A DNA stretch of 64,000 nt from a virus. The notes under the pieces were generated by a model that worked only from the letters and a program-made list of their open reading frames with translations, was not told the origin of the DNA and did no database searches. Location: IMG/VR virus record IMGVR_UViG_3300020165_000008, positions 1 to 64,000 of that record; one strand, given 5' to 3'. Below, piece by piece: positions 1-64,000 of this stretch (the first letter of the stretch is position 1; the number at the start of each line of letters is the position of its first letter). A program made the position numbers and the translations under genes.

Positions 1-95
1 TCTAAATTTCCTTTGGCGGGCGTCACCCGCTCGGTTCAAGACCCTTTGCAGCAGCGACGAACCGGCTGTAGAGCCCATTTTTGTGTCCAAGGCAT
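1..95 (-). CDS. 5' end of an unidentified gene cut by the window edge (reading frame uncertain)
   Basis: A new gene seems to begin here and run off the left edge. A Shine-Dalgarno GGAG (complement of 102-105) sits 6 nt before an ATG at 95, but that frame closes after 19 codons (MPWTQKWALQ...KGS, TGA at 38-36). A second frame, with a TTG at 90 or ATG at 78, stays open to the edge and reads MGSTAGSSLLQRVLNRAGDA... from 78. Either the gene starts at 90/78 with poor spacing, or the first ATG opens a short leader peptide, or a frameshift joins the two. The late-type motif lies immediately upstream, which supports a real transcription unit. Downstream of the portal, a T4-type phage would carry prohead protease, scaffold and capsid genes, but nothing here identifies the product. 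Confidence 0.35.
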
Positions 96-112
96 AATAA
101 TCTCCATTCTTT

Positions 113-123
113 TATAAATAGTG
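113..123 (-). promoter_or_regulatory. Late-type motif upstream of the left-edge gene
   Basis: The coding strand reads CACTATTTATA, matching four other copies (9219, 16985, 33101, 45172) in the core ACTATTTAT. It lies between the stop of the membrane-protein gene and the Shine-Dalgarno of the next gene, 17 nt before the ATG at 95. It is probably a phage late promoter element; the short distance to the start codon would leave a very short leader. Confidence 0.5.
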
Positions 124-393
124 TTAAGTTTTATAAATTCTAAAATTTATTCCTTCATCTCCAAAGATCTGACATAAAGCATAAGAGGTGCCTGATGAAA
201 GACACCCATAAGCAAACCCGTATGAGAGTTCTGGCGTGTTTAGAATACAGTAAATAAGCAAACCAGCCCAAAAACCAACGCACATAGGGCAGTGGAAAAA
301 GTGGTGCTTTGGCCTGATGCTATTAAAGATTGATCCATAGACCAAGATCTGTGTCAATCCATAACTAGCCAGAATAAAAAGCAGCAGCGACAT
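124..393 (-). CDS. Small membrane protein with CPMCVGFW motif (DUF1360-like)
   Basis: 89-aa protein with two or three hydrophobic stretches: about residues 2-24, a middle segment after the motif HCPMCVGFWAGLL (about 34-46), and a weaker one around 58-75. The Cys-Pro-x-Cys-x-Gly-Phe-Trp signature next to a membrane segment is typical of DUF1360-type small membrane proteins found in phages and bacteria; their function is not known. The start abuts the stop of the upstream 178-aa gene at 393, and no strong ribosome binding site is visible, so translation is probably coupled. A late-type motif and a new gene start follow its stop. The role is unknown; an inner-membrane location during infection is inferred. 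Confidence 0.7.
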   Translation of the reverse strand: MSLLLFILASYGLTQILVYGSIFNSIRPKHHFFHCPMCVGFWAGLLIYCILNTPELSYGFAYGCLSSGTSYALCQIFGDEGINFRIYKT

Positions 394-929
394 TAGAAGT
401 GGTAAGTAATGTAATACCTGCGAGCAAACCGAGGATCGATTGATCCTTTCTTCTCTGCTTGCGGAACGTTCCCTAGATCTGTATAAACCTCTGGATCTGT
501 AAGACGCTCTTGCTCGTTGTCTTCAAACTTATCGTTCATTGCAAAGCTTGGCTCTTCCATTTGGAAATAGTCATAAAGTCTTGATAGGGTAACTTCTACA
601 AAATCAATCTTAGAGCCTTCCGCCGGCTTCATTATAGCAGCCTCCATAGACCCCATCATAATACCGCCCTGCATTGAGCCGTGTGCGATAACGCCATAGT
701 CTGCAAGATAGGAGAAAAGATCATCCTGTGAATGATAAGTATGATCCCCCATTTCCGTTTTTGGAAAAGTTGTTATTTTAGCGTCTTTACGTGAGACGAT
801 TACGTGAAGCTCTGGATGATCGTTGACCAAGATGTCGCCGTTGAGCGCTTTCTTCGCTTTTAGCTTGATGGTCCGATCGGGAGGAGTGTCCGGTGTTGAG
901 GAGTCGCTTACTTTAATTTGAATCGCCAT
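393..929 (-). CDS. Hypothetical protein downstream of the portal
   Basis: 178 aa, preceded by a good ribosome binding site (GGAGATCAACT then ATG at 929). The N-terminus is low-complexity (SDSSTPDTPPDR). The central part alternates strand-like segments with a Gly/Met-rich stretch (HGSMQGGIMMGSMEAA, about residues 83-98), and the C-terminus is charged with several aromatics. No family was recognised. It overlaps the 3' end of the 274-aa gene by 17 nt, so the two are co-translated. Its place between the portal and presumed head genes suggests a virion or head-assembly role, but that is only context. Confidence 0.65.
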   Translation of the reverse strand: MAIQIKVSDSSTPDTPPDRTIKLKAKKALNGDILVNDHPELHVIVSRKDAKITTFPKTEMGDHTYHSQDDLFSYLADYGVIAHGSMQGGIMMGSMEAAIMKPAEGSKIDFVEVTLSRLYDYFQMEEPSFAMNDKFEDNEQERLTDPEVYTDLGNVPQAEKKGSIDPRFARRYYITYHF

Positions 930-1737
930 AGTTGATCTCCTCTACTAGGGATTGAAGCTTGAGAGTATCCAAAAGAAGCTCTTCATTTAGCTCTAAGTTC
1001 TCAAAGTTATTAAACTTCTTTGTAATGTCTTGTATGCCTTCTGAGATAACTGGGTTTTTTGCTTCAAAACTTTCTAGGGCATATTTTAGTTCATTAAGCT
1101 TTTCTGTAATAAACATTTTGAACTCAACTCCATCATCAGCAAATGAGGTAATGAACTGAGAAACTATTTTCTTTTGACCTTCTGAAAGCATTGTGCCGTA
1201 TTCATCATTAAAGTTCTTAACAAACTCACGATAAACTAATGTGTCTATTGGCTTATATTCTTTCTTTTCATTGAGTGCTTCTTGACCACAAAGTTTCTTG
1301 ACTAGGTTGTCTTCCACTAAAACACGGCTTTTGGTATTATCCACACCTTGTAGAATACTGTGTATAGTGCCTAGATCTCTATAATTTGGAACAAAGTTGT
1401 TGTATACGCTTGTGCCTAGTTGCTTGTTTATAGCGTCAATAAGCTTTGTTTGTGCGTTGAATGTTTGCTTTCGATCGGCCATCGCATACGAAAACTTACT
1501 TTCTTGGATTAGACGGTCGGCCAAGTGAGGCTCGGACATGTCTTTTGTCTCTAAGAGCGTTCGGTAAAGATAAAGCTCTTTATAGAGCAAGGTGTCTTTC
1601 TTGAAGTGTTCTTTTACGATCTTGGTTATCTTGGCTGCTTTTTCTTTATCATCTACAAGAGCCGCTTTTGTAAGCTCTCTAACTAATGCTTCATAAAGAA
1701 AAGCGGTATTTCTTTTCTTATTGTACTTGGTCATCAT
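913..1737 (-). CDS. Alpha-helical protein after the portal, possible prohead core/assembly protein
   Basis: 274 aa, almost entirely predicted helix by eye: rich in Leu, Lys and Glu, with few Gly or Pro (KNTAFLYEALVRELTK-type beginning; acidic Leu-rich end LNEELLLDTLKLQSLVEE). There are no Cys-based or catalytic motifs. A ribosome binding site GGAGAGAAAAG precedes tandem ATGs at 1737/1734. It overlaps the portal gene's 3' end by 20 nt. In T4-like phages the genes right after the portal encode prohead core proteins and protease, so a scaffold/core role is plausible. No sequence signature proves it, and it could be another conserved virion assembly factor. Confidence 0.65.
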   Translation of the reverse strand: MMTKYNKKRNTAFLYEALVRELTKAALVDDKEKAAKITKIVKEHFKKDTLLYKELYLYRTLLETKDMSEPHLADRLIQESKFSYAMADRKQTFNAQTKLIDAINKQLGTSVYNNFVPNYRDLGTIHSILQGVDNTKSRVLVEDNLVKKLCGQEALNEKKEYKPIDTLVYREFVKNFNDEYGTMLSEGQKKIVSQFITSFADDGVEFKMFITEKLNELKYALESFEAKNPVISEGIQDITKKFNNFENLELNEELLLDTLKLQSLVEEINYGDSN

Positions 1738-3679
1738 CTTTTCTCTCCAGTGATTCTAAAAGATTGTCGATTTCTTTGGAATGTTCCTCAAAATCGTTCT
1801 CTACTGTATAACTAGTTTCTTTTTTCTCAACCATCCCCTCTAAGGTTGGTTCTATATTCTCAAAAAGGTCCGAGGGTTTTGGAAGACCTAGTTTTGATCT
1901 TCTTGTGTTACCTGTTGCGAACTCTGGAACAGCCGTTGATTTCATTGCCATTCGGTTCTTCTTGATTCTTCCATCTTTCTTAGGCTTGTACATTTTGCCT
2001 TTTGACTTTGGAGTTGTTGTAACCAAGCGCCCGGCCTCATCTTTGGTTATGTAAGGTTTATCGTCCCTTTTGCCCGGTGCGACTTTTAGAATGTCCTCTT
2101 CTGGTTCAGCAGCGTCAATATCCGGTGTTTCCTCTCCACCTAAATCAGGTGTTTCGGAGTCCGCTCCAAAAGCGCCTATGTCGCCGCCGCCAAGTGAGGT
2201 TTCTTCCTCATCGGAGGCTGCTGCAGCGTCAAGGTCAGAAGCGAACTTTCGGTCAAAGTACATTTCACGCTGGTTGCGAAGGAATTCTTCTTGTGAGATG
2301 TTGAAAATGTGCTCGGCAATGTACCTCTTAGAGAAAAAGCCTTCAGTTGCGGATGAGGCAACCTCAAACTGTGTTTTCATTGTCTCTAGATCCTGAAGTT
2401 CGGCAATCCTAGACGGGTTATTGAGTTTGAGGTTGAAACCTGTAAGATCAGACTTTCTAAAGCCTAAAGTATAAAGGTGAACCATTCCAATCTTTGTAAG
2501 CTCGGAAATCAAGGCCTTTTGGAGGCGTTGGATGGTTCTGGCGAAACGAATGTCTTTCTGTGAGAGAGATGTTCGGTCTTCTGCGTTCTCACCGGCGACT
2601 AGATAAGCTTGTGGGATCTTGATGGCGGAAAATAGCTTTTCACGAAGGTATTTCACGTCTTCGATTTGTGAAGTGAACTGACCTCCTGCTAATGTCTCGA
2701 TCTTTGTCCCTTGTTGGCCGCCTCGAACTGGAATGTAATAATCTTCCTCTACAGACATTGGGTTATAGCGAAGATCTGCTCTTCCGCTGTCTGCATCAAC
2801 GATTTGGTTTCGTTTGAGGGTAGTCATAACCTCTTGCATGTATGTGCTTACGTCCTGTGGGGCTACAGCGCCAACATCAACATAAAACACTCGGCGTTCG
2901 GGCGCTCTTACGATACGATAGGACATCATTGCGTCTTCTACGAGCGTTAGTTGCCTCCAGATACGGCGAGACCCCTCAAGAACAGAGGTTCCATAGGGGT
3001 TGTACTTATTATTTCCTAAAATACGGAAGTGAGCTATCTGCCAGTCCTCAAAAGTCAAGCCACCGGAGTTCCACTGAAACTGTAGATAGTTTGGGTTGTT
3101 TTCATCTTGTCCTTCTAGCCTTTCTAGTTCGCTGAGGGGCATAGAAACAACATTTTGGATGCCTAGTTTTTCATCAACGTCCAAATAAAGGAAAAAGTCT
3201 CCATACTTACAAAGAGTTCTTGCCCATCCGTAAAGGTTGAGGTCTACATTGAGAACATCGTAAAACAAGATCTGTAATGCCGTCTTGATTTCTTGGTTTG
3301 GACAGTCAATCGTAAGCATTTTACGAATGTCTGTTGAGGTAGTCATCTCATCGGCATAAATATCAAGCGCAGAGTTTAGTTCTGGCATGTACTCCATCTG
3401 ATCGAAGTCAATATATCGATCGTTCCGGTTCTGATTGAGCATAAAGTCGCCGTAAAACGAGTAGTTCTTCTCGTAATCGGCTTTTTTGAACTCTTTTCCT
3501 GATGCGGAGGTCCAATTAAACTTATCAAGTTCCTTTCGGCGGTATTTTCTTGCCTGCTCGTGTCGATAGTTGACGATTGGGCCTGAGAAAAGCCGTGTAA
3601 GCGCCTTGTAAAGCGGGTTGTCCGGGTTTCTTGTGTTCTCTGAACTTCTTTTAGGTATGATTGTTTTTTTATATGCCAT
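1718..3679 (-). CDS. 20: Portal (head vertex) protein, T4 gp20-like
   Basis: 653 aa. The dodecameric portal occupies one capsid vertex, nucleates prohead assembly and is the channel for DNA packaging. Features typical of the gp20 family are the segment ALDIYADEMTT (104-114), the motif LVEDAMMSYRIVRAPERRVF (246-265) and a later IPVRGGQQGTKIETLAGG stretch. The body to about residue 480 fits the family. The C-terminus is an unusually long, low-complexity acidic and then basic tail (many Asp/Glu/Gly, followed by Lys-rich), longer than T4 gp20 (524 aa). The start has AAGG upstream. The terminase gene ends just 3 nt before the start codon, so the two packaging genes are adjacent, unlike T4, where tail genes 18 and 19 lie between 17 and 20. 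Confidence 0.95.
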   Translation of the reverse strand: MAYKKTIIPKRSSENTRNPDNPLYKALTRLFSGPIVNYRHEQARKYRRKELDKFNWTSASGKEFKKADYEKNYSFYGDFMLNQNRNDRYIDFDQMEYMPELNSALDIYADEMTTSTDIRKMLTIDCPNQEIKTALQILFYDVLNVDLNLYGWARTLCKYGDFFLYLDVDEKLGIQNVVSMPLSELERLEGQDENNPNYLQFQWNSGGLTFEDWQIAHFRILGNNKYNPYGTSVLEGSRRIWRQLTLVEDAMMSYRIVRAPERRVFYVDVGAVAPQDVSTYMQEVMTTLKRNQIVDADSGRADLRYNPMSVEEDYYIPVRGGQQGTKIETLAGGQFTSQIEDVKYLREKLFSAIKIPQAYLVAGENAEDRTSLSQKDIRFARTIQRLQKALISELTKIGMVHLYTLGFRKSDLTGFNLKLNNPSRIAELQDLETMKTQFEVASSATEGFFSKRYIAEHIFNISQEEFLRNQREMYFDRKFASDLDAAAASDEEETSLGGGDIGAFGADSETPDLGGEETPDIDAAEPEEDILKVAPGKRDDKPYITKDEAGRLVTTTPKSKGKMYKPKKDGRIKKNRMAMKSTAVPEFATGNTRRSKLGLPKPSDLFENIEPTLEGMVEKKETSYTVENDFEEHSKEIDNLLESLERKDDDQVQ

Positions 3680-3682
3680 TTT

Positions 3683-5254
3683 TTAGCCCTTGTATAGCCA
3701 AGAATATTGTTGCTGTTGTTTTTTTGCTTCGCTTGCCTGTCCTGATTTCATAACTGGTAAGTGGCCAATCATTCCAGGGATAGTTGTATTTAGTTCTCTT
3801 TTATCTGTAAAGAATGCGTTCATCATTTTTTCTGATTTTTCTCGGTCATAAGCGCTTTCTTCGTATACGGCGTCTCTAATCCAGCAAGCGATCGCAAAAG
3901 ACATTACCAAGTCATCGTGCTTTGATCTCATTGCTTGAGGTCGGCCATTTTTCCAGATGAAAGTTTTAAATTCTCCAAATAATCTTTTAGACCTTGTTAT
4001 AACTAGTTGGTTGCGAATCATTTCTTCCATTTTGGCGATGATTAATGGCCTTGTCTTAGAAGAAGTGGTAAAGCCGGGTGTTGCGCCGGTAATGTTTTCT
4101 GCTATTAAAGGATCAATAAACTCATCTCCCTTAGAATAGTATAAGTTATTATACCTTAGATCTTTCAACTTGTCAATAAGCATAAACCCAATATTATTAC
4201 TTTCTACAACAACCAAACACGTGCCGTATCTTGTTGCGGCCTGATGTACCATGTTGGCGTACATATCTATGGCGACTTTTCCTTGGTATTCCGCAACTAT
4301 TTCATTTGTGGTAATGTTCCAAACGTGAAAAGCAGAATAGTCTTCACCGTCACCCCTAGCAACGTCAACAGCCATAAAGTATTTTGATGCGGGATCGTAT
4401 TCTTGCCAAATCCAAAGGTTTCTATCAAAGCCGTCTCTGTATAGGGGTTCTTGGGCTTGCTCAAATACCCATTCTAAGTATTCGGCATCAATAACAGTCT
4501 CGCCTGAAGATAGGAAGGAACATTCTAGCTCCTGTGCTATCTCCTTTTTGGTCATGTTTCTTGTTTCTTTTTTAAACCATTCTTCATCACGATCAGGGTG
4601 AAGGTGCCAAGGCAAGCTAGTTGGATGGAAATCGTTTAGACCAGCATCAGCGTCGGAATACATACGGTAAAACCAGTTACCAATCCCGTTTGGTGTTGAC
4701 AAGGCAATACAACGACCGCCGGTTGATAGTGTTGGATACAAACCTTTCCAAAGATCGTCCAAGCCATCAACGTGAGCAGCCTCATCTACCACTAGGAGTG
4801 ATAGTGCTTCTGAACGGCCGGCATCTCCTGACGTTGAAGAAGCCTTTATCTGTGAGCCGTTTGTTAACTCAAATGAGTTTCTGTTGTCTATTGATATATC
4901 AGCTATTTGCAACCAAGGTGGTAAGTTCTTTATCATGAACTTAACTTTCTTAACCAGGTTGCCGGCTGTTGAGAGTTTGGTCGCAACAACAAGAATGTTC
5001 TTTTCCCTGTGGAAGAGAATAAGCCACGCAGAGTATGCTGCGGTTATTGTTGAGATGCCAAGCTGACGTCCTTTTAAGATTATGTTGAAGCGGTAAGCGT
5101 TATAATCCTGAAGAAGGTCTTTCTGGAAGGGGTAGGTCCTAAATGGTATAGGGCCTTGTTCGGGGTGAGAGATGCGAACATAGTTCTCAATAAAGTAATT
5201 GGGATCTTTGCCGCACCTAACAATCTCTTTTATTACCTGCTCTTTATTAAGCAC
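3683..5254 (-). CDS. terL: Large terminase subunit (TerL), T4 gp17-like
   Basis: 523-aa packaging motor that pumps DNA into proheads through the portal and cuts the concatemer. The N-terminal ATPase has a Walker A-type loop GRQLGIST (62-69), Walker B LLVVDE (153-158) and a coupling motif ALSTPNG (184-190). The C-terminal RNase H-fold nuclease shows the expected acidic residues in MAVDVARGDGED (D297, D302), VVVESNN (E351) and KHDDLVMSF (D447/D448). Length is close to that of marine T4-like TerL proteins and a little shorter than T4 gp17 (610 aa). It lies directly upstream of the portal gene. No recognisable small terminase gene was found next to it; the upstream 163-aa ORF is not convincingly one. 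Confidence 0.97.
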   Translation of the reverse strand: MLNKEQVIKEIVRCGKDPNYFIENYVRISHPEQGPIPFRTYPFQKDLLQDYNAYRFNIILKGRQLGISTITAAYSAWLILFHREKNILVVATKLSTAGNLVKKVKFMIKNLPPWLQIADISIDNRNSFELTNGSQIKASSTSGDAGRSEALSLLVVDEAAHVDGLDDLWKGLYPTLSTGGRCIALSTPNGIGNWFYRMYSDADAGLNDFHPTSLPWHLHPDRDEEWFKKETRNMTKKEIAQELECSFLSSGETVIDAEYLEWVFEQAQEPLYRDGFDRNLWIWQEYDPASKYFMAVDVARGDGEDYSAFHVWNITTNEIVAEYQGKVAIDMYANMVHQAATRYGTCLVVVESNNIGFMLIDKLKDLRYNNLYYSKGDEFIDPLIAENITGATPGFTTSSKTRPLIIAKMEEMIRNQLVITRSKRLFGEFKTFIWKNGRPQAMRSKHDDLVMSFAIACWIRDAVYEESAYDREKSEKMMNAFFTDKRELNTTIPGMIGHLPVMKSGQASEAKKQQQQYSWLYKG

Positions 5255-5259
5255 ACTAG

Positions 5260-5751
5260 TTATAGATTCCTAGCGCCCTTAGCGAAGCGTCGGTAAGTCT
5301 CCATCAACTTGTCTTGTGCTGGAATGGGAGGGTTCTCATCTATTCCTTTCATTCCGTTAATTTTGTACTTCTTGATCGCATTCGCAAAAACTCGCACATT
5401 TGACGTTGACTGAACAAGTACATCAACTTCGCCGTCTGCGCCAAGACTAACACGCTTTCCAAGTATCTGGCTAGCTCGATTGGTTAGGTATTTGGCGATG
5501 TCGGCCATAACTCTTTCCATTTCTTCCTCAAACCCGCCACCATAAACTTCTTTAAGCTTGATGTCTGTTTGATAAGTGATTGTAAGAATGTCGCCGGCAG
5601 TCCGAACAGTGAATCCGTCCATGTGGCGGCTATCTTTGATGGGATCACCTTCTTCACGGCGAAGACCAATCTTGAGTGGGTCGCCGTTGGCGTCGGTGCC
5701 GCCATCATAAGCTAGGGCGGCGGCTTGTGCTAGTGCTTGGACTGGTGTCAT
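5260..5751 (-). CDS. Hypothetical protein upstream of terminase
   Basis: 163 aa, starting MTPVQALAQAAALAYDGG, with an Ala-rich helix first, then a strand-rich part (GFTVRTAGDILTITYQTDIKL), a helix with GGGFEEEMERVMADIAKYLTNRA, and a C-terminal basic segment. The size is close to T4 small terminase gp16 (164 aa) and it directly precedes terL. However, the strand-rich centre and lack of a long central coiled coil do not fit that family well, so no function is assigned. It is packed tightly against its neighbours, 3 nt after the upstream stop and 5 nt before the terminase start, and is probably a conserved virion or packaging accessory protein. Confidence 0.65.
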   Translation of the reverse strand: MTPVQALAQAAALAYDGGTDANGDPLKIGLRREEGDPIKDSRHMDGFTVRTAGDILTITYQTDIKLKEVYGGGFEEEMERVMADIAKYLTNRASQILGKRVSLGADGEVDVLVQSTSNVRVFANAIKKYKINGMKGIDENPPIPAQDKLMETYRRFAKGARNL

Positions 5752-5754
5752 TTG

Positions 5755-6315
5755 TTATTCTCCCGGAGTGTGCTTGTATTGAGCAATCTTATTTGCTAGC
5801 TGCTCAATGAAATCATCGTCAGCAAGAAGAGGCTCTTGGATCTTGGCTATCATGCCACTGTCCATTGTTTTTATTACATCAACTACTGCACGTGCAATGT
5901 TTTTCTCTGTGGCGATGCGATTATCATTTGCCCAGCCCATAACACGCTCAAAGTCTTTCTCAGATGCGCTCTCAATCTCTTTTTCTGTGGCAATGTCATT
6001 ATCATTTGCCCACTTCATAACACGCTCAAAGTCTTTCTGGGATGATTTTGTGTCCATCTTGGCAGCGTCGGATGAGGCATCTGCAATCGCAGCGCTATAA
6101 GCTTTCTTTTGGCCTTTGTTGAGACCGGCAGCTGAATCCATTGCGTCAATCTCGCCAGCACGAACATCTAGATCATCCGCTCCACTTGGACCTCTTCGGG
6201 GTCTTCGGGTTGAGGCTTTCTTACCACGGCCAAAAAGACCTCCAAGGGTTGCCTCGTCTAGGTCGGCTATTTCTTCCTTGATTATCTCAACTAGTTTTTC
6301 TTTTGTGATTCTCAT
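5755..6315 (-). CDS. Hypothetical protein with internal 26-aa tandem repeat
   Basis: About 186 aa from the ATG at 6315, which has GGAG 5 nt upstream; an in-frame ATG at 6357 exists but lies deep in the upstream gene. It opens with MRITKEKLVEIIKEEI, a short amphipathic N-terminal helix that I know from many marine phage proteins. A basic, Gly/Arg-rich linker follows (GRGKKASTRRPRRGPSG), then two near-identical copies of a module containing KDFERVM(K/G)WANDN(D/R)IATEK, then a helical C-terminus. Function is unknown. The repeat is also obvious at DNA level, so it is a recent or homogenised duplication. It sits between a zinc-ribbon protein and the pre-terminase gene. Confidence 0.7.
   Translation of the reverse strand: MRITKEKLVEIIKEEIADLDEATLGGLFGRGKKASTRRPRRGPSGADDLDVRAGEIDAMDSAAGLNKGQKKAYSAAIADASSDAAKMDTKSSQKDFERVMKWANDNDIATEKEIESASEKDFERVMGWANDNRIATEKNIARAVVDVIKTMDSGMIAKIQEPLLADDDFIEQLANKIAQYKHTPGE
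5901..6042 (-). repeat. Two-copy tandem repeat, 78-nt period
   Basis: Two copies of a roughly 64-nt stretch, at 5901-5963 and 5979-6042, repeat with a period of 78 nt (26 codons). The 20-mer aacacgctcaaagtctttct occurs exactly at 5941-5960 and 6019-6038 on the plus strand. The copies stay in frame and encode the module KDFERVM..WANDN.IATEK.I in the 186-aa protein. Confidence 0.9.
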
Positions 6316-6694
6316 CTGGTCTCCATCCTTCTTTCCACCTTTCTTCTCTTCCTTCAATCCACTGAATGTAACATTTGAAACAAGAATCCCATTTGGTTTT
6401 ACAAGTTTCGTCTCTCAGGGTCTTGATCTGTGAAGAGCAAGTGGGACATTTAGTTTTACTTTCTTTACTAAGTAGTCTCTTCGTAATAAAAAATCCTTTT
6501 TGTTCTTCTAAAGTCTCGGAGTCATTAGATTGGATTTTTTGAGCCAACTCTTTTCGCTGCTCTTTATAATCTTTTTCTTTTTCCTCGTCCCATCCGCTTT
6601 GAGGTGTCTTGATTGTCTCTTCACCCCATCGCTCTTTGATTGCTTTTTCTAGTTTTGCTATTTCGTTTAGTTTTTTTTCATCAAGTGGGAGCAT
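6287..6694 (-). CDS. Zinc-ribbon hypothetical protein
   Basis: 135 aa from the ATG at 6694, which has AAAGG upstream; a TTG at 6715 would add 7 residues but lacks this signal. The N-terminal two-thirds is charged, helical and coiled-coil-like (LPLDEKKLNEIAKLEKAI...). The C-terminus has a CxxC at C83/C86, an extra C98 and a second CxxC at C105/C108, a typical zinc ribbon, then the conserved-looking aromatic end YIQWIEGREERWKEGWRP. This C-terminal arrangement is known to me from uncharacterised phage proteins. Function is unknown; nucleic acid or protein binding is possible. It overlaps the Nudix gene on one side and the repeat protein on the other. Confidence 0.7.
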   Translation of the reverse strand: MLPLDEKKLNEIAKLEKAIKERWGEETIKTPQSGWDEEKEKDYKEQRKELAQKIQSNDSETLEEQKGFFITKRLLSKESKTKCPTCSSQIKTLRDETCKTKWDSCFKCYIQWIEGREERWKEGWRPDENHKRKTS

Positions 6695-7115
6695 TGTATA
6701 CCTTTTGTTTAGCAATAAATACGATTTCTTTTAAGTTTGGTGTTGTTTCCATACTATCTAGATCTTTTATAGAACACCATTTATAATCTGTGTGCTCTTT
6801 TCCGTCTAAATGGATCTTACCTGAAAACTTGTTTGTTGTAAAGAAATAAACTCTATTCTTTTTTATAACGTTAGTATCAATAAGATCTTTTGGGTCTATT
6901 ATCAGGTTTGATTCTTCTTTTACTTCTCGGCAAGCTCCATCTTTTATGTCTTCGCCAACGTGAATGTGGCCGCCAACTGAGCACCACGCTCCCGGCATCC
7001 AAGGATCGTTGGGACCTCTTTTCAGCGAAAGGAAATGATCTTTGTCCTTGAAAATAATAACGTGACCTGAGAACTTAGAGTCTTTTTTCATTTTATTTAT
7101 TTTGATCTTGATCAT
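6681..7115 (-). CDS. Nudix hydrolase
   Basis: 144 aa. The Nudix box is visible at about residues 49-71: GHIHVGEDIKDGACREVKEE, with the catalytic Arg63-Glu64 and Glu67-Glu68 and an Asn replacing the usual late Gly. Strands before it (HVIIFKDKDHFLSLKR) and the PWMPGAWCSVGG lead-in fit the family. Nudix enzymes cleave nucleoside diphosphates linked to another group (dNTPs, nucleotide sugars, NAD-type compounds, RNA caps); the substrate cannot be read from this sequence. The start ATG overlaps the stop of the upstream nucleotidyltransferase gene (ATGA), suggesting translational coupling and possibly related chemistry. Confidence 0.9.
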   Translation of the reverse strand: MIKIKINKMKKDSKFSGHVIIFKDKDHFLSLKRGPNDPWMPGAWCSVGGHIHVGEDIKDGACREVKEESNLIIDPKDLIDTNVIKKNRVYFFTTNKFSGKIHLDGKEHTDYKWCSIKDLDSMETTPNLKEIVFIAKQKVYNAPT

Positions 7116-7945
7116 TGGGACAAGGACATCATTAGGTCATAGGAGTCAGATCTATACTGAGCTAATTGATCAATGTATCCTTGTTTGCGAAGAATCTTGA
7201 AAGCAATGTTTTCTGGTGAGTAAGCGCCCTCTCGTTGAAGGCCGGCTTTTCTCATTCTTTTGAGTTTTGCGAAGATGCGGATGGCTTGTCGTTTTGCCTC
7301 AACAAACTTTTCTTGGCTCATCAACTCTCGGACCAAACCTATTTGATGCATAATCAAGTGCGCTTTCTTCATCGCAGAATCATAATCAAAGTCTCGGTCT
7401 TCTTTTCTTGGCTTTTTGATCCACTGATCTTTGGCTATTGAGTATACAGGGCGGTCTTCATCGTCGTATACTTCATTGACGTCCTCAATGTAGATCTCAA
7501 CTTCGTGGCCAAAGATGGTTATGTTATGTTGCTCATTCCACACCAATCTACGAGAATTAAAAAGATCACGAACCAAGTCAATGTCTTGATTAACTTTGGA
7601 AAAATCGACCACAATGTGTAAGTCAACATCAGAATCAGGATGATAGTTGTACCCGGCCAGTGAACCAGTGAAGTAAATGTCTTCCACAGCGTCTGGGTCA
7701 ATGTTGTGATCTCGAAGGAATGCATTTGCTATTCTTTTTAGTTTAAGTTTGACTTCTAGTTTTAGGTGGCCGTCTTCATTCCAAACCTTGGATGATAAGC
7801 CGTCGTGTTGTTTGAAGGTTTCTTTGGACAAGACTGCCTTTCTTATTTCTTCTTTTTGTAGAGAGCGTTTATTTTTCTGTTCTTGCTGCAAAGCGCTTCT
7901 TTCTTTTTCTGCAGACTCAAATATTTTCCAAAACTGCTGAAACAT
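7112..7945 (-). CDS. Nucleotidyltransferase of the Pol-beta superfamily
   Basis: 277 aa. The signature FTGSLAGYNYHPDSDVDLHIVV (about 92-113) has the GS element and the two metal-binding aspartates of SDxD (D106, D108). A later acidic strand around 148-155 (HEVEIYIED) can supply the third carboxylate. The N-terminal 60 residues are charged and helical. The C-terminal third is helical and Lys/Arg-rich, a possible substrate or RNA-binding part. Phage proteins of this type are common in marine myoviruses, but the target (RNA, protein or antibiotic-like small molecule) is unknown. It is coupled to the Nudix gene downstream. Confidence 0.85.
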   Translation of the reverse strand: MFQQFWKIFESAEKERSALQQEQKNKRSLQKEEIRKAVLSKETFKQHDGLSSKVWNEDGHLKLEVKLKLKRIANAFLRDHNIDPDAVEDIYFTGSLAGYNYHPDSDVDLHIVVDFSKVNQDIDLVRDLFNSRRLVWNEQHNITIFGHEVEIYIEDVNEVYDDEDRPVYSIAKDQWIKKPRKEDRDFDYDSAMKKAHLIMHQIGLVRELMSQEKFVEAKRQAIRIFAKLKRMRKAGLQREGAYSPENIAFKILRKQGYIDQLAQYRSDSYDLMMSLSQ

Positions 7946-7948
7946 TTA

Positions 7949-8134
7949 CTATCCTCTCTTTGCCTTGTTTATTTCTATGGCGGCAAGTTGTTTTTTGGCT
8001 GCTTTCTTGGTTTTGTGTGTTCCAAGACGATCGCCGCCTTTTTTTGGATAAACAACATACTCATCATCAACTTTTTTTATTGTTTCATCAACAAGTTTTT
8101 TAGTTATTTCTTCTATAATGTCTTTGATACTCAT
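7949..8134 (-). CDS. Small conserved phage protein (RLGTH...KKAAKKQLAAIE motif)
   Basis: 61 aa with a strong ribosome binding site (AGGAGAAGAAG then ATG at 8134). An N-terminal acidic/basic helix is followed by YVVYPKKGGDRLGTHKTKK and an Ala/Lys-rich helix ending AAIEINKAKRG. This C-terminal motif is familiar as a small domain in many phage proteins, sometimes fused to other virion proteins; its function is unknown. It starts inside the end of the coiled-coil membrane protein gene (4-nt overlap) and ends 3 nt before the nucleotidyltransferase gene. Confidence 0.75.
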   Translation of the reverse strand: MSIKDIIEEITKKLVDETIKKVDDEYVVYPKKGGDRLGTHKTKKAAKKQLAAIEINKAKRG

Positions 8135-8976
8135 CTTCTTCTCCTGAAAGGCCGATACGTAATAGTCAAGCCGCCAATAACAGATTGGTTTGTTATATCA
8201 TAAGTAGTATTCACACTATAATCAAGTGTTCTTGTCTCTAAGTGAAGGGCTGGGCCAACTGCAAAAGTGCCTAAGCCGGCGTCTACAGCAATGCCCACTC
8301 CAAACCTTTCATACCAACGCTCTCTTAGACGTCTGCTATTCACGATAAGCTCGCCTATCTCTATTTCCAACCGGTTTGTTTGTTCGGCTGCTATAGCGCT
8401 CCATCCCCCATCTGGTCCTTGATTTAGCGCTAAGTCTAATACAAAAGGACTAAGTTGAGATAAGGATAGTTCTGCGTGCGGAGGGTTGCTTTCCGTAAAA
8501 CCCAAAACTCTATAACCTGAGTTTTCTAAGTCAAAGTCGACTCTTAGGTTTGGTATACCCTCAGTTTCTTCTGTTATTGTTGTGTTTGTTGTTTCTTCAT
8601 CACAACGATACTCTATAACAGTTGTAGTCGCAGTAGAGTCTTCATCATTGCTGGTAAACTCAATCTTTTCTCTTAGTGTAGCATTTACTTGAGTTAGAAA
8701 AACTAACTTTCCTTCTAATTCCTTGGCTGCGTCGTCAAGTCTGGTATTTTCCCCTAGAAGGTTGGCTATTTGTCTTTCTTTAAAGGATAGATCTTGTGCT
8801 AATCTAAACTCTACACCTTCCAAGATCTCGATTGATCCTTGGGCGGCAGCAAGGTTATTTTGTAGTTCGTTGATAAGGCTCTGGTTTTGCTTCTTGTTGA
8901 AGATTGAGCCAGCGGCCACCCCAAAGACGATCAAAAGAAGGGCAACTAAAAATATATCCTTAATGCCAAAGTCCAT
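8131..8976 (-). CDS. Membrane-anchored coiled-coil protein, possible inner spanin-like protein
   Basis: 281 aa. Residues 7-25 (DIFLVALLLIVFGVAAGSI) form one N-terminal membrane anchor. Residues 27-110 are a long Glu/Gln/Leu-rich coiled coil (LINELQNNLAAAQGSIEILEG...). The rest is strand-rich and ends with alternating hydrophobic strands (FGVGIAVDAGLGTFAVGPALHLE) and an RRRR tail. The topology, signal anchor plus periplasmic coiled coil, resembles inner spanins, and it directly follows a holin-like gene, so a lysis role is plausible. The extended beta C-terminus is not typical of Rz proteins. No separate outer-spanin lipoprotein was found. The start has no clear ribosome binding site and is probably coupled to the preceding stop. 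Confidence 0.6.
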   Translation of the reverse strand: MDFGIKDIFLVALLLIVFGVAAGSIFNKKQNQSLINELQNNLAAAQGSIEILEGVEFRLAQDLSFKERQIANLLGENTRLDDAAKELEGKLVFLTQVNATLREKIEFTSNDEDSTATTTVIEYRCDEETTNTTITEETEGIPNLRVDFDLENSGYRVLGFTESNPPHAELSLSQLSPFVLDLALNQGPDGGWSAIAAEQTNRLEIEIGELIVNSRRLRERWYERFGVGIAVDAGLGTFAVGPALHLETRTLDYSVNTTYDITNQSVIGGLTITYRPFRRRR

Positions 8977-8979
8977 TTA

Positions 8980-9198
8980 TTATGAGCGAAGTTTTGCTAC
9001 CGCATCAACAGCAGCTTGTGAGCCGATAAAGATGGCAGTGATCGTAACCCAGTCTGCAGATGTAAGATCGGCAAAAGCTAAAAGCCCGGTTGCTGTGATC
9101 CAAGCAAGAAACTTTCTGCTTATAGCTTTTTCTACAACTCTGTCTAGAAATCCCTTTTCAGTATCAACTGTTATACAGCTACAATTTTTACATGCCAT
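8980..9198 (-). CDS. Putative holin, two membrane segments
   Basis: 72 aa. The N-terminal soluble part has a compact CKNCSC cluster (residues 3-8), followed by a charged segment (EKGFLDRVVEKAISRK). Two hydrophobic segments follow, about 30-43 (FLAWITATGLLAFA) and 50-66 (WVTITAIFIGSQAAVDA), with a short turn between and a basic end. The size and two-helix topology match class II-type phage holins, and the RKFLAWITATGLL pattern resembles annotated phage holins I know. It has a good ribosome binding site (AAAGGAG) and a late-type motif directly upstream, as expected for a lysis gene. It precedes the spanin-like gene. Holin function is inferred, not proven. Confidence 0.7.
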   Translation of the reverse strand: MACKNCSCITVDTEKGFLDRVVEKAISRKFLAWITATGLLAFADLTSADWVTITAIFIGSQAAVDAVAKLRS

Positions 9199-9218
9199 TA
9201 CTATTTCTCCTTTGTTAC

Positions 9219-9229
9219 TATAAATAGTT
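9219..9229 (-). promoter_or_regulatory. Late-type motif upstream of the holin-like gene
   Basis: The coding strand reads AACTATTTATA, followed by GTAAC and the AAAGGAG ribosome binding site. It overlaps the stop codon of the SbcC/D-like gene and lies 20 nt before the ATG at 9198. It matches the copy at 16985 over at least 14 nt, including the GTAA after the core. It would switch expression from the DNA module to lysis and head genes late in infection. Confidence 0.6.
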
Positions 9230-12200
9230 AGACATTTACAAAAGCGTATCCCTCCTTCTTCTGGATTATTACTTCATCATCAACAATGTCTTTAAGAGAA
9301 TCTAGGTGAGAAATAAGGAATACTGTTTCAAAGTTTTCACGATACATTTGAAGGATCTTGATAAAGCCATCCATGTTCTCGGCGTCGAGTGCTGTTGCCG
9401 GTTCGTCCAGCACGGCAAAGTTTGGAATGGGCAAAGAAGAAACATTTAGAAGCCCTAAGCGAATAGCTGTTGCGGCAATAGTCTTTTCTGCTCCTGATCC
9501 TAGTTCGATTGGCCTTGCGTCAAACTTTGAGTGCTTGATAAAGATGTTTAGTTTGTTTCCGTCTTCCTCAAAGAATACTTGGAAATCAACAACATCAGAA
9601 AGTACCTTCTCGATCTCTTCATTGATAACTGGTAGCATTTTCTTTGTTACATCATAAGGGATCCCGTTTGGATGAACACAACGCATAAAATAAACAAATG
9701 TAGAATATTCTTCTCTTGCTTTTTTGAGCTTTGCTTTTGTTTGGTTCGCTAAGTCAATCCTTGCTTTTGCTCCTGCTTCATCTCCAAGAAGTTCTAAAAG
9801 GTCATCGTTGCAACTATCACAGTCACTTTGAGTGTTCTTGATTGTTCTAGATGTAACAGTTAGTTGCTCTTTGAGTTTTAAGATCTTTTTGATCTCTGCT
9901 TCGTTCTTCTCGTATGTTTCCTTCTTGGCCAAAAGGGCGGTCAAGGACATTTGAGCCATTTTTAGCTCCATTTCCTTGTTCTTGAGGCGGTTTTCGGTGT
10001 CTTCTTTGGCTGCTACAATGTTATCATACTTGCTTAGAAGATCGTTGGCCTCATCAATGTTGAGTTTCTTGATTTCATTTTCACGCTCCTCTACATTGCC
10101 TTCCAAACCTTTGATTGCTTGCTCGACAACATCAAAAGAGCCGACTGCTTCGTGGGCATCTTTGATAAAGCGGCAAGTGGGAAACTGATCGCCGCAAGGA
10201 ACAGAAGAAAGTAGCCTTTGTTTGTCCTCTATGTCGGCCTTCTCCCGCTTTCTTTCTTTTAGCACTACTGTGAGGTCTGTAAGTTGTTTGAGTGTCTCAG
10301 AATGGACCTCCTTGCGCCCTAAGACCCTTTCTAGATCAAAGTCCTGGATGAAAATCTCACACTGCTCAATGCGAACTGAGATTTCTTTTATTTCACCCTC
10401 TAAGGTTGTTTTTTTAGATTCTAAGTTTTTGATCTCGCTCAAAACACTTTCAATGTTAATGTCGATCTCTTTCTGGGAATCTACTTGGTGCTGGATCTTG
10501 CTCTTTTCTTGTTTGAGGCCATCTAAAATAACGTTTAGTTCATTACAGTGAAGTTTTACAGACAAGATCTTTTCTTTGAGCGTCTCAAGTTCTGCTTGCT
10601 CTTCCTCAATCTGAGCATCATAGTCAACACCTTCTAGCCCCTTTACCAAGGCACGCTTATCTTGTGAGATTTCTTTTGCTTTCTTAAACTTTTTATCTAA
10701 GATCTCAAGGTCAAGGAACTTTGCGAGGATTTCTTTGCGCTTTGTTGTACCTTCATTGATAAAGTTTAGTGAGTTCATCTGGGAAATCATTGACGTTAGT
10801 AGAAAGTCGTCTAGTGTTCCAAGATAGCGGCGAATGTTTGCGTCGGTTCCGTTTCTTGTCTGCCCGTTTAGGCATTCGGTTTCACCGGTGGCCGGATCAA
10901 ATACAGAAAAAGTTAGATCTGTCTTTGCCTCAATGCTTGCCTTTCCGTGTAAGCGTTTGATATACTTCTTTCCCTCACGTTTGATAGTAAAAACCTTGTC
11001 TCCAATAGAAAACTGAACCTCTCCTGTGGCGTGTTCTTTGTTTTGGTTAATCAAATCAACGTTCTTGCGCACCGACTTTGAGCTGGAATTGAAAATAGCG
11101 TATAGAATACTATCAATAATAGAAGACTTTCCTGAATAGTTCTTACCAAAGATACCAATAATACCATTTAGTTTCGCAAAGTCAATTGAGTTGTCTTCTC
11201 CATAGTTAAAAAGGTTATCAAACTTAAATTTGTCTAGATTCCAATGAATGTTTCGCTTTGTTTCCTCGTCTTCGTTGATAAGAGTCGAGATCTGCTTATT
11301 TAGGGCGAAAACTTGTGCTAGTTGCTCTTTATCTAACTCATAATCCGCAAGATACTCTTCCATTAATCTTTCTTGGACCTTGGCGTCACGCATGTTCATT
11401 CTTTCTGCGTGTGCGGAGGTGGCTGACCCACGAGCGCCCGAAAACCGGTTGAGAAAAGCAACCGATTCAGGCTTGAACTTGGTTCTTACCACATCGGCAG
11501 CCTTTTTCAGGGTTGAGATCGGGTGATTGTGCTCTGAAATAAGACGAACTCGGGCACCTGATGGGATATTAGTGCCTCTTGGTAGTCTTCCGGTCTTTGT
11601 AAGCTTGATTGTGATGAAAGGCTTGGGGTTGGAGACAGGAATGTGCTTACAAGTAAAACTTTCTTTGTCTTTAATGTCCCAAACAAGAAAACCTTTGTCG
11701 TTTGACTCTCCAAAGTTCTGCTGAATTGTAGATCCTGGGTATCGGAAGCGTCCGTGGTCGTCCAATAGTTGGTTTGTCTTGTGAATGTCCCCAAAAAAGC
11801 CATAATCAAAGTTCTCAAACGTTTCTAGGTTCACTTCACCCTCTAGAACCCATCCAATATCTGTTTCAGACCCTCGAACAGCGCCGTGGTGTAGGGCAAT
11901 GTTAATAAAGTCCTGATCGGGCTCAAGATTCCAGCTGGCTTGGTCATCAAAAACGCACATAGCGTGTAAAACAAACTTTTCTGAGAGGTTTACTTGCTCA
12001 TAGCCCTTGAAAAGATGTAGATCCGGGTGTTTTAGATTCTGAACAATGGGGGTTAGGGCATCTTGGCGTGCTGAGTTCTTTAGATTTCCATCGTGATTGC
12101 CCAAAAGAACATAAGTTGGCGCAATATCAGCCAAACTTGATAGAAAGTCTGATGCTAACTCAACAAATTCGGGTGAAATCTGGGTCTTTGTGTGTGCGAT

Positions 12201-12332
12201 GTCCCCTGTGTGAATAATAAAGTCGACATTTTCTTCTTTTAAAGTTTTATAAAGTTGTGAAAATACTTGTCGATACTCTTTTTGGTATTTATAATTTCGG
12301 ATGTGTGTGTCTGAGATTTGTGCAAAACGCAT
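9228..12332 (-). CDS. Fused SbcD-SbcC (gp47-gp46) recombination nuclease
   Basis: 1034 aa combining both subunits of the Mre11-Rad50-type complex, which resects DNA ends for recombination and recombination-dependent replication and, in T4, degrades host DNA. The N-terminal phosphoesterase has SDTH (D8, H10), TGDIAH (D44), GNHD (78-81), HH at 148-149 and GDIH (181-184). An ABC ATPase follows: Walker A GKNYSGKS (396-403), a long coiled coil of about 550-870, signature LGSGAEK (944-950), Walker B FAVLDE (972-977) and a His switch in SHLDS (H1009). The coiled coil carries Cys pairs C713/C720 and C838/C841, either possibly the zinc hook. In T4 these are two separate genes, 47 and 46. It has a good ribosome binding site (GGAGGCGATTTA). 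Confidence 0.95.
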   Translation of the reverse strand: MRFAQISDTHIRNYKYQKEYRQVFSQLYKTLKEENVDFIIHTGDIAHTKTQISPEFVELASDFLSSLADIAPTYVLLGNHDGNLKNSARQDALTPIVQNLKHPDLHLFKGYEQVNLSEKFVLHAMCVFDDQASWNLEPDQDFINIALHHGAVRGSETDIGWVLEGEVNLETFENFDYGFFGDIHKTNQLLDDHGRFRYPGSTIQQNFGESNDKGFLVWDIKDKESFTCKHIPVSNPKPFITIKLTKTGRLPRGTNIPSGARVRLISEHNHPISTLKKAADVVRTKFKPESVAFLNRFSGARGSATSAHAERMNMRDAKVQERLMEEYLADYELDKEQLAQVFALNKQISTLINEDEETKRNIHWNLDKFKFDNLFNYGEDNSIDFAKLNGIIGIFGKNYSGKSSIIDSILYAIFNSSSKSVRKNVDLINQNKEHATGEVQFSIGDKVFTIKREGKKYIKRLHGKASIEAKTDLTFSVFDPATGETECLNGQTRNGTDANIRRYLGTLDDFLLTSMISQMNSLNFINEGTTKRKEILAKFLDLEILDKKFKKAKEISQDKRALVKGLEGVDYDAQIEEEQAELETLKEKILSVKLHCNELNVILDGLKQEKSKIQHQVDSQKEIDINIESVLSEIKNLESKKTTLEGEIKEISVRIEQCEIFIQDFDLERVLGRKEVHSETLKQLTDLTVVLKERKREKADIEDKQRLLSSVPCGDQFPTCRFIKDAHEAVGSFDVVEQAIKGLEGNVEERENEIKKLNIDEANDLLSKYDNIVAAKEDTENRLKNKEMELKMAQMSLTALLAKKETYEKNEAEIKKILKLKEQLTVTSRTIKNTQSDCDSCNDDLLELLGDEAGAKARIDLANQTKAKLKKAREEYSTFVYFMRCVHPNGIPYDVTKKMLPVINEEIEKVLSDVVDFQVFFEEDGNKLNIFIKHSKFDARPIELGSGAEKTIAATAIRLGLLNVSSLPIPNFAVLDEPATALDAENMDGFIKILQMYRENFETVFLISHLDSLKDIVDDEVIIQKKEGYAFVNV

Positions 12333-13288
12333 TAAATCGCCTCCAATAAGTTTCTTGCTGTTAATTCGAATAAATCCTGTTGTAGGATAGGTGCTGCTTT
12401 TTTCTTTCGCAGTGAAAATTCGTTTTTGGGCATTTCTCCCAAGTCATTAAAGCCGGATAAGTCAACCTTAAAGACTTCTACCTCGAAATCAAGTAGAAGT
12501 TTCATAATCTTTAGTTCTTTTTCGTATGCATCTGGATCTAAGGCCAGATACACCGTGCTATCGTTCTCAATAAGTTTGCGAAGCAGCAACGAGTTCTCGG
12601 TCATTGTAGAACCAAGGAGAGGGACTGAGTTAGGGCCGGAGACAATAGCGTCAAAAACACCTTCTGTAATCACAATGTCTTGGTCCCAATCGATAAAGAG
12701 TTCGTTAAATACAATGTTGCGGCTGGCTTTTGGGTTTTTATAAGCCGGCCATACGCTTTTATCGAAGGCCCTGGTAATAAAATAGTTTGGCGAGCCACTA
12801 TCCCCAAAGGATGGAACAACCAAACGGTCTTTATAGATGCCCTTCTCACAAAAGCCAACCTTCCAATAAGCAAGATCAAAATCAGTCAAACCTCTGGAGC
12901 GTAGATAGTTGAGTGGTCGTCGCAAAGTTAGAGGTATTTCTCTTTTATGAAGCGCTTGGTATTCTTTTGGAAGCTGAACCACCTGCTGTTCTTCTTCATC
13001 TGAGATCTCAAATAAAAGCTTTTCGTCAAATTCAGAAAAGTCAATCTTTCTTGAGAACCGATCCCACTCTTTTAGAAGCGACCAGTTACCAAATTTCTTG
13101 ACCAAACGACGAATGTTTCGCCCTGATGCGTCGCATACCCAACACTTATATACATTTTTTTCAACATTTAGTGAAAGCTTTGGTTTGTGGTGGTTACAAA
13201 AAGGGCAGTGAAATAAAAATTCACCGCCCGACCTGTAAGAATGTCCTAACGCTTGTTTTATAATGTTTAGTTTTTCTCGTCCGTGCAT
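12332..13288 (-). CDS. DNA primase, short DnaG/gp61 type
   Basis: 318 aa. Makes RNA primers for lagging-strand synthesis. An N-terminal C4 zinc finger (C28, C31, C49, C52, in CPFCNHHKPK and CWVC) leads into a linker, then a primase core with GIYKDRLVVPSF-type strands and a TOPRIM domain showing EGVFDA (E209, D213) and LALDPDA (D251, D253), which bind catalytic metals. The length is near T4 gp61 (342 aa) and much shorter than bacterial DnaG, with no C-terminal helicase domain; the helicase must be encoded elsewhere. The gene starts 22 nt inside the RuvC-like gene and ends at the SbcC/D-like start (TAATG), so all three are co-translated. Confidence 0.9.
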   Translation of the reverse strand: MHGREKLNIIKQALGHSYRSGGEFLFHCPFCNHHKPKLSLNVEKNVYKCWVCDASGRNIRRLVKKFGNWSLLKEWDRFSRKIDFSEFDEKLLFEISDEEEQQVVQLPKEYQALHKREIPLTLRRPLNYLRSRGLTDFDLAYWKVGFCEKGIYKDRLVVPSFGDSGSPNYFITRAFDKSVWPAYKNPKASRNIVFNELFIDWDQDIVITEGVFDAIVSGPNSVPLLGSTMTENSLLLRKLIENDSTVYLALDPDAYEKELKIMKLLLDFEVEVFKVDLSGFNDLGEMPKNEFSLRKKKAAPILQQDLFELTARNLLEAI

Positions 13289-13785
13289 AGTTGTAGTCCC
13301 GCCCTGGCAATGATAAGTGAATCAGCCCGATCGAAAGTGTCGGGCTTGGGATTGCCATGTCTTGTATACTCTACCACGAATGAGGGCTCCGTGTCAAGCA
13401 AATGTTGCAGGACTTGTTTCTTTGCCGGTGTTCCCTTTTTTATTTTGATGCCGGCAAGTTTTCGAGCCGAGGTTGCGGCAATGTATCCTGGCTCTAGGGA
13501 CCATTCCTTATAAGCAAGCCAAGAGACAACGCCATTAAAGCGAGAGAGAGTAGAAAGAGTTGCAGCTGAGCTAAATCCCGACCGAAAAGATTGTAAAGAT
13601 TGCTCAATAAAAATCTTATCTGGTTCTTGAGAAAGACTTTTAAAATACTCAGCAACTTTTTCACTCTTTAAAAAGAAGTTCTTATACTTACGAAGATCTA
13701 TAGAATCATTTAAAATAATGTTATTATTATAATCTAATAACGTTATACCTGTTATACTTGTACTTATATCTAAACCTAAAATCAT
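13267..13785 (-). CDS. RuvC-like Holliday junction resolvase
   Basis: 172 aa, RNase H fold. The catalytic acidic residues are visible as LGLDIS (D6), IFIEQSL (E61) and FDRADSLIIA (D152, D155). The size equals bacterial RuvC (173 aa). It should cut branched recombination intermediates before packaging, the job done in T4 by the unrelated endonuclease VII. Because D6 must be near the N-terminus, the ATG at 13785 is secure. There is no clear ribosome binding site and the start lies directly under a sigma-70-like promoter, so the mRNA may be leaderless. It is the first gene of the resolvase-primase-SbcC/D module. Confidence 0.88.
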   Translation of the reverse strand: MILGLDISTSITGITLLDYNNNIILNDSIDLRKYKNFFLKSEKVAEYFKSLSQEPDKIFIEQSLQSFRSGFSSAATLSTLSRFNGVVSWLAYKEWSLEPGYIAATSARKLAGIKIKKGTPAKKQVLQHLLDTEPSFVVEYTRHGNPKPDTFDRADSLIIARAGLQLCTDEKN

Positions 13786-13791
13786 ATAATG

Positions 13792-13820
13792 ATCTTATCA
13801 CGTATTTTATTAGATGTCAA
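13792..13820 (-). promoter_or_regulatory. Sigma-70-like promoter for the DNA module
   Basis: On the coding strand TTGACA (13820-13815) is followed by exactly 17 nt and TAAGAT (13797-13792). The -35 box is perfect and the -10 box is a good match to TATAAT. Transcription would begin about 6-7 nt later, at or next to the A of the resolvase ATG (13785), implying a leaderless message. The -35 region lies within the last codons of the upstream structural gene. This differs from the AT-rich late motif and suggests host RNA polymerase reads it early in infection. Confidence 0.6.
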
Positions 13821-14970
13821 GCTTTAGTTTGAAAGTTATATCTCTAGATTCAGTTTTCTTTACAGGTCTGGCTAAAGAAGCAATTGCAATAAGGTTTTTA
13901 TCTTCATCGTATAAGCCTATTTTAGATATATAAGTTGTTTTCTCAAATGGGGCTGTTGGATCTTGATAAGATGCCGATGCTATATTTTTTATTATTCTTT
14001 CCGGCTCTTTAAAACTGCTAACAGATCCAGTAAACTCTATAGGCTTGTGACTATCTTTTGTATAAAATGTTGGATTCTCAGATTGGTTTAACTCTCCACG
14101 AGGCGCTGTGCAAAACATTAGTTTTGTATTGACTTCGCTGGTGGATTCAAAATGAAGATGGAAAGAGGAGGACGGCAGTGCAGTACTAGCGTATGATACA
14201 TTCCCCTGGATCCCGGCTGCATAATAATACCACCTAAAACTTTCTTCGCTTCCGTCCTGGTCATAGTTATCAATGTTGTCGGTTGTGACATTCCAAGAAC
14301 CAGTAAGCAAGATAGCGCCCATGTCTCTTAATATCACGCCAGCAACTGAACCGGTGTTTGTGTCTATTGGTAGAGTTTGGACTAACTCTCCCTTAGCGTT
14401 TGCTTCTAAGCGCCCTGTGAGCGTTCCAGTGACATAGAAGTCTAGTTTCAGAGTATCCGCCTTCATTCCTGAACCAAAGAAGATGGAAGGGACATCAATA
14501 AGCGCTATATCCTGTGTGTCCTTATCCCCAAGCGATGAAGAATACGCAAAATGGTTAGAATAAAGCCTGCGTCTGTTTAGAGTATTTTTTAAAGCCTTTA
14601 TCTGCCCTCGTTCGTCGGATCCCGTATAGAAGTTTCTTGTGATACTGGCAGAAAGAGGGTAGGTTCCGGATAGTTCGTCTCCGTAGCTATCTACCCAGAA
14701 AGAAGCCGTGCTAATGGTTTTAAAGTTATCTAAAGATCCCGCTTTTGTAATCGCAGGATAGATCAAGTTGGTGTCAGCACGATCAACATTCATTTCGTAA
14801 AGAGAAACAAAACCTGATGGAACGCTGTTGATAGTAGTTCCTAATGATGCTGAGCTGTTTGATTCTCCGTTATAGTATACAGTTCTATCGTTTATAAAAA
14901 AGGAACACGACGGGTTGACCACCCGGAGTTGGTCAACCACGTCGTTTTGCTTAAACTGATAGAACTTCAT
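13810..14970 (-). CDS. Virion structural protein, paralogue of the next gene
   Basis: 386 aa, strand-rich, Ser/Thr-rich, no signal or membrane segment. The C-terminal roughly 115 residues match the C-terminus of the 341-aa protein encoded just upstream: shared elements are FxSTxEVN/xTTELN, the NPTFY/NPTYL patch, YISKIGLYDED versus YVTSIGLYSSD, and the end PVKKTESRDITFKLKLDI versus PLKKDPTNELTLRVRLDY. This ending is familiar from structural proteins of marine T4-like phages. A tail or baseplate location is inferred from neighbours. It begins 1 nt after the upstream stop with a weak ribosome binding site, and a strong hairpin lies in its first codons. Confidence 0.75.
   Translation of the reverse strand: MKFYQFKQNDVVDQLRVVNPSCSFFINDRTVYYNGESNSSASLGTTINSVPSGFVSLYEMNVDRADTNLIYPAITKAGSLDNFKTISTASFWVDSYGDELSGTYPLSASITRNFYTGSDERGQIKALKNTLNRRRLYSNHFAYSSSLGDKDTQDIALIDVPSIFFGSGMKADTLKLDFYVTGTLTGRLEANAKGELVQTLPIDTNTGSVAGVILRDMGAILLTGSWNVTTDNIDNYDQDGSEESFRWYYYAAGIQGNVSYASTALPSSSFHLHFESTSEVNTKLMFCTAPRGELNQSENPTFYTKDSHKPIEFTGSVSSFKEPERIIKNIASASYQDPTAPFEKTTYISKIGLYDEDKNLIAIASLARPVKKTESRDITFKLKLDI
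14907..14945. other. Strong inverted repeat near the 5' end of a structural gene
   Basis: Arms ACGACGGGTTGACCA (14907-14921) and TGGTCAACCACGTCGT (14930-14945) pair over 15 bp with one bulged A, around an 8-nt loop. It lies within codons about 9-22 of the 386-aa gene. On the plus strand it is followed by TTTT (14945-14948), like an intrinsic terminator facing against the genes; on the coding strand no T-run follows. It may block antisense transcription or modulate translation of this gene; function is unproven. Confidence 0.6.
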
Positions 14971-14971
14971 T

Positions 14972-15997
14972 TTAGTAGTCTAGTCTGACTCGTAATGTAA
15001 GCTCGTTTGTTGGGTCTTTTTTAAGCGGCTCTGAGACTTTCGCAGTGGCCAAAAGTACGTTATCTGATGAGTATAAGCCGATTGAAGTAACATAAGACGC
15101 AGGGGTATCCGTTCTGCTGTTTTTCATAACAACTTGCGAGCCAGATAGATATGTTGGGTTTGATGAATAGTTAAACTCACTAGACCCTGCTCGACAGAAA
15201 TAGATACTTGAGTTGAGTTCCGTTGTGTTGTTAAACTGAACGTTCTTAAGTCTGTGTCTAAAGCCATCAGTTGAGCCGGTTATTGATGAGCCGCTTAAAA
15301 CTGCATCAACGGTTTCACCGGCAGCATTAAAGCCGGCGGGCTGGGCAAGGAGCTTAAAGATGCTAGCTGTCAATACAGAGATTCCAGCTTGATAATAAAC
15401 GTGGCCAATTGGATCACCCGTACCGGCTGAGTTGGTGTATAATAAGCCATACTCTCCAGCAGGCGAGTTAACTTTATAGTTATTCTGAGCGCCGGCATCA
15501 TAAACAGTGCTAGCTCCTAACAAACTAGTGTAAGCGCCACTCAAAAAAGCAGTCATTTCAAATGAGCCTTTTTTAATTTCATCCTTGACGAGCAAGCGTG
15601 AGAAGGGGAAAAAGAAGCATTCTTTCATTTTCGTGCCGCCGCCTGATATGTTGCCGTCTTGATCAAACTCCTGAATTGATCCAGTAGTATCCGGCTGAAC
15701 TAAGACTTTTGCAAATTGATTATAGATGTTTATTTTCTTAGCGTTCTGAGTACTAGCAGCGCCAGATAATGATGAATTCGCAGAGTAGCCAACGGTTATA
15801 TCAAAAATATGATTCGCTGAAGAGCTTAGGTAGGGATAATCATAAACAGATTGGAACATACCATGAGAATAGTTTTTAATGTTGTTGTCAGAATAAGTTC
15901 CGGATACAATAGTACCAGTAATCGGAATAACCTCATGTAGGTTTGTCGTTGTTACTGCCTGATCGTCCGGACCGAATGTTTTAAATGTTGATGCCAT
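14972..15997 (-). CDS. Virion structural protein with SIGLY C-terminal domain
   Basis: 341 aa, rich in Ser, Thr, Asn and Gly, strand-like, no catalytic motif. It has the same C-terminal domain as the 386-aa protein downstream (shared NPTY...; SIGLYSSDNVLLATAKVSEP; final LTLRVRLDY). The N-terminal halves are not obviously alike, so the pair share a terminal module, by duplication or domain exchange. The ribosome binding site is GAGAG before ATG at 15997. Position among tail/baseplate genes points to a virion component; the exact place is unknown. Confidence 0.75.
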   Translation of the reverse strand: MASTFKTFGPDDQAVTTTNLHEVIPITGTIVSGTYSDNNIKNYSHGMFQSVYDYPYLSSSANHIFDITVGYSANSSLSGAASTQNAKKINIYNQFAKVLVQPDTTGSIQEFDQDGNISGGGTKMKECFFFPFSRLLVKDEIKKGSFEMTAFLSGAYTSLLGASTVYDAGAQNNYKVNSPAGEYGLLYTNSAGTGDPIGHVYYQAGISVLTASIFKLLAQPAGFNAAGETVDAVLSGSSITGSTDGFRHRLKNVQFNNTTELNSSIYFCRAGSSEFNYSSNPTYLSGSQVVMKNSRTDTPASYVTSIGLYSSDNVLLATAKVSEPLKKDPTNELTLRVRLDY

Positions 15998-16016
15998 TTT
16001 TTCTCTCTTTTATTTA

Positions 16017-16964
16017 TTATGAAGTAACTCTAAAGAATCTAATTGGTACCTGGACCATGTAGCCGGTCGATGCGCCATAAACGGTAACAAAAGAGTCAAT
16101 AAATTTAACGTTCTTCGTTCCGTCGATCCCATTAATAGTCTGGCTATTTAGAGAAGAACCAAATAAATCAAAATAGTAATCTGATTCTGCTAGATCAATT
16201 TTTGGCCTCACACGGAACTGAAGCAAATTACCTCTTGGGCCGCTGATAACCTGGCCAGCAGAGGTAGTTGTGTTTCTTATAGCCTCAATAAAGTTCCTGT
16301 CTGTTGTTGCACTCGCCATATAAGTTGCAATATCGTCATCGTCAACGTTGCTTGGGGTCTTTTCTGACGGGGTGGAGCTTCCCATGCCAGAAATCAATGT
16401 GCCTAAGCGGTTATCCATTTCAATTATAAATGTATCTTCTCTAAGATCTGATGATAGGCCGGCGCCAGGACTGATAGCAGTAGTGTCCAGGCCTTGGTCC
16501 AACCTGATAAAGGCTCCAAAAGTCTCAGGAAGCTCACCATCGGCTGGTGAACGGATAACACCGACATTTGAGGCGGATGCAGTAAACAGATCATCTGTTG
16601 CTTTATCGACAGGGACTAGGAACGTGTCCTGGCCAAAGTTGGTTAAGACCGTGCCTCTGTCATCGGTAGTATTAAGCTTGATGACTGGTAGGTAAAGCAA
16701 GTTTGGATTGTTGATTGTTATAATCTTTGACTTCATTGACGAGCCATTGTTCGTGAATGCTTCAAAGATAGGAGTTTGAAGAATTTCCAGATCGGCATCG
16801 GCTGTTACTGCGGTTTTGTCATAGAGGCCATAATCGATCTCATCGTCGCCTAAAGCAAACTTTGTGATTCTAAATGTTCCTTTTCCTTCTGCTAGGCGTC
16901 GTCGCCCTTCGTCTGTTAGGACTGCATCGAGTATGATGTCGCCTGAATTGTCTAAAAATGCCAT
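16017..16964 (-). CDS. Virion structural protein, GDIILDAVLTDEGRRRLAEGKG family
   Basis: 315 aa. The N-terminus MAFLDNSGDIILDAVLTDEG followed by RRRLAEGKGTFRITKFALGDDEIDYGLYD is a motif I recognise from many marine myophage structural proteins of unknown detail. The rest is strand-rich with few charges in blocks. The LTxxGxxxLAxGK element recurs in the 344-aa protein at 22954-23988. It has a strong ribosome binding site (AAAAGGAG) and a late-type motif 20 nt upstream, so it heads its own late transcription unit with the two paralogous structural genes behind it. A tail or baseplate role is likely. Confidence 0.8.
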   Translation of the reverse strand: MAFLDNSGDIILDAVLTDEGRRRLAEGKGTFRITKFALGDDEIDYGLYDKTAVTADADLEILQTPIFEAFTNNGSSMKSKIITINNPNLLYLPVIKLNTTDDRGTVLTNFGQDTFLVPVDKATDDLFTASASNVGVIRSPADGELPETFGAFIRLDQGLDTTAISPGAGLSSDLREDTFIIEMDNRLGTLISGMGSSTPSEKTPSNVDDDDIATYMASATTDRNFIEAIRNTTTSAGQVISGPRGNLLQFRVRPKIDLAESDYYFDLFGSSLNSQTINGIDGTKNVKFIDSFVTVYGASTGYMVQVPIRFFRVTS

Positions 16965-16984
16965 GCATAAACTCCTTTTCTTAC

Positions 16985-16995
16985 TATAAATAGTT
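16985..16995 (-). promoter_or_regulatory. Late-type motif upstream of a structural gene
   Basis: The coding strand reads AACTATTTATA then GTAAG and AAAAGGAG. It lies in a 66-nt gap, one of the longest in the window, between the stop at 17031 and the ATG at 16964. The 15-nt stretch AACTATTTATAGTAA is identical to that at 9219. Confidence 0.65.
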
Positions 16996-17030
16996 GTTAA
17001 ATTAAATTATACCATTGTGTTGGTTTTTTG

Positions 17031-20000
17031 CTATTCATCCTCGGTCCCTGAGTACGTTCCGGGGAGGTTATCACCCTCTTCAAACCGGGCTCGGGCGTCT
17101 GTAAGGCGACCGATGGTACCTAAGTCTTCAGGGGTGAATGCAGGAAATCCAGGCAGACTAGGGGGTGTAAACTCATCCTCGCCCCTTCTGCTGACGTCGC
17201 CTTCATTTCTTCTAGCTAAAGCATCTTGTATGTCTTGCTCTGTGACAGTATCCGGCACCATAGTTCTTCTTTCTTCTGTTGCAATGTTAAAATCGTTTAG
17301 AGTATATTTAAATTCAACAAAGATTGACTTGCCTGTTTTTTTAGACTTTAACTCAAGCATATATCTTTGATCGATAATATTGTTTCTAGTTTTGAGACCG
17401 TCTCTACCGAGTTCTACTGATGAAATTTGAGCTGATGTTTTTTCATTAAATTGCCCAGGAATAAAAGAAATTTCTTGAGTGTTAGGTCTGATTTTTATAA
17501 ACCTTCTTACACTTTTCGAAGAGCCGCCTTTCTTAGTTTTTAAAAATAGACCATCACTCTTAAGGGAGCCAAACATTTCTTTAAGAGATAATGTAGTAAG
17601 TAAAGGTTGGAGTGCACCATCGTTATCAATTATGGTAAATTTAAATACTTCAGTTGGGTTAGAAATGTTTCCGTGAAAGTCCAAGGTCCGAAAAAGATAG
17701 TAGTAATCTGTGTTAGGGATTATACTGTCCATAAAGGAAGTACCATCTGTGCTTAGGTCTTCAGAGGTTACACTTCTTATAACCCTTTTTCCTGCAACAA
17801 AGTCTTTAATTGTTTCTGGTTTTCGATCTAACCTGAATACTTCAAAGGCTGCTGGAGTTTCGTCTGAGTGGAATCTTATCTTTCCGCCTAACGCCACTCC
17901 TTGAGACTGCATTATTTTTCGAAATAAAGTTCTATCTCCTTCCTCGATTATCACAGGCATTGCGTGTTCTGTTGAATTCATCGAAGAAACTCTGATTTTA
18001 ACTCGATCATTAAAGCCTTTCATTGGATAAAAATCGACATTTGGCCTAACTGGCGGTGCGTCTGTTAGAACGGAGTTTTCGGAAGTCAAAGGAACTTCTA
18101 TTATTTTTGGCTGTTGCCTAGTTCTTATTTTTGCTCCTAGGAAAAAATCGTTTAAGCCGTTATTGATGGGGGGTCTTTTGCTTCTTCTGTCGACTTGAAC
18201 GTTGTATTCAAACCCAAACGACTCGGCCAACTGGTATCTATAGCTGTTTTGAATGACAAACATTAGTGCAGATAAAGTATAATTATACTCTTGGTTTGGC
18301 TTAACTTGTGTGTCAAAAAACTCTGTAATCCCTTCTGGTCCGTTGCTAATAAAAAATTGTTGTATTGCCCCTGTCGAGATGTTTTCTTTGATTACTCGGT
18401 AGGCAAGAACTTCATGGTAATTACCCCTTTCTGATAAGAACATTTCTTTTAAGCTTGGGATCGCATCTTCTGATAAGCTTCTAATAGTGTCCTGAAAATC
18501 AAGAAAGAATTGCCTATCACGGGCGCCGTCCGAGCCGTTTTCAAGATAGCCCCCTAGGTTGACGCCACTTAAATAAGGGGTTGTAAACTTTTGACTGATT
18601 TCGCCTAGCTGAAATACTGTTGTTCCCTGAGTGGGGTATGAGGTTGAGGCGTCACGAGGGTCCAGGAAGGGTGCAAACGGATTGAAAACAAATGGTTGTG
18701 ATGAGTTATTGAAAACTTCTTTAAAATCAAACTCTCTTACTGACCTTGTAGAGGTTATTGGTGTCGGGCGTTCTGATGAATTGGTAGTGATAGAGAGAGA
18801 CTTGGCATTTGACGTTATTATACCATCGGCCGGAGTTACCACTCCGTCCATTAGATTAAGTATTATGTCTGTTTTTAAGCTGTATTCATCTAGGATCCTC
18901 AATAAAGAATTTCTAGTAACCTCTCGGTAGTCGACACCTGCAATATCTAGATACCGATAGGGATCTGCTCTATCTGTGATTTCTATTCTATTATTAAACG
19001 GGAAAAGTGATTGAAAATTATTTTCTTTTAAAATTGCGGGATCAATTAAGATTAGCCTTCTTTTTTGTTGATCTTCTTCTTCGCCATAAGCAGTGTCAAA
19101 CTGTTCACCTGTAAGGTTCTTGACTGAAACACCGAACTTGTTGTAAAGCTCTGTCGTTGGGGAGGTCTTATAGGACATCCTATCATTAGTATAGGGCTCC
19201 AATTTAAATTCACCAAAAAACAACTCGTCTTTTAGAGCAGCTATGTGTAATCGCAGGCTGCGCAGAAAGCGGTTGAGGGACTCGGCCTCGGATCCGGTGA
19301 CCGGGCGCCTCGTCATAAAGACGTCTAATAGGTTCTCAAAATTCTTTATCACACTAAAGAGATAACTTGATGGCATTAAGCTTTCTTCAAACCCTGTATA
19401 GAAACGATTTGCGGGTGCGAGTGGTCCAAATTCAAACTCTCTAGACAAAAAGTTATAATTTCCATCTATGGCTATGTTTGATTCGGCCTGAATTGTGGTG
19501 TTAATGCTTAGGTCTGTATACGAAAGGCTCACCGGCGCAGGAGAGGAGGGAGGGTAGGTCATAGAGCGTGCCCTTCTCATAAATCTTATTGGACCGGACG
19601 TGGGGTCCTCTTCACCTTTTGGATCCATAAGCATCTGGATTGTTCTTTCACAAGCTTCCATTGTCAGTCTTTCTACAGCTCCTCCAGACCGCCGACCTCC
19701 GTGGCCGTCACTCGCCAGCGCCGCCTCTTCGGAGGTATACAGAGGCCCGCCAAGTTCGCCAGTATCCAAAAACTCATTGAAAACTTCAGGGCTAAGGAAA
19801 ATCTTGACCCAATCTATCCCTCGAAAATAGTATCTAATGTCTTGAAAAGATTCATAAAATAAAGATCGTTCATCTGGGCCAAAGGAAGGCATGCTGACCG
19901 GTCGTACAACCTGGTTGTCGATAAACTCAATCTTCCAAAAAGGTATGCGGTATTCGACCTGAAATTCTTCTTCAAATTTTATACTGTTATTAACATCATC

Positions 20001-20231
20001 AATTGTTACTCGGGAGTCGTCCTCAAGTATGTTGGCTATGTTACCGATCTTAGCTCCTCCAACATCGAACGGCGTTGTTTTATACCTAGCTAGGCCGGTT
20101 AGATAACGGAAAACATCTGACGCTTCGAAGCCTATCTCTCCGGTAACTGGACCACGAGGAAGACCGCCCGATTTTTTAAGGCTTAAATCAAAAACAGTTG
20201 CTGCGTTATAAAGTTGTTGTGAAATAGTCAT
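17031..20231 (-). CDS. Large virion structural protein, 1066 aa
   Basis: Strand-rich protein without membrane segments. A segment near residues 790-870 (IRFHSDETPAAFEVFRLDRKP ... SIIPNTDYYYLFRTLDFHGN) looks like a fibronectin type III-like domain, with the typical NTxYYYxFRxxDxxG pattern. The C-terminus is acidic and Gly/Pro-rich (FTPPSLPGFPAFTPEDLGT...). Large proteins of this type accompany gp6/gp25 genes in marine T4-like phages, and I take it for a baseplate or tail-tip component. The ribosome binding site AGGATAAAAATT precedes ATG at 20231. It starts 5 nt after the preceding stop, in the same transcription unit as the 905-aa protein. Confidence 0.75.
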   Translation of the reverse strand: MTISQQLYNAATVFDLSLKKSGGLPRGPVTGEIGFEASDVFRYLTGLARYKTTPFDVGGAKIGNIANILEDDSRVTIDDVNNSIKFEEEFQVEYRIPFWKIEFIDNQVVRPVSMPSFGPDERSLFYESFQDIRYYFRGIDWVKIFLSPEVFNEFLDTGELGGPLYTSEEAALASDGHGGRRSGGAVERLTMEACERTIQMLMDPKGEEDPTSGPIRFMRRARSMTYPPSSPAPVSLSYTDLSINTTIQAESNIAIDGNYNFLSREFEFGPLAPANRFYTGFEESLMPSSYLFSVIKNFENLLDVFMTRRPVTGSEAESLNRFLRSLRLHIAALKDELFFGEFKLEPYTNDRMSYKTSPTTELYNKFGVSVKNLTGEQFDTAYGEEEDQQKRRLILIDPAILKENNFQSLFPFNNRIEITDRADPYRYLDIAGVDYREVTRNSLLRILDEYSLKTDIILNLMDGVVTPADGIITSNAKSLSITTNSSERPTPITSTRSVREFDFKEVFNNSSQPFVFNPFAPFLDPRDASTSYPTQGTTVFQLGEISQKFTTPYLSGVNLGGYLENGSDGARDRQFFLDFQDTIRSLSEDAIPSLKEMFLSERGNYHEVLAYRVIKENISTGAIQQFFISNGPEGITEFFDTQVKPNQEYNYTLSALMFVIQNSYRYQLAESFGFEYNVQVDRRSKRPPINNGLNDFFLGAKIRTRQQPKIIEVPLTSENSVLTDAPPVRPNVDFYPMKGFNDRVKIRVSSMNSTEHAMPVIIEEGDRTLFRKIMQSQGVALGGKIRFHSDETPAAFEVFRLDRKPETIKDFVAGKRVIRSVTSEDLSTDGTSFMDSIIPNTDYYYLFRTLDFHGNISNPTEVFKFTIIDNDGALQPLLTTLSLKEMFGSLKSDGLFLKTKKGGSSKSVRRFIKIRPNTQEISFIPGQFNEKTSAQISSVELGRDGLKTRNNIIDQRYMLELKSKKTGKSIFVEFKYTLNDFNIATEERRTMVPDTVTEQDIQDALARRNEGDVSRRGEDEFTPPSLPGFPAFTPEDLGTIGRLTDARARFEEGDNLPGTYSGTEDE

Positions 20232-20236
20232 AATTT

Positions 20237-22954
20237 TTATCCTGCAGATGGTTCATCAGGTGTGATAACAGTTCCAGCTTCATCACTGTCTATAAAAAAG
20301 TGTTCCGTTTCTGACTTTAAATTTAATAAATTTCTATTATTTAAGTACCACATAGTGTTTTTATTTCCTATGTTATAATTAGACATCTTACAAAATAATA
20401 AACCACTTGATTCAAGATCCTCATCTGTAGGCTTTATACCGAAAACAGGACTTCTAAGATCGGGTTGGCCGTTCTCCAAGCTTTTAAAGCCTGTTAGGAC
20501 TTGTATTTCTTTAATGTTTGCAAAATTAAACCTAATCAATGAAGAATTAAGAGGGTTTTGCAAAGTTGTCCGATCGCCACCCCAAAAGAAGGTGATTCTT
20601 CCGTCAGCTTCTGTTGCTTGGAGTGTTTCGTATAGTGAATACAAAGGGTAGGGCAGTTGAATTTCTGTAATTAGGGTGCCGCCAGGGCCGCTTGTTTGGG
20701 TGCCCTTCATTGATCTTATAGATTCTAAAAGTTGCACAGGATTTCTTAAACCAGCATCTATCAGTGCAGCATTGTAATTAGTCGGGTGCTCTATTAGATT
20801 TTCAACATAATCTAAAAATAAGGTTAGAACGCTTAGCCTACTTTCAATAGTAGCGTTTAGTTCGTCTAGATCTTCAAAGTTTTCATCCAAGTTGTAGATT
20901 GCTTCTACGATTTCGTTATTTTCGTCTTCTGATGGTCGTAAAACGCCACTTGATACTGCGCTTTCTAGGATAGAATCAGTTGTTTCTCTTCTAAAGTCAT
21001 CAGATTTGTCGATAATAGAAGGGAATGGAATAAAGGAGATAAGGTTGTATACTTCGTTTATCGCATTGTATAAGCTAGACTTGAGTGCCGGGCTTTCTGG
21101 CGATGTTTCTTCGAGGCGCTCAATGTTAATGTCTAGCAGTTTGTTTTTGATGATGTTTAACGCTGCCAGATAGCTAGACTTTGCACCCTGGGCTTCTGAT
21201 AACTCCGAAGAAAGGACTGATCTTGTGTTATCAAAGACAACTTCATTCCTCTTCTTTATTGAGCGGATAGTAAGATAACTCGTTGTTGGGTCAATCTTAA
21301 GACCAAGCCGGCTTTCTGTTGACTCTAACCCAGGAGACCTAGTGGGGGTATCTGCTGTGAAATACTTACGAACATTCTCGTTCATCAAAAGCCCATAAGC
21401 GCCTTGGGTTATCGTCGGGAAGTTAGTTGTTGGCCCACCACTCATGTATGAATACCTTAAAGAATAGTCTTCTGGTTTAAACTCGTATCCAAAGGAGTGC
21501 TTAACTTTTATCAAAGTTTTCTCAGGGTTTGTTGAGCTTCCACTCTTTCCGTTACCGCTAAAGGCGCCCGATAACTGGAATCCAACTCCAAGGAAAGTTT
21601 GCTGAAGTTCTTTCACTAGACTATCAAAGAACCTAAAGAATAACTCAAAAGAGTATTCATTTGTATTCGCATTTTCACCCAAAGAGATTAGTTTTCTTAA
21701 CTGTATTATGGTCTCGTTGATAGTGGCGCTCAAGCTGGCCGAATCAAATTTTGCAGTTGCTTGGATTATTTCTTCTATAACCTTCATAAAGTAATCTATG
21801 CGATCCGGATAATCTTGAGCTTCACTGCTATTGAACTCATTTTGAAGATCTTCTTGTATTGTCGGTATACCATTGAGATAAAAAGTCTGGGCATCACGAT
21901 TATAAAATGCTAGCTTTATAAAGGTGTCGTCCATAAAGGATCTAAAGCGCTCAATTTCTGTTATGTTATTTATTAACTGATCAACAACCGGATAAATACC
22001 ATTGAGAAAAATAATGTTTGTATTAAAGTTGTATTTTAGGTTCTTTGAGTATTCTCTTATCTCGTCGGCGCCGGTAAAAGCAATAACGCTGGTTGGAAGG
22101 TTTAAGATTGTGCGATCAGCTATTTGTGAAGTTTCTATGGTGTTATTTAAAACCTCCGGCGCTCTGGTTTCAACATTGCTTTCTTTGATAAATAATTGAT
22201 TTTTTATGACTGTTGAATCTAGTGCCTTTTGTTGCTCTTTTTCAGACAATAAAGAAAACAAATTAGAGTTGTTTTTTAGGACTTTTCTTAGATCAAGAAA
22301 GTATAAAAAGTTAAACCTATCATCTTTTATGCTTGGAAACAGCTGAGAAAACGCTGCCGGTTCAAGTTCATCGTCTGCGGGGTTGACCTCCTGCGCTTGG
22401 CTTAATAGGCTTGTAGGGCCGCTCAGAGCAGTTTGTATCACTAAAACTTCAGGATTTTCCGCAATGTACACAGCGCCTTCTTCTTTAATGGCGAAGAAAG
22501 TTGAACTCAAAAGAAGCTCGTTTCCAACCAGTTGATCAAGAGTGAGGTTGCTTAAACTGGTGCAAAAAGCAAAAATGTTTCTTTTTGCAAAGTCCTCTAC
22601 GGAATGCTGAACGTCAAAGGTCCCAAGCCTATAAATGCTCGTGTTTCCGGATGGGCCGGACGACGTTCTTATAAATGTAGATCTTGAAAAAGAAAAATCA
22701 ATGTCGACATAATTTGCTTGGATGTTCTTAAGGAAAGTGTCTCTTTTGAGAAGGCTTTGATTTTCCTTGTATGCGTTATAGTCTAAATCAGAGTCAAGGG
22801 ACGCTGTCGTGAGCCGAAAGCTAAGCGTTACTCCTGCAACAACTTGGTTAATTGGCACTTCAAGGCTTAGATCTATTTTTGTTCCCGTTTCAGAAACATA
22901 CAACTTATCAAAAATAATTCTTTTGCCGGTGAGTCCGGTTGTTGTTATAACCAT
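20237..22954 (-). CDS. Large virion structural protein, about 905 aa
   Basis: 905 aa from ATG 22954, which overlaps the upstream stop as TAATG; a TTG at 22960 would add two residues. Mixed helix/strand composition, with helical Leu/Glu-rich parts around residues 590-760 (LSELSEAQGAKSSYLAALNIIKNK..., DELNATIESRLSVLTLFLDYVENL) and strand-rich ends. No catalytic motif or membrane segment. Function is unknown; it lies between two proteins typical of marine phage tails and is itself probably a baseplate or tail component. Translational coupling to the 344-aa gene suggests matched production. Confidence 0.75.
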   Translation of the reverse strand: MVITTTGLTGKRIIFDKLYVSETGTKIDLSLEVPINQVVAGVTLSFRLTTASLDSDLDYNAYKENQSLLKRDTFLKNIQANYVDIDFSFSRSTFIRTSSGPSGNTSIYRLGTFDVQHSVEDFAKRNIFAFCTSLSNLTLDQLVGNELLLSSTFFAIKEEGAVYIAENPEVLVIQTALSGPTSLLSQAQEVNPADDELEPAAFSQLFPSIKDDRFNFLYFLDLRKVLKNNSNLFSLLSEKEQQKALDSTVIKNQLFIKESNVETRAPEVLNNTIETSQIADRTILNLPTSVIAFTGADEIREYSKNLKYNFNTNIIFLNGIYPVVDQLINNITEIERFRSFMDDTFIKLAFYNRDAQTFYLNGIPTIQEDLQNEFNSSEAQDYPDRIDYFMKVIEEIIQATAKFDSASLSATINETIIQLRKLISLGENANTNEYSFELFFRFFDSLVKELQQTFLGVGFQLSGAFSGNGKSGSSTNPEKTLIKVKHSFGYEFKPEDYSLRYSYMSGGPTTNFPTITQGAYGLLMNENVRKYFTADTPTRSPGLESTESRLGLKIDPTTSYLTIRSIKKRNEVVFDNTRSVLSSELSEAQGAKSSYLAALNIIKNKLLDINIERLEETSPESPALKSSLYNAINEVYNLISFIPFPSIIDKSDDFRRETTDSILESAVSSGVLRPSEDENNEIVEAIYNLDENFEDLDELNATIESRLSVLTLFLDYVENLIEHPTNYNAALIDAGLRNPVQLLESIRSMKGTQTSGPGGTLITEIQLPYPLYSLYETLQATEADGRITFFWGGDRTTLQNPLNSSLIRFNFANIKEIQVLTGFKSLENGQPDLRSPVFGIKPTDEDLESSGLLFCKMSNYNIGNKNTMWYLNNRNLLNLKSETEHFFIDSDEAGTVITPDEPSAG

Positions 22955-23988
22955 TAGCAAGGATCTCCAGCGTCGTCTCTTCTTCTAGAGAAATCCGCAT
23001 CTCGTCTTATGTCAAACGTATTCTGAATCAAAGGATCATCTAATATCGGGTATCCAAGTGAATCTCTTGGCACCTTACTAGTAAGTAGTGCCGGGTCTAT
23101 TTCTTCGTCTATCTGTATGTCAAGATGAAACTCAACATCATCTTCTGTTAAAATAGAATCTTGTGATGAAATTTCCACTTCATCCATCAAGAACCCTTCT
23201 TCATTGACTTGTTTTTGCTTGGCTTTAAAGTTTAGTTTTTTATACTCTTCTTTGTCGTCTTCTTTTGTTTCGATCTTGTAAACGCTTATCTCAAAGTTGT
23301 CATAAGCCTCAACAGAGTTTAGTTCGTCGACCGCCAAGAGCAACTCGTCAACCTCAAGGAAAACGTATTTGTTGTCTTGGAGAATTGGAGAAACAACAGC
23401 TGGTTCTATTCTGACTGGGTCAATCAGTTCTGGCGGGATTGTCATCGACGGGTCTGGTAAACTTCTTATCTCAGGGGTTAGGTCCAAGTCTTGTGTAACT
23501 AGCCTTGTCTGGGGTTTGTTTAAACGTTCGTCCGTGCTGCCTTTAAAAACGTATACGGAAGAAGCAGTATGGACATTTGTTAATGTGCCATCTAAAAAGC
23601 TAACACTGATTTGGGATCCGGTTACTTCGCCTATTTTTGACGTTCCTAGGCCGTATTTGAGTAAGTTAGTATTTTCATACAAGCGAATGTTATCAAAAAG
23701 AACTTGGTTGGTGTCAAAAAGCTCTTGGTCGCCTGGGGTATTGTTAAGTTTGATGTCAGCGCCAACAATAGAATAAGTTGTTTTTAGGTATGGTGTTTCT
23801 TTTCTTACTCGATCGTCCGCTTCGCCATTTGAGTTTTCTGTCAAGGCAGCATAAGAACCATCATAAATAACGCCATCATCAAAAAAAGCATAAAAGGAAG
23901 GCCTGAGCTTTCCTGCTGCTAATTTCTTTTTTCCAAATGAAGTTAGTTCTATGTTTATTACTTCTTGTTTTGAATCGAATAATGACAT
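22954..23988 (-). CDS. Virion structural protein, MSLFDxKxEVINIELTxxGKxxLAxGK family
   Basis: 344 aa. The N-terminus MSLFDSKQEVINIELTSFGK, then KKLAAGKLRPSFYAFFDDGVIYDG, is a recognisable marker of a structural family common in marine myoviruses. The middle is Asp/Glu-rich with strand character (FHLDIQIDEEIDP), and the end is rich in Arg/Asp (FSRRRDDAGDPC). The LTxxGxxxLAxGK element is shared with the protein at 16017-16964. It has AAGG before ATG at 23988 and lies just downstream of the giant 3009-aa gene. Precise location in the tail is unknown. Confidence 0.78.
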   Translation of the reverse strand: MSLFDSKQEVINIELTSFGKKKLAAGKLRPSFYAFFDDGVIYDGSYAALTENSNGEADDRVRKETPYLKTTYSIVGADIKLNNTPGDQELFDTNQVLFDNIRLYENTNLLKYGLGTSKIGEVTGSQISVSFLDGTLTNVHTASSVYVFKGSTDERLNKPQTRLVTQDLDLTPEIRSLPDPSMTIPPELIDPVRIEPAVVSPILQDNKYVFLEVDELLLAVDELNSVEAYDNFEISVYKIETKEDDKEEYKKLNFKAKQKQVNEEGFLMDEVEISSQDSILTEDDVEFHLDIQIDEEIDPALLTSKVPRDSLGYPILDDPLIQNTFDIRRDADFSRRRDDAGDPC

Positions 23989-24030
23989 TTTAGTTACCCT
24001 TGTAATTCTTTATCTGGATCTTAAGCCTTT

Positions 24031-27000
24031 TCATGACGATCCACTAACGTCGGTAGTGTTGGTTATCTCTAAAGCAGTATTTATTTTGGCTAGTTCCACG
24101 AAAGAGAAGAAGTCATAAGGCCAGTTATAACTATAAGTCGGGTCGACGAATGCGCCTTGTACGTTAACTCTCTCTCTGAGGCCTTTCGCCAATGAGGAGT
24201 TTCTTACCTGTTCGTAGTAGTCGTAAGCAGCTCTTTGCTTGACTTTGAACACCATCCAGCGTGTGTCGGTCGGGAGGCCTTCAGGGAACCAAGAACCTGC
24301 TTCGCCATAAGCTACATTTACAATGCTTTCTTCTTTGTCAAATCCAGAAGTTAGATCTTTTTTGCCGCTTGTTGATGTTGGTGGCAAGTTCTGCCAAATG
24401 TCCGCAAGGTCTTGTCTGTTGAGTTTCATATTGAAGTCAAAAACAAACATTGCGAATGGTAACACTCCTTCGGGATTGTCTGGTTGTAATAAATTGTAAA
24501 AGAAATCATACTTAGGTGGTAGGACAAATTCGTGCCCCTTCCTGGCCAAGTTGATATACTCATCTCTTATTGTTGGTCGTTCTCCGCCGTGTTTAACAAA
24601 GGAGATGGCCGATTGTAATTCTGCAGGATTTATTGGGAATAATCTTTTTTCTCCTTCAACAACTGTATACGGAATAGCAACGATGGCTTCTTTCACAGTC
24701 CTTGAGTCGGCAATTTCACCTAGTTTTACCGGCTGGTTGGTAAAGCCGAGTGCTTCCGCTAGAGAACCAGTTGTGTCTGTTAGGATTGGTTCTGTGATCT
24801 GCATCTTGATACCCTGATCCATTCTACCTGATCCAGTTGGGATTTGGCCATACTGATGCCACATTCCAACATAGTAGTTGTCAGCTTTTGAGGATCCATT
24901 ATAAAACCCAGTGCCGTTGGTCGATGCCATATCAATTCCGCTAAAGTTTGTGCTTGAGGAGAAAGACGGAAATTTACCGGGCGCTATAGCTGTCAGTGTA
25001 ACCACATTACTAACACGGGCTGCAGTAAAGTTTGATTTTATAGAAGAGTTATTAACTAAAATTGCATCTAATATGTTTTGAGCCTGTGTGCCTGTTCCGG
25101 AGGTTCTTTGTATTTCGTAATCTCCAGGTGTTCCGCTGACAAATGTATATTCGACGTCGCTAAAACCATCGCTTATTGTTAATTTTTTGCCGGCTGTAAC
25201 TGGAGCGCCATTAACTGTTATAACGTGAGTAGCCTGAGTGTTACTAGCAACAGAAATCGATGCTGTTCTGTGGCTGAAATCCAATACGGGGGATTCCCAT
25301 TTTGGTTGAATTGAGATTGCATACTCGGGTGCTGATGGTACAGCACGAGAAGAGTCTCCAACTTTAACTTTTCTGTTTAGTTGTATAGAGTCTGTAATTT
25401 TTGTTCGACCATCCAAAGCAAGAGACACGCCGGGTGAAGTACTGAGGTCTTCATAAATCGTGAATGACTCTGTTAGATTGCCTAAAATAAAGTCAACGCT
25501 GTGGTTATCGGATGTTGGGTTAAACACAAGTTCGATACCCTCTTCCTCTGTGGTCGATCCAATGTCGTAAGGAGGGAGGAAGGGCAGGTGCGAGGCCCTG
25601 GTACCGTTAAGAGAAAGGCTGTCGTCCATCGCTGGGCCGTATGATTTGCTTCCGCTGTATATATCCATGTCTTCTTCAAAAACACGAACTTTCATTCTGT
25701 ATTCTTTTCTAGGATCAAAACTAAAGTCGTTCTCACCAGCTGAAACCAAGGAAGAAACAGACCGGTTTTTTAAGAAAAGGTTCATTGTTTCTGCTAAGAA
25801 GTTATTAATAGCAAATGAGTAAAGCGGAGATCCACCACGACTAGAATCGTAACTAGCTGTAGAGATTATAATAGCAGTTGGATCGGGCTCCGAGTCAACC
25901 ATTGTAGTGATGTAAGCCAAAGGGTCTGTTATTGACTCAAAAGGAAGCCTATAATTAAACGATCCAGAGATTCTAGGCCCTTCATCATCATATACGGAGG
26001 TTCCTGAAGAGTTGGACAAATAAGTGCCGGTTACATTTAATTCCGGGTCAAAACTTGATGTAAAGACAGGATATCCAACTGAAATTCCTGATTTAATGCT
26101 GTTGCAAAGTATTCCTGGGCTATAGAATGGCGCCATAGCGGTTCTAAAGCTGCCGCCATTGTTAAGATTAGAAGCGCCAGTATCGTAAGGGTTGCCCTCG
26201 CCGCTAATAGTTATAACATCACTAAATGATTGACTGAATAGAGTGCCTAGTTGCACAACACGTTGAGCCGGGTAGAAGCCTTCGTAGGGAAGGAATTTTT
26301 TAATCGCTTCGCAAGAAAGTCTTAGGGTTCCTTGGTTTTCGATACCAGCCGAATCGTGCTTGTCTTTTATGATATTAAAATATTTTAAGAAATCTGAGTT
26401 TGTATAATCCGCATAGAAATTGTTTTCAGTATCATCCGCCACGAAGCCGCCAGTAATTGAAAGCATTGGTGAAAGAATTGTTGACTCCCCTTCTTCGCCG
26501 GCTAGGATCTGATCTATTGTTTCGCTTATTCTAAATTCCGGAATGACGGAATATTCTTTTCCAGCAGATTTTGCTTCTTGGATATACGCATCATAGTTCT
26601 CATAGTAGAAAGGCTCTTTGCCGGCCTCTTCTGCTGCTGACCAAGGTGTTCCGCCCACTGTTTGATGTGGGACAAAGTAATCAACATTATTACCAGGAGC
26701 AGCACTAGCTGAGAAGATTAAACTACCGGTAAAGCTTGTGAAATCTCTAGCATACTGAACTCCTGGCCTAATTTGTGAGTCCATATAGAGCTTTTTCCAA
26801 TGGTTGTTTACGAACGGCTGGCTGCCTAGAGTTTGACCAGTGGGCATGCCAACAATTAAATAACTAAGTTGGGTATTGTTGTTTAACTCACCGGCGCTAA
26901 ATAAGTTTTTCCTGCTGTATAAGTCAATTTCTGCGTAGGAGCCACTATAATCAAATAAATCTTTTGGCTGATTATCAACATCACTAACGCCATCAAGAAC

Positions 27001-30000
27001 CCAAATTGACTGAGAAAGAACGTTGTTTCCTAACGAGTTCAATAAAGGATCTGATGCTCTATCTCTTGTTGACCTTCCAGTACTCCACCAGTTAATTGTA
27101 AATTGCGTTCTTTGTCGGGTTTCTTTTAAATATGTTCTTTCAGTCTTTGGCCAAATGTTTTGCTTATAGGTAATACTTTTTAATTGTGCTAGAGTTCCTA
27201 TGGTATAAGAATCGGAAATATAGTTAAAGTTTGTTTTTTTCTTTCTTCGGATCTCACGAACATTGGTCAGCGCATTAAGTTGCGGATCTGATAGTGGAAG
27301 ATACTCAAGCTCGTTTCCAAATGAGTATTGGAAACTGGATGTAGTGGCGCCAATTAGCAACTGTTGTTTTACAGGATAATGTTCTACTATCGGCGCCATT
27401 GAGATGTTCCTTACCAACTCTATCGGTATTGATACACCTCCCGCCAAACGACGAGAATCAAGATAGCTAAATGATAAAGTATTATTCTCTCTTAGTGATC
27501 TTGCTTGTCTTGTGTCTCCGCCTCTTATTTGGCTAAATGAGTTGTTCCCAAAGATAGAGTTGTTTATTGCGTGTGTATAGACGTGGAAGTTGTCTATACC
27601 AACATTTGGAGCAGTAAGTTCGTTTGTGATTTCTGTGGTTCCCTGATCGACCATCGAGGCATAAAGAGAAGAGGTCAATACTGCACTAGTTGGTGTTGAA
27701 GAACCACTAAATAAACCAGTGAATGCTCTGTTGTCTGTTGTGGTTCTTTCTATGGAGCTGATCAACTCAGCAAACGGAACTGCTTGTGAGGTCGATCCAC
27801 TTGGGACTGTTGCGTTTCTAGAGTATGAGAAAGATCCACTAGATCCGTTTAGAGCACTAGCAACCCAAGAGTAACTGGCTGGAGTTCTTGGGATCTGGTG
27901 TGAAACAAAAAAGTTGTCATAGTTAATCCCTGTTGATTGGCTTATTGGGTTATCATAGATCTTGTGATAAGAGCCAGTTGTGTTGTAGTCAAGTTCTCTT
28001 ACAGCTCCAAAGACAGAGTCGACACCATATTTGCCTCTTCGTCTGGAAAGAAGTATTCTCAATCCATCATTTTGTGTGTGGATGTTTGTATAAACGTTAA
28101 CTCTTGGACCTGTTGAGCCAGTAAAATCATTGTTTCCTGATCCACTTGAGTAAATAACGCTTGTGTTTCGGAAAGGATAGGCATTATAAGGTGAGAGTTC
28201 TTCACCAGTAGGCTCTAAATAGCCACGAGATTGGATCTCAGGGCCTCCAGGAGCAGAGAAGCGGTTTACTATAACCGATTCTACAACGCCTCTTGTGGGC
28301 AGCGTGGCGTTCAAATAGGGTGAAGTTGTTCCTCTGTTTAAACTCCAAACTTCAGCCTCTGTCAAAACTTCTGTGGAGTTATGGCGATACCAGAGATTGT
28401 TCTCGGTTCTTCCGTTAACCATTACAATTTCATAGTTCTTCTTGAAGTTACCAGGGCTTTCAAACGGCCTGTTTTTTATGTTAACAGATCTTTTTGCTAG
28501 CTCTTCACGATATAAAGAACCACGAGGAGTATCAAAGTCGGCCGTTCCATCGATGGTGTAAGATGTTTTTGTAATTTTTAAGTTCTTGACGCCAGCTACT
28601 GCCGCAACCCCACCGGCAAACCCGGCAACTGTAATACGGCCGCCGCCGGTTGTGCTTATCGTGTTGTTGCGCTCTGCCTCGCCCGAATTGAACAACAAGG
28701 TTATGTTAGCTCCCGAACCACCAACGGTTAGAAGACTAGTAAGGTCTGGGTGTGCACTTATTTTACTTCTTGCGGTGGTAGCCGTTGAGCCGGCTCCTCC
28801 ACCAATCTGTATTTGTGTAGTAGAGCCGCCACTTGCGCTAGACTTGAAAATAAAGACAACGGAATCGGTAGAAGTATACGGGATTGTTATTGTATCATTG
28901 TTGTTTGGGTTTGAGTTTAAATTTATTGTGCCGCTGGCCTGGACTGCTGTTACTGTGCCAATTGGTACTGTTTTTACATAAAAACCTTCCGGGCGTGTTC
29001 CAAATGCGTCTGAGCCTTTGTTTAAAGGGACATGTCGGTATTTTCTACCACCGACCCATTGTTGGGTAACCGGAGACTGCATCGGGGCATTGCGGAACTT
29101 TGAGTAGACATCGTCGTGATGGTTGTTGATACCAATGCCTGCTTTGAAGTTATTTGATAAGTCGGCTTGGTAACCCGTATCAACAGAGGATTCCCACATT
29201 GTGTATGGCGCCAACAAAGATCCTTTACCAAGAGAATAGGAACCATCGGGATCGCTAGCGTTCTCAACCTTGAAGTCCATTTTAGTTTTCTTGTTCGGAT
29301 CTATAACATCATTATCATCTTTTAAAGCAGCAACATCATCAGCGTACGAAATAAGATAATCTTCAGACTCTCCATCTACAATCTCTCCGAACTCTTTTAC
29401 TGATGCGTCCCAATAAGTTGCTTCTCTTGTATCTTTTTCATTCTTAAGATCATCAGTAACTAAAGTTTGGGGGGTTGTATAAGAACGGCCAGCAGCTGAC
29501 TGTTTAACCAGCCTTATTTGTTCTCGATCAGCATCAACATCAGCATCACCAGAAGACACAACAGGGTTAGTGCGTTTAACTTTGTCCTTCCACCAGGCAG
29601 TATGGCTGCTTTGGTCTTCGGGTGATGGGCTTACACTTTGAACCGGAGCCAGGGTATACTCTGTCGGAATTCGCTCGGAGACGCCGCCCATTTGTGAGAT
29701 GGTCATTGACGACGCCGTTGAGCCGGCGCCAGCTATCGGATCTCGGTCCATCGTTTCTAGAGTCGGGAACTTGGTTTGGTATTTGTTTCTTTCAAGAACG
29801 TGCGATTCTATAACGTTAAATACATCTTCATTATAGTCCGCAGCTGCAGGTATGAACTGCCCGACAAGCGCCTGGACTGCGCTGTCAATCCATTTATAGA
29901 AGTGTAGGAAGTCCTCAACATCAACGTCGTTTGCAACGTTCTTAAAGAACCTCTCTCTTAGGAATCTTAGGTTTTTGTATTCTTTTTTATAACGATCTGA

Positions 30001-33000
30001 CGGCTGAGCAAAGTTTGATGCTAGTTCCTTGACAGAGCCAAACATTTTTAGCATTTCTTCATTGATGCCTGCTTGCGCACTTTTCTCTACTGTGCTTACA
30101 AATGAAACAAAACGTGAGTTTAGGCCGTATTTTTCATCTTCTGTTGTCTTGATCTGAATCAAATTGTCAGAGTTGTAGCCATCAAACTCTACAGGTGAGT
30201 AAGAGTCAATAAATAAGGTCTGAACAACATCTGTCGATGATACCGGAAACTCGTATGATGTGGCTGGATGGTGATACCCGGCTATTTTATTGACGAACGT
30301 TCCTCTTGATCTTCTCTCGGCCGAACCAGAGGTTGAGTCTAGCACCTCAATCAATCCGGACGCATCTGTTGTGGTGATTTTGTCAAACTGCCAATTAAGA
30401 GCAAGATAGTCAGTTGGCGCTAGATCTCCTTGTCTTACGGAACTAGTTAAAGAATAGGAATTGTTTAACCTTGTCGAAGACCCATAGTTTAGGAAGTCTT
30501 GGGCATGGCTTTTTTGTTCGTCGGCTGTTAGGTTTCTAAGCCAAAATCTCAAACCAGCATTTTTAACGTCTGAGCTATTTACCGTTCCAGCAGTAAAGTT
30601 TGTTCGCTCTGCGCCTATGTAGGCCTTTTGGTTGGTCTGTAGGAATGAAAGTGCTGTTGCTCGACTTACTGATGAAGAAACAACAAAAGACTCATTTAGG
30701 TTGTTTCCTATATAAGAGTATCCGCTAAAGACTAGGTCATAATCAGGAACTGACGAGGAAGGAAATAAAATGTTTTGCGGCTCCAACTGGACCGAGAAGT
30801 ACCAGTCGCTGTTGTTGTATACATTGTAGAAATTAGAAGATGTCAGAGCGGTGACACCCACTACAGAAGAGCTTAGCTCAAAGTATACTTTTTCGGCAAG
30901 AAAGTTATTTTTAACCGTTCTTACGAAAGCACTGGCAGCTGATGTGGACTCCCAAGTGTTGTATGGCGCTGACGTTTCATCAATGTCGTGAAAACCAAAA
31001 AGAGAAGAAACTAAAAAGTTTGGTATAAGATCAGTGTCTGTATTTTCATCTATTTTTGGGAATCGAACAAAAGATTCTACACATAATGCATTTTTATCTG
31101 ATGAAGAACTTATGTATCCTAGTTCGTTTGAGGTTGAGCCGGTTTGGTAAACAACGGCATCTCTAAAGTTTTTCTTGGAAAAGTCAATAAACCTTATACT
31201 TTGATTGCTGTAAGATTTTTCGTCTTCTAATACTAGTTTCTCACTGGTTATGTAGGTCTTGGCAGAAACTAGCTCTTCACCGACTCCCATAGTGTGGAGA
31301 ACGTTTCGTATTGCTTCTCTTGTGCCTTTCTGCTTTACTAGATCCGCTAAGTTGTTATAAATGTTTTGATAAATAAGGTTCTTTAGATCGAACAGATCTG
31401 ATTCTAAAGCATCTCCTGCTGTCTTTTGAGAAAGATCTTCTAATACTGTTCTCTCGACAAAGAAGTCGGGTGCTATCATTCCTCTTTCGGTCAAGAGGCG
31501 TTCCGCAAAAGGATTTGGCTTATCGTCTAGTGCGTCAGTTTGTGAAGAGTATTCTATGTCCTTTAGTTCTCTAAGAGACTGAACTTGTAGTTGGGCCGTG
31601 TCAAAATAACTTGCGGCTGCTTGTGCTAGTTGGAGCAGCTTCTCTCCACTTTCTAAGTCTTCATCGATAATCCAATCAGGGAATGAATAGTAAATGTTTG
31701 ATGAGTTATTTAGATCGTGGCGCTTTCCTTTCTCTAGGGAATCATTATAATAAGTGGTATAAAGAGCGTTTGTGGTTCTTAGGATTGGATCTTTAAACTC
31801 TTTCTCGGCGGCAGAGGCTGAAACAATCGCTGAGCCTATGTTGCGTGAGTTGGAGGTATAGCCGATCCAAGTGCCATTAGAGATACGTCCTGAATAGTCT
31901 AGGACAGTTGCATCCGTTGTGGCATCTCCCGTTATTCCTTCGTTAAACTTAAAGTAAACACCAAGATCTGTGTTTGCGTCGTCTGTATTAGTGCCACCAT
32001 AGACGTTTGTATACCAGTTTCTTTCTATGTCTCGCTCAGTTCTAGTAGTTTTCCAGTATCTAAACTCGTCAATTGAACCTGAAAGCTTGCCAGAGCCGGT
32101 TGTTGCGGTAGAGCCAGAAGGGTTTGTTATAAGTGCGCCAACAAAAGCGTTTAGTGTACCAGAAACATTCCCAAAGTCTGTTCCATAGGCCGCAGAGGAG
32201 TCTAATTCGCCGTTTTTATAAAGCTTTATGGTGCTTTTTGATGTCGCAAAAGCAAAGTGGGTCCACCCTTGGTTGTCAAAAGAATCAGTAGTTGTATAGT
32301 CCCCTAGTAAGACCTCTTGCCTGTTGGATCCAGAGTGCACAATGGCTCTGAAGGCCTTATGAGAAGCGAAACTGCCGGCGCTTGAGGTGTTTATTTCGAT
32401 TCTAAACCGGCCATAGTTTTCATTGGCTACACCAGATGTGCCGCTTACCTCGTTGTTCCAGAGATCAAAGACAACCTCTCGGATTTGGTGATCGACAATA
32501 CTTTTTTTGAGCCAGAACTCAACCGTGGCACCTTTTGTGTCTAGGTTTAGCGCTAAATTTGAGTTTCTTTGTTTAGACGGGTCATAAATGTTGCCGCCGG
32601 CGTATGTGTTGCCAGGGCCTGCGTTTGGGCCGCCCTTGATAGAGATGTATTCTAAGCTTTCATCTAAACGATAATTGTCGGGCGATACTGATACTTTTGT
32701 ACCCCAACCATTTGCGGCGAAGATACCATAGCCATTAGACCTGGGGTATTCATTCTCAAAGACATATAAGTCAAAGTAGGTTGAGTCATTATACCATTCG
32801 GTCAACTCTTTTTTAGAACCATCATAAGGATAGTTGTTGATAACTCTTGACGTAGCATCTTTATAATACTGTTCAGCAAGACCGTAAAAAGCAAAGTTTT
32901 CCGGCTTAGAAAAGTCAACGTTGGGGATAAACCTTGTTCTTTGCTTTTCTAACTCATCAAGATACTCAAACGACTCAAAGTCTATCCCTTCCTTGTTTTC

Positions 33001-33060
33001 TAGGTCGGTTAATGAGTTATTCGAAAAAGAATTGTTTTCAAAATACTTTTTTATTGTCAT
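24031..33060 (-). CDS. Giant virion protein (3009 aa) with LamG-type and beta-sandwich domains
   Basis: Very long strand-rich protein, rich in Ser/Thr/Asn. Residues about 175-350 form a LamG/concanavalin-like domain (KGATVEFWLKK, GWTHFAFATSKSTIKLYKNG, SGSIDEFRYWKT), usually sugar-binding. Two similar inserted beta domains follow, about 1370-1497 (TINLNSNPNNNDTITIPYTS..., ending TISTTGGGRITVAGF) and 2603-2723 (THVITVNGAPVTAGKKLTIS..., ending TLTAIAPGKFPSFS). A segment around 1260-1340 (SNNFKAGIGINNHHDDVYSK..., RKYRHVPLNKG) resembles conserved parts of uncultured marine phage proteins. It probably forms a large baseplate or adsorption structure that meets host glycans; a tape-measure role is unlikely because coiled coil is scarce. 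It starts at TAATG, with a late-type motif 41 nt upstream. Confidence 0.82.
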   Translation of the reverse strand: MTIKKYFENNSFSNNSLTDLENKEGIDFESFEYLDELEKQRTRFIPNVDFSKPENFAFYGLAEQYYKDATSRVINNYPYDGSKKELTEWYNDSTYFDLYVFENEYPRSNGYGIFAANGWGTKVSVSPDNYRLDESLEYISIKGGPNAGPGNTYAGGNIYDPSKQRNSNLALNLDTKGATVEFWLKKSIVDHQIREVVFDLWNNEVSGTSGVANENYGRFRIEINTSSAGSFASHKAFRAIVHSGSNRQEVLLGDYTTTDSFDNQGWTHFAFATSKSTIKLYKNGELDSSAAYGTDFGNVSGTLNAFVGALITNPSGSTATTGSGKLSGSIDEFRYWKTTRTERDIERNWYTNVYGGTNTDDANTDLGVYFKFNEGITGDATTDATVLDYSGRISNGTWIGYTSNSRNIGSAIVSASAAEKEFKDPILRTTNALYTTYYNDSLEKGKRHDLNNSSNIYYSFPDWIIDEDLESGEKLLQLAQAAASYFDTAQLQVQSLRELKDIEYSSQTDALDDKPNPFAERLLTERGMIAPDFFVERTVLEDLSQKTAGDALESDLFDLKNLIYQNIYNNLADLVKQKGTREAIRNVLHTMGVGEELVSAKTYITSEKLVLEDEKSYSNQSIRFIDFSKKNFRDAVVYQTGSTSNELGYISSSSDKNALCVESFVRFPKIDENTDTDLIPNFLVSSLFGFHDIDETSAPYNTWESTSAASAFVRTVKNNFLAEKVYFELSSSVVGVTALTSSNFYNVYNNSDWYFSVQLEPQNILFPSSSVPDYDLVFSGYSYIGNNLNESFVVSSSVSRATALSFLQTNQKAYIGAERTNFTAGTVNSSDVKNAGLRFWLRNLTADEQKSHAQDFLNYGSSTRLNNSYSLTSSVRQGDLAPTDYLALNWQFDKITTTDASGLIEVLDSTSGSAERRSRGTFVNKIAGYHHPATSYEFPVSSTDVVQTLFIDSYSPVEFDGYNSDNLIQIKTTEDEKYGLNSRFVSFVSTVEKSAQAGINEEMLKMFGSVKELASNFAQPSDRYKKEYKNLRFLRERFFKNVANDVDVEDFLHFYKWIDSAVQALVGQFIPAAADYNEDVFNVIESHVLERNKYQTKFPTLETMDRDPIAGAGSTASSMTISQMGGVSERIPTEYTLAPVQSVSPSPEDQSSHTAWWKDKVKRTNPVVSSGDADVDADREQIRLVKQSAAGRSYTTPQTLVTDDLKNEKDTREATYWDASVKEFGEIVDGESEDYLISYADDVAALKDDNDVIDPNKKTKMDFKVENASDPDGSYSLGKGSLLAPYTMWESSVDTGYQADLSNNFKAGIGINNHHDDVYSKFRNAPMQSPVTQQWVGGRKYRHVPLNKGSDAFGTRPEGFYVKTVPIGTVTAVQASGTINLNSNPNNNDTITIPYTSTDSVVFIFKSSASGGSTTQIQIGGGAGSTATTARSKISAHPDLTSLLTVGGSGANITLLFNSGEAERNNTISTTGGGRITVAGFAGGVAAVAGVKNLKITKTSYTIDGTADFDTPRGSLYREELAKRSVNIKNRPFESPGNFKKNYEIVMVNGRTENNLWYRHNSTEVLTEAEVWSLNRGTTSPYLNATLPTRGVVESVIVNRFSAPGGPEIQSRGYLEPTGEELSPYNAYPFRNTSVIYSSGSGNNDFTGSTGPRVNVYTNIHTQNDGLRILLSRRRGKYGVDSVFGAVRELDYNTTGSYHKIYDNPISQSTGINYDNFFVSHQIPRTPASYSWVASALNGSSGSFSYSRNATVPSGSTSQAVPFAELISSIERTTTDNRAFTGLFSGSSTPTSAVLTSSLYASMVDQGTTEITNELTAPNVGIDNFHVYTHAINNSIFGNNSFSQIRGGDTRQARSLRENNTLSFSYLDSRRLAGGVSIPIELVRNISMAPIVEHYPVKQQLLIGATTSSFQYSFGNELEYLPLSDPQLNALTNVREIRRKKKTNFNYISDSYTIGTLAQLKSITYKQNIWPKTERTYLKETRQRTQFTINWWSTGRSTRDRASDPLLNSLGNNVLSQSIWVLDGVSDVDNQPKDLFDYSGSYAEIDLYSRKNLFSAGELNNNTQLSYLIVGMPTGQTLGSQPFVNNHWKKLYMDSQIRPGVQYARDFTSFTGSLIFSASAAPGNNVDYFVPHQTVGGTPWSAAEEAGKEPFYYENYDAYIQEAKSAGKEYSVIPEFRISETIDQILAGEEGESTILSPMLSITGGFVADDTENNFYADYTNSDFLKYFNIIKDKHDSAGIENQGTLRLSCEAIKKFLPYEGFYPAQRVVQLGTLFSQSFSDVITISGEGNPYDTGASNLNNGGSFRTAMAPFYSPGILCNSIKSGISVGYPVFTSSFDPELNVTGTYLSNSSGTSVYDDEGPRISGSFNYRLPFESITDPLAYITTMVDSEPDPTAIIISTASYDSSRGGSPLYSFAINNFLAETMNLFLKNRSVSSLVSAGENDFSFDPRKEYRMKVRVFEEDMDIYSGSKSYGPAMDDSLSLNGTRASHLPFLPPYDIGSTTEEEGIELVFNPTSDNHSVDFILGNLTESFTIYEDLSTSPGVSLALDGRTKITDSIQLNRKVKVGDSSRAVPSAPEYAISIQPKWESPVLDFSHRTASISVASNTQATHVITVNGAPVTAGKKLTISDGFSDVEYTFVSGTPGDYEIQRTSGTGTQAQNILDAILVNNSSIKSNFTAARVSNVVTLTAIAPGKFPSFSSSTNFSGIDMASTNGTGFYNGSSKADNYYVGMWHQYGQIPTGSGRMDQGIKMQITEPILTDTTGSLAEALGFTNQPVKLGEIADSRTVKEAIVAIPYTVVEGEKRLFPINPAELQSAISFVKHGGERPTIRDEYINLARKGHEFVLPPKYDFFYNLLQPDNPEGVLPFAMFVFDFNMKLNRQDLADIWQNLPPTSTSGKKDLTSGFDKEESIVNVAYGEAGSWFPEGLPTDTRWMVFKVKQRAAYDYYEQVRNSSLAKGLRERVNVQGAFVDPTYSYNWPYDFFSFVELAKINTALEITNTTDVSGSS

Positions 33061-34481
33061 TATTCGTCTACTCTAAACTTAAAGCCAGTTGGGTATTCAT
33101 TATAAATAGTTCCTTCTTTAATAATGAACTTGAATTCATAGAGGTACCCCGCTTCTAAGCTAGAGAAGTCAAAATCGAAATAAGAGCCTTGCTTATCGTA
33201 AGACAAAAGAGTGTGTTCTACTGAGCCTGTGCCATACTGAACAACATCAGCATTATCAACCTTTCTTACTACTTTATAGTAGATGTTGTCGACAAAATAG
33301 TTTTCTATTGCTGTGCTCGCCACCGTATAAACAGTTGGGGACCAGTTGCGTTTTCTAGTAAAGAGCCTTACCCTTGTGTCTATTCCTGTTCGACTATAAA
33401 TGTCTTGTAAGTTTGTAATAGAAAGAATTAAAGGTTCTATTTTATTATCTTCTTGCGCATTATAAGTTTTTAGCTCTATTGTGCCTGTGTGGAAACAAGT
33501 TGAGTAATCTGCGTTAAACCATCGATCATACACTGTTGACGAAGTTGTGTTCAGATCAAATGAGCAAGAATAAAGACCAGTATCAGCATAGCCGCCAGTC
33601 ACTGGATAACTAACAGATACTGCTGAGTTTAGTTCTGTGCCGCCTGACTCAGCATCAAAAATTTTTACATAAATCGGGCCGGTTCCTATTGCTGGAATGT
33701 TTTTTGCGATACCACGAAAGTTGTTATAAAGATAAACAGTATGAAGATTTTCTGTTGATAACATTGAGGATGAAACATAAAAGTCTCCTCTTTGATCCTT
33801 CACAGAAGAGTCCCAACGAGCTTCTATTGTTGGGCGTTTAAAGAAAAACTCTGATGATCGAGCAAAGAACTTTTTCGTGTAATAAGAGTCAGAGTCTGTT
33901 TCCAAAGAGCCTGAGAGTCTTACAATAACTCCATAATTTGCTACGGTGCTATCAATCCAATCCTCTACAAGGTCTGAAATATCAGCTGATAAATCCTCAG
34001 TTCCTTCTGTTAGGCGATAAGTTTTATTGTAAGTGGCTGAATCAAGAAAGTCACCACCTGCTGTTGTCCAGGCGGCAGTGGTGGAAGCGGAAACCCAGCT
34101 TGACTCGCCCAGATCTTTGTATTCGTCCATATCCATTCCACGACCTTCGTCCCACTCCCGAGAGACTGTTTGAACTATTAGATCGACGTTTCTCGGTGTT
34201 GTGAATGGGGTCTTAGCATTGAATAAGTTGAGATAAAATGAAACGGATCCAGAGGCAGGAATCTGACCGTTGGTCCTTGCTGTGTTTATTTCTGCGGTGT
34301 CAAACTCAAATAAGGCACGGCTTTGTTCTACTGACGAGGTTGTTATGTTGCCATAGAGCTTAAAGATCTCAACAGAGTCTGCTAGACCCATGTTAGAACC
34401 GGTTGCCCTTGTTGTGCCACCAAACTTTGAGGCGTTTGTTATTGTATTGTCTTTATTTGCAAAAAACTTTTTATAAGCCAT
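33060..34481 (-). CDS. Virion structural protein with DNRLRE-like N-terminal domain
   Basis: 473 aa. The first roughly 240 residues (SVEIFKLYGNITTSSVEQSR... ALFEFD, later SADISDLVEDWIDSTVANYGVIV and FFARSSEFFFKRPTIEARW) have the pattern of DNRLRE-like beta-sandwich domains: a strand with an Ala/Leu-F-F/D element, the VxxWxDSxxxNYGxxV stretch and an ARSSE...RPxIEARW end. The C-terminal half holds further beta domains (VYDRWFNADYSTCFHTGTIEL; YLYEFKFIIKEGT). Such proteins are extracellular or virion surface parts. It is coupled by TAATG to both the gp6-like gene upstream and the giant gene downstream. Confidence 0.78.
   Translation of the reverse strand: MAYKKFFANKDNTITNASKFGGTTRATGSNMGLADSVEIFKLYGNITTSSVEQSRALFEFDTAEINTARTNGQIPASGSVSFYLNLFNAKTPFTTPRNVDLIVQTVSREWDEGRGMDMDEYKDLGESSWVSASTTAAWTTAGGDFLDSATYNKTYRLTEGTEDLSADISDLVEDWIDSTVANYGVIVRLSGSLETDSDSYYTKKFFARSSEFFFKRPTIEARWDSSVKDQRGDFYVSSSMLSTENLHTVYLYNNFRGIAKNIPAIGTGPIYVKIFDAESGGTELNSAVSVSYPVTGGYADTGLYSCSFDLNTTSSTVYDRWFNADYSTCFHTGTIELKTYNAQEDNKIEPLILSITNLQDIYSRTGIDTRVRLFTRKRNWSPTVYTVASTAIENYFVDNIYYKVVRKVDNADVVQYGTGSVEHTLLSYDKQGSYFDFDFSSLEAGYLYEFKFIIKEGTIYNEYPTGFKFRVDE
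33101..33111 (-). promoter_or_regulatory. Late-type motif upstream of the giant virion gene
   Basis: The coding strand reads GAACTATTTATAATG, inside the last codons of the 473-aa gene and 41 nt before the ATG at 33060. It is the only one of the five exact copies within a coding sequence; its position would give the giant gene its own late transcript with an untranslated leader of about 30 nt. Confidence 0.5.
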
Positions 34482-36295
34482 TATCTTACCTCTCCGTTGA
34501 TATCTTGATTTGGAAACTTAACTTCCCAAATAACATTTTTTGGTATAAAGATCTTCCTACCATCAGATGAATAGTTTGCGTTTAGATTGTATACAGTTGA
34601 GGAATAATCTGCTCCTGTTTTTCTTTCCAAGAAAAGTTTTATAACATCAGCAATACCTTCTGTTTCGTTAATAACATTCGCAAGCTTTGTTACTTGAACC
34701 GACTCGCCTATTTCATTTGGGTTTTGCCGTAGGTATCTAGTGAGGTCCCTTTTAACTCGTGCCAAGACAGAAGCTTTGTCATACCCTTCTTCAGCTACGG
34801 CAACAAAGTCTACTTTAACATTTACGATTTTTGCAGAAAAGATGTCAACTGAATCGTTTATTAGTTTGTATCTAGCCAACCACGCTTTAGTGTTGTTGAA
34901 CATTGAATCGGTAGGTGTAGATAACTTTCCGGAATCATCCTCTGACAAAATAAATAAGTTTATATTATTTTTCAAACTTGCAGAATCTTTATAAGCCGCA
35001 ACTCGTTTGACCCCTCCGAGACCAGAAGGCATTGCTGATAGCAGGGCTTTATAGTCGGCTGTTGTTACCGCTCTGTTTTGTGCGAATAAGGAGTTAGAAG
35101 CAAGAACTTTTATGTCACTAGTTGTTAGCGGAGATAGGTCACCGGTGATAGGCTCCTCGTTGGTGACTTCTAGACTGTTTATTACTTGTGATTTTAAACT
35201 ATCGCTAGTCGCATCGTCAGTAAACTTAAAATAAGGTCTTGCAATTGCGTTTAGAGTGCCGGCGGCAATGTTGACATTAGCATTGGTGTTCTCTCTATAC
35301 ACCACGTTAAGAACTGTATTTGCTGGAGAGATTCCAAACTTGCCACTCTTAAGAAGAACGTTTGGATCGAAGGAAGTGTCTGAAATGTATTCTTTGCCGA
35401 ATAAATCTAATGTTTTCTTGCTTGGTATAATTGTTTTTTCTTGGCTCTCGACATTTTCTTCTGATCCATATCCAAACCTAAGATAAACAGATCCTTGTTC
35501 TCGAAGCAATTCAAATCTTCTTGGGGTTGCTTTTGGTTGTAGGAGGTATTTTACATACGCTTTATCTGGACCATTGTTAGGTACTTGTCTATAGATTGTA
35601 TCCTGCGCCAAGTTCGGAACTTCAAAATATTCGTTGTTGTTTGAGTCTGTGACAGAAAGTATCTCAATAATGTTGTTGTTGTTTAATCTAATTTTCTGAA
35701 AAGGCTTGAAGTTGCCAACAGTTCTTTGCAGAACTGAATTCTTTCCAGAAACAACACGGCCGAATGCTTTTATCGCAAACCTGGTTGGCCGACCGGTTTC
35801 GTCGTCCCTCTCAGCTACAACGACTTCGTTATTGAGATTAGAAAAGTCAACAGCTGTTGAGAGAGTAAATGCTATTCCGGATGACGATCTAAGCGATGTC
35901 CCTCTAGATAAAACAGGAGCATAACTATAGTTTGGCGCTGCGCCGCCTTCTAGGTCGCTGGAGGTTATTGCCGGGACTAAAATGTAAAACGAGCAAATAC
36001 CAGTTGATGTTTTGTTTGGCTGATATCGATAACCCATTTGCCTAGCGATCTTTATTATGTTCTCAAACTCGCCGGCGGTGTCTAAAAAAGACTCGTTAAC
36101 AGAATAGTCTAAGTAAAAAGAAAGAATGTCACCAACATAAGCAGTGGTGTCAAGAACCATTGAGCCAAAGCCGGCTTCTTGGAAGTCTTGGAAAGTATCC
36201 GGATAATATCTTTTAATGAAAGATACTAAATCCTGCTTAATTGTATCAAATTCTCTTGATGTGTAGCGTATCGCTGGTTTTGTGACCTTTGACAT
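34481..36295 (-). CDS. 6: Baseplate wedge protein, gp6-like (baseplate J family)
   Basis: 604 aa. The N-terminus has the family's typical pattern: RYTSREFDTIKQDLVSFIKR, YYPDTFQDFQEAGFGSMVLD, then TAYVGDILSFYLDYSVNESFLDTA and IARQMGYRYQ. A later ADYKALLSAMPSGLGGVKRVAAYKD element and the strand-rich C-terminus (VNVKVDFVAVAEEGYD) also fit. gp6 forms the ring of the T4 baseplate wedge and joins with gp25 and gp53 to trigger sheath contraction; finding it next to gp25 establishes a contractile tail. It has a strong ribosome binding site (GAGGAGAAACCAA). T4 gp6 is 660 aa, so it is full length. Confidence 0.93.
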   Translation of the reverse strand: MSKVTKPAIRYTSREFDTIKQDLVSFIKRYYPDTFQDFQEAGFGSMVLDTTAYVGDILSFYLDYSVNESFLDTAGEFENIIKIARQMGYRYQPNKTSTGICSFYILVPAITSSDLEGGAAPNYSYAPVLSRGTSLRSSSGIAFTLSTAVDFSNLNNEVVVAERDDETGRPTRFAIKAFGRVVSGKNSVLQRTVGNFKPFQKIRLNNNNIIEILSVTDSNNNEYFEVPNLAQDTIYRQVPNNGPDKAYVKYLLQPKATPRRFELLREQGSVYLRFGYGSEENVESQEKTIIPSKKTLDLFGKEYISDTSFDPNVLLKSGKFGISPANTVLNVVYRENTNANVNIAAGTLNAIARPYFKFTDDATSDSLKSQVINSLEVTNEEPITGDLSPLTTSDIKVLASNSLFAQNRAVTTADYKALLSAMPSGLGGVKRVAAYKDSASLKNNINLFILSEDDSGKLSTPTDSMFNNTKAWLARYKLINDSVDIFSAKIVNVKVDFVAVAEEGYDKASVLARVKRDLTRYLRQNPNEIGESVQVTKLANVINETEGIADVIKLFLERKTGADYSSTVYNLNANYSSDGRKIFIPKNVIWEVKFPNQDINGEVR

Positions 36296-36314
36296 TTGGT
36301 TTCTCCTCTAGGGC

Positions 36315-36848
36315 CTATAAGCTTTGTTCGGTGTTTGTAGAATAGTTAAAGAATGCACTAACGTTTAATGGGTTGATGAGGTAAGACACGCTTACACCCA
36401 AAAGGTTATCATTCTGTTGTTCGCCAAAACTCACTTGTCTGATTGTTATATAGGAAAGGTATTTCTTAGTTTGTGAATAAATACGGCCTTCCAATTTTGC
36501 CTCCAGCCCACGTTGCCTCAATTCAAACAAATACTTTTTTACGCCAACTCCAAATAAAGGATCCATAATCTTTTCACCTGGTGATGTTAACATTAGATTT
36601 TTAAAATTTTGTACAACTAGGTTTCTATAACCACGAATCATCTGATATCCGTCTGCAGATGCATTTGTTGTGTTCTTGTCTAGAGGCAGATTAACCGATA
36701 AGAAAGGAGATCTTGTTAAGATCTGATCGTCCGACGGAATTACAAGCGAGTTGTCTACTAACCGGTCAGCATCAGTGGCTGTATCGAAAACCTGATCGTT
36801 TTCAAAGATATCAAAATCAATATTTGTTGTTTGTTTTTTATTAGACAT
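36315..36848 (-). CDS. 25: Baseplate wedge protein, gp25-like
   Basis: 177 aa, a little longer than T4 gp25 (132 aa) because of an acidic N-terminal extension (FDIFENDQVFDTATDADRLV). The core has the family hallmarks NFKNLMLTSPGEKIMDPLFG, VGVKKYLFE and a C-terminal strand with LLGVSVSYLI. In contractile systems this protein staples the wedge to the central hub and starts sheath polymerisation. The gene overlaps the end of the 1866-aa gene by 8 nt and is followed closely by the gp6-like gene, the expected order. Confidence 0.92.
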   Translation of the reverse strand: MSNKKQTTNIDFDIFENDQVFDTATDADRLVDNSLVIPSDDQILTRSPFLSVNLPLDKNTTNASADGYQMIRGYRNLVVQNFKNLMLTSPGEKIMDPLFGVGVKKYLFELRQRGLEAKLEGRIYSQTKKYLSYITIRQVSFGEQQNDNLLGVSVSYLINPLNVSAFFNYSTNTEQSL

Positions 36849-39800
36849 TCTTTAAGAGCCTCTTGCTTACCATTGCGCAAATCATATTTTGTATTTTTAC
36901 AGGTTTGAAGATTATGTCCCTAACCTCACCCGAAGAACTACCTAGCTGGTCTTGAACTCCCTCTACAGAATAACTAGTTGCTTGATTTATAATGTTTGGA
37001 ACTGGTAGCATACAAGATAAGAAAATGTTAATAGAAGCATCACCTTTGAAATTATTAGCTAATTCCGTGACGTTATCGGCTATCATTAGTTTTGAAATAA
37101 AATTACCTTCGGTGAGTAAATCTTGATTGTCTTCAATCATGCTATAGTCAGGAACTGGATATTCGAACGAACAAAGTTCAGTCATTATAAAAGTAGCACC
37201 ATATGATTCTTCATTGTGTCTAGCAAACATAACGCTTATCTTTTGATCTTTGTACAGGCCTAGAGTATCAGCTTCTCCATCGGTACCAAGCTCAGAGTAC
37301 TCCCTACGAATCTCCAGAAAAGGATCACTCCTTAAGCGACGGGTGGGGTTGAAAATTGGCAAACGCTTTGTTGCGTAGGAAACAAACACTCTATACTTTA
37401 TTTTAATATTAAAATTTTTAAATATAAAATCGTTTAGATCGTCGGCAAGTTCATACCCCGCTGGAAGATTAGGCTGCCTTTCCGCATAGTCATACAGTTT
37501 ATGCATCAAAGGTTTGCTACCTTCGTTGTCCCCAAAAACATCATCATAACTCAAAAGAACAGGTTCTCCATCTATGAGAGAGTTGAGGACCGCACCCTGT
37601 AAGAGTCCCTTGCCGGCGCCATCGGCGGTAACCGAAGTACTTGACGAATTTGTGCCGCTGCGTTGTTCTTCTGAAGTAATGCTAGCAAGATCTACTCCAT
37701 TAAGGGCGTCGCCCAGAGTGTGTGGGGACTTGAGAGTGACAACAAAAGACACATTTGACGTCAAGAAAGTCTGCTCTGAGCCATCGGGCGCTAGTGAGTA
37801 TTTAAGCATTTTTGTCAAAGATTGAAAGGTCTGCCTCGGCTCTTCGACGAGGGGGACCAAGCCGCCAATGGTGTCCGGCTCGCCCATCGCCAAGTCATAT
37901 ACCGTCTCGCTAAGATGGCCCACTAAAAGATTTGGTGTTTTAAAGTTGTATATAATTGAATTATCTGTGCTACCTTCAATAACGTTCGAATATTGTAAGT
38001 TGTCATCTCTTAAGACAGATCGATTTGTAATAAAAGATTTAGATACAGAAGAAATAGCCTCTTCTAATAATAGATACATTAAATCTTGAGGCGTGGCACG
38101 GCGGCCCAGTGTATTGTTAAGAGAAGTTAGCTGGTTGGTTGTTTTTGCTATTTCATATACATAATATGAGATAGCATTCCAGCCACGAATTTTATTATTA
38201 AGATAATTAACCTCAAAATCAAAAAATAACATATTGATTTTTTTCTTTATTTCTAGCGTTTTTGCCAAGAGCGATCGATTGTAAGTAGCCGTTGAGAGAT
38301 TGTTAGTTGAAAAAATTCTTCCTCCTGCATCTAAGACCGCAAATCTTAAATGGGCGTCTTCAAGAAGAATGCAAGTAAAGATTGCTTTTATGTTTTCTTG
38401 TATGCTAACAACTTCATCATCTGTTTTTGTTAATAAAAGTTGGGAATATTCTGGAAGTTCCTTGATAAATCTTTTATAAGTTTTTTCTTGTTTAAAAGAT
38501 CCGTTCAGATAATTTTCCATTATGCCTTCTAACTGCGAAGATGGTAGAAGATTTGAATTATCAGCAACCGGAAGCTCTCGCTCATCGCCCTCTGCAGCTG
38601 CTGGCGGAAGCTCTTCGCTTTCTGTCATTAGCTCGTCGACAACGGCGGGCTCTAAGTCAATGCCGGCATTTTCTAATCGATTTCTCAAAGAAGCGATAGT
38701 TATGTCTTTGCCCATCGCCTCTATTTGCCTAGATAAAGCATTAAAGTCGACTTCATCGTGAAATCGAACTTTCTCCAGGGCCTGCCTAACAAACTGACCT
38801 TCTTTTATCCTTTGGGTATTCAGGGCGCCAAATGATGTGCTGTACAAATCCTCATCGGTAAGTAGGCCATTGAGGGGGTTGTTCAAAACGGGAATCGACA
38901 GCGCCTCTGTGAGCGGGGTGTATACTTGTTCTTCATAGAATTTTAACCCTATGTCAAAACTTTCTGACCAATCAACTATTTTAGGCAAATCTGCATATCC
39001 CGCTGCCATCTCTCTTGCGGCTTCTGGCATTTCATCTAAGTAAAATAAGTCATTATTAAAAGCTGCTGTTAAGAAGCCACCACCAGCGCCTTGCGGAAGC
39101 GGAACGTCAATCGGGCCGTTCTCTGGATCAACACCCGACCTCAGAGGAGAACTTAGTTTATCAATTTTGTCCTCATAGTTTTTTGATCTTTTCATAAGGG
39201 ACTTGCCATACGCTGTTATGCAAGCATCCAAGCTGCCTAATCTAGCCTTTATGCCATCTTCATGAAGCTCTCCTAGGGCCTCCTGGTCTCTGTTTAGGGC
39301 GAATTTTGGTGTGTTCTTGATTACCGGTAGTTCATTGGTTTGTCCGGCAGCTGCTAACTGTGGGATCAATAGTGAGGGGTGAGCTTGGTTTGGAAGTTGA
39401 TCCTCTATCTCCCTTGTAAGGCTTTCTGGATCTGTAAGATATTTAAAGATCTTTGCGGCATCGTCCTTATCTGCTTCTCTTTGTTGTTGTAAAATCTTTT
39501 CTAGCTCTTCTCTCAATGCTGGATTTGGTTCTGTGCACAGTTGATCAATCAAGTCAGAAATACTAGGATCTGAACATAAGTCTAAGTTGTTTACAAAGCC
39601 GTTTGCGCTCAGGCCCGGTAGTTGGGGTGAGAAGCCATCTAGTGTGTCAAGCAAGTCGCCTATGCCAATGATACTACCCATTGCTGAGCCAGCATCTGAA
39701 AGGATACTTGGGTTTAGCCTTATTTCTGATGCTAAATCGGAATTGATTGCTCTGAAATAGACGTCTGCTCTTTGGAAGGTGCCCTCACTGGCATCGCCAT

Positions 39801-42441
39801 CAAGCAGGCGTGCTAGATCGGGTCCAGGTAAAATGCCTTTTCCGCAAGCATCTTTAAAAAAGTTGAGCAAGTCACGATTGTTTCTTTGGTTGCCTATTCT
39901 CGGTGTTAGGACGCTACAGGCAGCGACAGAAGGCAGGTCGACACCATCTAGACCAGCACAAATAGCACCGGCAAGAGTTTGGCCAAAATCACGCAGGGCG
40001 TTTGCAAACTCGCAGGGCTCAAAATCAAAAATAAAGTCAGGTATCAGTGATAATAAGAACTGAACCAGTGCATTTATCAACCTTAACAAGAGAGCATACA
40101 GAATTGATAAAACTGAGCCTAAAATGAAACCAAAAATGTCAGGCATTGATATTTCTGGTAATCTAATGTTTAAAGGAAATAACTTAAAGTCTGGTAAATT
40201 TAGATCTGGTAGGTTACAGAAGTCTAAATTTTTCACGTCCCAAGCATTTAGCCACTCAGACCACTCATCAAAGTATTCCAAGATGGGCGCACCTAGTTCG
40301 TCAACTAAGAACATTATAAACTCTGTATAGACCTCAGCATTGTTTTGACGATCGCAGTTTGACAAACCAATAATTAAATCGATTAGTTCGTTTTTCATTT
40401 CGGGTGTAAAATCGGTGCCCCTTGCTATGTTGACTAGTCTTGTTCTCTTTTCTTTTTTTGTAGAATTCAGTTCAAGTCCGGCTTGGGGTTCACGTGAATT
40501 ACCAGCGCCGGGCTCTTCTTCAGCTTCAATGTCTTCGAGATTAGCTGTCTCATCTAGATCGGTGCCAAGAAATTGCCTTGCGAGGAAAGACCCTTCTGAC
40601 TCTGGCATCTCAACGGTTGATAGATCTCCGATGCCTTCAAGTGTTTCTAATACACTCTGTAACTCGTCGATATATATATCATCTTTATTTTCTTCCTCTT
40701 GTTCGGCTTCGATATCGGCTGATAGGCCGGCTAAACCAGCTGGCCCATTCAACCTTTCTTTTGCTATCTCGATCCTAGCTTCTAACTCATCTCGACGGTT
40801 ACGGATTTCTGCTATTTCTTCTGCTGTTCCTTCTTGTATTATTTGTCGCTCTTCTTCCACTAGACCTGCACGCTCATCAAGCAAGGTGTTCAGTCTTCGT
40901 AGTCTTCTTTCCTCTATGGAGAATCCACCACCTACCGAGTTGGCCAAGTCGATACTCGCAAAAAATAAAGCAGCTCTTTGCAGGGCAGCGGGTGGAAGCC
41001 CTGACATTAAAGTGTTTATAGTTCTTGGATCATTGAAAAACTTAGAAATGCGTTCAGCCATTATTTTCTTGACAAAACTATCATCTAAGATTTCGTCGAT
41101 ACCATATCTTGAGGCTGTGCTCGCTAATGCAATTGCTAAAATTTGCTGCCATTCTATAGAGTTTGCAAACTGGCCAAACTTTGAGAGTTTTTTTGAGTCC
41201 TGATCGCTACTAATAAAATTGCCAGCCTTCTGAAGTTGTTCGAAGAAGTCTGTCACCTCGTCCTTTATTGAACTTCCCCCAACAAGAAACTCTTTTCTCA
41301 GAGTTTGCTTCATAGCGTCCCTAATATCACTATTTTCTAGGAATCCGCTTTCGTCTATAAGGTCCTCGGCGGTTTTGAAGGGGTTGTCCTTCAGTAGAGA
41401 TCTGGCTTCTTTCGTGGGCACGTCTGATAAACTTTGTCTAATCCTTGCTGTAATGTCAGCAGCGGATACGTTTTGGCGGGAGTTAGCAGCAGCCAAACAA
41501 TCATTTTGTACGATTTCTACATTGGGCGCTATAAAGTTTCTTCTTACCAGGTTGTCAAACTTTATGTTCAGCCCTCTGAATGTTGTCGCAAATAGGTCTG
41601 GATAAATTGATTCAAAGTTATAAAGATAAAAGTTTGCCCGAGCGTCATTGAGGGCTTTGTATTTCCTAGTCTCAAACTCTTCAGCTGATTGACGAAAAAC
41701 TAATTGTATTTCGTTACTTACTTTTTCGTTTACATACTCGATCTTGGATATGGTCTGAAAGTTGTCTGCAAAGTGTATGGTTATGCTTTCACCATCTTTG
41801 TTTGGCTTGTTTGGGATAACAGTGTCTAGGAAGCTTGCAAGCTTGGTTAGCTGCTTCTTTTTAGTTGAGAACTTTCTAAAGTTGATTCCTTTTACTATGC
41901 TACGGCTTGTTGGCCTTTGTAACGCTAGGAAGTTGATCTTCATAAACGTTTGTATGAACCTAACTTTCTTTTTAAAGTCTCTATAGTTGCAGATCTTTAT
42001 TCTTGCAATTGTCGGTAAATCTTCGCTGGGGTATAAAATAGGGTCTTCACCAGCAGAGCCTGTGCCGGCAGGGGGCTTCAGTAAGTCTAGTGGTATGAAG
42101 AAAACCTTTTTAAATACAACATCTTCACATTCTTCTTCGCCTAGGTTTATAAATTCAACCCTTTCTAGTGTGATCCTATCCCCCTCTGACGTTATTGCAG
42201 TTCCGTCAACTGTATTGTTTGTAAAGAAGGCCGCACCCTTTCCAAGGTTTGCATAATATAAGGAGAAAATGTTAATAGCTTCTGTTTTTAGGTTGGTCCT
42301 CAAAGAAGGTAGGTCAATTCCGCCTGAGTTCTTTATGCTGAATCTAGTTTCTACATAGATTGCTGCAACTGAGGATAAGCCTCCAGGGTTGGACGTCTCT
42401 ATTTCGCTAACTTTATTTAGTATTAGTTCTTCAAAAATCAT
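36841..42441 (-). CDS. Very large virion protein (1866 aa), hub/tape-measure candidate
   Basis: Mixed helical protein. Around residues 505-570 is a strong coiled coil (LLDERAGLVEEERQIIQEGT..., RRDELEARIEIAKERL). Around 770-805 is a hydrophobic stretch (IFGFILGSVLSILYALLLRL..., FLLSLIPDFIFDF) able to span or insert into a membrane. Long helical segments alternate with globular ones to the C-terminus, and several segments are acidic. Tape measure proteins combine coiled coil with such hydrophobic parts, but the globular content and place between gp25 and the spike candidate equally suggest a baseplate hub component. It begins at a TAATG junction with the 300-aa gene. Confidence 0.75.
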   Translation of the reverse strand: MIFEELILNKVSEIETSNPGGLSSVAAIYVETRFSIKNSGGIDLPSLRTNLKTEAINIFSLYYANLGKGAAFFTNNTVDGTAITSEGDRITLERVEFINLGEEECEDVVFKKVFFIPLDLLKPPAGTGSAGEDPILYPSEDLPTIARIKICNYRDFKKKVRFIQTFMKINFLALQRPTSRSIVKGINFRKFSTKKKQLTKLASFLDTVIPNKPNKDGESITIHFADNFQTISKIEYVNEKVSNEIQLVFRQSAEEFETRKYKALNDARANFYLYNFESIYPDLFATTFRGLNIKFDNLVRRNFIAPNVEIVQNDCLAAANSRQNVSAADITARIRQSLSDVPTKEARSLLKDNPFKTAEDLIDESGFLENSDIRDAMKQTLRKEFLVGGSSIKDEVTDFFEQLQKAGNFISSDQDSKKLSKFGQFANSIEWQQILAIALASTASRYGIDEILDDSFVKKIMAERISKFFNDPRTINTLMSGLPPAALQRAALFFASIDLANSVGGGFSIEERRLRRLNTLLDERAGLVEEERQIIQEGTAEEIAEIRNRRDELEARIEIAKERLNGPAGLAGLSADIEAEQEEENKDDIYIDELQSVLETLEGIGDLSTVEMPESEGSFLARQFLGTDLDETANLEDIEAEEEPGAGNSREPQAGLELNSTKKEKRTRLVNIARGTDFTPEMKNELIDLIIGLSNCDRQNNAEVYTEFIMFLVDELGAPILEYFDEWSEWLNAWDVKNLDFCNLPDLNLPDFKLFPLNIRLPEISMPDIFGFILGSVLSILYALLLRLINALVQFLLSLIPDFIFDFEPCEFANALRDFGQTLAGAICAGLDGVDLPSVAACSVLTPRIGNQRNNRDLLNFFKDACGKGILPGPDLARLLDGDASEGTFQRADVYFRAINSDLASEIRLNPSILSDAGSAMGSIIGIGDLLDTLDGFSPQLPGLSANGFVNNLDLCSDPSISDLIDQLCTEPNPALREELEKILQQQREADKDDAAKIFKYLTDPESLTREIEDQLPNQAHPSLLIPQLAAAGQTNELPVIKNTPKFALNRDQEALGELHEDGIKARLGSLDACITAYGKSLMKRSKNYEDKIDKLSSPLRSGVDPENGPIDVPLPQGAGGGFLTAAFNNDLFYLDEMPEAAREMAAGYADLPKIVDWSESFDIGLKFYEEQVYTPLTEALSIPVLNNPLNGLLTDEDLYSTSFGALNTQRIKEGQFVRQALEKVRFHDEVDFNALSRQIEAMGKDITIASLRNRLENAGIDLEPAVVDELMTESEELPPAAAEGDERELPVADNSNLLPSSQLEGIMENYLNGSFKQEKTYKRFIKELPEYSQLLLTKTDDEVVSIQENIKAIFTCILLEDAHLRFAVLDAGGRIFSTNNLSTATYNRSLLAKTLEIKKKINMLFFDFEVNYLNNKIRGWNAISYYVYEIAKTTNQLTSLNNTLGRRATPQDLMYLLLEEAISSVSKSFITNRSVLRDDNLQYSNVIEGSTDNSIIYNFKTPNLLVGHLSETVYDLAMGEPDTIGGLVPLVEEPRQTFQSLTKMLKYSLAPDGSEQTFLTSNVSFVVTLKSPHTLGDALNGVDLASITSEEQRSGTNSSSTSVTADGAGKGLLQGAVLNSLIDGEPVLLSYDDVFGDNEGSKPLMHKLYDYAERQPNLPAGYELADDLNDFIFKNFNIKIKYRVFVSYATKRLPIFNPTRRLRSDPFLEIRREYSELGTDGEADTLGLYKDQKISVMFARHNEESYGATFIMTELCSFEYPVPDYSMIEDNQDLLTEGNFISKLMIADNVTELANNFKGDASINIFLSCMLPVPNIINQATSYSVEGVQDQLGSSSGEVRDIIFKPVKIQNMICAMVSKRLLKNV

Positions 42442-43343
42442 TAGTTTACTCTATGATAACTAGAAAGTATGTCTTTATAGCCAATGCTAGTTAAATAGTT
42501 TACTGTGTCTGATGTCAAACTTATCTTTTGTGAGATACCTTTTAAGATAATCTTTGTGTCCTCTAGGGACTTGAGCACAGTGGGGACGGTTGCGACGGTG
42601 CCATTTCCTGGCCACGGCACTCCTAGAGCTAACAAGATGCCGGTTTCATAAGTAAGCATCGCCTTGGACATTTCCATTACAAGACCGTTTGTATCGCTGA
42701 TCTGCTTTATAAGTTTGTTTAGAAACTCAACTAAGTTCTCTCCTTTTACCATAGGCTGTAGATCCGAGTCATCATTCCCACCTATCAGGTCCACTCCAAG
42801 AGACCGGTTGATTAGTTTTCCATTGGAGTTTCTGTTATTGACCTTTGTTACAAGCTTTATTCCAGCGTCGTCTGCTATTATTCTTATAGCGTCTGCTTTT
42901 AGAGCGACGGCAGAGCGAGCAATGGCGTTTGGAGAATTCTTGCTGGTGATTTTAAAGTTTTGATCTACGTCTGTCTTCTCGGCAATGTAAACTCTGGCAG
43001 CGTCTGTTATAAAGTTAGGATCGACAAAAACCTTTTCGTCTTTTGGCGCACCCGGCGCTCTGCGGCCGACAACTAAGTCAATAGAATGGGCGCCCGGTGC
43101 TCCAATGCCGCCGTAACCGGTTAGGCGGTCCTTTGGGCGGTCCCTTCCTAAAACAATAAAAGAGTTTGCGTTTGAGAATACTTTTTCACACTTGGCAGAA
43201 ATAAACTCTGGTAAGGGCTCAAACTTTTCGGCGCATCCAATACCTGAGCCTGTACTGTTCTTTTCAAAAGTTTTTTCTTCTATCTGTTTGTTGGCTTCTT
43301 TGGATACAACATTGTTTTCATTTAGTTTTTCTATTCTTGGCAT
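42441..43343 (-). CDS. Tail/baseplate structural protein, 300 aa
   Basis: 300 aa. Contains IVLGRDRPKDRLTGYGGIGA, HSIDLVVGRRAP and SPNAIARSAVALKADAIRII, ADDAGIKLVT, a combination I recognise from conserved, uncharacterised structural proteins of marine myoviruses. The N-terminal 40 residues are polar, and the C-terminal third is helical. It is encoded between the 96-aa coiled-coil protein and the 1866-aa protein, with TAATG junctions on both sides, so it is made together with the spike candidate and probably belongs to the central hub or spike complex. No enzymatic motif was seen. Confidence 0.78.
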   Translation of the reverse strand: MPRIEKLNENNVVSKEANKQIEEKTFEKNSTGSGIGCAEKFEPLPEFISAKCEKVFSNANSFIVLGRDRPKDRLTGYGGIGAPGAHSIDLVVGRRAPGAPKDEKVFVDPNFITDAARVYIAEKTDVDQNFKITSKNSPNAIARSAVALKADAIRIIADDAGIKLVTKVNNRNSNGKLINRSLGVDLIGGNDDSDLQPMVKGENLVEFLNKLIKQISDTNGLVMEMSKAMLTYETGILLALGVPWPGNGTVATVPTVLKSLEDTKIILKGISQKISLTSDTVNYLTSIGYKDILSSYHRVN

Positions 43344-43633
43344 TATTCTTCTTCTTTATCGTTTATAATGTCGTATAACTGATCTTTGTCTGATGACGAG
43401 AACTCAAAAGATGAAGTTTTTTGTTTTTGCATCAAAGCAGCAACCTTTACTAACTGCTCATTGGATCGTTGTAGAGTTTCAACATATTTAGCAGCAACAG
43501 GGCCAACTTCTCTGTGACGTTCTTCGGCTGCGCCTAGGTATTTCATTAGGTCTTGGAGAAGTTCTTTTGTTGTTGCCCTGTCTTCCTCAATGTTGTCTAG
43601 GGCGCTTGATAATGTTTCGTCTAGGTTTTTCAT
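43343..43633 (-). CDS. Small helical protein between spike and hub genes
   Basis: 96 aa, almost all helix: LDETLSSALDNIEEDRATTKELLQ, then LMKYLGAAEERHREVGPVAAKYVETLQRSNEQLVKVAALMQKQ, with an acidic tail ending DKEEE. Heptad-like Leu/Ile spacing suggests a coiled coil. No family was recognised. It starts directly after the stop of the transglycosylase gene and is coupled by TAATG to the 300-aa gene. Possible chaperone or minor tail component, on context only. Confidence 0.7.
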   Translation of the reverse strand: MKNLDETLSSALDNIEEDRATTKELLQDLMKYLGAAEERHREVGPVAAKYVETLQRSNEQLVKVAALMQKQKTSSFEFSSSDKDQLYDIINDKEEE

Positions 43634-45154
43634 TTAATATCCTTCGTGCGCTTTGACTTCTTGTCGGCCGAATTCGTCGAAGCCAGATGTTATCATTTGG
43701 CCTGATGCGCTCCTTTCTTTAAAGAAACCAGAGTAGCGCACCCGGTTGTGAGCTTCGTCGAGAGTAAAGTGGATGTCACCTCTGGCCACCTCTGCGCCAG
43801 TATCAGTGCGATAATAATCCCCGTCACGTTTTTCTACCCTGACTGCCTCGCTATGGTGTCTTCCGGCATTTCCAATATAATATACACGATCGCCGGTTGG
43901 GCCAGGAAAGTTGTGAAACGAGTAGCCGGCGGTAGGGTGCCCATATCGCCCTTTAATATATTTTAGCATACCTCTCGCTTCTTGCATTGGTATACCATAG
44001 CCTCCATAATTTAGTGGCATGTTAACATAACCAACAGAAGAAAGCAGCTGTCCTAGGCCTATAGCTGATGAGTTTATTCCGTCTGGTAGTCTAACACCCC
44101 GTTCGGGGTGAGACGCAGATCGCAGGTGCGAGGGGTTCTGGACCCAATTTATTCCGGCTACTATATTTTCTGGGTTCTTGCCTCCGTCGATGTCTTCCGT
44201 CCATGGTTGTGGCAGTCTAAAACTGGGATCACGTGAAAATTCAAATTTGTAGTTTAGTCGACCAACAACACCACCAGACTCACGTGAAACCAACCCGCCG
44301 CCATCTATATCTCTTCTAGAGCCGACTAGGCCAGGGAGGCGCCCCCATTGCTCAGGCATACCTTCTTCTCTTCTGGCGGCTTCGACAAATAACTCCGTTA
44401 ACTGTGTGGAGCCAGGTGGATAGACAACTCCAGGGCTAAACACCTCCCAATCTGCTGGTGTGCCTAGGCGCCCTTCTATGTCTGACGCAGTGGCTAGTCT
44501 GGGTGTGAAAAAGCCTCCCGGGCTGCCTAGCGCACTTCCGAAAACTCTAAATAACCCATCGGCCAACGGATTGGTTCCAAAATGAGATGCCGCTCCACCG
44601 CCTCGTACAACACCTTCAGAAAAGTTGTTTCTTACGACAACTTTTCTAACTACGGCGCCGTTCCATGAGTTTTGTTCTGGTTTATATACCTCAACAATGT
44701 CACCACGACCAAAAGACTCTATTGTTTCACTAACCGGCTTTTCTGATATTGCATTACCTTGAAGCCCCATCATATCAACATGTTGCTCGGGTGAGTTTGC
44801 GTAATTAGAAGGATCTGGCGCAAACTGATCAGATTCATCTCTCAGGGAAAAAATAAAATATTCAGGCATTTCCTCTGGCATTTTTGCCGAACTGGCATAC
44901 AAACCGGGGTATAGATGGCGGGCTGGGCGGCCGGCTGTCACGCCAAGTACTTTTGCCCTGAACAGGTTCCCGAAACTTGATAAAGTGTCGGTACTATAAG
45001 AATTTTGCAGGGTGCTTTGAACCATTTGATAAAAAGGTTCTAATATTCCGGTTCTTACATCCAAAACCTTTTCAGAGTTTGAATAGTTATTTGGACTTAT
45101 ATTATTATAAGACCCAAATCTTTCTGGTCTTTGTCGACGTGGTGTATTTGCCAT
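43634..45154 (-). CDS. Baseplate spike candidate: OB-fold plus lytic transglycosylase
   Basis: 506 aa. The N-terminal part (FRAKVLGVTAGRPARHLYPG, FIFSLRDESDQFAPDP, GRGDIVEVYKPEQNSWNGAVVRKV) has the look of the OB-fold in T4 gp5-type spikes. Residues about 250-415 are a lysozyme-fold transglycosylase: LFVEAARREEGMPEQWGRLP, VSRESGGVVGRLNY with the likely catalytic Glu292, SSAIGLGQLL, and EARGMLKYIKGRYGHPTAGY. It should cut peptidoglycan during tail penetration. T4 gp5 uses a different lysozyme family, so this is a functional replacement. The C-terminus (about 420-506) is unassigned. A ribosome binding site (GAGGTAG) and a late-type motif precede it; it heads the tail operon. Confidence 0.85.
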   Translation of the reverse strand: MANTPRRQRPERFGSYNNISPNNYSNSEKVLDVRTGILEPFYQMVQSTLQNSYSTDTLSSFGNLFRAKVLGVTAGRPARHLYPGLYASSAKMPEEMPEYFIFSLRDESDQFAPDPSNYANSPEQHVDMMGLQGNAISEKPVSETIESFGRGDIVEVYKPEQNSWNGAVVRKVVVRNNFSEGVVRGGGAASHFGTNPLADGLFRVFGSALGSPGGFFTPRLATASDIEGRLGTPADWEVFSPGVVYPPGSTQLTELFVEAARREEGMPEQWGRLPGLVGSRRDIDGGGLVSRESGGVVGRLNYKFEFSRDPSFRLPQPWTEDIDGGKNPENIVAGINWVQNPSHLRSASHPERGVRLPDGINSSAIGLGQLLSSVGYVNMPLNYGGYGIPMQEARGMLKYIKGRYGHPTAGYSFHNFPGPTGDRVYYIGNAGRHHSEAVRVEKRDGDYYRTDTGAEVARGDIHFTLDEAHNRVRYSGFFKERSASGQMITSGFDEFGRQEVKAHEGY

Positions 45155-45171
45155 ACAAAACTACCTCTTAA

Positions 45172-45182
45172 GATAAATAGTT
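45172..45182 (-). promoter_or_regulatory. Late-type motif heading the tail operon
   Basis: The coding strand reads GGAACTATTTATCTTAAGAGGTAG, 17 nt before the ATG at 45154, in the 33-nt gap after the sigma factor gene's stop. Core AACTATTTAT is identical to the other copies; the base after it differs (C for A). It would drive the tail/baseplate genes downstream. Confidence 0.6.
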
Positions 45183-45187
45183 CCGCC

Positions 45188-45892
45188 TTAGATTTCTCCG
45201 TTGTCCCACTCGGCTCTTAGATTTCGATATTTTTTTCTTACTTTTGTTAGAGAAGAAGTTATTTGCTTTGTGCTAAAGCCGGTAATCTCCCGCAGGTAAA
45301 CATACACAGCTTTTTTGTTAAAAATGTCAATCTGCTCTACTGACTCAAATAAAACTTCGACTGCTTCTAAGATTTTTCTATCTTGAGCGCTGGATGTTTC
45401 TTCCTTCCACCATACTATTTCTTCGTGGAGCACCTCAATGAACTCTGCTTTTGTGCGATCTTGGATGTAAGTGTTTCGAACGATAAGCTTTTCATCCATC
45501 ATTGTATCAGAAACATCCAAGGCAACTTCTTTTTGAAGCTTCTTTTTTCTTTTCTTGGTCTCGGCAATAAACCAGTTCTTTGTGATCACTGAAAAGTAAG
45601 TAAAGGCTTTATAACCCTTTTCAACATCAAACTTTTCTAAGATTGTAACCAAAAAGACTTTACAATCTTCTTTTAGAATATCGCAATTTGGAAGTGAGTT
45701 AAACTTATAGGTATAAACAATCTTATCAACTAACTCGTCAAAAGCAGGTTGGATTAGTGTGCCGTATAGCTCTTCTCTTCTAGCTTTTGATTCTGATTTA
45801 CAGTATTCAAGGATTGCGTCCTCGTGTACCTGCGTAAAATACATGTTTTTTTTCTTTGGATACTTGCTCTTCCTTCTCTTCTTCACTGTCAT
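45188..45892 (-). CDS. 55: RNA polymerase late sigma factor, gp55-like
   Basis: 234 aa. The middle carries a sigma region 2-like segment: LIQPAFDELVDKIVYTYKF, then CDILKEDCKVFLVTILEKFD and the KAFTYFSVITKNWFI stretch that corresponds to the -10-binding helix of sigma-70 proteins. The N-terminus is very basic (KKRRKSKYPKKK). The C-terminal part is helical, with a possible weak region 4 (YLREITGFSTKQITSSLTKVRKKYRN). T4 gp55 (185 aa) directs late transcription from TATAAATA promoters; this protein probably reads the AACTATTTAT motif here. The start at 45892 has GAGGAG upstream, which makes an 86-nt overlap with the preceding gene. Confidence 0.88.
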   Translation of the reverse strand: MTVKKRRKSKYPKKKNMYFTQVHEDAILEYCKSESKARREELYGTLIQPAFDELVDKIVYTYKFNSLPNCDILKEDCKVFLVTILEKFDVEKGYKAFTYFSVITKNWFIAETKKRKKKLQKEVALDVSDTMMDEKLIVRNTYIQDRTKAEFIEVLHEEIVWWKEETSSAQDRKILEAVEVLFESVEQIDIFNKKAVYVYLREITGFSTKQITSSLTKVRKKYRNLRAEWDNGEI

Positions 45893-46196
45893 CTATTTGC
45901 TCCTCTAGGGCATCTGTAAGCTCTTCTTCCTCTAACCTGCTAAACAGGGTTGTAAAGTCTCCAACTCTCTCTGAGACGGCCTTTGAGTGCTCTAACAAGG
46001 CACGTAAGGTTTCATCTCCATAAAAGGATTCAAGCTGGTATACTTGTTCGACGTGGCGATGATAAATGTTGAGGTCTGTAATCACTTCCTCGACTTCTAA
46101 TGAAAGGTCTGAAAGGTCGGTTACAAGGCGGCGGCCATACCAAGTTAGAATTACATTAAGTAATACCGAAACTGTTATAATACCATAAATCATCAA
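45807..46196 (-). CDS. Membrane-anchored coiled-coil protein overlapping the sigma gene
   Basis: 129 aa. Residues 2-20 (MIYGIITVSVLLNVILTWY) form an N-terminal membrane anchor. A helical, heptad-rich part follows (LSLEVEEVITDLNIYHRHVE..., FYGDETLRALLEHSKAV), then a highly acidic linker and the end HVFYAGTRGRNP. Such proteins often lie next to the late sigma gene in marine T4-like phages; function is unknown. The last 28 codons are read in a different frame over the first part of the sigma gene, an unusually long overlap. It starts 4 nt inside the FmdB-type gene. Confidence 0.72.
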   Translation of the reverse strand: MMIYGIITVSVLLNVILTWYGRRLVTDLSDLSLEVEEVITDLNIYHRHVEQVYQLESFYGDETLRALLEHSKAVSERVGDFTTLFSRLEEEELTDALEEQIDDSEEEKEEQVSKEKKHVFYAGTRGRNP

Positions 46197-46459
46197 TCCA
46201 ACATCCTATTTGCTAAATTATTTTTTTCGTCTTGAAGAATTTTTCTGTTTTCTTCAATGTAATCTTTTGTTAGTTCGCCGGTCTTTTTTGAAGTTTCTTC
46301 GGCGGTTCTTCGGATACTAACAGTAGATAATTGTTTTGTTATTTCGCCTTTATCGGCGCAATCATACACTTCTGAGCAAGTGGTTGGGGTTTCGTCGGAC
46401 CCAACCATTGCCTTGAAGGATGAACCACATTTTTTACATTCGTAAGCGTAAATGGGCAT
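46193..46459 (-). CDS. FmdB-type zinc ribbon protein
   Basis: 88 aa. Begins MPIYAYECKKCGSSFKAMVG, the hallmark of FmdB/CxxC-CxxC regulatory-type zinc ribbons. The first Cys pair is C8/C11; the second pair is widened (C28 and C34, in TTCSEVYDCAD). After the ribbon comes a Ser/Thr-rich linker and a basic helix (KDYIEENRKILQDEKNNLAN). Small phage copies are common; the function is unknown but may be protein- or nucleic-acid-binding. It begins at a TAATG junction with the nucleotidyltransferase gene and precedes the membrane coiled-coil gene. Confidence 0.82.
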   Translation of the reverse strand: MPIYAYECKKCGSSFKAMVGSDETPTTCSEVYDCADKGEITKQLSTVSIRRTAEETSKKTGELTKDYIEENRKILQDEKNNLANRMLD

Positions 46460-46875
46460 TATTCTTCTTTGTTATAGTAATCAGAAGATGAACGGATCTT
46501 CATTCCAAGTCCATCAACTATTTCTGCTCCAATCTCTTTACAAGTTGTAGCTTCTGGAATCTCATCTACAAAGCGATCTCCGCCTTTTGCGAAGATGTCG
46601 GGGCTAACGGCTTGTAAAGACCTACATACCGTAGGGTCCTCATCGATAGAAAGGAACACCTCGTCGACACACTTGAGAGAGGAGACGATCTTAAGTCTAT
46701 CTCCCTCGGTCATAAACGGGGTGCCCTTCTTGAGTACTGCCTGATTATCATTATTAACAATAACAATCAACTTATCTCCAAGCTTGGCGGCCATCTCTAA
46801 ATACTCAATGTGACCAACGTGAATCGGATCAAAATAACCGCTGGCCACGACTGTTCTATTCTCTTTCAAGATCAC
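46459..46875 (-). CDS. Cytidylyltransferase-fold nucleotidyltransferase
   Basis: 138 aa. Shows ASGYFDPIHVGHIEYL with the catalytic HxGH (H19, H22), then LIVIVNNDNQAVLKKGTPFM, EGDRLKIVSSLKCVDEVFLS and SPDIFAKGGDR. Members transfer CMP or AMP to sugar or polyol phosphates (TagD, HldE C-terminal domain). This single-domain version is frequent in phages; the substrate is unknown. It differs clearly from the second nucleotidyltransferase at 48683-49093, so the island has two. The likely start is GTG at 46875 with GAGG upstream, overlapping the 67-aa gene by 20 nt. It marks the boundary between the glycan island and the regulatory genes. Confidence 0.88.
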   Translation of the reverse strand: MILKENRTVVASGYFDPIHVGHIEYLEMAAKLGDKLIVIVNNDNQAVLKKGTPFMTEGDRLKIVSSLKCVDEVFLSIDEDPTVCRSLQAVSPDIFAKGGDRFVDEIPEATTCKEIGAEIVDGLGMKIRSSSDYYNKEE

Positions 46876-47059
46876 CTTCTACTGCCTCTTCTAGCTCTGA
46901 AAGGTCTCCGGATACGACAGGCGGATTGGTTACCACAAGCCCATCATCGGACATCTCAAAAACCATATCGTTAAGAAGCGGCATAATATCTGCTTGCTCC
47001 CAAAGACATTTTTGTAGAACCATTAACAGGGCTCCGGCTGCTTGATTTGATAGTTTCAT
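46856..47059 (-). CDS. Small conserved phage protein
   Basis: 67 aa with a textbook ribosome binding site (AAAGGAGAAAACTA then ATG at 47059). Begins MKLSNQAAGALLMVLQKCLW, a helix, followed by EQADIMPLLNDMVFEM and a strand-turn DDGLVVTNPPVV, with an acidic tail. The pattern is known to me from small unassigned proteins of marine T4-like phages. Function unknown. It lies between the dehydratase gene and the nucleotidyltransferase gene, with a 15-nt gap upstream. Confidence 0.72.
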   Translation of the reverse strand: MKLSNQAAGALLMVLQKCLWEQADIMPLLNDMVFEMSDDGLVVTNPPVVSGDLSELEEAVEGDLERE

Positions 47060-47074
47060 TAGTTTTCTCCTTTA

Positions 47075-48025
47075 TTACCATCTAAAGTTAATATTAAAAA
47101 AATTAACTATATTTTTTATTTCTTCATCGAACTGTTTTTGCGGACTCCACCCCAGCTGCCTTAGTTTGTTATCATTTAAGGAATATCTAACATCTTGCCC
47201 TTCTCTGGTGTGTTCTAGATCAACATAAGATTCTATAGGCAATTCCTTGCCAAAGTAAGCGTTTATTATTTTTTGAACTGTTGTTTTGTTTTTTTGTTCT
47301 AAATTACCTGAAATGTTATAAATTTCATTTACTTTGCCAGAATTAATAATTGCTAACACGGCTTCGGCAGTATCTTCAGCGTGAAGCCAATTTCTAACCG
47401 GCTCCCCTTTATTGTGAAGTTTTATTCTTTTTCCTAATTGCAAAGCTTTAACTGAAATTGGTATCAATTTTTCCGGGTATTGATTTATCCCATAGTTGTT
47501 TGTTGGTCTTACAATAACATAATTAATGTTATAAGTTCTCGCCCATGCATTTATCAACATATCTGCAGCTGCTTTAGATGCCGAGTAAGGGTTACTAGGG
47601 TTCAATGTATCTGTCTCAAAATGTTCTCCTTCAACGATGTCTCCATACACTTCATCGGTACTAAAATGTAGTAATATCGGCTGGTTGAAAACGTTTTTTT
47701 GTTTATTGCGAATTAAGTCTAAAAGATTTTTAACTCCATTAATATTTGAATGAAGAAAATCATTACTGTCGACAATACTATTTCCTACATGTGATTCAGC
47801 AGCTAGATTGATAACATAATCACAATCTGGTAGGTGTTTCAAAGAAGCTATATCCTCTTTCAAAAAAGAGAAATTTTTGTGCTTTTTAAACTCATAAATT
47901 AAATTTTGGTTTGCGGCATATGAGCATTTATCAATGCCCAACACTTTCCACCCTTCACTCAGGCACTTTCTAGTGACGTGCGATCCTATTAGGCCCAGGC
48001 ATCCGGTTACAATAACTATCTTCAT
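47075..48025 (-). CDS. NAD-dependent sugar dehydratase, RmlB-like
   Basis: 316 aa, extended SDR. The cofactor loop is GCLGLIG (8-14). The active site shows STDEVYG (122-128) and Tyr147/Lys151 in YSASK; NNYGINQYPEKLIP is typical of nucleotide-sugar 4,6-dehydratases of the RmlB group. The product would be a 4-keto-6-deoxy-sugar nucleotide. It is slightly shorter than RmlB (about 350 aa). No RmlA, RmlC or RmlD is seen in the window, though the neighbouring cupin and SDRs could take up the intermediate. It has a good ribosome binding site (AAAGGTG). Confidence 0.88.
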   Translation of the reverse strand: MKIVIVTGCLGLIGSHVTRKCLSEGWKVLGIDKCSYAANQNLIYEFKKHKNFSFLKEDIASLKHLPDCDYVINLAAESHVGNSIVDSNDFLHSNINGVKNLLDLIRNKQKNVFNQPILLHFSTDEVYGDIVEGEHFETDTLNPSNPYSASKAAADMLINAWARTYNINYVIVRPTNNYGINQYPEKLIPISVKALQLGKRIKLHNKGEPVRNWLHAEDTAEAVLAIINSGKVNEIYNISGNLEQKNKTTVQKIINAYFGKELPIESYVDLEHTREGQDVRYSLNDNKLRQLGWSPQKQFDEEIKNIVNFFNINFRW

Positions 48026-48388
48026 TTAATCACCTTTAATTATTCTGTAACTGTCATCATCAAAATGTTGAGTTGAGAACTCAAACAACTCAGTATCTTC
48101 TAATGCTATCATCTGGTGTCTTAGACCTCGATGCACATGAAAATTATCTCCTCTCTCTAGCACAACTTCATCTGCCTTCTCAATGTCATCCTGATCAGAA
48201 TATCTAACCAGGACCTTTCCGGACTGTATATAGAAGACTTCATCTTTCAGTTCGTGGTAATGCCAAGAGCATTTTTTTCCTTTCACAAAAAATAAAAGCT
48301 TTCCGCAATATTCTTCTTTGTTAACAATCCACTTTTCATAACCCCAACCTTTAGGGACAAAGTGCATTTCTAAAAAATTCTTCATCAT
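48026..48388 (-). CDS. Cupin-domain protein, sugar isomerase-like
   Basis: 120 aa. A single cupin barrel with CSWHYHELKDEVFYIQSGKV (first metal-binding motif, H/H/E pattern) and GDNFHVHRGLRHQMIALED (second motif His). GWGYEKWIVNKEEYCGKLL at the start resembles the mannose-6-phosphate isomerase type II/GMP cupin domain. It probably isomerises or binds a sugar phosphate or nucleotide sugar. ATG at 48388 has AAAGGA upstream. It overlaps the HAD phosphatase gene by 38 nt and precedes the dehydratase. Confidence 0.8.
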   Translation of the reverse strand: MMKNFLEMHFVPKGWGYEKWIVNKEEYCGKLLFFVKGKKCSWHYHELKDEVFYIQSGKVLVRYSDQDDIEKADEVVLERGDNFHVHRGLRHQMIALEDTELFEFSTQHFDDDSYRIIKGD

Positions 48389-48686
48389 TTATTCCTTTAT
48401 CATCAACATACACATCTCCGGATGGCTTACCTAGAAATAAGCTATGGTATTTAACACCCCAATTCTCTAACTGCTCTTGTGTAAGGGTGAAAAACAGTTT
48501 ATGGGCCTCGATTGCATTATTACAAGTTCGTCCCATTCCTCGTGCTGTTTGAAAAATTATAGTATTACCTTCTTCAAATAGTTTATTAATTTCATCTATT
48601 CTCTCTTGTAGTGGCTCTGAATTCTTATACACGCCATCAACGTTTGTACAAATGGTACCATCTATATCGAATACATATGTCTTCAT
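48351..48686 (-). CDS. Small HAD-superfamily phosphatase
   Basis: 111 aa. The nucleophile motif is FDIDGTIC (D7, D9); QTARGM is the second motif, and a Lys in LGKPSGD and DVYVDDKG (acidic pair) complete the HAD set. No cap domain fits in this length. The size and motifs resemble HAD phosphatases in capsule and polysaccharide gene clusters, shorter than GmhB (about 190 aa). It may dephosphorylate a sugar bisphosphate, for example a heptose-1,7-bisphosphate, but this is inference. ATGA overlap with the nucleotidyltransferase gene. Confidence 0.82.
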   Translation of the reverse strand: MKTYVFDIDGTICTNVDGVYKNSEPLQERIDEINKLFEEGNTIIFQTARGMGRTCNNAIEAHKLFFTLTQEQLENWGVKYHSLFLGKPSGDVYVDDKGINDEEFFRNALCP

Positions 48687-49093
48687 AGTCCGTTTAAGAT
48701 CTTAGTTGTTGAATACTTACTTATTCTATCATAAAAAATTATTTTGTCAACTAAATTTTTACCTATAATTTTTTTATTTTTATAATCAGAACCAATAACA
48801 ATTATCTTGGCATCGCAAAGTACTATTTGGTCTTCAAGCTCGGCGTCTGTACCAAAAACTTTTACTTCATCAATAAACCTAATTGCTTTCAACATCGCCA
48901 CCCTGTCCTGCAGGTTGTTATATGGTCGCTCAGGGCCTTTGGACCCTCTAACCCTATCATCGGTATCAACTCCGACAATGAGCCGCTCACCGAACGATTG
49001 AGCGAACTTGAAAAGTTCTAAATGACCTCGATGCAGGACATCAAAACATCCATTTGTCCAAACCGTCTTAATAGTTTCCATACCATGGCTCAT
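48683..49093 (-). CDS. Sugar-phosphate nucleotidyltransferase, HldE C-terminal-domain-like
   Basis: 136 aa from ATG 49093; an ATG at 49081 (METIKTVW...) is equally possible, with no clear ribosome binding site for either. VWTNGCFDVLHRGHLELFKF contains HRGH (21-24). VDTDDRVRGSKGPERPYNNL and DRVAMLKAIRFIDEVKVFGT closely follow the adenylyltransferase half of HldE (RfaE), which makes ADP-D-glycero-beta-D-manno-heptose. A separate PfkB kinase gene at 50307-51053 resembles the other half, so HldE looks split. Overlaps the epimerase gene at 49068. Confidence 0.87.
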   Translation of the reverse strand: MSHGMETIKTVWTNGCFDVLHRGHLELFKFAQSFGERLIVGVDTDDRVRGSKGPERPYNNLQDRVAMLKAIRFIDEVKVFGTDAELEDQIVLCDAKIIVIGSDYKNKKIIGKNLVDKIIFYDRISKYSTTKILNGL

Positions 49094-50030
49094 CTATAAG
49101 TTTGTACATTTTAATCAACTGTCGGATACCATCGTCTAGATCATATTTGCATTCAAAACCCAGATCATAAAGCTTTTGGCTGCTAACAATATAGTCTCTC
49201 TTGTCCGGATCTTGAGTAAATTCAGCTTTTATGATTTCAACCGGTATATGCTGTTGAATTTTTTTAGCTAATTGTAATTTGTTCATATTAATAGAGTCAT
49301 TTCCTATGTTAAATGTCTCATTTTTACATTTGTCCCAATTGTTGATAACAAACTGAAAAACACGACATATGTCCCAAATATGCACATAATTTCTCATAAA
49401 TTCACACTCATAAAGTACTAAAACCTTGTCTTTGAGCGCCTTTAGAACAAAATTATTAACTAGCAAATCCGTTCTAGCTCTGCTTGATGGTCCAAAAACA
49501 GTTGCCAACCTAAGTGTACAGCTGCCATCAGTATCTTGATAGACTTTCTCTGCTTCAACTTTTGTTTTTCCATAGAGAGAAACCGGGTTTAGAGGGGACT
49601 CTTCAGTACATACAGATCCGCTCTTGCTAACACCATATCCAGAGTTGGTGCACGGGTAAATCAAGATCTGCTCTGGTCTTTTAACTTCTGCTATCCATTT
49701 ATTAATCTCGAAGTTAATCTCAACGGCGTCACGCTCCCTCTTGTCACAAAGAGGAAATCCGACCAGGGCTGCAAGAGGAATGATGACGTTCGCCTCTGCT
49801 AGTAGATGTCGGAAGGGTTCTTTTTTGCGGACGTCCAGTTTTTTAAAATAAAAATTGGGGTCGCCAACATACCTCAATAAAGATGTTGGCTCATATTCTA
49901 GTGTGTCAACAACTTTAACTGTATGGCCTTCCTTGAGAAAGAAGCCAACCAGCTCGCTTCCTATGTATCCAGCACCCCCGGTTATAAGAATATTTAATTT
50001 TTTTGTAAAATCTGTTGTTATTGCTTTCAT
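49068..50030 (-). CDS. NAD-dependent nucleotide-sugar epimerase/dehydratase
   Basis: 320 aa from ATG 50030 (GGAG 10 nt upstream, ATGA overlap with the Mpo1-like gene); a GTG at 50054 would add 8 residues. Extended SDR: GGAGYIG (18-24), catalytic Tyr153/Lys157 in YGKTK, and substrate-loop residues in RLATVFGPSSRARTDLLVNN and MRNYVHIWDI. The closest known roles are 4- or 3,5-epimerases or dehydratases acting on nucleotide sugars (UDP-glucose 4-epimerase-like). It lies between the split HldE-like genes, so an ADP-heptose epimerase (HldD-like) role is possible, but the sequence alone does not settle it. Confidence 0.87.
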   Translation of the reverse strand: MKAITTDFTKKLNILITGGAGYIGSELVGFFLKEGHTVKVVDTLEYEPTSLLRYVGDPNFYFKKLDVRKKEPFRHLLAEANVIIPLAALVGFPLCDKRERDAVEINFEINKWIAEVKRPEQILIYPCTNSGYGVSKSGSVCTEESPLNPVSLYGKTKVEAEKVYQDTDGSCTLRLATVFGPSSRARTDLLVNNFVLKALKDKVLVLYECEFMRNYVHIWDICRVFQFVINNWDKCKNETFNIGNDSINMNKLQLAKKIQQHIPVEIIKAEFTQDPDKRDYIVSSQKLYDLGFECKYDLDDGIRQLIKMYKLIDEPWYGNY

Positions 50031-50317
50031 CTTTCTATTTCTCCAAAGATCCACTGTTTAAACATAACTGCATCAGACATTTTCGCAAACAGGGGGTTTC
50101 TAAAGGCCGCAGGAGTGTTTTGCTCAAAAAAGTAATGTCCGGACCAAGCAAAAGGATACACAACCAGTGGTGCTAAGAATAGTAATAAAAACTTAAATGT
50201 TATAATACAGTAAATTATGTAACTCATTGTTACAAGTTGGCCCAGCACGTGCAGTCTTCGACACCATAAGTTTTGATGTAAAGATAAATATTTATTATAG
50301 TACTCCTTAAAATTCAT
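50027..50317 (-). CDS. Mpo1-like (DUF962) membrane protein
   Basis: 96 aa. HVLGQLV, VVYPFAWSGHYFFEQNTPAAFRNPL and DAVMFKQW reproduce the conserved DUF962/Mpo1 pattern (His near the start, then GHxxxExNxPA). Yeast Mpo1 is an iron-dependent dioxygenase that shortens 2-hydroxy fatty acids. Two hydrophobic segments (about 26-55) indicate a membrane protein. Finding it inside a sugar island suggests modification of a lipid carrier, lipid A or fatty acyl group, which is inference. It overlaps the PfkB kinase gene by 11 nt and is co-transcribed. Confidence 0.82.
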   Translation of the reverse strand: MNFKEYYNKYLSLHQNLWCRRLHVLGQLVTMSYIIYCIITFKFLLLFLAPLVVYPFAWSGHYFFEQNTPAAFRNPLFAKMSDAVMFKQWIFGEIER

Positions 50318-51053
50318 TTATTGTATTAACTCCTTTTGTCTGAACAACCCTTGTTGCACACTCGTTTGCAAACTGTATGGCACAAGCAATATCTTTATTT
50401 TTTATAAAATCAACGCCCAAGGCGGCCAAGAAGGTATCCCCAGCGCCACAGACGTCTTTAATTTCTACCTTCCCAACTGGGAAGTGTGTCTTGCCCAACC
50501 GGCAACCACCAGAACCAAGAGTCACGATTACTTTTTCCTGTGCCCATTTTGTTTTTTCAATGAATCCCTTCGAAGCTTCGTATTCGTGCTTGTTGATCTT
50601 GATGTATTTGCACCCCTTGCAATAATCTCCTATAATTTTTTTTGTATCAATAAAAACCAAATTATGATTATCACAAATAAATCTAATATCTTCTTCAAGC
50701 AGAAAACCTTTATTATAATCTGACACTATAATCAACTCAAAATCTGATAAGAAATCACGATCTAAATTTTGGATTCTTTCAATTTTTGCTTCTCCGGAGT
50801 CTACCCGAAGAAACATATGGTTTGTCTCTTCGTGCACGAATCTTTTTTTTTCAATTAAAATTTTATTTGTTTTTATTATTGCCGGAACCCCTAGGGAAGT
50901 TACGTTTTGATAAACGTTCCCAGCCATGCCTAAGTTTTGTTTTTCATGAGATGGTATAAAAACAGGCACAGGCGCATCTGGACAAAGGCGATGAGAACTC
51001 CCATATACATGTACATCTCTGCAGCTATCACCAACAACTAGAATCCTACTCAT
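50307..51053 (-). CDS. PfkB-family sugar kinase, HldE kinase-domain-like
   Basis: 248 aa, short for the family (about 310 aa). VVGDSCRDVHVYG opens it; QNLGMAGNV (40-46) corresponds to the substrate-binding motif; VSDYNKGFL is typical of the HldE kinase domain; DVCGAGDTFLAALG (201-214) holds the anion hole and catalytic Asp206. In HldE this domain phosphorylates D-glycero-beta-D-manno-heptose 7-phosphate at C1. Together with the nucleotidyltransferase at 48683-49093 it would rebuild a split HldE. The missing length lies in the lid region around residues 60-100. Confidence 0.87.
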   Translation of the reverse strand: MSRILVVGDSCRDVHVYGSSHRLCPDAPVPVFIPSHEKQNLGMAGNVYQNVTSLGVPAIIKTNKILIEKKRFVHEETNHMFLRVDSGEAKIERIQNLDRDFLSDFELIIVSDYNKGFLLEEDIRFICDNHNLVFIDTKKIIGDYCKGCKYIKINKHEYEASKGFIEKTKWAQEKVIVTLGSGGCRLGKTHFPVGKVEIKDVCGAGDTFLAALGVDFIKNKDIACAIQFANECATRVVQTKGVNTINEF

Positions 51054-51468
51054 TTTTCATTCTCCGGGGCCATGATATATCCCAGTCCTTGAAGTCGGCT
51101 GCTAAACAATCAATCTTGTAATCTTTTCGGCCGCCGGCGACTTCTTGAATTTTGTTCTTTGCCACATTTCTTATCCCATTGAGACCATGAGTTAACTCTA
51201 AATTGTTTCCATCTTTGATACCTTTTCTATAGTTTGCTTCATTGTGCCAGATGTGCAGATTCATTTGAGACAAAACAACTATAGCACGAATGGTCTCGGC
51301 TGTGATGGGCTCGCTTGCTTCTAACAATAGTTGAATATCATGCACGATATCTGATATCTCACCAGCATATTCTTTCTTGTGCTCGGTTATAAAAACTTCT
51401 TTTAATTGTGCAATTGATAATCTATCTATTAGTTCAGATAAAGTTGGTAAATATAATCTATTATTCAT
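51046..51468 (-). CDS. Hypothetical protein in the sugar island
   Basis: 140 aa, helical: LSELIDRLSIAQLKEVFITE, then HKKEYAGEISDIVHDIQLLL and the end GGRKDYKIDCLAADFKDWDISW. The segment LELTHGLNGIRNVAKNKI is the best conserved-looking part, and I associate similar proteins with polysaccharide clusters, but no family is established. It stands where an isomerase (GmhA) would complete a heptose pathway, yet it has no SIS-domain sequence pattern. Overlaps the kinase gene by 8 nt and the SDR gene by 8 nt. Confidence 0.65.
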   Translation of the reverse strand: MNNRLYLPTLSELIDRLSIAQLKEVFITEHKKEYAGEISDIVHDIQLLLEASEPITAETIRAIVVLSQMNLHIWHNEANYRKGIKDGNNLELTHGLNGIRNVAKNKIQEVAGGRKDYKIDCLAADFKDWDISWPRRMKNE

Positions 51469-52378
51469 TTTGTTTTTTTGTTTCCTCTATAAAGTATTTT
51501 ACACTATTTTTTATACCGGTGTCAAGAGAGAATTTAAATAAAAAATCTTTGTTTAAAGCAGCTAGTGTTTTTTGTATATTTATTTTTTTCTCTTTTACTC
51601 CTACGTATTTTGTTAAATCATGGCCAATTAAAGTTTGATCAAAGTTAAAATTCTCAGCTACCATGCTAGCAAAATCATTAATTGAATTATCTTGGCCTGT
51701 GCCTATGTTATAAATCTCATTTTCTTTATCAAGTAGGTTTAACATGATATCGACGGCGTCATCAACATAAACCAATTCCCTTCTTTGCTCGCCATCACCC
51801 CAGACAACAAACTCGTTATTGTAGTTTTTAGCATTATAACAATTACGAATAAAATCAAAAATAAAATGATTATCATCTAGTTCAAAATTAGGCCCATACA
51901 GCGTTGAGGGGACAAAATACAGCCACTTCAATCCATATTGTTTCTCTATTGCATGCAGGCCTGCTAGGAGCATCCTCTTCGTCATGGCATAGGTGTAGAG
52001 AGACTTTTCTGGCTTTCCTAAGAGGTAATTTTCCTCAACCATCTCTAAGTCCGGACTGTACGAACAACTAGTCCCCATACAGATCATCTTTGCATGCGGC
52101 TGATTTGTTTTCCAATACTCAAGGATATTAGTGTTGATGGCTTGATTCGCTAGCCATTGATCTCCCGGATGTTTTAAACAATAATCACCGGCTTTCGTTA
52201 CTGCGGCTAAGTGGAAGATAAGATCAAACCGTATGTCATTGTACCGGTATAGGTTCTCAATATTTTTAAGGTTTGCTATCTTTGAGTTAGAGATTGAGAT
52301 ATCCCATCCTAAGCGCTCGACCTTTTTGACTAAGTGTTTTCCGAGGAAACCAGTGGCGCCCGTTATTAAAACTTTCAC
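51461..52378 (-). CDS. NAD-dependent epimerase/reductase, WcaG-like
   Basis: 305 aa, SDR fold. GATGFLG (7-13) binds NAD(P). Tyr130/Lys134 in YTYAMTK are catalytic; LYFVPSTLYGPNFELDDNHF and GDGEQRRELVYVDDAV resemble GDP-L-fucose synthase and related 3,5-epimerase/4-reductases. The lack of a recognisable GDP-mannose dehydratase in the window means the exact substrate is open. ATGA overlap with the methyltransferase gene; it would act on keto-sugar nucleotides made by the dehydratases nearby. Confidence 0.87.
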   Translation of the reverse strand: MKVLITGATGFLGKHLVKKVERLGWDISISNSKIANLKNIENLYRYNDIRFDLIFHLAAVTKAGDYCLKHPGDQWLANQAINTNILEYWKTNQPHAKMICMGTSCSYSPDLEMVEENYLLGKPEKSLYTYAMTKRMLLAGLHAIEKQYGLKWLYFVPSTLYGPNFELDDNHFIFDFIRNCYNAKNYNNEFVVWGDGEQRRELVYVDDAVDIMLNLLDKENEIYNIGTGQDNSINDFASMVAENFNFDQTLIGHDLTKYVGVKEKKINIQKTLAALNKDFLFKFSLDTGIKNSVKYFIEETKKQNE

Positions 52379-53583
52379 TCTACAACTCTCAATGTGGGAA
52401 ATGGAATAATAAATTTTACACCACGATCGATCAAGTCTTTGTTTTTCTCTATTATCTCTTTTTCAAAATTGTGAGACAAAAGAAGATAGTAATCTGGGTG
52501 TTCGACAGTCTTTTCATCGATAATAGGGATGTGGGAACCCGGTAAGTAATGGCCAATTTTAAGCTCGTTTATCTCGACAGACATGTCGATTAGAGAGTTA
52601 TCAATGCCAAAGTAATTAAGTAGGGTGTTTCCTTTTGCCGGTGCACCATAAGCGTAAATGGTTTTGCCGCTAGCTTTGAGCTTTTGTAGGAAATCTTTTA
52701 AATCACCTTTCTTGCTCTCAACCTTTTGCGCAAACTCTTTAAAGCTGTCTGTTGTGTATTTTTTATCATTTTCATGCAGCTCAAGATACCGATCGGTCTT
52801 TACATCATAGCTCCCGCCCCTATGTGTAACCTTTGCAATAATCGAACCACTGTGGATTTCAGAGTAGTAAGCATCGAAGATCTCTAAATCATATCGTTGC
52901 AAGAGGCTCTTAAGGCTAGCAAGAGTGTAGTAGCAGAGGTGTTCGTGGTAGATTGTGTCAAAATTCATCTTCTCAATCATTGTGCCGGCATACATAAACT
53001 GTACGATCAATACACCATCGTCTCTAAGTGATACCTTGATACCGTCAATAACGCTGTGCAGTTCCTCCAGGTGAAAGAACACGCCGGATGCATTGTAAAG
53101 CTTTACAGAGTTGTTTCCGAGATGTTGGTCTACACACTCCCTGTTGAAAAATTCATTAATAGTCCGGACGCCACTCATCTTAGAGTAGTCTGATACCCTA
53201 CTAGAAGACTCAACGTTTAAAACATTTTCAATGCCGCACTCCTTGTATTGTAATAGTTGCGAGCCGTCATTCCCACCAATATCAACCACAAGATCGTCCG
53301 ACTTCATATCAAATTGTTCGACGTTCTCACTTGCAACCTCATAAAAATGATTTCGCAGTGTCGATGTCACACCAGACAGGTAGCAATGATCTGCAAACAT
53401 TTTTTCTTTCGGTACCGTATGGTCTAGCTGCAGCAAATTACATCCCTCGCAACACTTAAGCCTGAGTGGGAACGTCTCTTCTCTCCCAACTTCCTCTTCT
53501 TTTAGAAAATCATTACACCAAGGGTGCTCCCCGAGATCCAAAATTAATTCTAGCTCTTTTGAGCCACAGCCTCTACATTTCAT
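52375..53583 (-). CDS. Sugar C-methyltransferase with zinc-binding N-terminus
   Basis: 402 aa. Zinc finger at the N-terminus: C3, C6 (CRGC) and C45, C48 (CEGC). The SAM-binding motif is VVDIGGNDGS (99-108). LREDGVLIVQFMYAGTMIEK, YHEHLCYYTLASLKSLLQRY and the C-terminal Rossmann-like part (IYAYGAPAKGNTLLNYFG, HIPIIDE) match the three-domain TylC3/NovU family of C-3 or C-5 sugar methyltransferases. Length (about 400 aa) is normal. The phage may build a branched-chain deoxysugar. It overlaps both neighbours by 4 nt. Confidence 0.9.
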   Translation of the reverse strand: MKCRGCGSKELELILDLGEHPWCNDFLKEEEVGREETFPLRLKCCEGCNLLQLDHTVPKEKMFADHCYLSGVTSTLRNHFYEVASENVEQFDMKSDDLVVDIGGNDGSQLLQYKECGIENVLNVESSSRVSDYSKMSGVRTINEFFNRECVDQHLGNNSVKLYNASGVFFHLEELHSVIDGIKVSLRDDGVLIVQFMYAGTMIEKMNFDTIYHEHLCYYTLASLKSLLQRYDLEIFDAYYSEIHSGSIIAKVTHRGGSYDVKTDRYLELHENDKKYTTDSFKEFAQKVESKKGDLKDFLQKLKASGKTIYAYGAPAKGNTLLNYFGIDNSLIDMSVEINELKIGHYLPGSHIPIIDEKTVEHPDYYLLLSHNFEKEIIEKNKDLIDRGVKFIIPFPTLRVVE

Positions 53584-54542
53584 TGTTTATTCCTTATTGT
53601 GCTTAAAAAGTTTGAAACTTGATAAGATTTAGATTTTTCATATGCATTATCAACAATGTGTTGATAGTCATTCCAATTATTAACTATGTCTTTTATTTTT
53701 TTGTTTAAGTCTTCTTGATCTTCGAAATAAACAAAGTCTTCACCAGGCTTGTAGTAAAGCTCGGCAATATTCCACGGATCTCTCATAACAAGATTCAAAG
53801 TTCTCGAAAAGGCGGCTTCGTGCATCCTGGTTTTAAATTGTGGCATTATATTCCATCGATTTTCTCCAACCTCTTTGAAAGCTTCATTTTCATTCCATTT
53901 ATCAAAGGACATTATGTTTGGAATGTGCTCCTGGTTAACGTGTACTATGTTGTAGCATACAGATATTTTTGTTTTCGCAATAAGATTAACTTTTTCTTGG
54001 AACGCTAAATTTAAGTTTGTAGCATAGCCATTTTTTATACATGCGATAGTTAGGTTGTTTATGTGGCTTGTCATTGTGCAATAGCGATAAGCAAAATTTT
54101 TCATAACTTGCAAGCACTGCACGTGCTCGATCCCGTGGATACCACCATGATATATCACATCGTATTGCTTTTCTTGCCTCTCTGGTATTAGCGAAGGGCT
54201 GTATGGATAGAAAAGGTTAGCGTACTCTCGATCTAATCCAAGTGAGTTCAACCACTGGTTTGTGTATGGGCAAATAGAATAGACCTCGTTAAAAAAGGAC
54301 TCTCTGTCAAAAGTATGTACGCCATCGATGACCGAGGGTTGCGCAAATTCGCACGGTGCCCAGTTGTTGAAAAAAATTCGTCTCTTAAAGTCAGCATATC
54401 TATTATGTAAGATGGTATTTGTTGCAGAGTTATAACCATAAAACAATACGTTTTCATTGGAGGGTTCAGAAAAATCTTTAAAACCCCAATGAAATGCATT
54501 CGTATCAGGAACTTCTGCTGTTAGGTCTTCGACTATTTGCAT
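53580..54542 (-). CDS. CgeB-like glycosyltransferase candidate
   Basis: 320 aa. The second half (PQFKTRMHEAAFSRTLNLVM, then RDPWNIAELYYKPGEDFVYF and EDQEDLNKKIKDIVNNW) resembles the nucleotide-sugar-binding domain of CgeB/GT4-type glycosyltransferases: K(T)R-x-EA-A near the sugar phosphate, then E-xx-YY. The first half (ENVLFYGYNSATNTILHNRY, FFNNWAPCEF) is the acceptor-side domain. Specificity unknown. It sits among other transferases and co-transcribes with the two GT-A-like genes upstream of it (54542-55951). Confidence 0.72.
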   Translation of the reverse strand: MQIVEDLTAEVPDTNAFHWGFKDFSEPSNENVLFYGYNSATNTILHNRYADFKRRIFFNNWAPCEFAQPSVIDGVHTFDRESFFNEVYSICPYTNQWLNSLGLDREYANLFYPYSPSLIPERQEKQYDVIYHGGIHGIEHVQCLQVMKNFAYRYCTMTSHINNLTIACIKNGYATNLNLAFQEKVNLIAKTKISVCYNIVHVNQEHIPNIMSFDKWNENEAFKEVGENRWNIMPQFKTRMHEAAFSRTLNLVMRDPWNIAELYYKPGEDFVYFEDQEDLNKKIKDIVNNWNDYQHIVDNAYEKSKSYQVSNFLSTIRNKQ

Positions 54543-55294
54543 TATACAAACCCTCTTTTGTTGATATCGATGTTATATTCTTTAATCATAGTGGCCATTT
54601 TATCCGGATATTCGGCTAGGTTCCACTTCCCCTTCACCAAAGCAGTCGATATATGTGGAAAAACTATTGAATCATAATGATAAAGGCCTCTCTTTTGTTC
54701 ACCATAATAACAATAAGATCCCCTAATCCCCAACTCCTGACATGTCTTGGTCGCTTTGAATTCAAAAGAATTCTCCCAATCAACATTTGCAATGTGTGCA
54801 TCGGGTCCTTTTTTATGGATTAGTTTCAACTTTTCCGTTCGCCAAAGCGCTGCTTGGTTGGTGTAGAAGTATGGAACTTCATTGTAAAGATGGTGTATAT
54901 TATCGCATCTTTTATACTTTGGGTAATCAACATCAACTAGACCTCCTTTCATAAGCCTTATGAATGATAAGTTACTTTCTTTACTCAACAACGAAACAAA
55001 GTCGCTAATGAGATCGATGCGCACATTTTCGTAAAGTATGTAATCTTCGGATATATATATACAATACTCCTCTTTAACAGACTCAATACACGAGCTAAAT
55101 TGTTCCTGGTATTTTTTGGTCGAATCGTACTTTACTATGTCATACCCTGCAGGCATGGCACCTAAATCATCGTCGACAAAGACGTACTTTTTATGAAAAA
55201 AACCTTCTGGTATATGACGATCAAGCCTGTCAAAGAAGGCTTTCCATACATCATTATTTTTACTTATTGTATTAATTACAAGCGCTATTTTCAT
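54542..55294 (-). CDS. GT-A-fold glycosyltransferase candidate
   Basis: 250 aa. The N-terminus (MKIALVINTISKNNDVWKAF) and YCIYISEDYILYENV, an acidic metal-binding-like loop replacing a classical DxD, suggest a GT-A fold. FIRLMKGGLVDVDYPKYKRC, YTNQAALWRTEKL and the C-terminal DWENSFEFKA stretch (acidic, usual acceptor-side position) fit transferases of this type. Identification is by pattern and neighbours and is less certain than for the GT4 enzymes. Adjacent to another short GT-A-like gene. Confidence 0.65.
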   Translation of the reverse strand: MKIALVINTISKNNDVWKAFFDRLDRHIPEGFFHKKYVFVDDDLGAMPAGYDIVKYDSTKKYQEQFSSCIESVKEEYCIYISEDYILYENVRIDLISDFVSLLSKESNLSFIRLMKGGLVDVDYPKYKRCDNIHHLYNEVPYFYTNQAALWRTEKLKLIHKKGPDAHIANVDWENSFEFKATKTCQELGIRGSYCYYGEQKRGLYHYDSIVFPHISTALVKGKWNLAEYPDKMATMIKEYNIDINKRGFV

Positions 55295-55951
55295 TTATTT
55301 ATTTTGATCAAAGCTGTATAAGGCTGATTTCATAGCATTCACCTTCTCACCGCAGCCACCTACACCTATTGCGTGATAAAAGCGGCAGTTAGACGTGCGC
55401 TGCCCGTAGTCACATGACAGCACTTTATAATCTAACGGCGGGGTACCGCCGCCGGCGATGAGATAATCATTGAACTGAATCTGAGGGTATCCAGCTGGAG
55501 GGTTTTCAGTGATCAGTGTAGATATCAGATCCATGAATTCTGAAAACTTAACCAAAGCCTTTGAGGTACAGTTGATCCCAAGAAAACCCATATTTACACC
55601 GGCCGACATGCCGCTGTTGTCATCATACTGTGTGACTAAATCGTAGTCATCTAGAAACAACTCGATGTTTCGGATAGTGTCTTTCTTATACCTGTTAAAC
55701 ACAATGTCGGAGTCGATAAACAGGATCTTAGATCCCACGTTCTCCTCGATCAACTCGGGTAAACGCAGCCATCGTGACAGCATTAACTTCATATATTCAA
55801 TCGTTCCAGTTTGGCCGGCGAGGCTCTTGGTTGAGTCGTCACCCCCTAGTAACCGGACTATCTCTAGGTCCTCAAGTTCTGCGCAGCTTTGTTCTAGCAG
55901 TTCTAAACATGATATCACAGAGTTGGTGTAAAAAACATAAGCTTTCATCAT
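55295..55951 (-). CDS. GT-A-fold nucleotide-diphospho-sugar transferase candidate
   Basis: 218 aa. KILFIDSDIVFNRY holds a DSD metal-binding motif in the typical place after a hydrophobic strand. GMSAGVNMGFLGINCT and FNDYLIAGGGTPP match the acceptor region of GT77-like nucleotide-diphospho-sugar transferases, and Cys-rich SCDYGQRTSNC follows. There is no membrane segment. It begins within the end of the radical SAM gene (4-nt overlap). Confidence 0.7.
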   Translation of the reverse strand: MMKAYVFYTNSVISCLELLEQSCAELEDLEIVRLLGGDDSTKSLAGQTGTIEYMKLMLSRWLRLPELIEENVGSKILFIDSDIVFNRYKKDTIRNIELFLDDYDLVTQYDDNSGMSAGVNMGFLGINCTSKALVKFSEFMDLISTLITENPPAGYPQIQFNDYLIAGGGTPPLDYKVLSCDYGQRTSNCRFYHAIGVGGCGEKVNAMKSALYSFDQNK

Positions 55952-56928
55952 GAATCACCTTTGAGTTGATCAACTAGATTTGCATACCGTCTTCCTTCGC
56001 CTGGCCATCTAGTCTGCTTCCAATCCGGACATTGACCGCAAAATTTATGACAGCCAAACTCATTACGGACATGAGCCTCTCTTAGAGATTTAAGAAAAGG
56101 GCCTTGCCAAGCTTCTTTGATCGTGGTCTTGCGAAAATCCGTAAACGTTGATTTATACTTCCAGTCTGTAGGGCAGAAGGACAGGTATCCTTTGGGGTCG
56201 AGAGTCAGTCTTTCCCATGGGTAAAGGCAAGGGTACCTCTCTTCTTCTTTTTGTTCATGATGCATTCTTTTGGCGATGTTGTCGACAGCCCCGGCGGCTG
56301 AATGAAGACGCCTAATAATAACTTTATCTGCTCCATTTTCTGTCCAAAACTTCCGGAAGTTGTTGATCTCGTGGGTGTTTTGTGGTTGTTCTACGAAACT
56401 AACGACCACTTTTGTACCTAGTTGGTCCCGCCTTACCCAGTCAATGAGTCTAAGGACGTTGGTTTTAGTTCTTGTCAGGTCACCATTGACTCTTACCTTC
56501 GAATAGGTCTCCGGCGTGTGGGCATCAATGCTAATATCAATCATGTGAATTCCGGAGTCTAGAAGCTCACGTGTTTTTCTTTCTCTCATGATGGTGCCAT
56601 TCGTCGTCAAACACACAAAAGTGTTTGAATTATCCACGGCGTATTTTACCATCTTATAGCCTTCTGGGTGTATTAAGGGTTCTCCATTACTAGTGTAACG
56701 TATATATTTACAAGCGCCGGCTGCATCGTCTCGTACTTCGTGCACCATTTTTTTATTTAGTGCTGGCTCTAAATATCTTTTTGCATAATACTCTGATTTT
56801 TTGAACACTGGATGGGGGCAATGGATACACGCCAAGTTGCAAATCTCTGTAATGTCCATTATCAATTGAGATGGAAACTCAGCTGAGAGGCCATCTCGAA
56901 AAGCATAATTTTCTATGTTGTTTGTCAT
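55948..56928 (-). CDS. Radical SAM/SPASM protein
   Basis: 326 aa. The N-terminal motif is CNLACIHC (C30, C34, C37), binding the 4Fe-4S cluster that cleaves SAM. CKYIRYTSNGEPLIHPEGYK and VCLTTNGT are core strands of the TIM-barrel. The C-terminus has a SPASM-like Cys set (YPCLYPWERLTLDPKGYLSF, CPTDW, then FGCHKFCGQCPDW) for a second cluster. Relatives modify peptides, sugars or aminoglycosides, including dehydrogenation or epimerisation. Placed between transferase genes and WbqC, it may alter a sugar or tether; the substrate is unknown. Confidence 0.88.
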   Translation of the reverse strand: MTNNIENYAFRDGLSAEFPSQLIMDITEICNLACIHCPHPVFKKSEYYAKRYLEPALNKKMVHEVRDDAAGACKYIRYTSNGEPLIHPEGYKMVKYAVDNSNTFVCLTTNGTIMRERKTRELLDSGIHMIDISIDAHTPETYSKVRVNGDLTRTKTNVLRLIDWVRRDQLGTKVVVSFVEQPQNTHEINNFRKFWTENGADKVIIRRLHSAAGAVDNIAKRMHHEQKEEERYPCLYPWERLTLDPKGYLSFCPTDWKYKSTFTDFRKTTIKEAWQGPFLKSLREAHVRNEFGCHKFCGQCPDWKQTRWPGEGRRYANLVDQLKGDS

Positions 56929-56941
56929 TTTTTAATTCAGT

Positions 56942-57625
56942 TTATATAAAATTGATCGATTGTTTCCCACAGCTGAATAGCAAATCTATTATGCTCACCT
57001 TGTGCACAAAGTCACCATGCAGCTGCGGATATTCTGGATATTTGCTGTAATCCATCCATGTTAACTTGATCCCGGCCAATTCGAACTTATCTCGATCGAT
57101 ATAATCTTTAGCGGCAGGACCGGAGACATACTCAGATGCGCCGGCCTGAGTGCATATGTCGATTAGCCTATCAGTTTTGTCTTCAGCTGACAAATTATAC
57201 TCTGCAGAAGAAACTATATTTGTATTAATATCCAAGTAGTCGCATATACCGACTATAAAATGCCGATTAACTTCAGAGATGGTGTTATAATTAGATGTCG
57301 TATATAAATTCTCGATGTATGGAAGGACTTTCTTATAGTCTGGGGCTTTAGAATATGCTTCTTTGATTGACTTAAGATGACTGCTTCTCCAATCTCCATC
57401 ATTAATAATTATTGCATCTTTTATCTTTTGATGATACCGCCCCTTGACGCCTACCGGCACAGTTAGCCACTTCAGGCCATGACATGTCTTAATCTTGTTC
57501 CTGTTTCGCCAATCACGTTTAGTGTATTGTACGTCGTCGTACAGCACAAAAGTGTCGACTGACTGGATCATGTCAAAATAACCTTTCCAGGATATATAAT
57601 TTGATTGATTGATAGCTATCTTCAT
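56942..57625 (-). CDS. WbqC-like protein
   Basis: 227 aa. Conserved WbqC family pattern: IAINQSNYISWKGYFDMIQS, FVLYDDVQYTKRDWRNRN, LTVPVG, then TDRLIDICTQAGASEYVSGP and a C-terminal SIIDLLFSCG. WbqC is required for O-antigen-type polysaccharide gene clusters and is found near aminotransferases; the reaction is not established. Here it neighbours a DegT-type aminotransferase and a radical SAM gene. Length is as in bacteria. Confidence 0.9.
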   Translation of the reverse strand: MKIAINQSNYISWKGYFDMIQSVDTFVLYDDVQYTKRDWRNRNKIKTCHGLKWLTVPVGVKGRYHQKIKDAIIINDGDWRSSHLKSIKEAYSKAPDYKKVLPYIENLYTTSNYNTISEVNRHFIVGICDYLDINTNIVSSAEYNLSAEDKTDRLIDICTQAGASEYVSGPAAKDYIDRDKFELAGIKLTWMDYSKYPEYPQLHGDFVHKVSIIDLLFSCGKQSINFI

Positions 57626-57626
57626 A

Positions 57627-58238
57627 CTAGACGGTTTTATGGTCCTTAAATAACTTAAACTCTCTGAGATCTTTATAACTAGGGAGCTCCGGGAGATCCT
57701 CCACGTGATCCGGATAGTTTTGCATAAGGGTAAGACCCCTTGCCGCTTGCTCTGGTGTCATATATGCATTCCATCCATTGATCTCAATGTTGTCATCGTG
57801 GTATGCTACTTCACCTCGGCCTTCATATCTCCCCTTCCGAAACCACTCGGCCGCATCCTTATCGTCAGTTAGGATCATGCCACCTTTACCTATTTTTAAA
57901 TGCTTCTTGATGTGGAACGATAAACACATATAGCTACCTGGCATGTACATATTGCTAGTGAGCCTTTTTGCTGCATCATATATGGGGTAGGGTTCGAGTT
58001 GATATATCCCCTTCCAGTCATAATCTTTAAACTTAACCGTGCCTCCGGCATGCATAATAGATTGGGGCACTGAAAGATATGTACGGGCTGGGATGATAAC
58101 GTCTTTTACTTCCAGATACTCACAGCAAAGCAGGATTGCGTCGGTGCAGTTATCAGTCGAAATTGCATACTTGGATCCGCAATAATCAGCCATGGTTTCT
58201 TCGAACATTTTCACTATTTTATATGGATTGTGTCTCAT
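57627..58238 (-). CDS. Short DegT/DnrJ/EryC1-type aminotransferase
   Basis: 203 aa, about half the usual 370-390. PLP-binding elements: Asp88 in PIYDAA, SFHIKKHLKIGKGG with Lys112 in the place of the Schiff-base Lys. Early part has STDNCTDAILLC like the family's NGT..L.AL. The C-terminal small domain is largely absent, ending soon after the cofactor site (MTPEQAARGLTLMQNY, typical substrate loop). Either a compact phage version or a degenerate enzyme. It would aminate a 4-keto sugar nucleotide, feeding the acetyltransferase next to it. Confidence 0.82.
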   Translation of the reverse strand: MRHNPYKIVKMFEETMADYCGSKYAISTDNCTDAILLCCEYLEVKDVIIPARTYLSVPQSIMHAGGTVKFKDYDWKGIYQLEPYPIYDAAKRLTSNMYMPGSYMCLSFHIKKHLKIGKGGMILTDDKDAAEWFRKGRYEGRGEVAYHDDNIEINGWNAYMTPEQAARGLTLMQNYPDHVEDLPELPSYKDLREFKLFKDHKTV

Positions 58239-58239
58239 G

Positions 58240-58626
58240 TCATCTCTCTAATATATAGTATTTTCTCTTGTATCCACAACTTTCAAACAATCTCAGGCTA
58301 GCCTCGTTGGCAATTTTTACTTTGGCTGCAGCTGTTGGGTGATGTTTGGCCATTTCGCTGACCATGTAGCTTCCAATCTTCATGCCTTGAAACTCCGGAC
58401 TCACCGCCACTCTTATATCGCCTTCGATAACACCAATAAAGCCAACCGGTGTCTCATCAGACAAACATATAAAATAACAATCAGAATGTTTCTTCATAAA
58501 ACGTTCATGAGTTGTTTGCTCGATATGTTCTTGCTCGATAAAGGACTCCTTGGTGCCAGGAGCATTCCTTAAATTTCTTATGAACTCCCAGAATGTGTAG
58601 TCGTTCTTTACCAATTTTAGCTCCAT
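58240..58626 (-). CDS. GNAT-family acetyltransferase
   Basis: 128 aa. Acetyl-CoA loop QGMKIGSYM (80-88) follows the strand IRVAVSPEF; the C-terminal ASLRLFESCGYKRK is the usual motif B helix and strand. Located directly before (upstream of) the aminotransferase, it likely N-acetylates an amino sugar nucleotide, as in bacterial 4-acetamido-deoxysugar pathways (inference from neighbours). The end abuts the aminotransferase start with 1 nt between. Confidence 0.85.
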   Translation of the reverse strand: MELKLVKNDYTFWEFIRNLRNAPGTKESFIEQEHIEQTTHERFMKKHSDCYFICLSDETPVGFIGVIEGDIRVAVSPEFQGMKIGSYMVSEMAKHHPTAAAKVKIANEASLRLFESCGYKRKYYILER

Positions 58627-59411
58627 ATATCCCTCTGGCTACTATAGTGATTACTGTGCCCCAACCAATAGGAGGTTAGATAGCCTCTTGTATGGACCCA
58701 GCCCTCAAGATTTAAAAGCGGGTTTAAGCAACTTCCAATATCTAGAAAAGTATTCTGATTGTCTTCTTTAAAGCACTCATAGATAATAAAATTTGATAAC
58801 GAGGCAGCTGAACATAATACTATGGCGTCTTTAATGCTGTTTTTAGATATGTATGTCTTTACCTTCTCAATAGTATCATAACTATCAATCATGCAATTTG
58901 AGCCAACTCTAAACTCTTTCGAAATCTCAAAAGGTAATCGATTAGTGTCTGCTAGCTCGTTAACTACATAAATGACTTCTCTTCTTTTGAACAAAGGAAT
59001 TATTTCTTCTACAAATCTTTTATAATTTGCATTTATTAACAAGTTTGCAAAAGTTAAATTATCTCCAGGGGCGCCGTGTTCTTTCACCATCCAGGCGAAG
59101 TTATCCTTGCCGACATGGGAGTCTGTTGGTGTGCAGATTCCCTTGAAGTACCCTTCTTGATTGTGCTTGAAACATTTAAGTAAAAGTGCACGATATGATT
59201 GGTGCTTTTCTGGAATGAACTCTTTCTGCTCCTCTTTTGTATAGATGTTGCTTCCTATAATATCACCTGTTTGATAAAATTTATCTGCTAAAACTAACTT
59301 TTTATTCTGCATGATAAACAATTCACCATCAGAAAATCTCGTAAACGCAAAATTTTCTTTATTTTTTAATTTATTTAAAATTGTATTAAAAGCTTTAGTA
59401 TAATCTTTCAT
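58617..59411 (-). CDS. GT-D-like glycosyltransferase candidate
   Basis: 264 aa. NFAFTRFSDGELFIMQNKKL carries the DGE element after a strand, as in GT-D (DUF1792) glycosyltransferases. EVIYVVNELAD and NTFLDIGSCLNPLLN mark the later nucleotide-sugar-binding strands. No classic GT-A or GT-B motifs. Identification by pattern; transferase activity unproven. Overlaps the 2-epimerase gene by 17 nt. Confidence 0.7.
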   Translation of the reverse strand: MKDYTKAFNTILNKLKNKENFAFTRFSDGELFIMQNKKLVLADKFYQTGDIIGSNIYTKEEQKEFIPEKHQSYRALLLKCFKHNQEGYFKGICTPTDSHVGKDNFAWMVKEHGAPGDNLTFANLLINANYKRFVEEIIPLFKRREVIYVVNELADTNRLPFEISKEFRVGSNCMIDSYDTIEKVKTYISKNSIKDAIVLCSAASLSNFIIYECFKEDNQNTFLDIGSCLNPLLNLEGWVHTRGYLTSYWLGHSNHYSSQRDIWS

Positions 59412-60399
59412 TTTTGTTCAATTTATTCAATATCATGACGACCCGTTTAGATGTTTGGCCGTCACCGAAAGGGCATTGTGTCGTTGACGGTACCGCTCTC
59501 AATTGCTTCTCAAAGGCTGTATGTAGGGTTTGTATCTGAACTAGCGTTGAATACTCACCTAGAGATTCAGGACGCTCTGTTGTGTCTCTGCATACTAAAC
59601 AATGTTTTCCTAGGAAAGATGCCTCTTCTTGAATTCCGCCGGAGTCCGTTATAATCATTTTACACTGAGCTATTTCTGTTATAAACTGTTCGTATTGTAG
59701 TGGCTCTATCACCCTAACTTTTTTAAAGACGTCTCTATGTTGTGCGACATTCGGATTGGGGTGCAGTGGAATGAAAAAATCCAATTCATGATGGTGGTTT
59801 GCTATCTTTTCTATTTCTTTAAACCACAATCTAATGTTATCATGGTTTTCTCTTCTATGCAAGGTAATTATAATTTTATTTGTTTCCGATACCTTAAGAT
59901 TAATCAAATTATCTAGTACACTATTGCCAACAACAAAAATATTATCTTTAAAATTCTCAGTTATCAGATTTTGTCTTGTCAACTCTGTTGGACAAAGGTG
60001 AATATCTGCCATAGCCGAAATAGAGCGACGGTTAAATTCTTCTGGGTATGGATGACTCTTGTTGTAGGTTCTCAATCCTGCTTCTAGATGAATTATCTTC
60101 TTATTCCGATGAAAGGCAGCTAGCGCAACAGCAAAGGATGACGTCGTGTCTCCTTGTACCAGTACAGATGTAATCCGATGAAAGATCTGATTATTGTTTA
60201 GCACTGAAGCGACTATAGAGTCTAGTCTGTTATCGCCAGGTTTGATATTGAGTGCTAGACAGTTCTGAACGTTTTTTATTAAATCTTCATGCTGACCTGT
60301 AAAAAGCACCCTGTATGGAACTTTACTATAATCAAAAGCGTCAAGTATCGGCTTGATCTTTATCCATTCTGGTCTAGTCCCAAAAGATACTAAAATCAT
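59395..60399 (-). CDS. wecB: UDP-N-acetylglucosamine 2-epimerase
   Basis: 334 aa, GT-B-like fold. VSFGTRPEWIKIKPIL, QGDTTSSFAVALAAF, HLEAGLRT (104-111), PYPEEFNR (117-124), TLHRRENH, TDSGGIQEEA and RDTTERPES are full WecB/MnaA signatures. It makes UDP-ManNAc from UDP-GlcNAc, used in enterobacterial common antigen, teichoic acid linkers and capsules. No UDP-ManNAc dehydrogenase (WecC) was seen. Slightly shorter than bacterial enzymes (about 375 aa) but motif-complete. It begins at the stop of the fused transferase gene. Confidence 0.93.
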   Translation of the reverse strand: MILVSFGTRPEWIKIKPILDAFDYSKVPYRVLFTGQHEDLIKNVQNCLALNIKPGDNRLDSIVASVLNNNQIFHRITSVLVQGDTTSSFAVALAAFHRNKKIIHLEAGLRTYNKSHPYPEEFNRRSISAMADIHLCPTELTRQNLITENFKDNIFVVGNSVLDNLINLKVSETNKIIITLHRRENHDNIRLWFKEIEKIANHHHELDFFIPLHPNPNVAQHRDVFKKVRVIEPLQYEQFITEIAQCKMIITDSGGIQEEASFLGKHCLVCRDTTERPESLGEYSTLVQIQTLHTAFEKQLRAVPSTTQCPFGDGQTSKRVVMILNKLNKNERLY

Positions 60400-62015
60400 T
60401 AAACAACCTCGTTAACTGTTGCCCACCCATTTTTGAGCGCATTTTGCACACACAGATCCCTTTCATGAAAAAACTGTTGATGTGTTACTTCGTTGTTGTT
60501 TGACGTTGCTTTTGAATCGATTCCAAGCTCATTTCCTAGAATTGATCCATGCAGACTCTGATCGGTGGGAGGATGGGCCGGACAAAATGTTTTAATGCCG
60601 CCATGGATTTTTGCCATTGAAGAAAACTGTATATCTTCACCATTCTCCCAAGTGAAGGGCTTTTCTTTCCAAAGGAAACTTAACCACTCTCTCTTGAAGA
60701 ACCATGCATGGCCAACAAGATCAACTTCTGTTGGTTCGCTATTTCTTGTTGGCCAGCCACACCGATCGTGATTGGCGTACTCTGCGCTTTTAAGTATGAT
60801 GCCAGCAGATCCCAATATTCCTTCTTCCCTCTCCATCGTCTCAAAGCAGTTTTTATGCCAATTACCACCTGGGATCGTGTCATCGTCATAGACTGCGATG
60901 AACTCAGTATCTGCCAGAAGGGCGGCGGCAAAACGACCATAAAACTTCCAATTGTGGTTATTCAAAAACACTTTGTCGACATCTAAAGAGTCGAAATCAA
61001 AACCATGATTATCTTCATGATCATTGACCCAAAGCCAAACCTGGTTCGGCGGGCAGCTTTGCTCCCTTATTGCCTTGACTTGTAGTGCCAGATTAGCCGG
61101 GCGCCTGTAGCAATTCAAGATAACTGTTAGATCAGCTTCTTTGTTTTTCTTTTCTGAAGAAATGCTATCAACAATAGTTTGTACAATTTCATCTCTAGAG
61201 TTAGAAACAAAATCAATCAGATCTTCACCTTTCAGGCCTGCAAACCAAGATTCGTGAGTGCACCCGTTTAGTTTGTTTGTTACAACTGAACAATTGAGCA
61301 TTCTTGCTTCTAGTACCACACGACAAAAACTTTCGGGCGTTTGAGGAAAGAAGATAAACCTTTCTGCTCTCGAAAGATTGGCTATATAGTCACTATAATC
61401 TGTTTTCTTTAAACAAGTAAATTCAATACTTTTTTCTTTACAGTACAATTCCGCCTGTTTATAGCCCTTTATGGGGTTTGGGTCTTTTAATACTAAGTTT
61501 GTATTTTTTTGATTAGTTAAGTTTTTTCTGATTATTTTTAGCTGTTCTTCATCCCACAAGGAGCAAGAAAGATTAATTGTATTTTGTAAGCTTAAATTTT
61601 TATTAATTATGTCTTCATGGAACTTAGACTGACAAAACAAATTTTTTGCATTTTGATAAAATAATTTGTTGATAATAAGATGAGCAGGTACTTTAAAATC
61701 ATTATTATAAATTCCTGGATTTCTATTTGCGTCGTATTTATGATCGTGTTCAACTATAGAATACGTGTTTTTATGCGCCTGAATGTGCTTTATCAGGTTT
61801 TTATCTAGAGCAGTAAAGTTTGAAAACAAGAAATAAAAATCATGTTTTAAGTAAAAATTATAATATGCTCTTGTAAAATCCTTACTGTTGAACTTTACAA
61901 CTTTAAGAGCTCTTTTCTCTAATTCCCTGATTAAAACAGCATCATAAATCTCAGCACCACCAAAAACCTGGTCGGCAAAGAAGTCAGAAACAAAGACTAT
62001 ACCTTTTTTATGCAT
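60399..62015 (-). CDS. Two-domain glycosyltransferase (GT4-like plus GT2-like)
   Basis: 538 aa. Residues about 1-275 are a GT-B/GT4-like half (VFVSDFFADQVFGGAEIYDA, LFCQSKFHEDII, RFIFFPQTPESFCRVVLEAR). Residues about 290-538 are a GT-A/GT2 half (LTVILNCYRRPANLALQVKA, VYDDDTIPGG with DDD near 376-378, and WENGEDIQFSS as the catalytic ED). Such fusions add two sugars in succession or serve as bifunctional chain-building enzymes. Overlaps the next GT4 gene by 8 nt. Confidence 0.85.
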   Translation of the reverse strand: MHKKGIVFVSDFFADQVFGGAEIYDAVLIRELEKRALKVVKFNSKDFTRAYYNFYLKHDFYFLFSNFTALDKNLIKHIQAHKNTYSIVEHDHKYDANRNPGIYNNDFKVPAHLIINKLFYQNAKNLFCQSKFHEDIINKNLSLQNTINLSCSLWDEEQLKIIRKNLTNQKNTNLVLKDPNPIKGYKQAELYCKEKSIEFTCLKKTDYSDYIANLSRAERFIFFPQTPESFCRVVLEARMLNCSVVTNKLNGCTHESWFAGLKGEDLIDFVSNSRDEIVQTIVDSISSEKKNKEADLTVILNCYRRPANLALQVKAIREQSCPPNQVWLWVNDHEDNHGFDFDSLDVDKVFLNNHNWKFYGRFAAALLADTEFIAVYDDDTIPGGNWHKNCFETMEREEGILGSAGIILKSAEYANHDRCGWPTRNSEPTEVDLVGHAWFFKREWLSFLWKEKPFTWENGEDIQFSSMAKIHGGIKTFCPAHPPTDQSLHGSILGNELGIDSKATSNNNEVTHQQFFHERDLCVQNALKNGWATVNEVV

Positions 62016-63291
62016 ATTCCAGTATTTCTTCGTCGTTCAAGGTAGGCACTCCAAGAAAGCTTTCTTTGTAAAATATTTCTTCAAAGAATCTCTCAAAAGT
62101 TTTTTCTTCATCGGGCCAGTTTTCTTCAAGCCATTCTGCTAGCTGGTTTGCTTTCTTTTGCATTGCGCCGTGATTCTCCATCATCGAGCGCATCTTCATT
62201 TTAAATGAGCCCTCCTTTGGAAAACACCACATAGAATCAGGAATAATAACTTTATCCCATACAACTTCTTTCTGGACATGGCGAAGTTCATAATCTACCT
62301 TAAGTGGAATGAACTTGTTTTTTCCCTTTACAGGCATCGTCAAGAAGTCGGTGTGCCCTGACCAAGCCGGTGCGATGATGGGAAGGCCTGCTTGTGCTGC
62401 CTCGAATAGCGGAAGCCCATAACCTTCACCGTGAGTTGTTGTGATAAAGGCGTGAATGTCCTTGTGCCGATAAAGAAGCGCCATCTCCTCTTCTGTCATA
62501 TAGCCATGAAGAAGATATACCTTACATTTCTTTTCTTTGTAATCTTCGTGATCTAGAAGAACCTTGATTCTCTCAATACAATGAACCCGATCAATCTCGC
62601 AGTTCTTTGCTAGGTTGGTCTTTAGAACTAGGCCAACATTTTCACGATCAAAGTTTTCTTCGATAAACCACTTGACTAGGTTCTCTAGATTCTTTCGTGG
62701 CCCCCATTGGGCAACTGAAAGAAAGTTAAAATCTGTTTCAAAAGAGATTTGGTTTTCAATTGACTCTGGGCTGTCTTTAAAGTCCCAATCTTTTCTTGGA
62801 TAAGGAATAACTTCAATAGGTGTTTCGTTTTTGTAGCCCTTGACGATTTCTCCGGTTTGTTGGTTTTGTGCGTCATAAGAAGTTTCGTCAAAAGCATAAC
62901 GAGCAAACTGAGACGGAACAATGATTTTATCCATCAAATTTGCCTTCTCAATCCATTCTCCCGCAATCTTTGTGGTTTCAATACCTGCGGTGACGCCAAT
63001 GTTAATCGGGGCCATGCGCTCCCATTCAAGAGGTATTGTGACTTGTATTGAGACGTCTGGCTGAGGCATTTGCTTTTGTTGCATTAGCATAGCTGTCTTT
63101 TGGATGAGTGAGTCAAGCCATGCTCGCTCCTCATCATCTTCAAAGATCCAGTTTGTCGCACCCCAGCTGGTTGAAAGAAGGTAAAGATCTAGTTCTTCCT
63201 CTCTTGAGCGAAGCGAACGAAGAACCAAGCGTGTGTGTTCTCCATAACCTGATTGCGATAGCGCTGGGCCTCTAACTAATACCTTTTTCAT
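62008..63291 (-). CDS. GT4-family glycosyltransferase
   Basis: 427 aa. MKKVLVRGPALSQSGYGEHT is a glycine-rich N-terminal acceptor domain start; IVPSQFARYAF is the interdomain element; FNFLSVAQWGPRKNLENLVK begins the nucleotide-sugar domain; THGEGYGLPLFEAAQAGLPI (EX7E motif) binds the sugar nucleotide. Likely builds a surface glycan. It is encoded next to another GT4 gene. Confidence 0.9.
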   Translation of the reverse strand: MKKVLVRGPALSQSGYGEHTRLVLRSLRSREEELDLYLLSTSWGATNWIFEDDEERAWLDSLIQKTAMLMQQKQMPQPDVSIQVTIPLEWERMAPINIGVTAGIETTKIAGEWIEKANLMDKIIVPSQFARYAFDETSYDAQNQQTGEIVKGYKNETPIEVIPYPRKDWDFKDSPESIENQISFETDFNFLSVAQWGPRKNLENLVKWFIEENFDRENVGLVLKTNLAKNCEIDRVHCIERIKVLLDHEDYKEKKCKVYLLHGYMTEEEMALLYRHKDIHAFITTTHGEGYGLPLFEAAQAGLPIIAPAWSGHTDFLTMPVKGKNKFIPLKVDYELRHVQKEVVWDKVIIPDSMWCFPKEGSFKMKMRSMMENHGAMQKKANQLAEWLEENWPDEEKTFERFFEEIFYKESFLGVPTLNDEEILEYA

Positions 63292-64000
63292 ACTACCTCC
63301 TCAAATGTCCAAGTTGAATGATTTTTTCTGCTTTCCCAAGATCCATAACGATTATGAATGTCTTCTAGGAGTGTTGGCCACTTATCACAAAAGTCTTTAA
63401 AGTTATAGTTCTTTTGTACGTGTTCTCGACCAGCTTCACCAAGTGCTTTTCGCTCTTCTTCGGGCATTTCCATAATCTTCGTGAGAGCCTCTATAAAGTC
63501 TTCCTTGTTGAGGCGGTCCTCGTAGATGTAAGGAATGTCTTGAGAGCCTATGATGGCCTTTGAGGGCGGTTCTAGGCCTATTCCAAACCAGTTCTCACCA
63601 TCAGTTACTTGTTCTTGGAGCCCACCGGTCATATTTACAATGATTGGGGTACCACAAGAAAGAGATTCAAGGGTTGCTAGGCCAAAACCTTCAGCATCTG
63701 AAATGTTGAGGGTACAATCGACCATGTTATAAATGTTCGCAAGAATCTGCGGTGGATACTTTTGCTTTGAAAAGAATACTTGGCCATCTTCGTGCATGTC
63801 AAGTTTCTTTGCAATTGCTTCTAGATCTTGACCGTTTGGATCTTTTGGTTCTGTATGCATAATAAGAGTTGCCTTGTCCTTTCCAACTCTTTCCAAAAAC
63901 TCTTTGAACCAAAATAGTAGGGTACCTGACTGCTTTCGTCGTGCGTTTCGGTTGTTCCAAAAGAATACAAACTTTTCGTGGGACTCTCCTAGTTGTTCTT
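63288..64000 (-). CDS. GT4-family glycosyltransferase, 5' end outside the window
   Basis: The open frame continues to the right edge: before the internal TTG at 63896 it reads ...FVFFWNNRNARRKQSGTLL..., so the true start lies beyond 64000 and at least 236 codons are present. FWNNRNARRKQ resembles the start of the nucleotide-sugar-binding domain, and ISDAEGFGLATLESLSCGTP is the EX7E motif. GREHVQKNYNFKDFCDKW is a typical GT4 C-terminal helix. The four-base overlap with the next transferase gene indicates one operon. Confidence 0.88.
   Translation of the reverse strand, partial: EQLGESHEKFVFFWNNRNARRKQSGTLLFWFKEFLERVGKDKATLIMHTEPKDPNGQDLEAIAKKLDMHEDGQVFFSKQKYPPQILANIYNMVDCTLNISDAEGFGLATLESLSCGTPIIVNMTGGLQEQVTDGENWFGIGLEPPSKAIIGSQDIPYIYEDRLNKEDFIEALTKIMEMPEEERKALGEAGREHVQKNYNFKDFCDKWPTLLEDIHNRYGSWESRKNHSTWTFEEVV

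Follow-up and report, generated by a model that had tools for sequence, protein, structure and literature searches.

Closest described systems

Glycan islands of this class are already known from the 'LPS' genes of cyanophage P-SSM2. In that phage four genes, encoding a nucleotidyltransferase (NTase), a PfkB kinase, a mini-HAD phosphatase and a cupin, are contiguous (309-312) and make up the GC304-307 sugar cassette. The literature excerpts on the cyanophage cassette assign it no product, and a literature search found no description of this cupin in heptose synthesis. The bacterial ADP-heptose pathway consists of GmhA, HldE, GmhB and HldD. By terminase score, the isolate nearest to the virus studied here is Flavobacterium phage vB_FspM_immuto_2-6A (NC_055915; 43.6%), hereafter immuto, which has a glycan island of 13 genes at 49172-59988. 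We analyzed a 64,000-nt stretch of an uncultured bacterial virus (the window) and compared its glycan island with these systems; immuto, P-SSM2 and the cyanophage S-SM2 were compared as sequence records. What we add to the known class is an isomerase/heptose reading of the cassette.

Layout and gene content of the island

The island consists of 24 intact, closely packed genes on the minus strand, from GT1a to NTase2 (Table 1). A sequence-only reading had ended it at 64000. The longest frame of its first gene continues to record position 64586, so the island, which starts at 46459, extends slightly beyond the window. Among the 23 gene junctions, 17 overlap and the widest gap is 15 nt, in line with the co-directional, operon-like run joined by overlaps that had been described. 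Inspection of the translations revealed no interrupted frame. The catalytic motifs sought in them by eye were all recognized (those of WecB, the radical-SAM CxxxCxxC, the DegT lysine, HxGH and GAGD). A minus-strand scan for the late-promoter motif TATAAATW found no site inside the island. A PF07068 (Gp23) profile search of the record gave no match, and its controls gave no match either.

Table 1. Genes of the island and its downstream flank (window coordinates)
Feature	Position	Strand	Evidence or remark
Glycosyltransferase GT1a	63288..64000, longest frame to record position 64586	-	PF00534; immuto GT 31%
Glycosyltransferase GT4	62008..63291	-	PF00534; immuto gp180 30%
538-aa protein, GT2-like domain at C-terminus	60399..62015	-	20.8 bits, cut-off 23.3
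WecB-type UDP-GlcNAc 2-epimerase	59395..60399	-	exceeds TIGR00236 cut-off
GT-D-fold-like protein	58617..59411	-	below cut-off
GNAT acetyltransferase	58240..58626	-	family match
Compact DegT-type sugar aminotransferase, 203 aa	57627..58238	-	immuto homologue 42%
WbqC-like protein	56942..57625	-	PF08889, 273 bits
Radical SAM/SPASM enzyme	55948..56928	-	69% identical relative in L011
218-aa protein, possible GT-A, no family	55295..55951	-	DSD motif by eye
250-aa protein, possible GT (guess), no family	54542..55294	-	no family match
Glycosyltransferase	53580..54542	-	PF13524, 25.1 bits, cut-off 25
Sugar C-methyltransferase	52375..53583	-	PF08421 + PF08484
SDR	51461..52378	-	GDP-fucose synthase scores best in NCBIfam, below cut-off
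'DUF140', protein without assigned function	51046..51468	-	ten phage relatives at 79-85% identity
PfkB kinase, HldE-domain-I-like, T4-GC305	50307..51053	-	NCBIfam best match, below cut-off
Mpo1-like small protein, probably membrane-bound	50027..50317	-	family match and hydropathy
SDR, GTG start	49068..50054	-	NCBIfam best match dTDP-glucose 4,6-dehydratase, far below cut-off
HldE-domain-II-like nucleotidyltransferase, T4-GC304	48683..49093	-	NCBIfam best match, below cut-off
Mini-HAD phosphatase, EcbF/BcbF type, T4-GC306	48351..48686	-	cyanophage record name: phosphoheptose isomerase
Cupin, predicted sedoheptulose-7-phosphate isomerase, T4-GC307	48026..48388	-	cyanophage record name: cysteine dioxygenase
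RmlB-like NDP-sugar 4,6-dehydratase	47075..48025	-	299 bits, TIGR01181 cut-off 365
67-aa protein at the downstream edge	46856..47059	-	
Second HldE-domain-II-like nucleotidyltransferase (NTase2)	46459..46875	-	NCBIfam comparison
Zinc-ribbon protein, flank	46193..46459	-	
Probable late sigma factor, downstream flank	45188..45892	-	PHROG 234 weak, 5e-4; immuto homologue 32%

Family searches confirmed an RmlB-like SDR, two other SDRs, two CTP_transf nucleotidyltransferases, the PfkB kinase, the Mpo1-like protein, the C-methyltransferase, radical SAM/SPASM, WbqC, DegT, GNAT and WecB. Most of these families had been named from the sequence (RmlB-like, two SDRs, WecB, DegT, GNAT, C-methyltransferase, radical SAM and Mpo1-like), but the cupin (48026-48388), the EcbF/BcbF-type HAD (48351-48686) and WbqC (56942-57625) had been omitted. 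The claim of at least six transferase-like proteins held in part: three glycosyltransferases (GTs) exceed Pfam cut-offs (63288, 62008 and 53580), two candidates are below cut-off (the GT2 part of 60399 and the GT-D of 58617), and two (54542 and 55295) could not be placed in any Pfam, PHROGs or NCBIfam family and lack a convincing PDB match. The 538-aa protein had no tblastn match among 50,697 phage records, and a DNA-level search of 54000-61900 against phage records gave none. PDB sequence searches found no match for the WbqC-like protein at E 0.01 or for DUF140 at E 1; the structure model of DUF140 (mean pLDDT 58.6) was left out of the fold search. The SDR with the GTG start has an in-frame ATG 24 nt downstream.

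Comparison with related viruses

The locus follows the pattern of immuto: a nuclease, two GTs and variable glycan genes, with the sigma factor downstream. The two phages share the upstream border (PD-(D/E)XK nuclease 28%, GTs 31% and 30%), the compact DegT (42%) and the sigma homologue (32%), but the islands differ in gene content, and the sigma homologue of immuto lies about 18 kb past its island whereas that of the window adjoins it. Between positions 28000 and 140000 of the 160,410 bases of immuto, no match to the cupin, HAD, PfkB, NTase, WecB, WbqC or radical SAM proteins was found at E 1e-4.

The window also encodes the four GC304-307 proteins together, which agrees with its earlier assignment to the same class as the P-SSM2 genes. 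The S-SM2 proteins are 70% (cupin), 52% (HAD), 51% (PfkB) and 47% (NTase) identical to those of the window, although the core genes of S-SM2 are distant (terminase 32%) and most remaining island genes have no match, or distant ones only, in P-SSM2 and S-SM2. Both cyanophages have an HldD-like gene beside or near the cassette (37% and 36%, respectively), whereas the window has no clear one; its SDRs are 23% identical to E. coli HldD. With the bacterial pathway, the window has in common a kinase and a nucleotidyltransferase that are HldE-like though below the curated cut-offs, but HldE is split, GmhA and GmhB were not found and there is no clear HldD.

The suggestion that the combination of genes may be new was not supported by the search of viral contigs. 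Two other uncultured contigs, L159 and L022, match 19 and 18 of the 27 queried proteins, a count that takes in the flanks; both have the complete cassette and the flanking sigma gene. The gene order is permuted in L159, GNAT is missing from L022, and the stretches examined gave no WbqC or radical SAM match. The island is thus not unique; related viruses carry similar islands.

Searches for the cupin matched 35 records of cyanophages and marine viruses, and 271 stretches of viral contigs. The 80 cupin loci analyzed are the best 80 of these 271, without the twin of the window (L018) and with L011 added, and they include near-duplicates. Gene orders refer to the first 25 of the 80 loci, tallies to the 79 loci without the twin and neighbor counts to all 80. 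As the stretches reach no more than 10 kb from the cupin, the absence of WecB, GT-D, GT1a and GT4 cannot be judged from them. Profile searches covered 48 records (G000 and 47 of the 80 others), many of which are fragments.

Mantel-type tests used 32 full-length sigma sequences, window included, of which 26 were left after removal of identical ones. The cupin showed no correlation with sigma in the flank (rho -0.00, P = 0.51, n = 26), whereas rho was 0.33 for u129 (n = 13). This suggests shuffling, but the proteins are short, and Mpo1 (0.54), DUF140 (0.42) and NTase (0.22, P = 0.005) did track sigma.

Cassette and cupin

In the window, the NTase, HAD and cupin genes are adjacent, and PfkB is two genes further upstream. 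The best NCBIfam matches of the kinase and the NTase were HldE domains I and II, as expected from the split HldE-like pair that had been proposed, yet the curated cut-offs were not reached (kinase 127 of 345 bits, NTase 103.5 of 181.5, HAD 46 of 162). All four genes occur together in 65 of the 80 cupin loci (best 80 of 271). In tblastn searches, the kinase and NTase queries from E. coli HldE each matched 69 of 82 viral loci, and those of E. coli GmhA and GmhB matched none of the 82. The SIS_2 profile (GmhA fold) found nothing in the 48 records, many fragmentary, and was positive in 9 of 14 control genomes.

Of eight contact residues of D-lyxose isomerase, seven (the equivalents of K62, H75, H77, K86, E88, H143 and E156 of TsLI, mapped by eye) are present in all 80 viral loci (best 80 of 271) and in 44-45 of 45 cellular cupin loci. 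The eighth contact residue is D in 79 of these viral loci and E in one. The cupin therefore has the metal and substrate residue set of cupin aldose-ketose isomerases of the D-lyxose / mannose-6-P type (H, H, E, H; K, K, E, D), and D-lyxose isomerases align to 87-97 of the 114 positions of its profile. The best E-values of the profile were those of quercetin dioxygenases, across about half of its length, and in the fold search CapF, PAC13 and KdgF scored equal to the isomerases. In Pfam the window cupin matched general Cupin models alone; PF01050 and PF07385 were not among its matches. We chose an isomerase because of the residues and of the gene fusions described below, not because of the fold.

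The 45 cellular loci came from a scan of 84,980 genomes with two peptide patterns only, which misses distant relatives. In the archaeal MAG contig L140, GmhB-like, cupin and HldE-NTase-like domains lie in one frame, with scores slightly below cut-off (GmhB 138.8 of 149.6, NTase 168.4 of 181.5). In L139, another such contig, an HldE-kinase-like domain (342 of 345 bits, also slightly below cut-off) is in frame with a cupin. A Glyco_transf_9 (heptosyltransferase-family) gene is upstream of each fusion. The L139 cupin passes both PF01050 and PF07385, and the L140 cupin passes neither. A third contig, L134, has a cupin gene that shares an overlap with the gene of a kinase exceeding the TIGR02198 cut-off. 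SIS_2 proteins over cut-off were found in two of nine cupin-bearing MAGs (those of L121 and L129). We infer that the cupin replaces GmhA and the mini-HAD replaces GmhB in an NDP-heptose pathway; the likely product of the cassette is an activated sugar of seven carbons, and the enzyme that would begin its synthesis is not the expected one.

A recent bacterial donor of the cupin was considered and not adopted. The closest cellular cupins include phage-like contigs in MAGs (L098-L101 and L104), a woesearchaeal contig of 176 kb (L106, 70%) and two Halobacteriovorax contigs (L102 and L103, 68%). The examined stretches of the last three had no island match besides the cupin, and because of them the cupin may have come from a cellular source.

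Alternative explanations

The cupin might instead isomerise fructose-6-phosphate or a pentulose phosphate, and the product would then be an NDP-hexose or NDP-pentose. This fits the nearest solved isomerases, which act on lyxose, mannose or mannose-6-phosphate, and the sub-threshold heptose scores of the kinase, NTase and HAD. In most cellular relatives, moreover, the roughly 10 kb around the cupin hold no heptose gene: of the 45 loci, 12 have an HldE kinase match and 10 an NTase match, several of these matches being on phage-like contigs, and the cupin of L117 adjoins a GDP-mannose-dehydratase-type gene. We nevertheless rate another sugar as unlikely, given that in archaeal MAGs the cupin is fused to, or overlaps, kinase, phosphatase and NTase of heptose type in the neighborhood of a Glyco_transf_9 gene, and given an HldD of at least 33% identity in 21 of the 80 cupin loci (best 80 of 271).

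Proteins such as WecB, WbqC, the methyltransferase and DegT are usually seen in loci for bacterial surface polysaccharides. The sugars could accordingly be placed on host LPS or surface polysaccharide through carrier lipids, flippase and ligase of the host, and block superinfecting phages. Cyanophage authors propose such remodelling of the host envelope for genes of this kind, according to excerpts of their paper (PMC9602691). Against it, the flippase, polymerase/ligase, two initiating-transferase classes and ABC exporter (PF01943, PF04932, PF02397, PF00953 and PF01061) were each found in none of the 48 records, many fragmentary, with 9-14 of 14 control genomes positive. A crude hydropathy scan gave no island protein more than one predicted membrane segment, and the phage would depend on its host for every step beyond the cytoplasm. 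We regard envelope remodelling as possible but somewhat doubtful. Since these export and assembly families were not found in the 48 records, the likeness to an O-antigen or capsule locus seen by the sequence-only reading fails on function, and an acceptor inside the cytoplasm, which might be a protein of the virion, fits better. A further alternative is that the sugars decorate the bases of phage DNA, which is the case in T4 and in Shewanella phage Thanatos. A record frame at 136898-137608 resembles the S-SM2 thymidylate synthase (32%), and genes of this type have relatives among base-modifying enzymes. Some T4-like phages do make activated sugars for cytosine (excerpts of PMC12838424). In our judgement, however, known base glycosylation requires far fewer sugar enzymes and transferases than the island has, which makes this explanation highly improbable.

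Proposed pathway and its meaning

We give about an even chance to a reading in which a hypervariable locus shared by immuto-like T4-type phages here encodes a glycan factory of the cytoplasm, where an NDP-heptose made without GmhA and GmhB and a deoxy-sugar would be joined on a probably virion acceptor. The reactions, the sugar, the order of transfer and the acceptor in the following scheme are all inferred. The cupin would isomerise sedoheptulose-7-phosphate to heptose-7-phosphate, which the PfkB kinase would convert into the 1,7-bisphosphate. The mini-HAD would strip the 7-phosphate, and the nucleotidyltransferase would then activate the 1-phosphate to NDP-heptose. A branched, aminated and acylated deoxy-sugar might be produced by the RmlB-like dehydratase, the SDRs, the C-methyltransferase, DegT, GNAT and WbqC, and UDP-ManNAc by WecB. 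The two conserved GTs, together with a number of variable transferases, would link the sugars onto an acceptor in the cytoplasm. This is most likely a protein of the virion surface, and the particles would obtain a phage-specified, changeable glycan coat. Only tentatively do we suggest that T4-type phages of several lineages exchange a cupin-started NDP-heptose pathway free of GmhA and GmhB, and coat their virions with a reshuffled heptose glycan surface code.

If the cupin is a sedoheptulose-7-phosphate isomerase, the four-protein cassette would gain a concrete, assayable product. The misleading record names, 'phosphoheptose isomerase' for the HAD and 'cysteine dioxygenase' for the cupin, would be corrected, and the question of virion versus envelope would become a direct mass-spectrometry test. 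Heptose synthesis would then have a second way of starting, not homologous to the first.

Layout and gene content of the island

The island consists of 24 minus-strand genes. Seventeen of its 23 junctions are overlaps, the largest gap is 15 nt and no frame is interrupted. The source record runs to 154,885 bases, and the window covers positions 1 to 64,000 of it. Another IMG/VR contig (168,882 bases) shows 100% identity to this record wherever the two were compared and probably represents the same virus. The sugar enzymes named in the sequence-only reading were confirmed by Pfam and NCBIfam, which added a cupin, an EcbF/BcbF-type mini-HAD and a WbqC protein. The claim of at least six transferase-like proteins stood only in part: three glycosyltransferases exceeded Pfam cut-offs, two fell below them, and two others remain candidates.

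Coordinates of the island and of other features (window or record positions unless stated)
Feature	Coordinates	Observation
Laminin_G_3 protein	24031-33060	3009 aa, lectin-like domain
Island	46459 to record 64586	24 genes, minus strand
Cupin	48026..48388	
DUF140	51046-51468	140 aa, function unassigned; 79-85% identity to its counterparts in ten phages, against about 50% for the sigma-like genes of those phages; at least 477 stretches of viral contigs match it; in 26 of 80 loci, counting the window's twin, PfkB lies immediately downstream
Candidate transferase	54542	no family, no convincing PDB match
Candidate transferase	55295	no family, no convincing PDB match
HAD protein near island	record 68001-68720 (L004:8001-8720)	239 aa; PF03332 match (3.4e-26), eukaryotic-type phosphomannomutase; no NCBIfam match at 1e-15
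GroEL-like gene	record 118108-119694 (L006)	41% identity to GroEL of phage immuto
Immuto stretch (L146)	NC_055915 28000-50700	7-deazaguanine DNA-modification set by annotation (FolE, QueD, QueE, QueF, DpdA)

A cassette lacking two usual enzymes

The best NCBIfam matches of the cassette kinase (PfkB) and nucleotidyltransferase (NTase) were HldE domains I and II, respectively, both below cut-off. Searches of 82 viral loci with E. coli K-12 proteins (threshold E 1e-3) matched the HldE kinase and the HldE NTase each in 69, and GmhA and GmhB in none. SIS_2, the GmhA domain, was found in none of 48 records (the window's and 47 of 80 other cupin loci, drawn from the best 80 of 271). HldD occurred at ≥33% identity in 21 of 80 cupin loci (best of 271), and cyanophages P-SSM2 and S-SM2 carry HldD-like genes (37% and 36% identity to E. 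coli HldD). Because GmhA, GmhB and SIS_2 were not found in the viral loci and records searched, the isomerase and phosphatase steps are without their usual enzymes; the two unassigned cassette members are the cupin and the HAD.

A cupin profile built from 32 relatives gave its lowest E-values with quercetin dioxygenases, but over 58 positions, and covered most of its length with D-lyxose isomerases (7nzo, 1e-6; 2y0o, 2e-6); mannose-6-phosphate isomerase 7zvm followed at 2e-4. The predicted structure was confident (pLDDT 96.2). By fold alone CapF, PAC13 and KdgF were as near as the isomerases; for reading the cupin as an isomerase, the residues are more telling. Thermofilum D-lyxose isomerase is described as contacting sugar and metal through K62, H75, H77, K86, E88, H143, E156 and D163, and mutants at equivalents of K86, E156 and D163 as having lost activity (PMC8378251). 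Mapped by eye on the alignment, the cupin equivalents are K30, H43, H45, K48, E50, H91, E103 and D110; the quercetinases aligned have H or T at the K48 position. The first seven were invariant in all 80 viral loci, and each was kept in all or all but one of the 45 cellular loci, the single exception being a gap. Position 110 was D in 79 and E in one of the 80 viral loci, and D in 31, E in 11 and N in three of the 45 cellular ones.

Cellular relatives of the cupin

In a woesearchaeal MAG contig (L140), a single 475-aa frame joins GmhB-type HAD, cupin and HldE-NTase-type domains. In another MAG contig (L139), a 436-aa frame combines a kinase domain of HldE type with the cupin and is followed by a GmhB that exceeds the TIGR00213 cut-off. 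Upstream of the fusion, each contig has a gene of the heptosyltransferase family Glyco_transf_9, separated from it by a NUDIX gene. The fused domains lie just below curated cut-offs (L140 GmhB 138.8 of 149.6 and NTase 168.4 of 181.5; L139 kinase 342 of 345). A third MAG contig, L134, has its cupin gene overlapping one for a kinase that exceeds the heptose-kinase cut-off (377.6 of 345). In the three MAGs, which may be incomplete, SIS_2 was not matched for L139 and L140 and was matched only sub-threshold, in a 583-aa frame, for L134. The three are not independent, because all share a project prefix, and L139 and L140 also a sample label. Against the heptose reading, the neighbourhood of most other cellular relatives contains no heptose gene, one cupin (L117) lies beside a GDP-mannose-dehydratase-type gene, and two of nine cupin-bearing MAGs have SIS_2 proteins over cut-off. 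The cupin family may be wider than heptose.

Spread and variation

Cupin, HAD, PfkB and NTase co-occur in 65 of 80 cupin loci (best of 271). In P-SSM2 the four stand side by side (309-312, T4-GC304-307), and their S-SM2 counterparts share 47-70% identity with the window's, although the core genes of S-SM2 and the window's phage are far apart. Among 50,697 phage records the cupin occurred in 35 (23 Synechococcus, 6 Prochlorococcus, 5 'Marine virus', 1 'Cyanophage'). Across 26 phages, cupin and sigma identities were uncorrelated (Mantel rho -0.00, p 0.51), which fits exchange of the cupin between phages, though DUF140 (rho 0.42), Mpo1 (0.54) and NTase (0.22) track sigma.

The comparison set was 80 loci with a cupin: the best 80 of 271 without the window's twin, plus L011. 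Among genes well inside the 10-kb reach from the cupin, HAD was matched in 75 and PfkB and NTase in 67 each; C-methyltransferase was matched in four, GTx in one, GTy in four and WbqC in two. Radical SAM was matched in seven of 80 cupin loci, one at 69% and the others at ≤26%. Sigma was matched in 32 of 80 cupin loci (best of 271) and the 67-aa border protein in 30, within the stretch compared; most of these loci keep the window's gene order. By protein matches, the window's gene set is close to that of uncultured phage contigs L159 (19 of 27 queried proteins) and L022 (18 of 27). Six other phage islands (L156, L157, L164, L165, L171, L173) have a second, more distant cupin (46-51% identity) beside DUF140 or NTase. 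Phage-type glycan islands in bins labeled Thaumarchaeota and Proteobacteria (L101, L104) are probably phage contamination.

Acceptor of the glycan

Families for flippase (PF01943), initiation (PF02397, PF00953), polymerase/ligase (PF04932) and ABC export (PF01061) were each matched in none of the 48 records, many of which are fragmentary, whereas 9 to 14 of 14 control genomes were matched. The window's own island is complete. A Kyte-Doolittle scan gave no island protein more than one membrane segment; membrane attachment is probable for the Mpo1-like one. Judged by the families searched, the island does not on its own synthesise and export a lipid-linked polysaccharide. The main rival is that host export machinery is borrowed for the glycan. 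The simplest reading is direct transfer to a cytoplasmic acceptor, with virion proteins the obvious class. Virus-encoded virion glycosylation has precedents in chloroviruses, mimivirus and mycobacteriophages. For one mycobacteriophage, capsid glycosylation is described as inferred from its GT genes (PMC11256854). The Laminin_G_3 protein is possibly a surface protein and a putative acceptor.

Phage placement and significance

The best-scoring isolates by terminase were Flavobacterium phage immuto (43.6% over 99%) and Microcystis phage Mel-JY01 (44.2% over 93%); cyanophage S-SM2 reached about 32%. In immuto a glycan island of 13 genes stands at the same border: a PD-(D/E)XK nuclease (28%) and two GTs (31% and 30%) come first, then aminotransferases, including a compact DegT (42% to the window's), an epimerase and other enzymes. 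Immuto's homologue (32%) of the window's sigma-like gene, itself a weak family match (PHROG 234, 5e-4), lies about 18 kb further on and does not adjoin the island.

Phage glycan islands are already known as a class. In the portions of the literature consulted (including PMC9602691, PMC10918830, PMC12838424 and PMC8378251, with most subscription journals outside), the cupin was not assigned to heptose and this island was not described. The additions here are a new assignment, put forward as a proposal, for two families of cyanophage genes and, for immuto-like phages, a picture of a common border with variable content.
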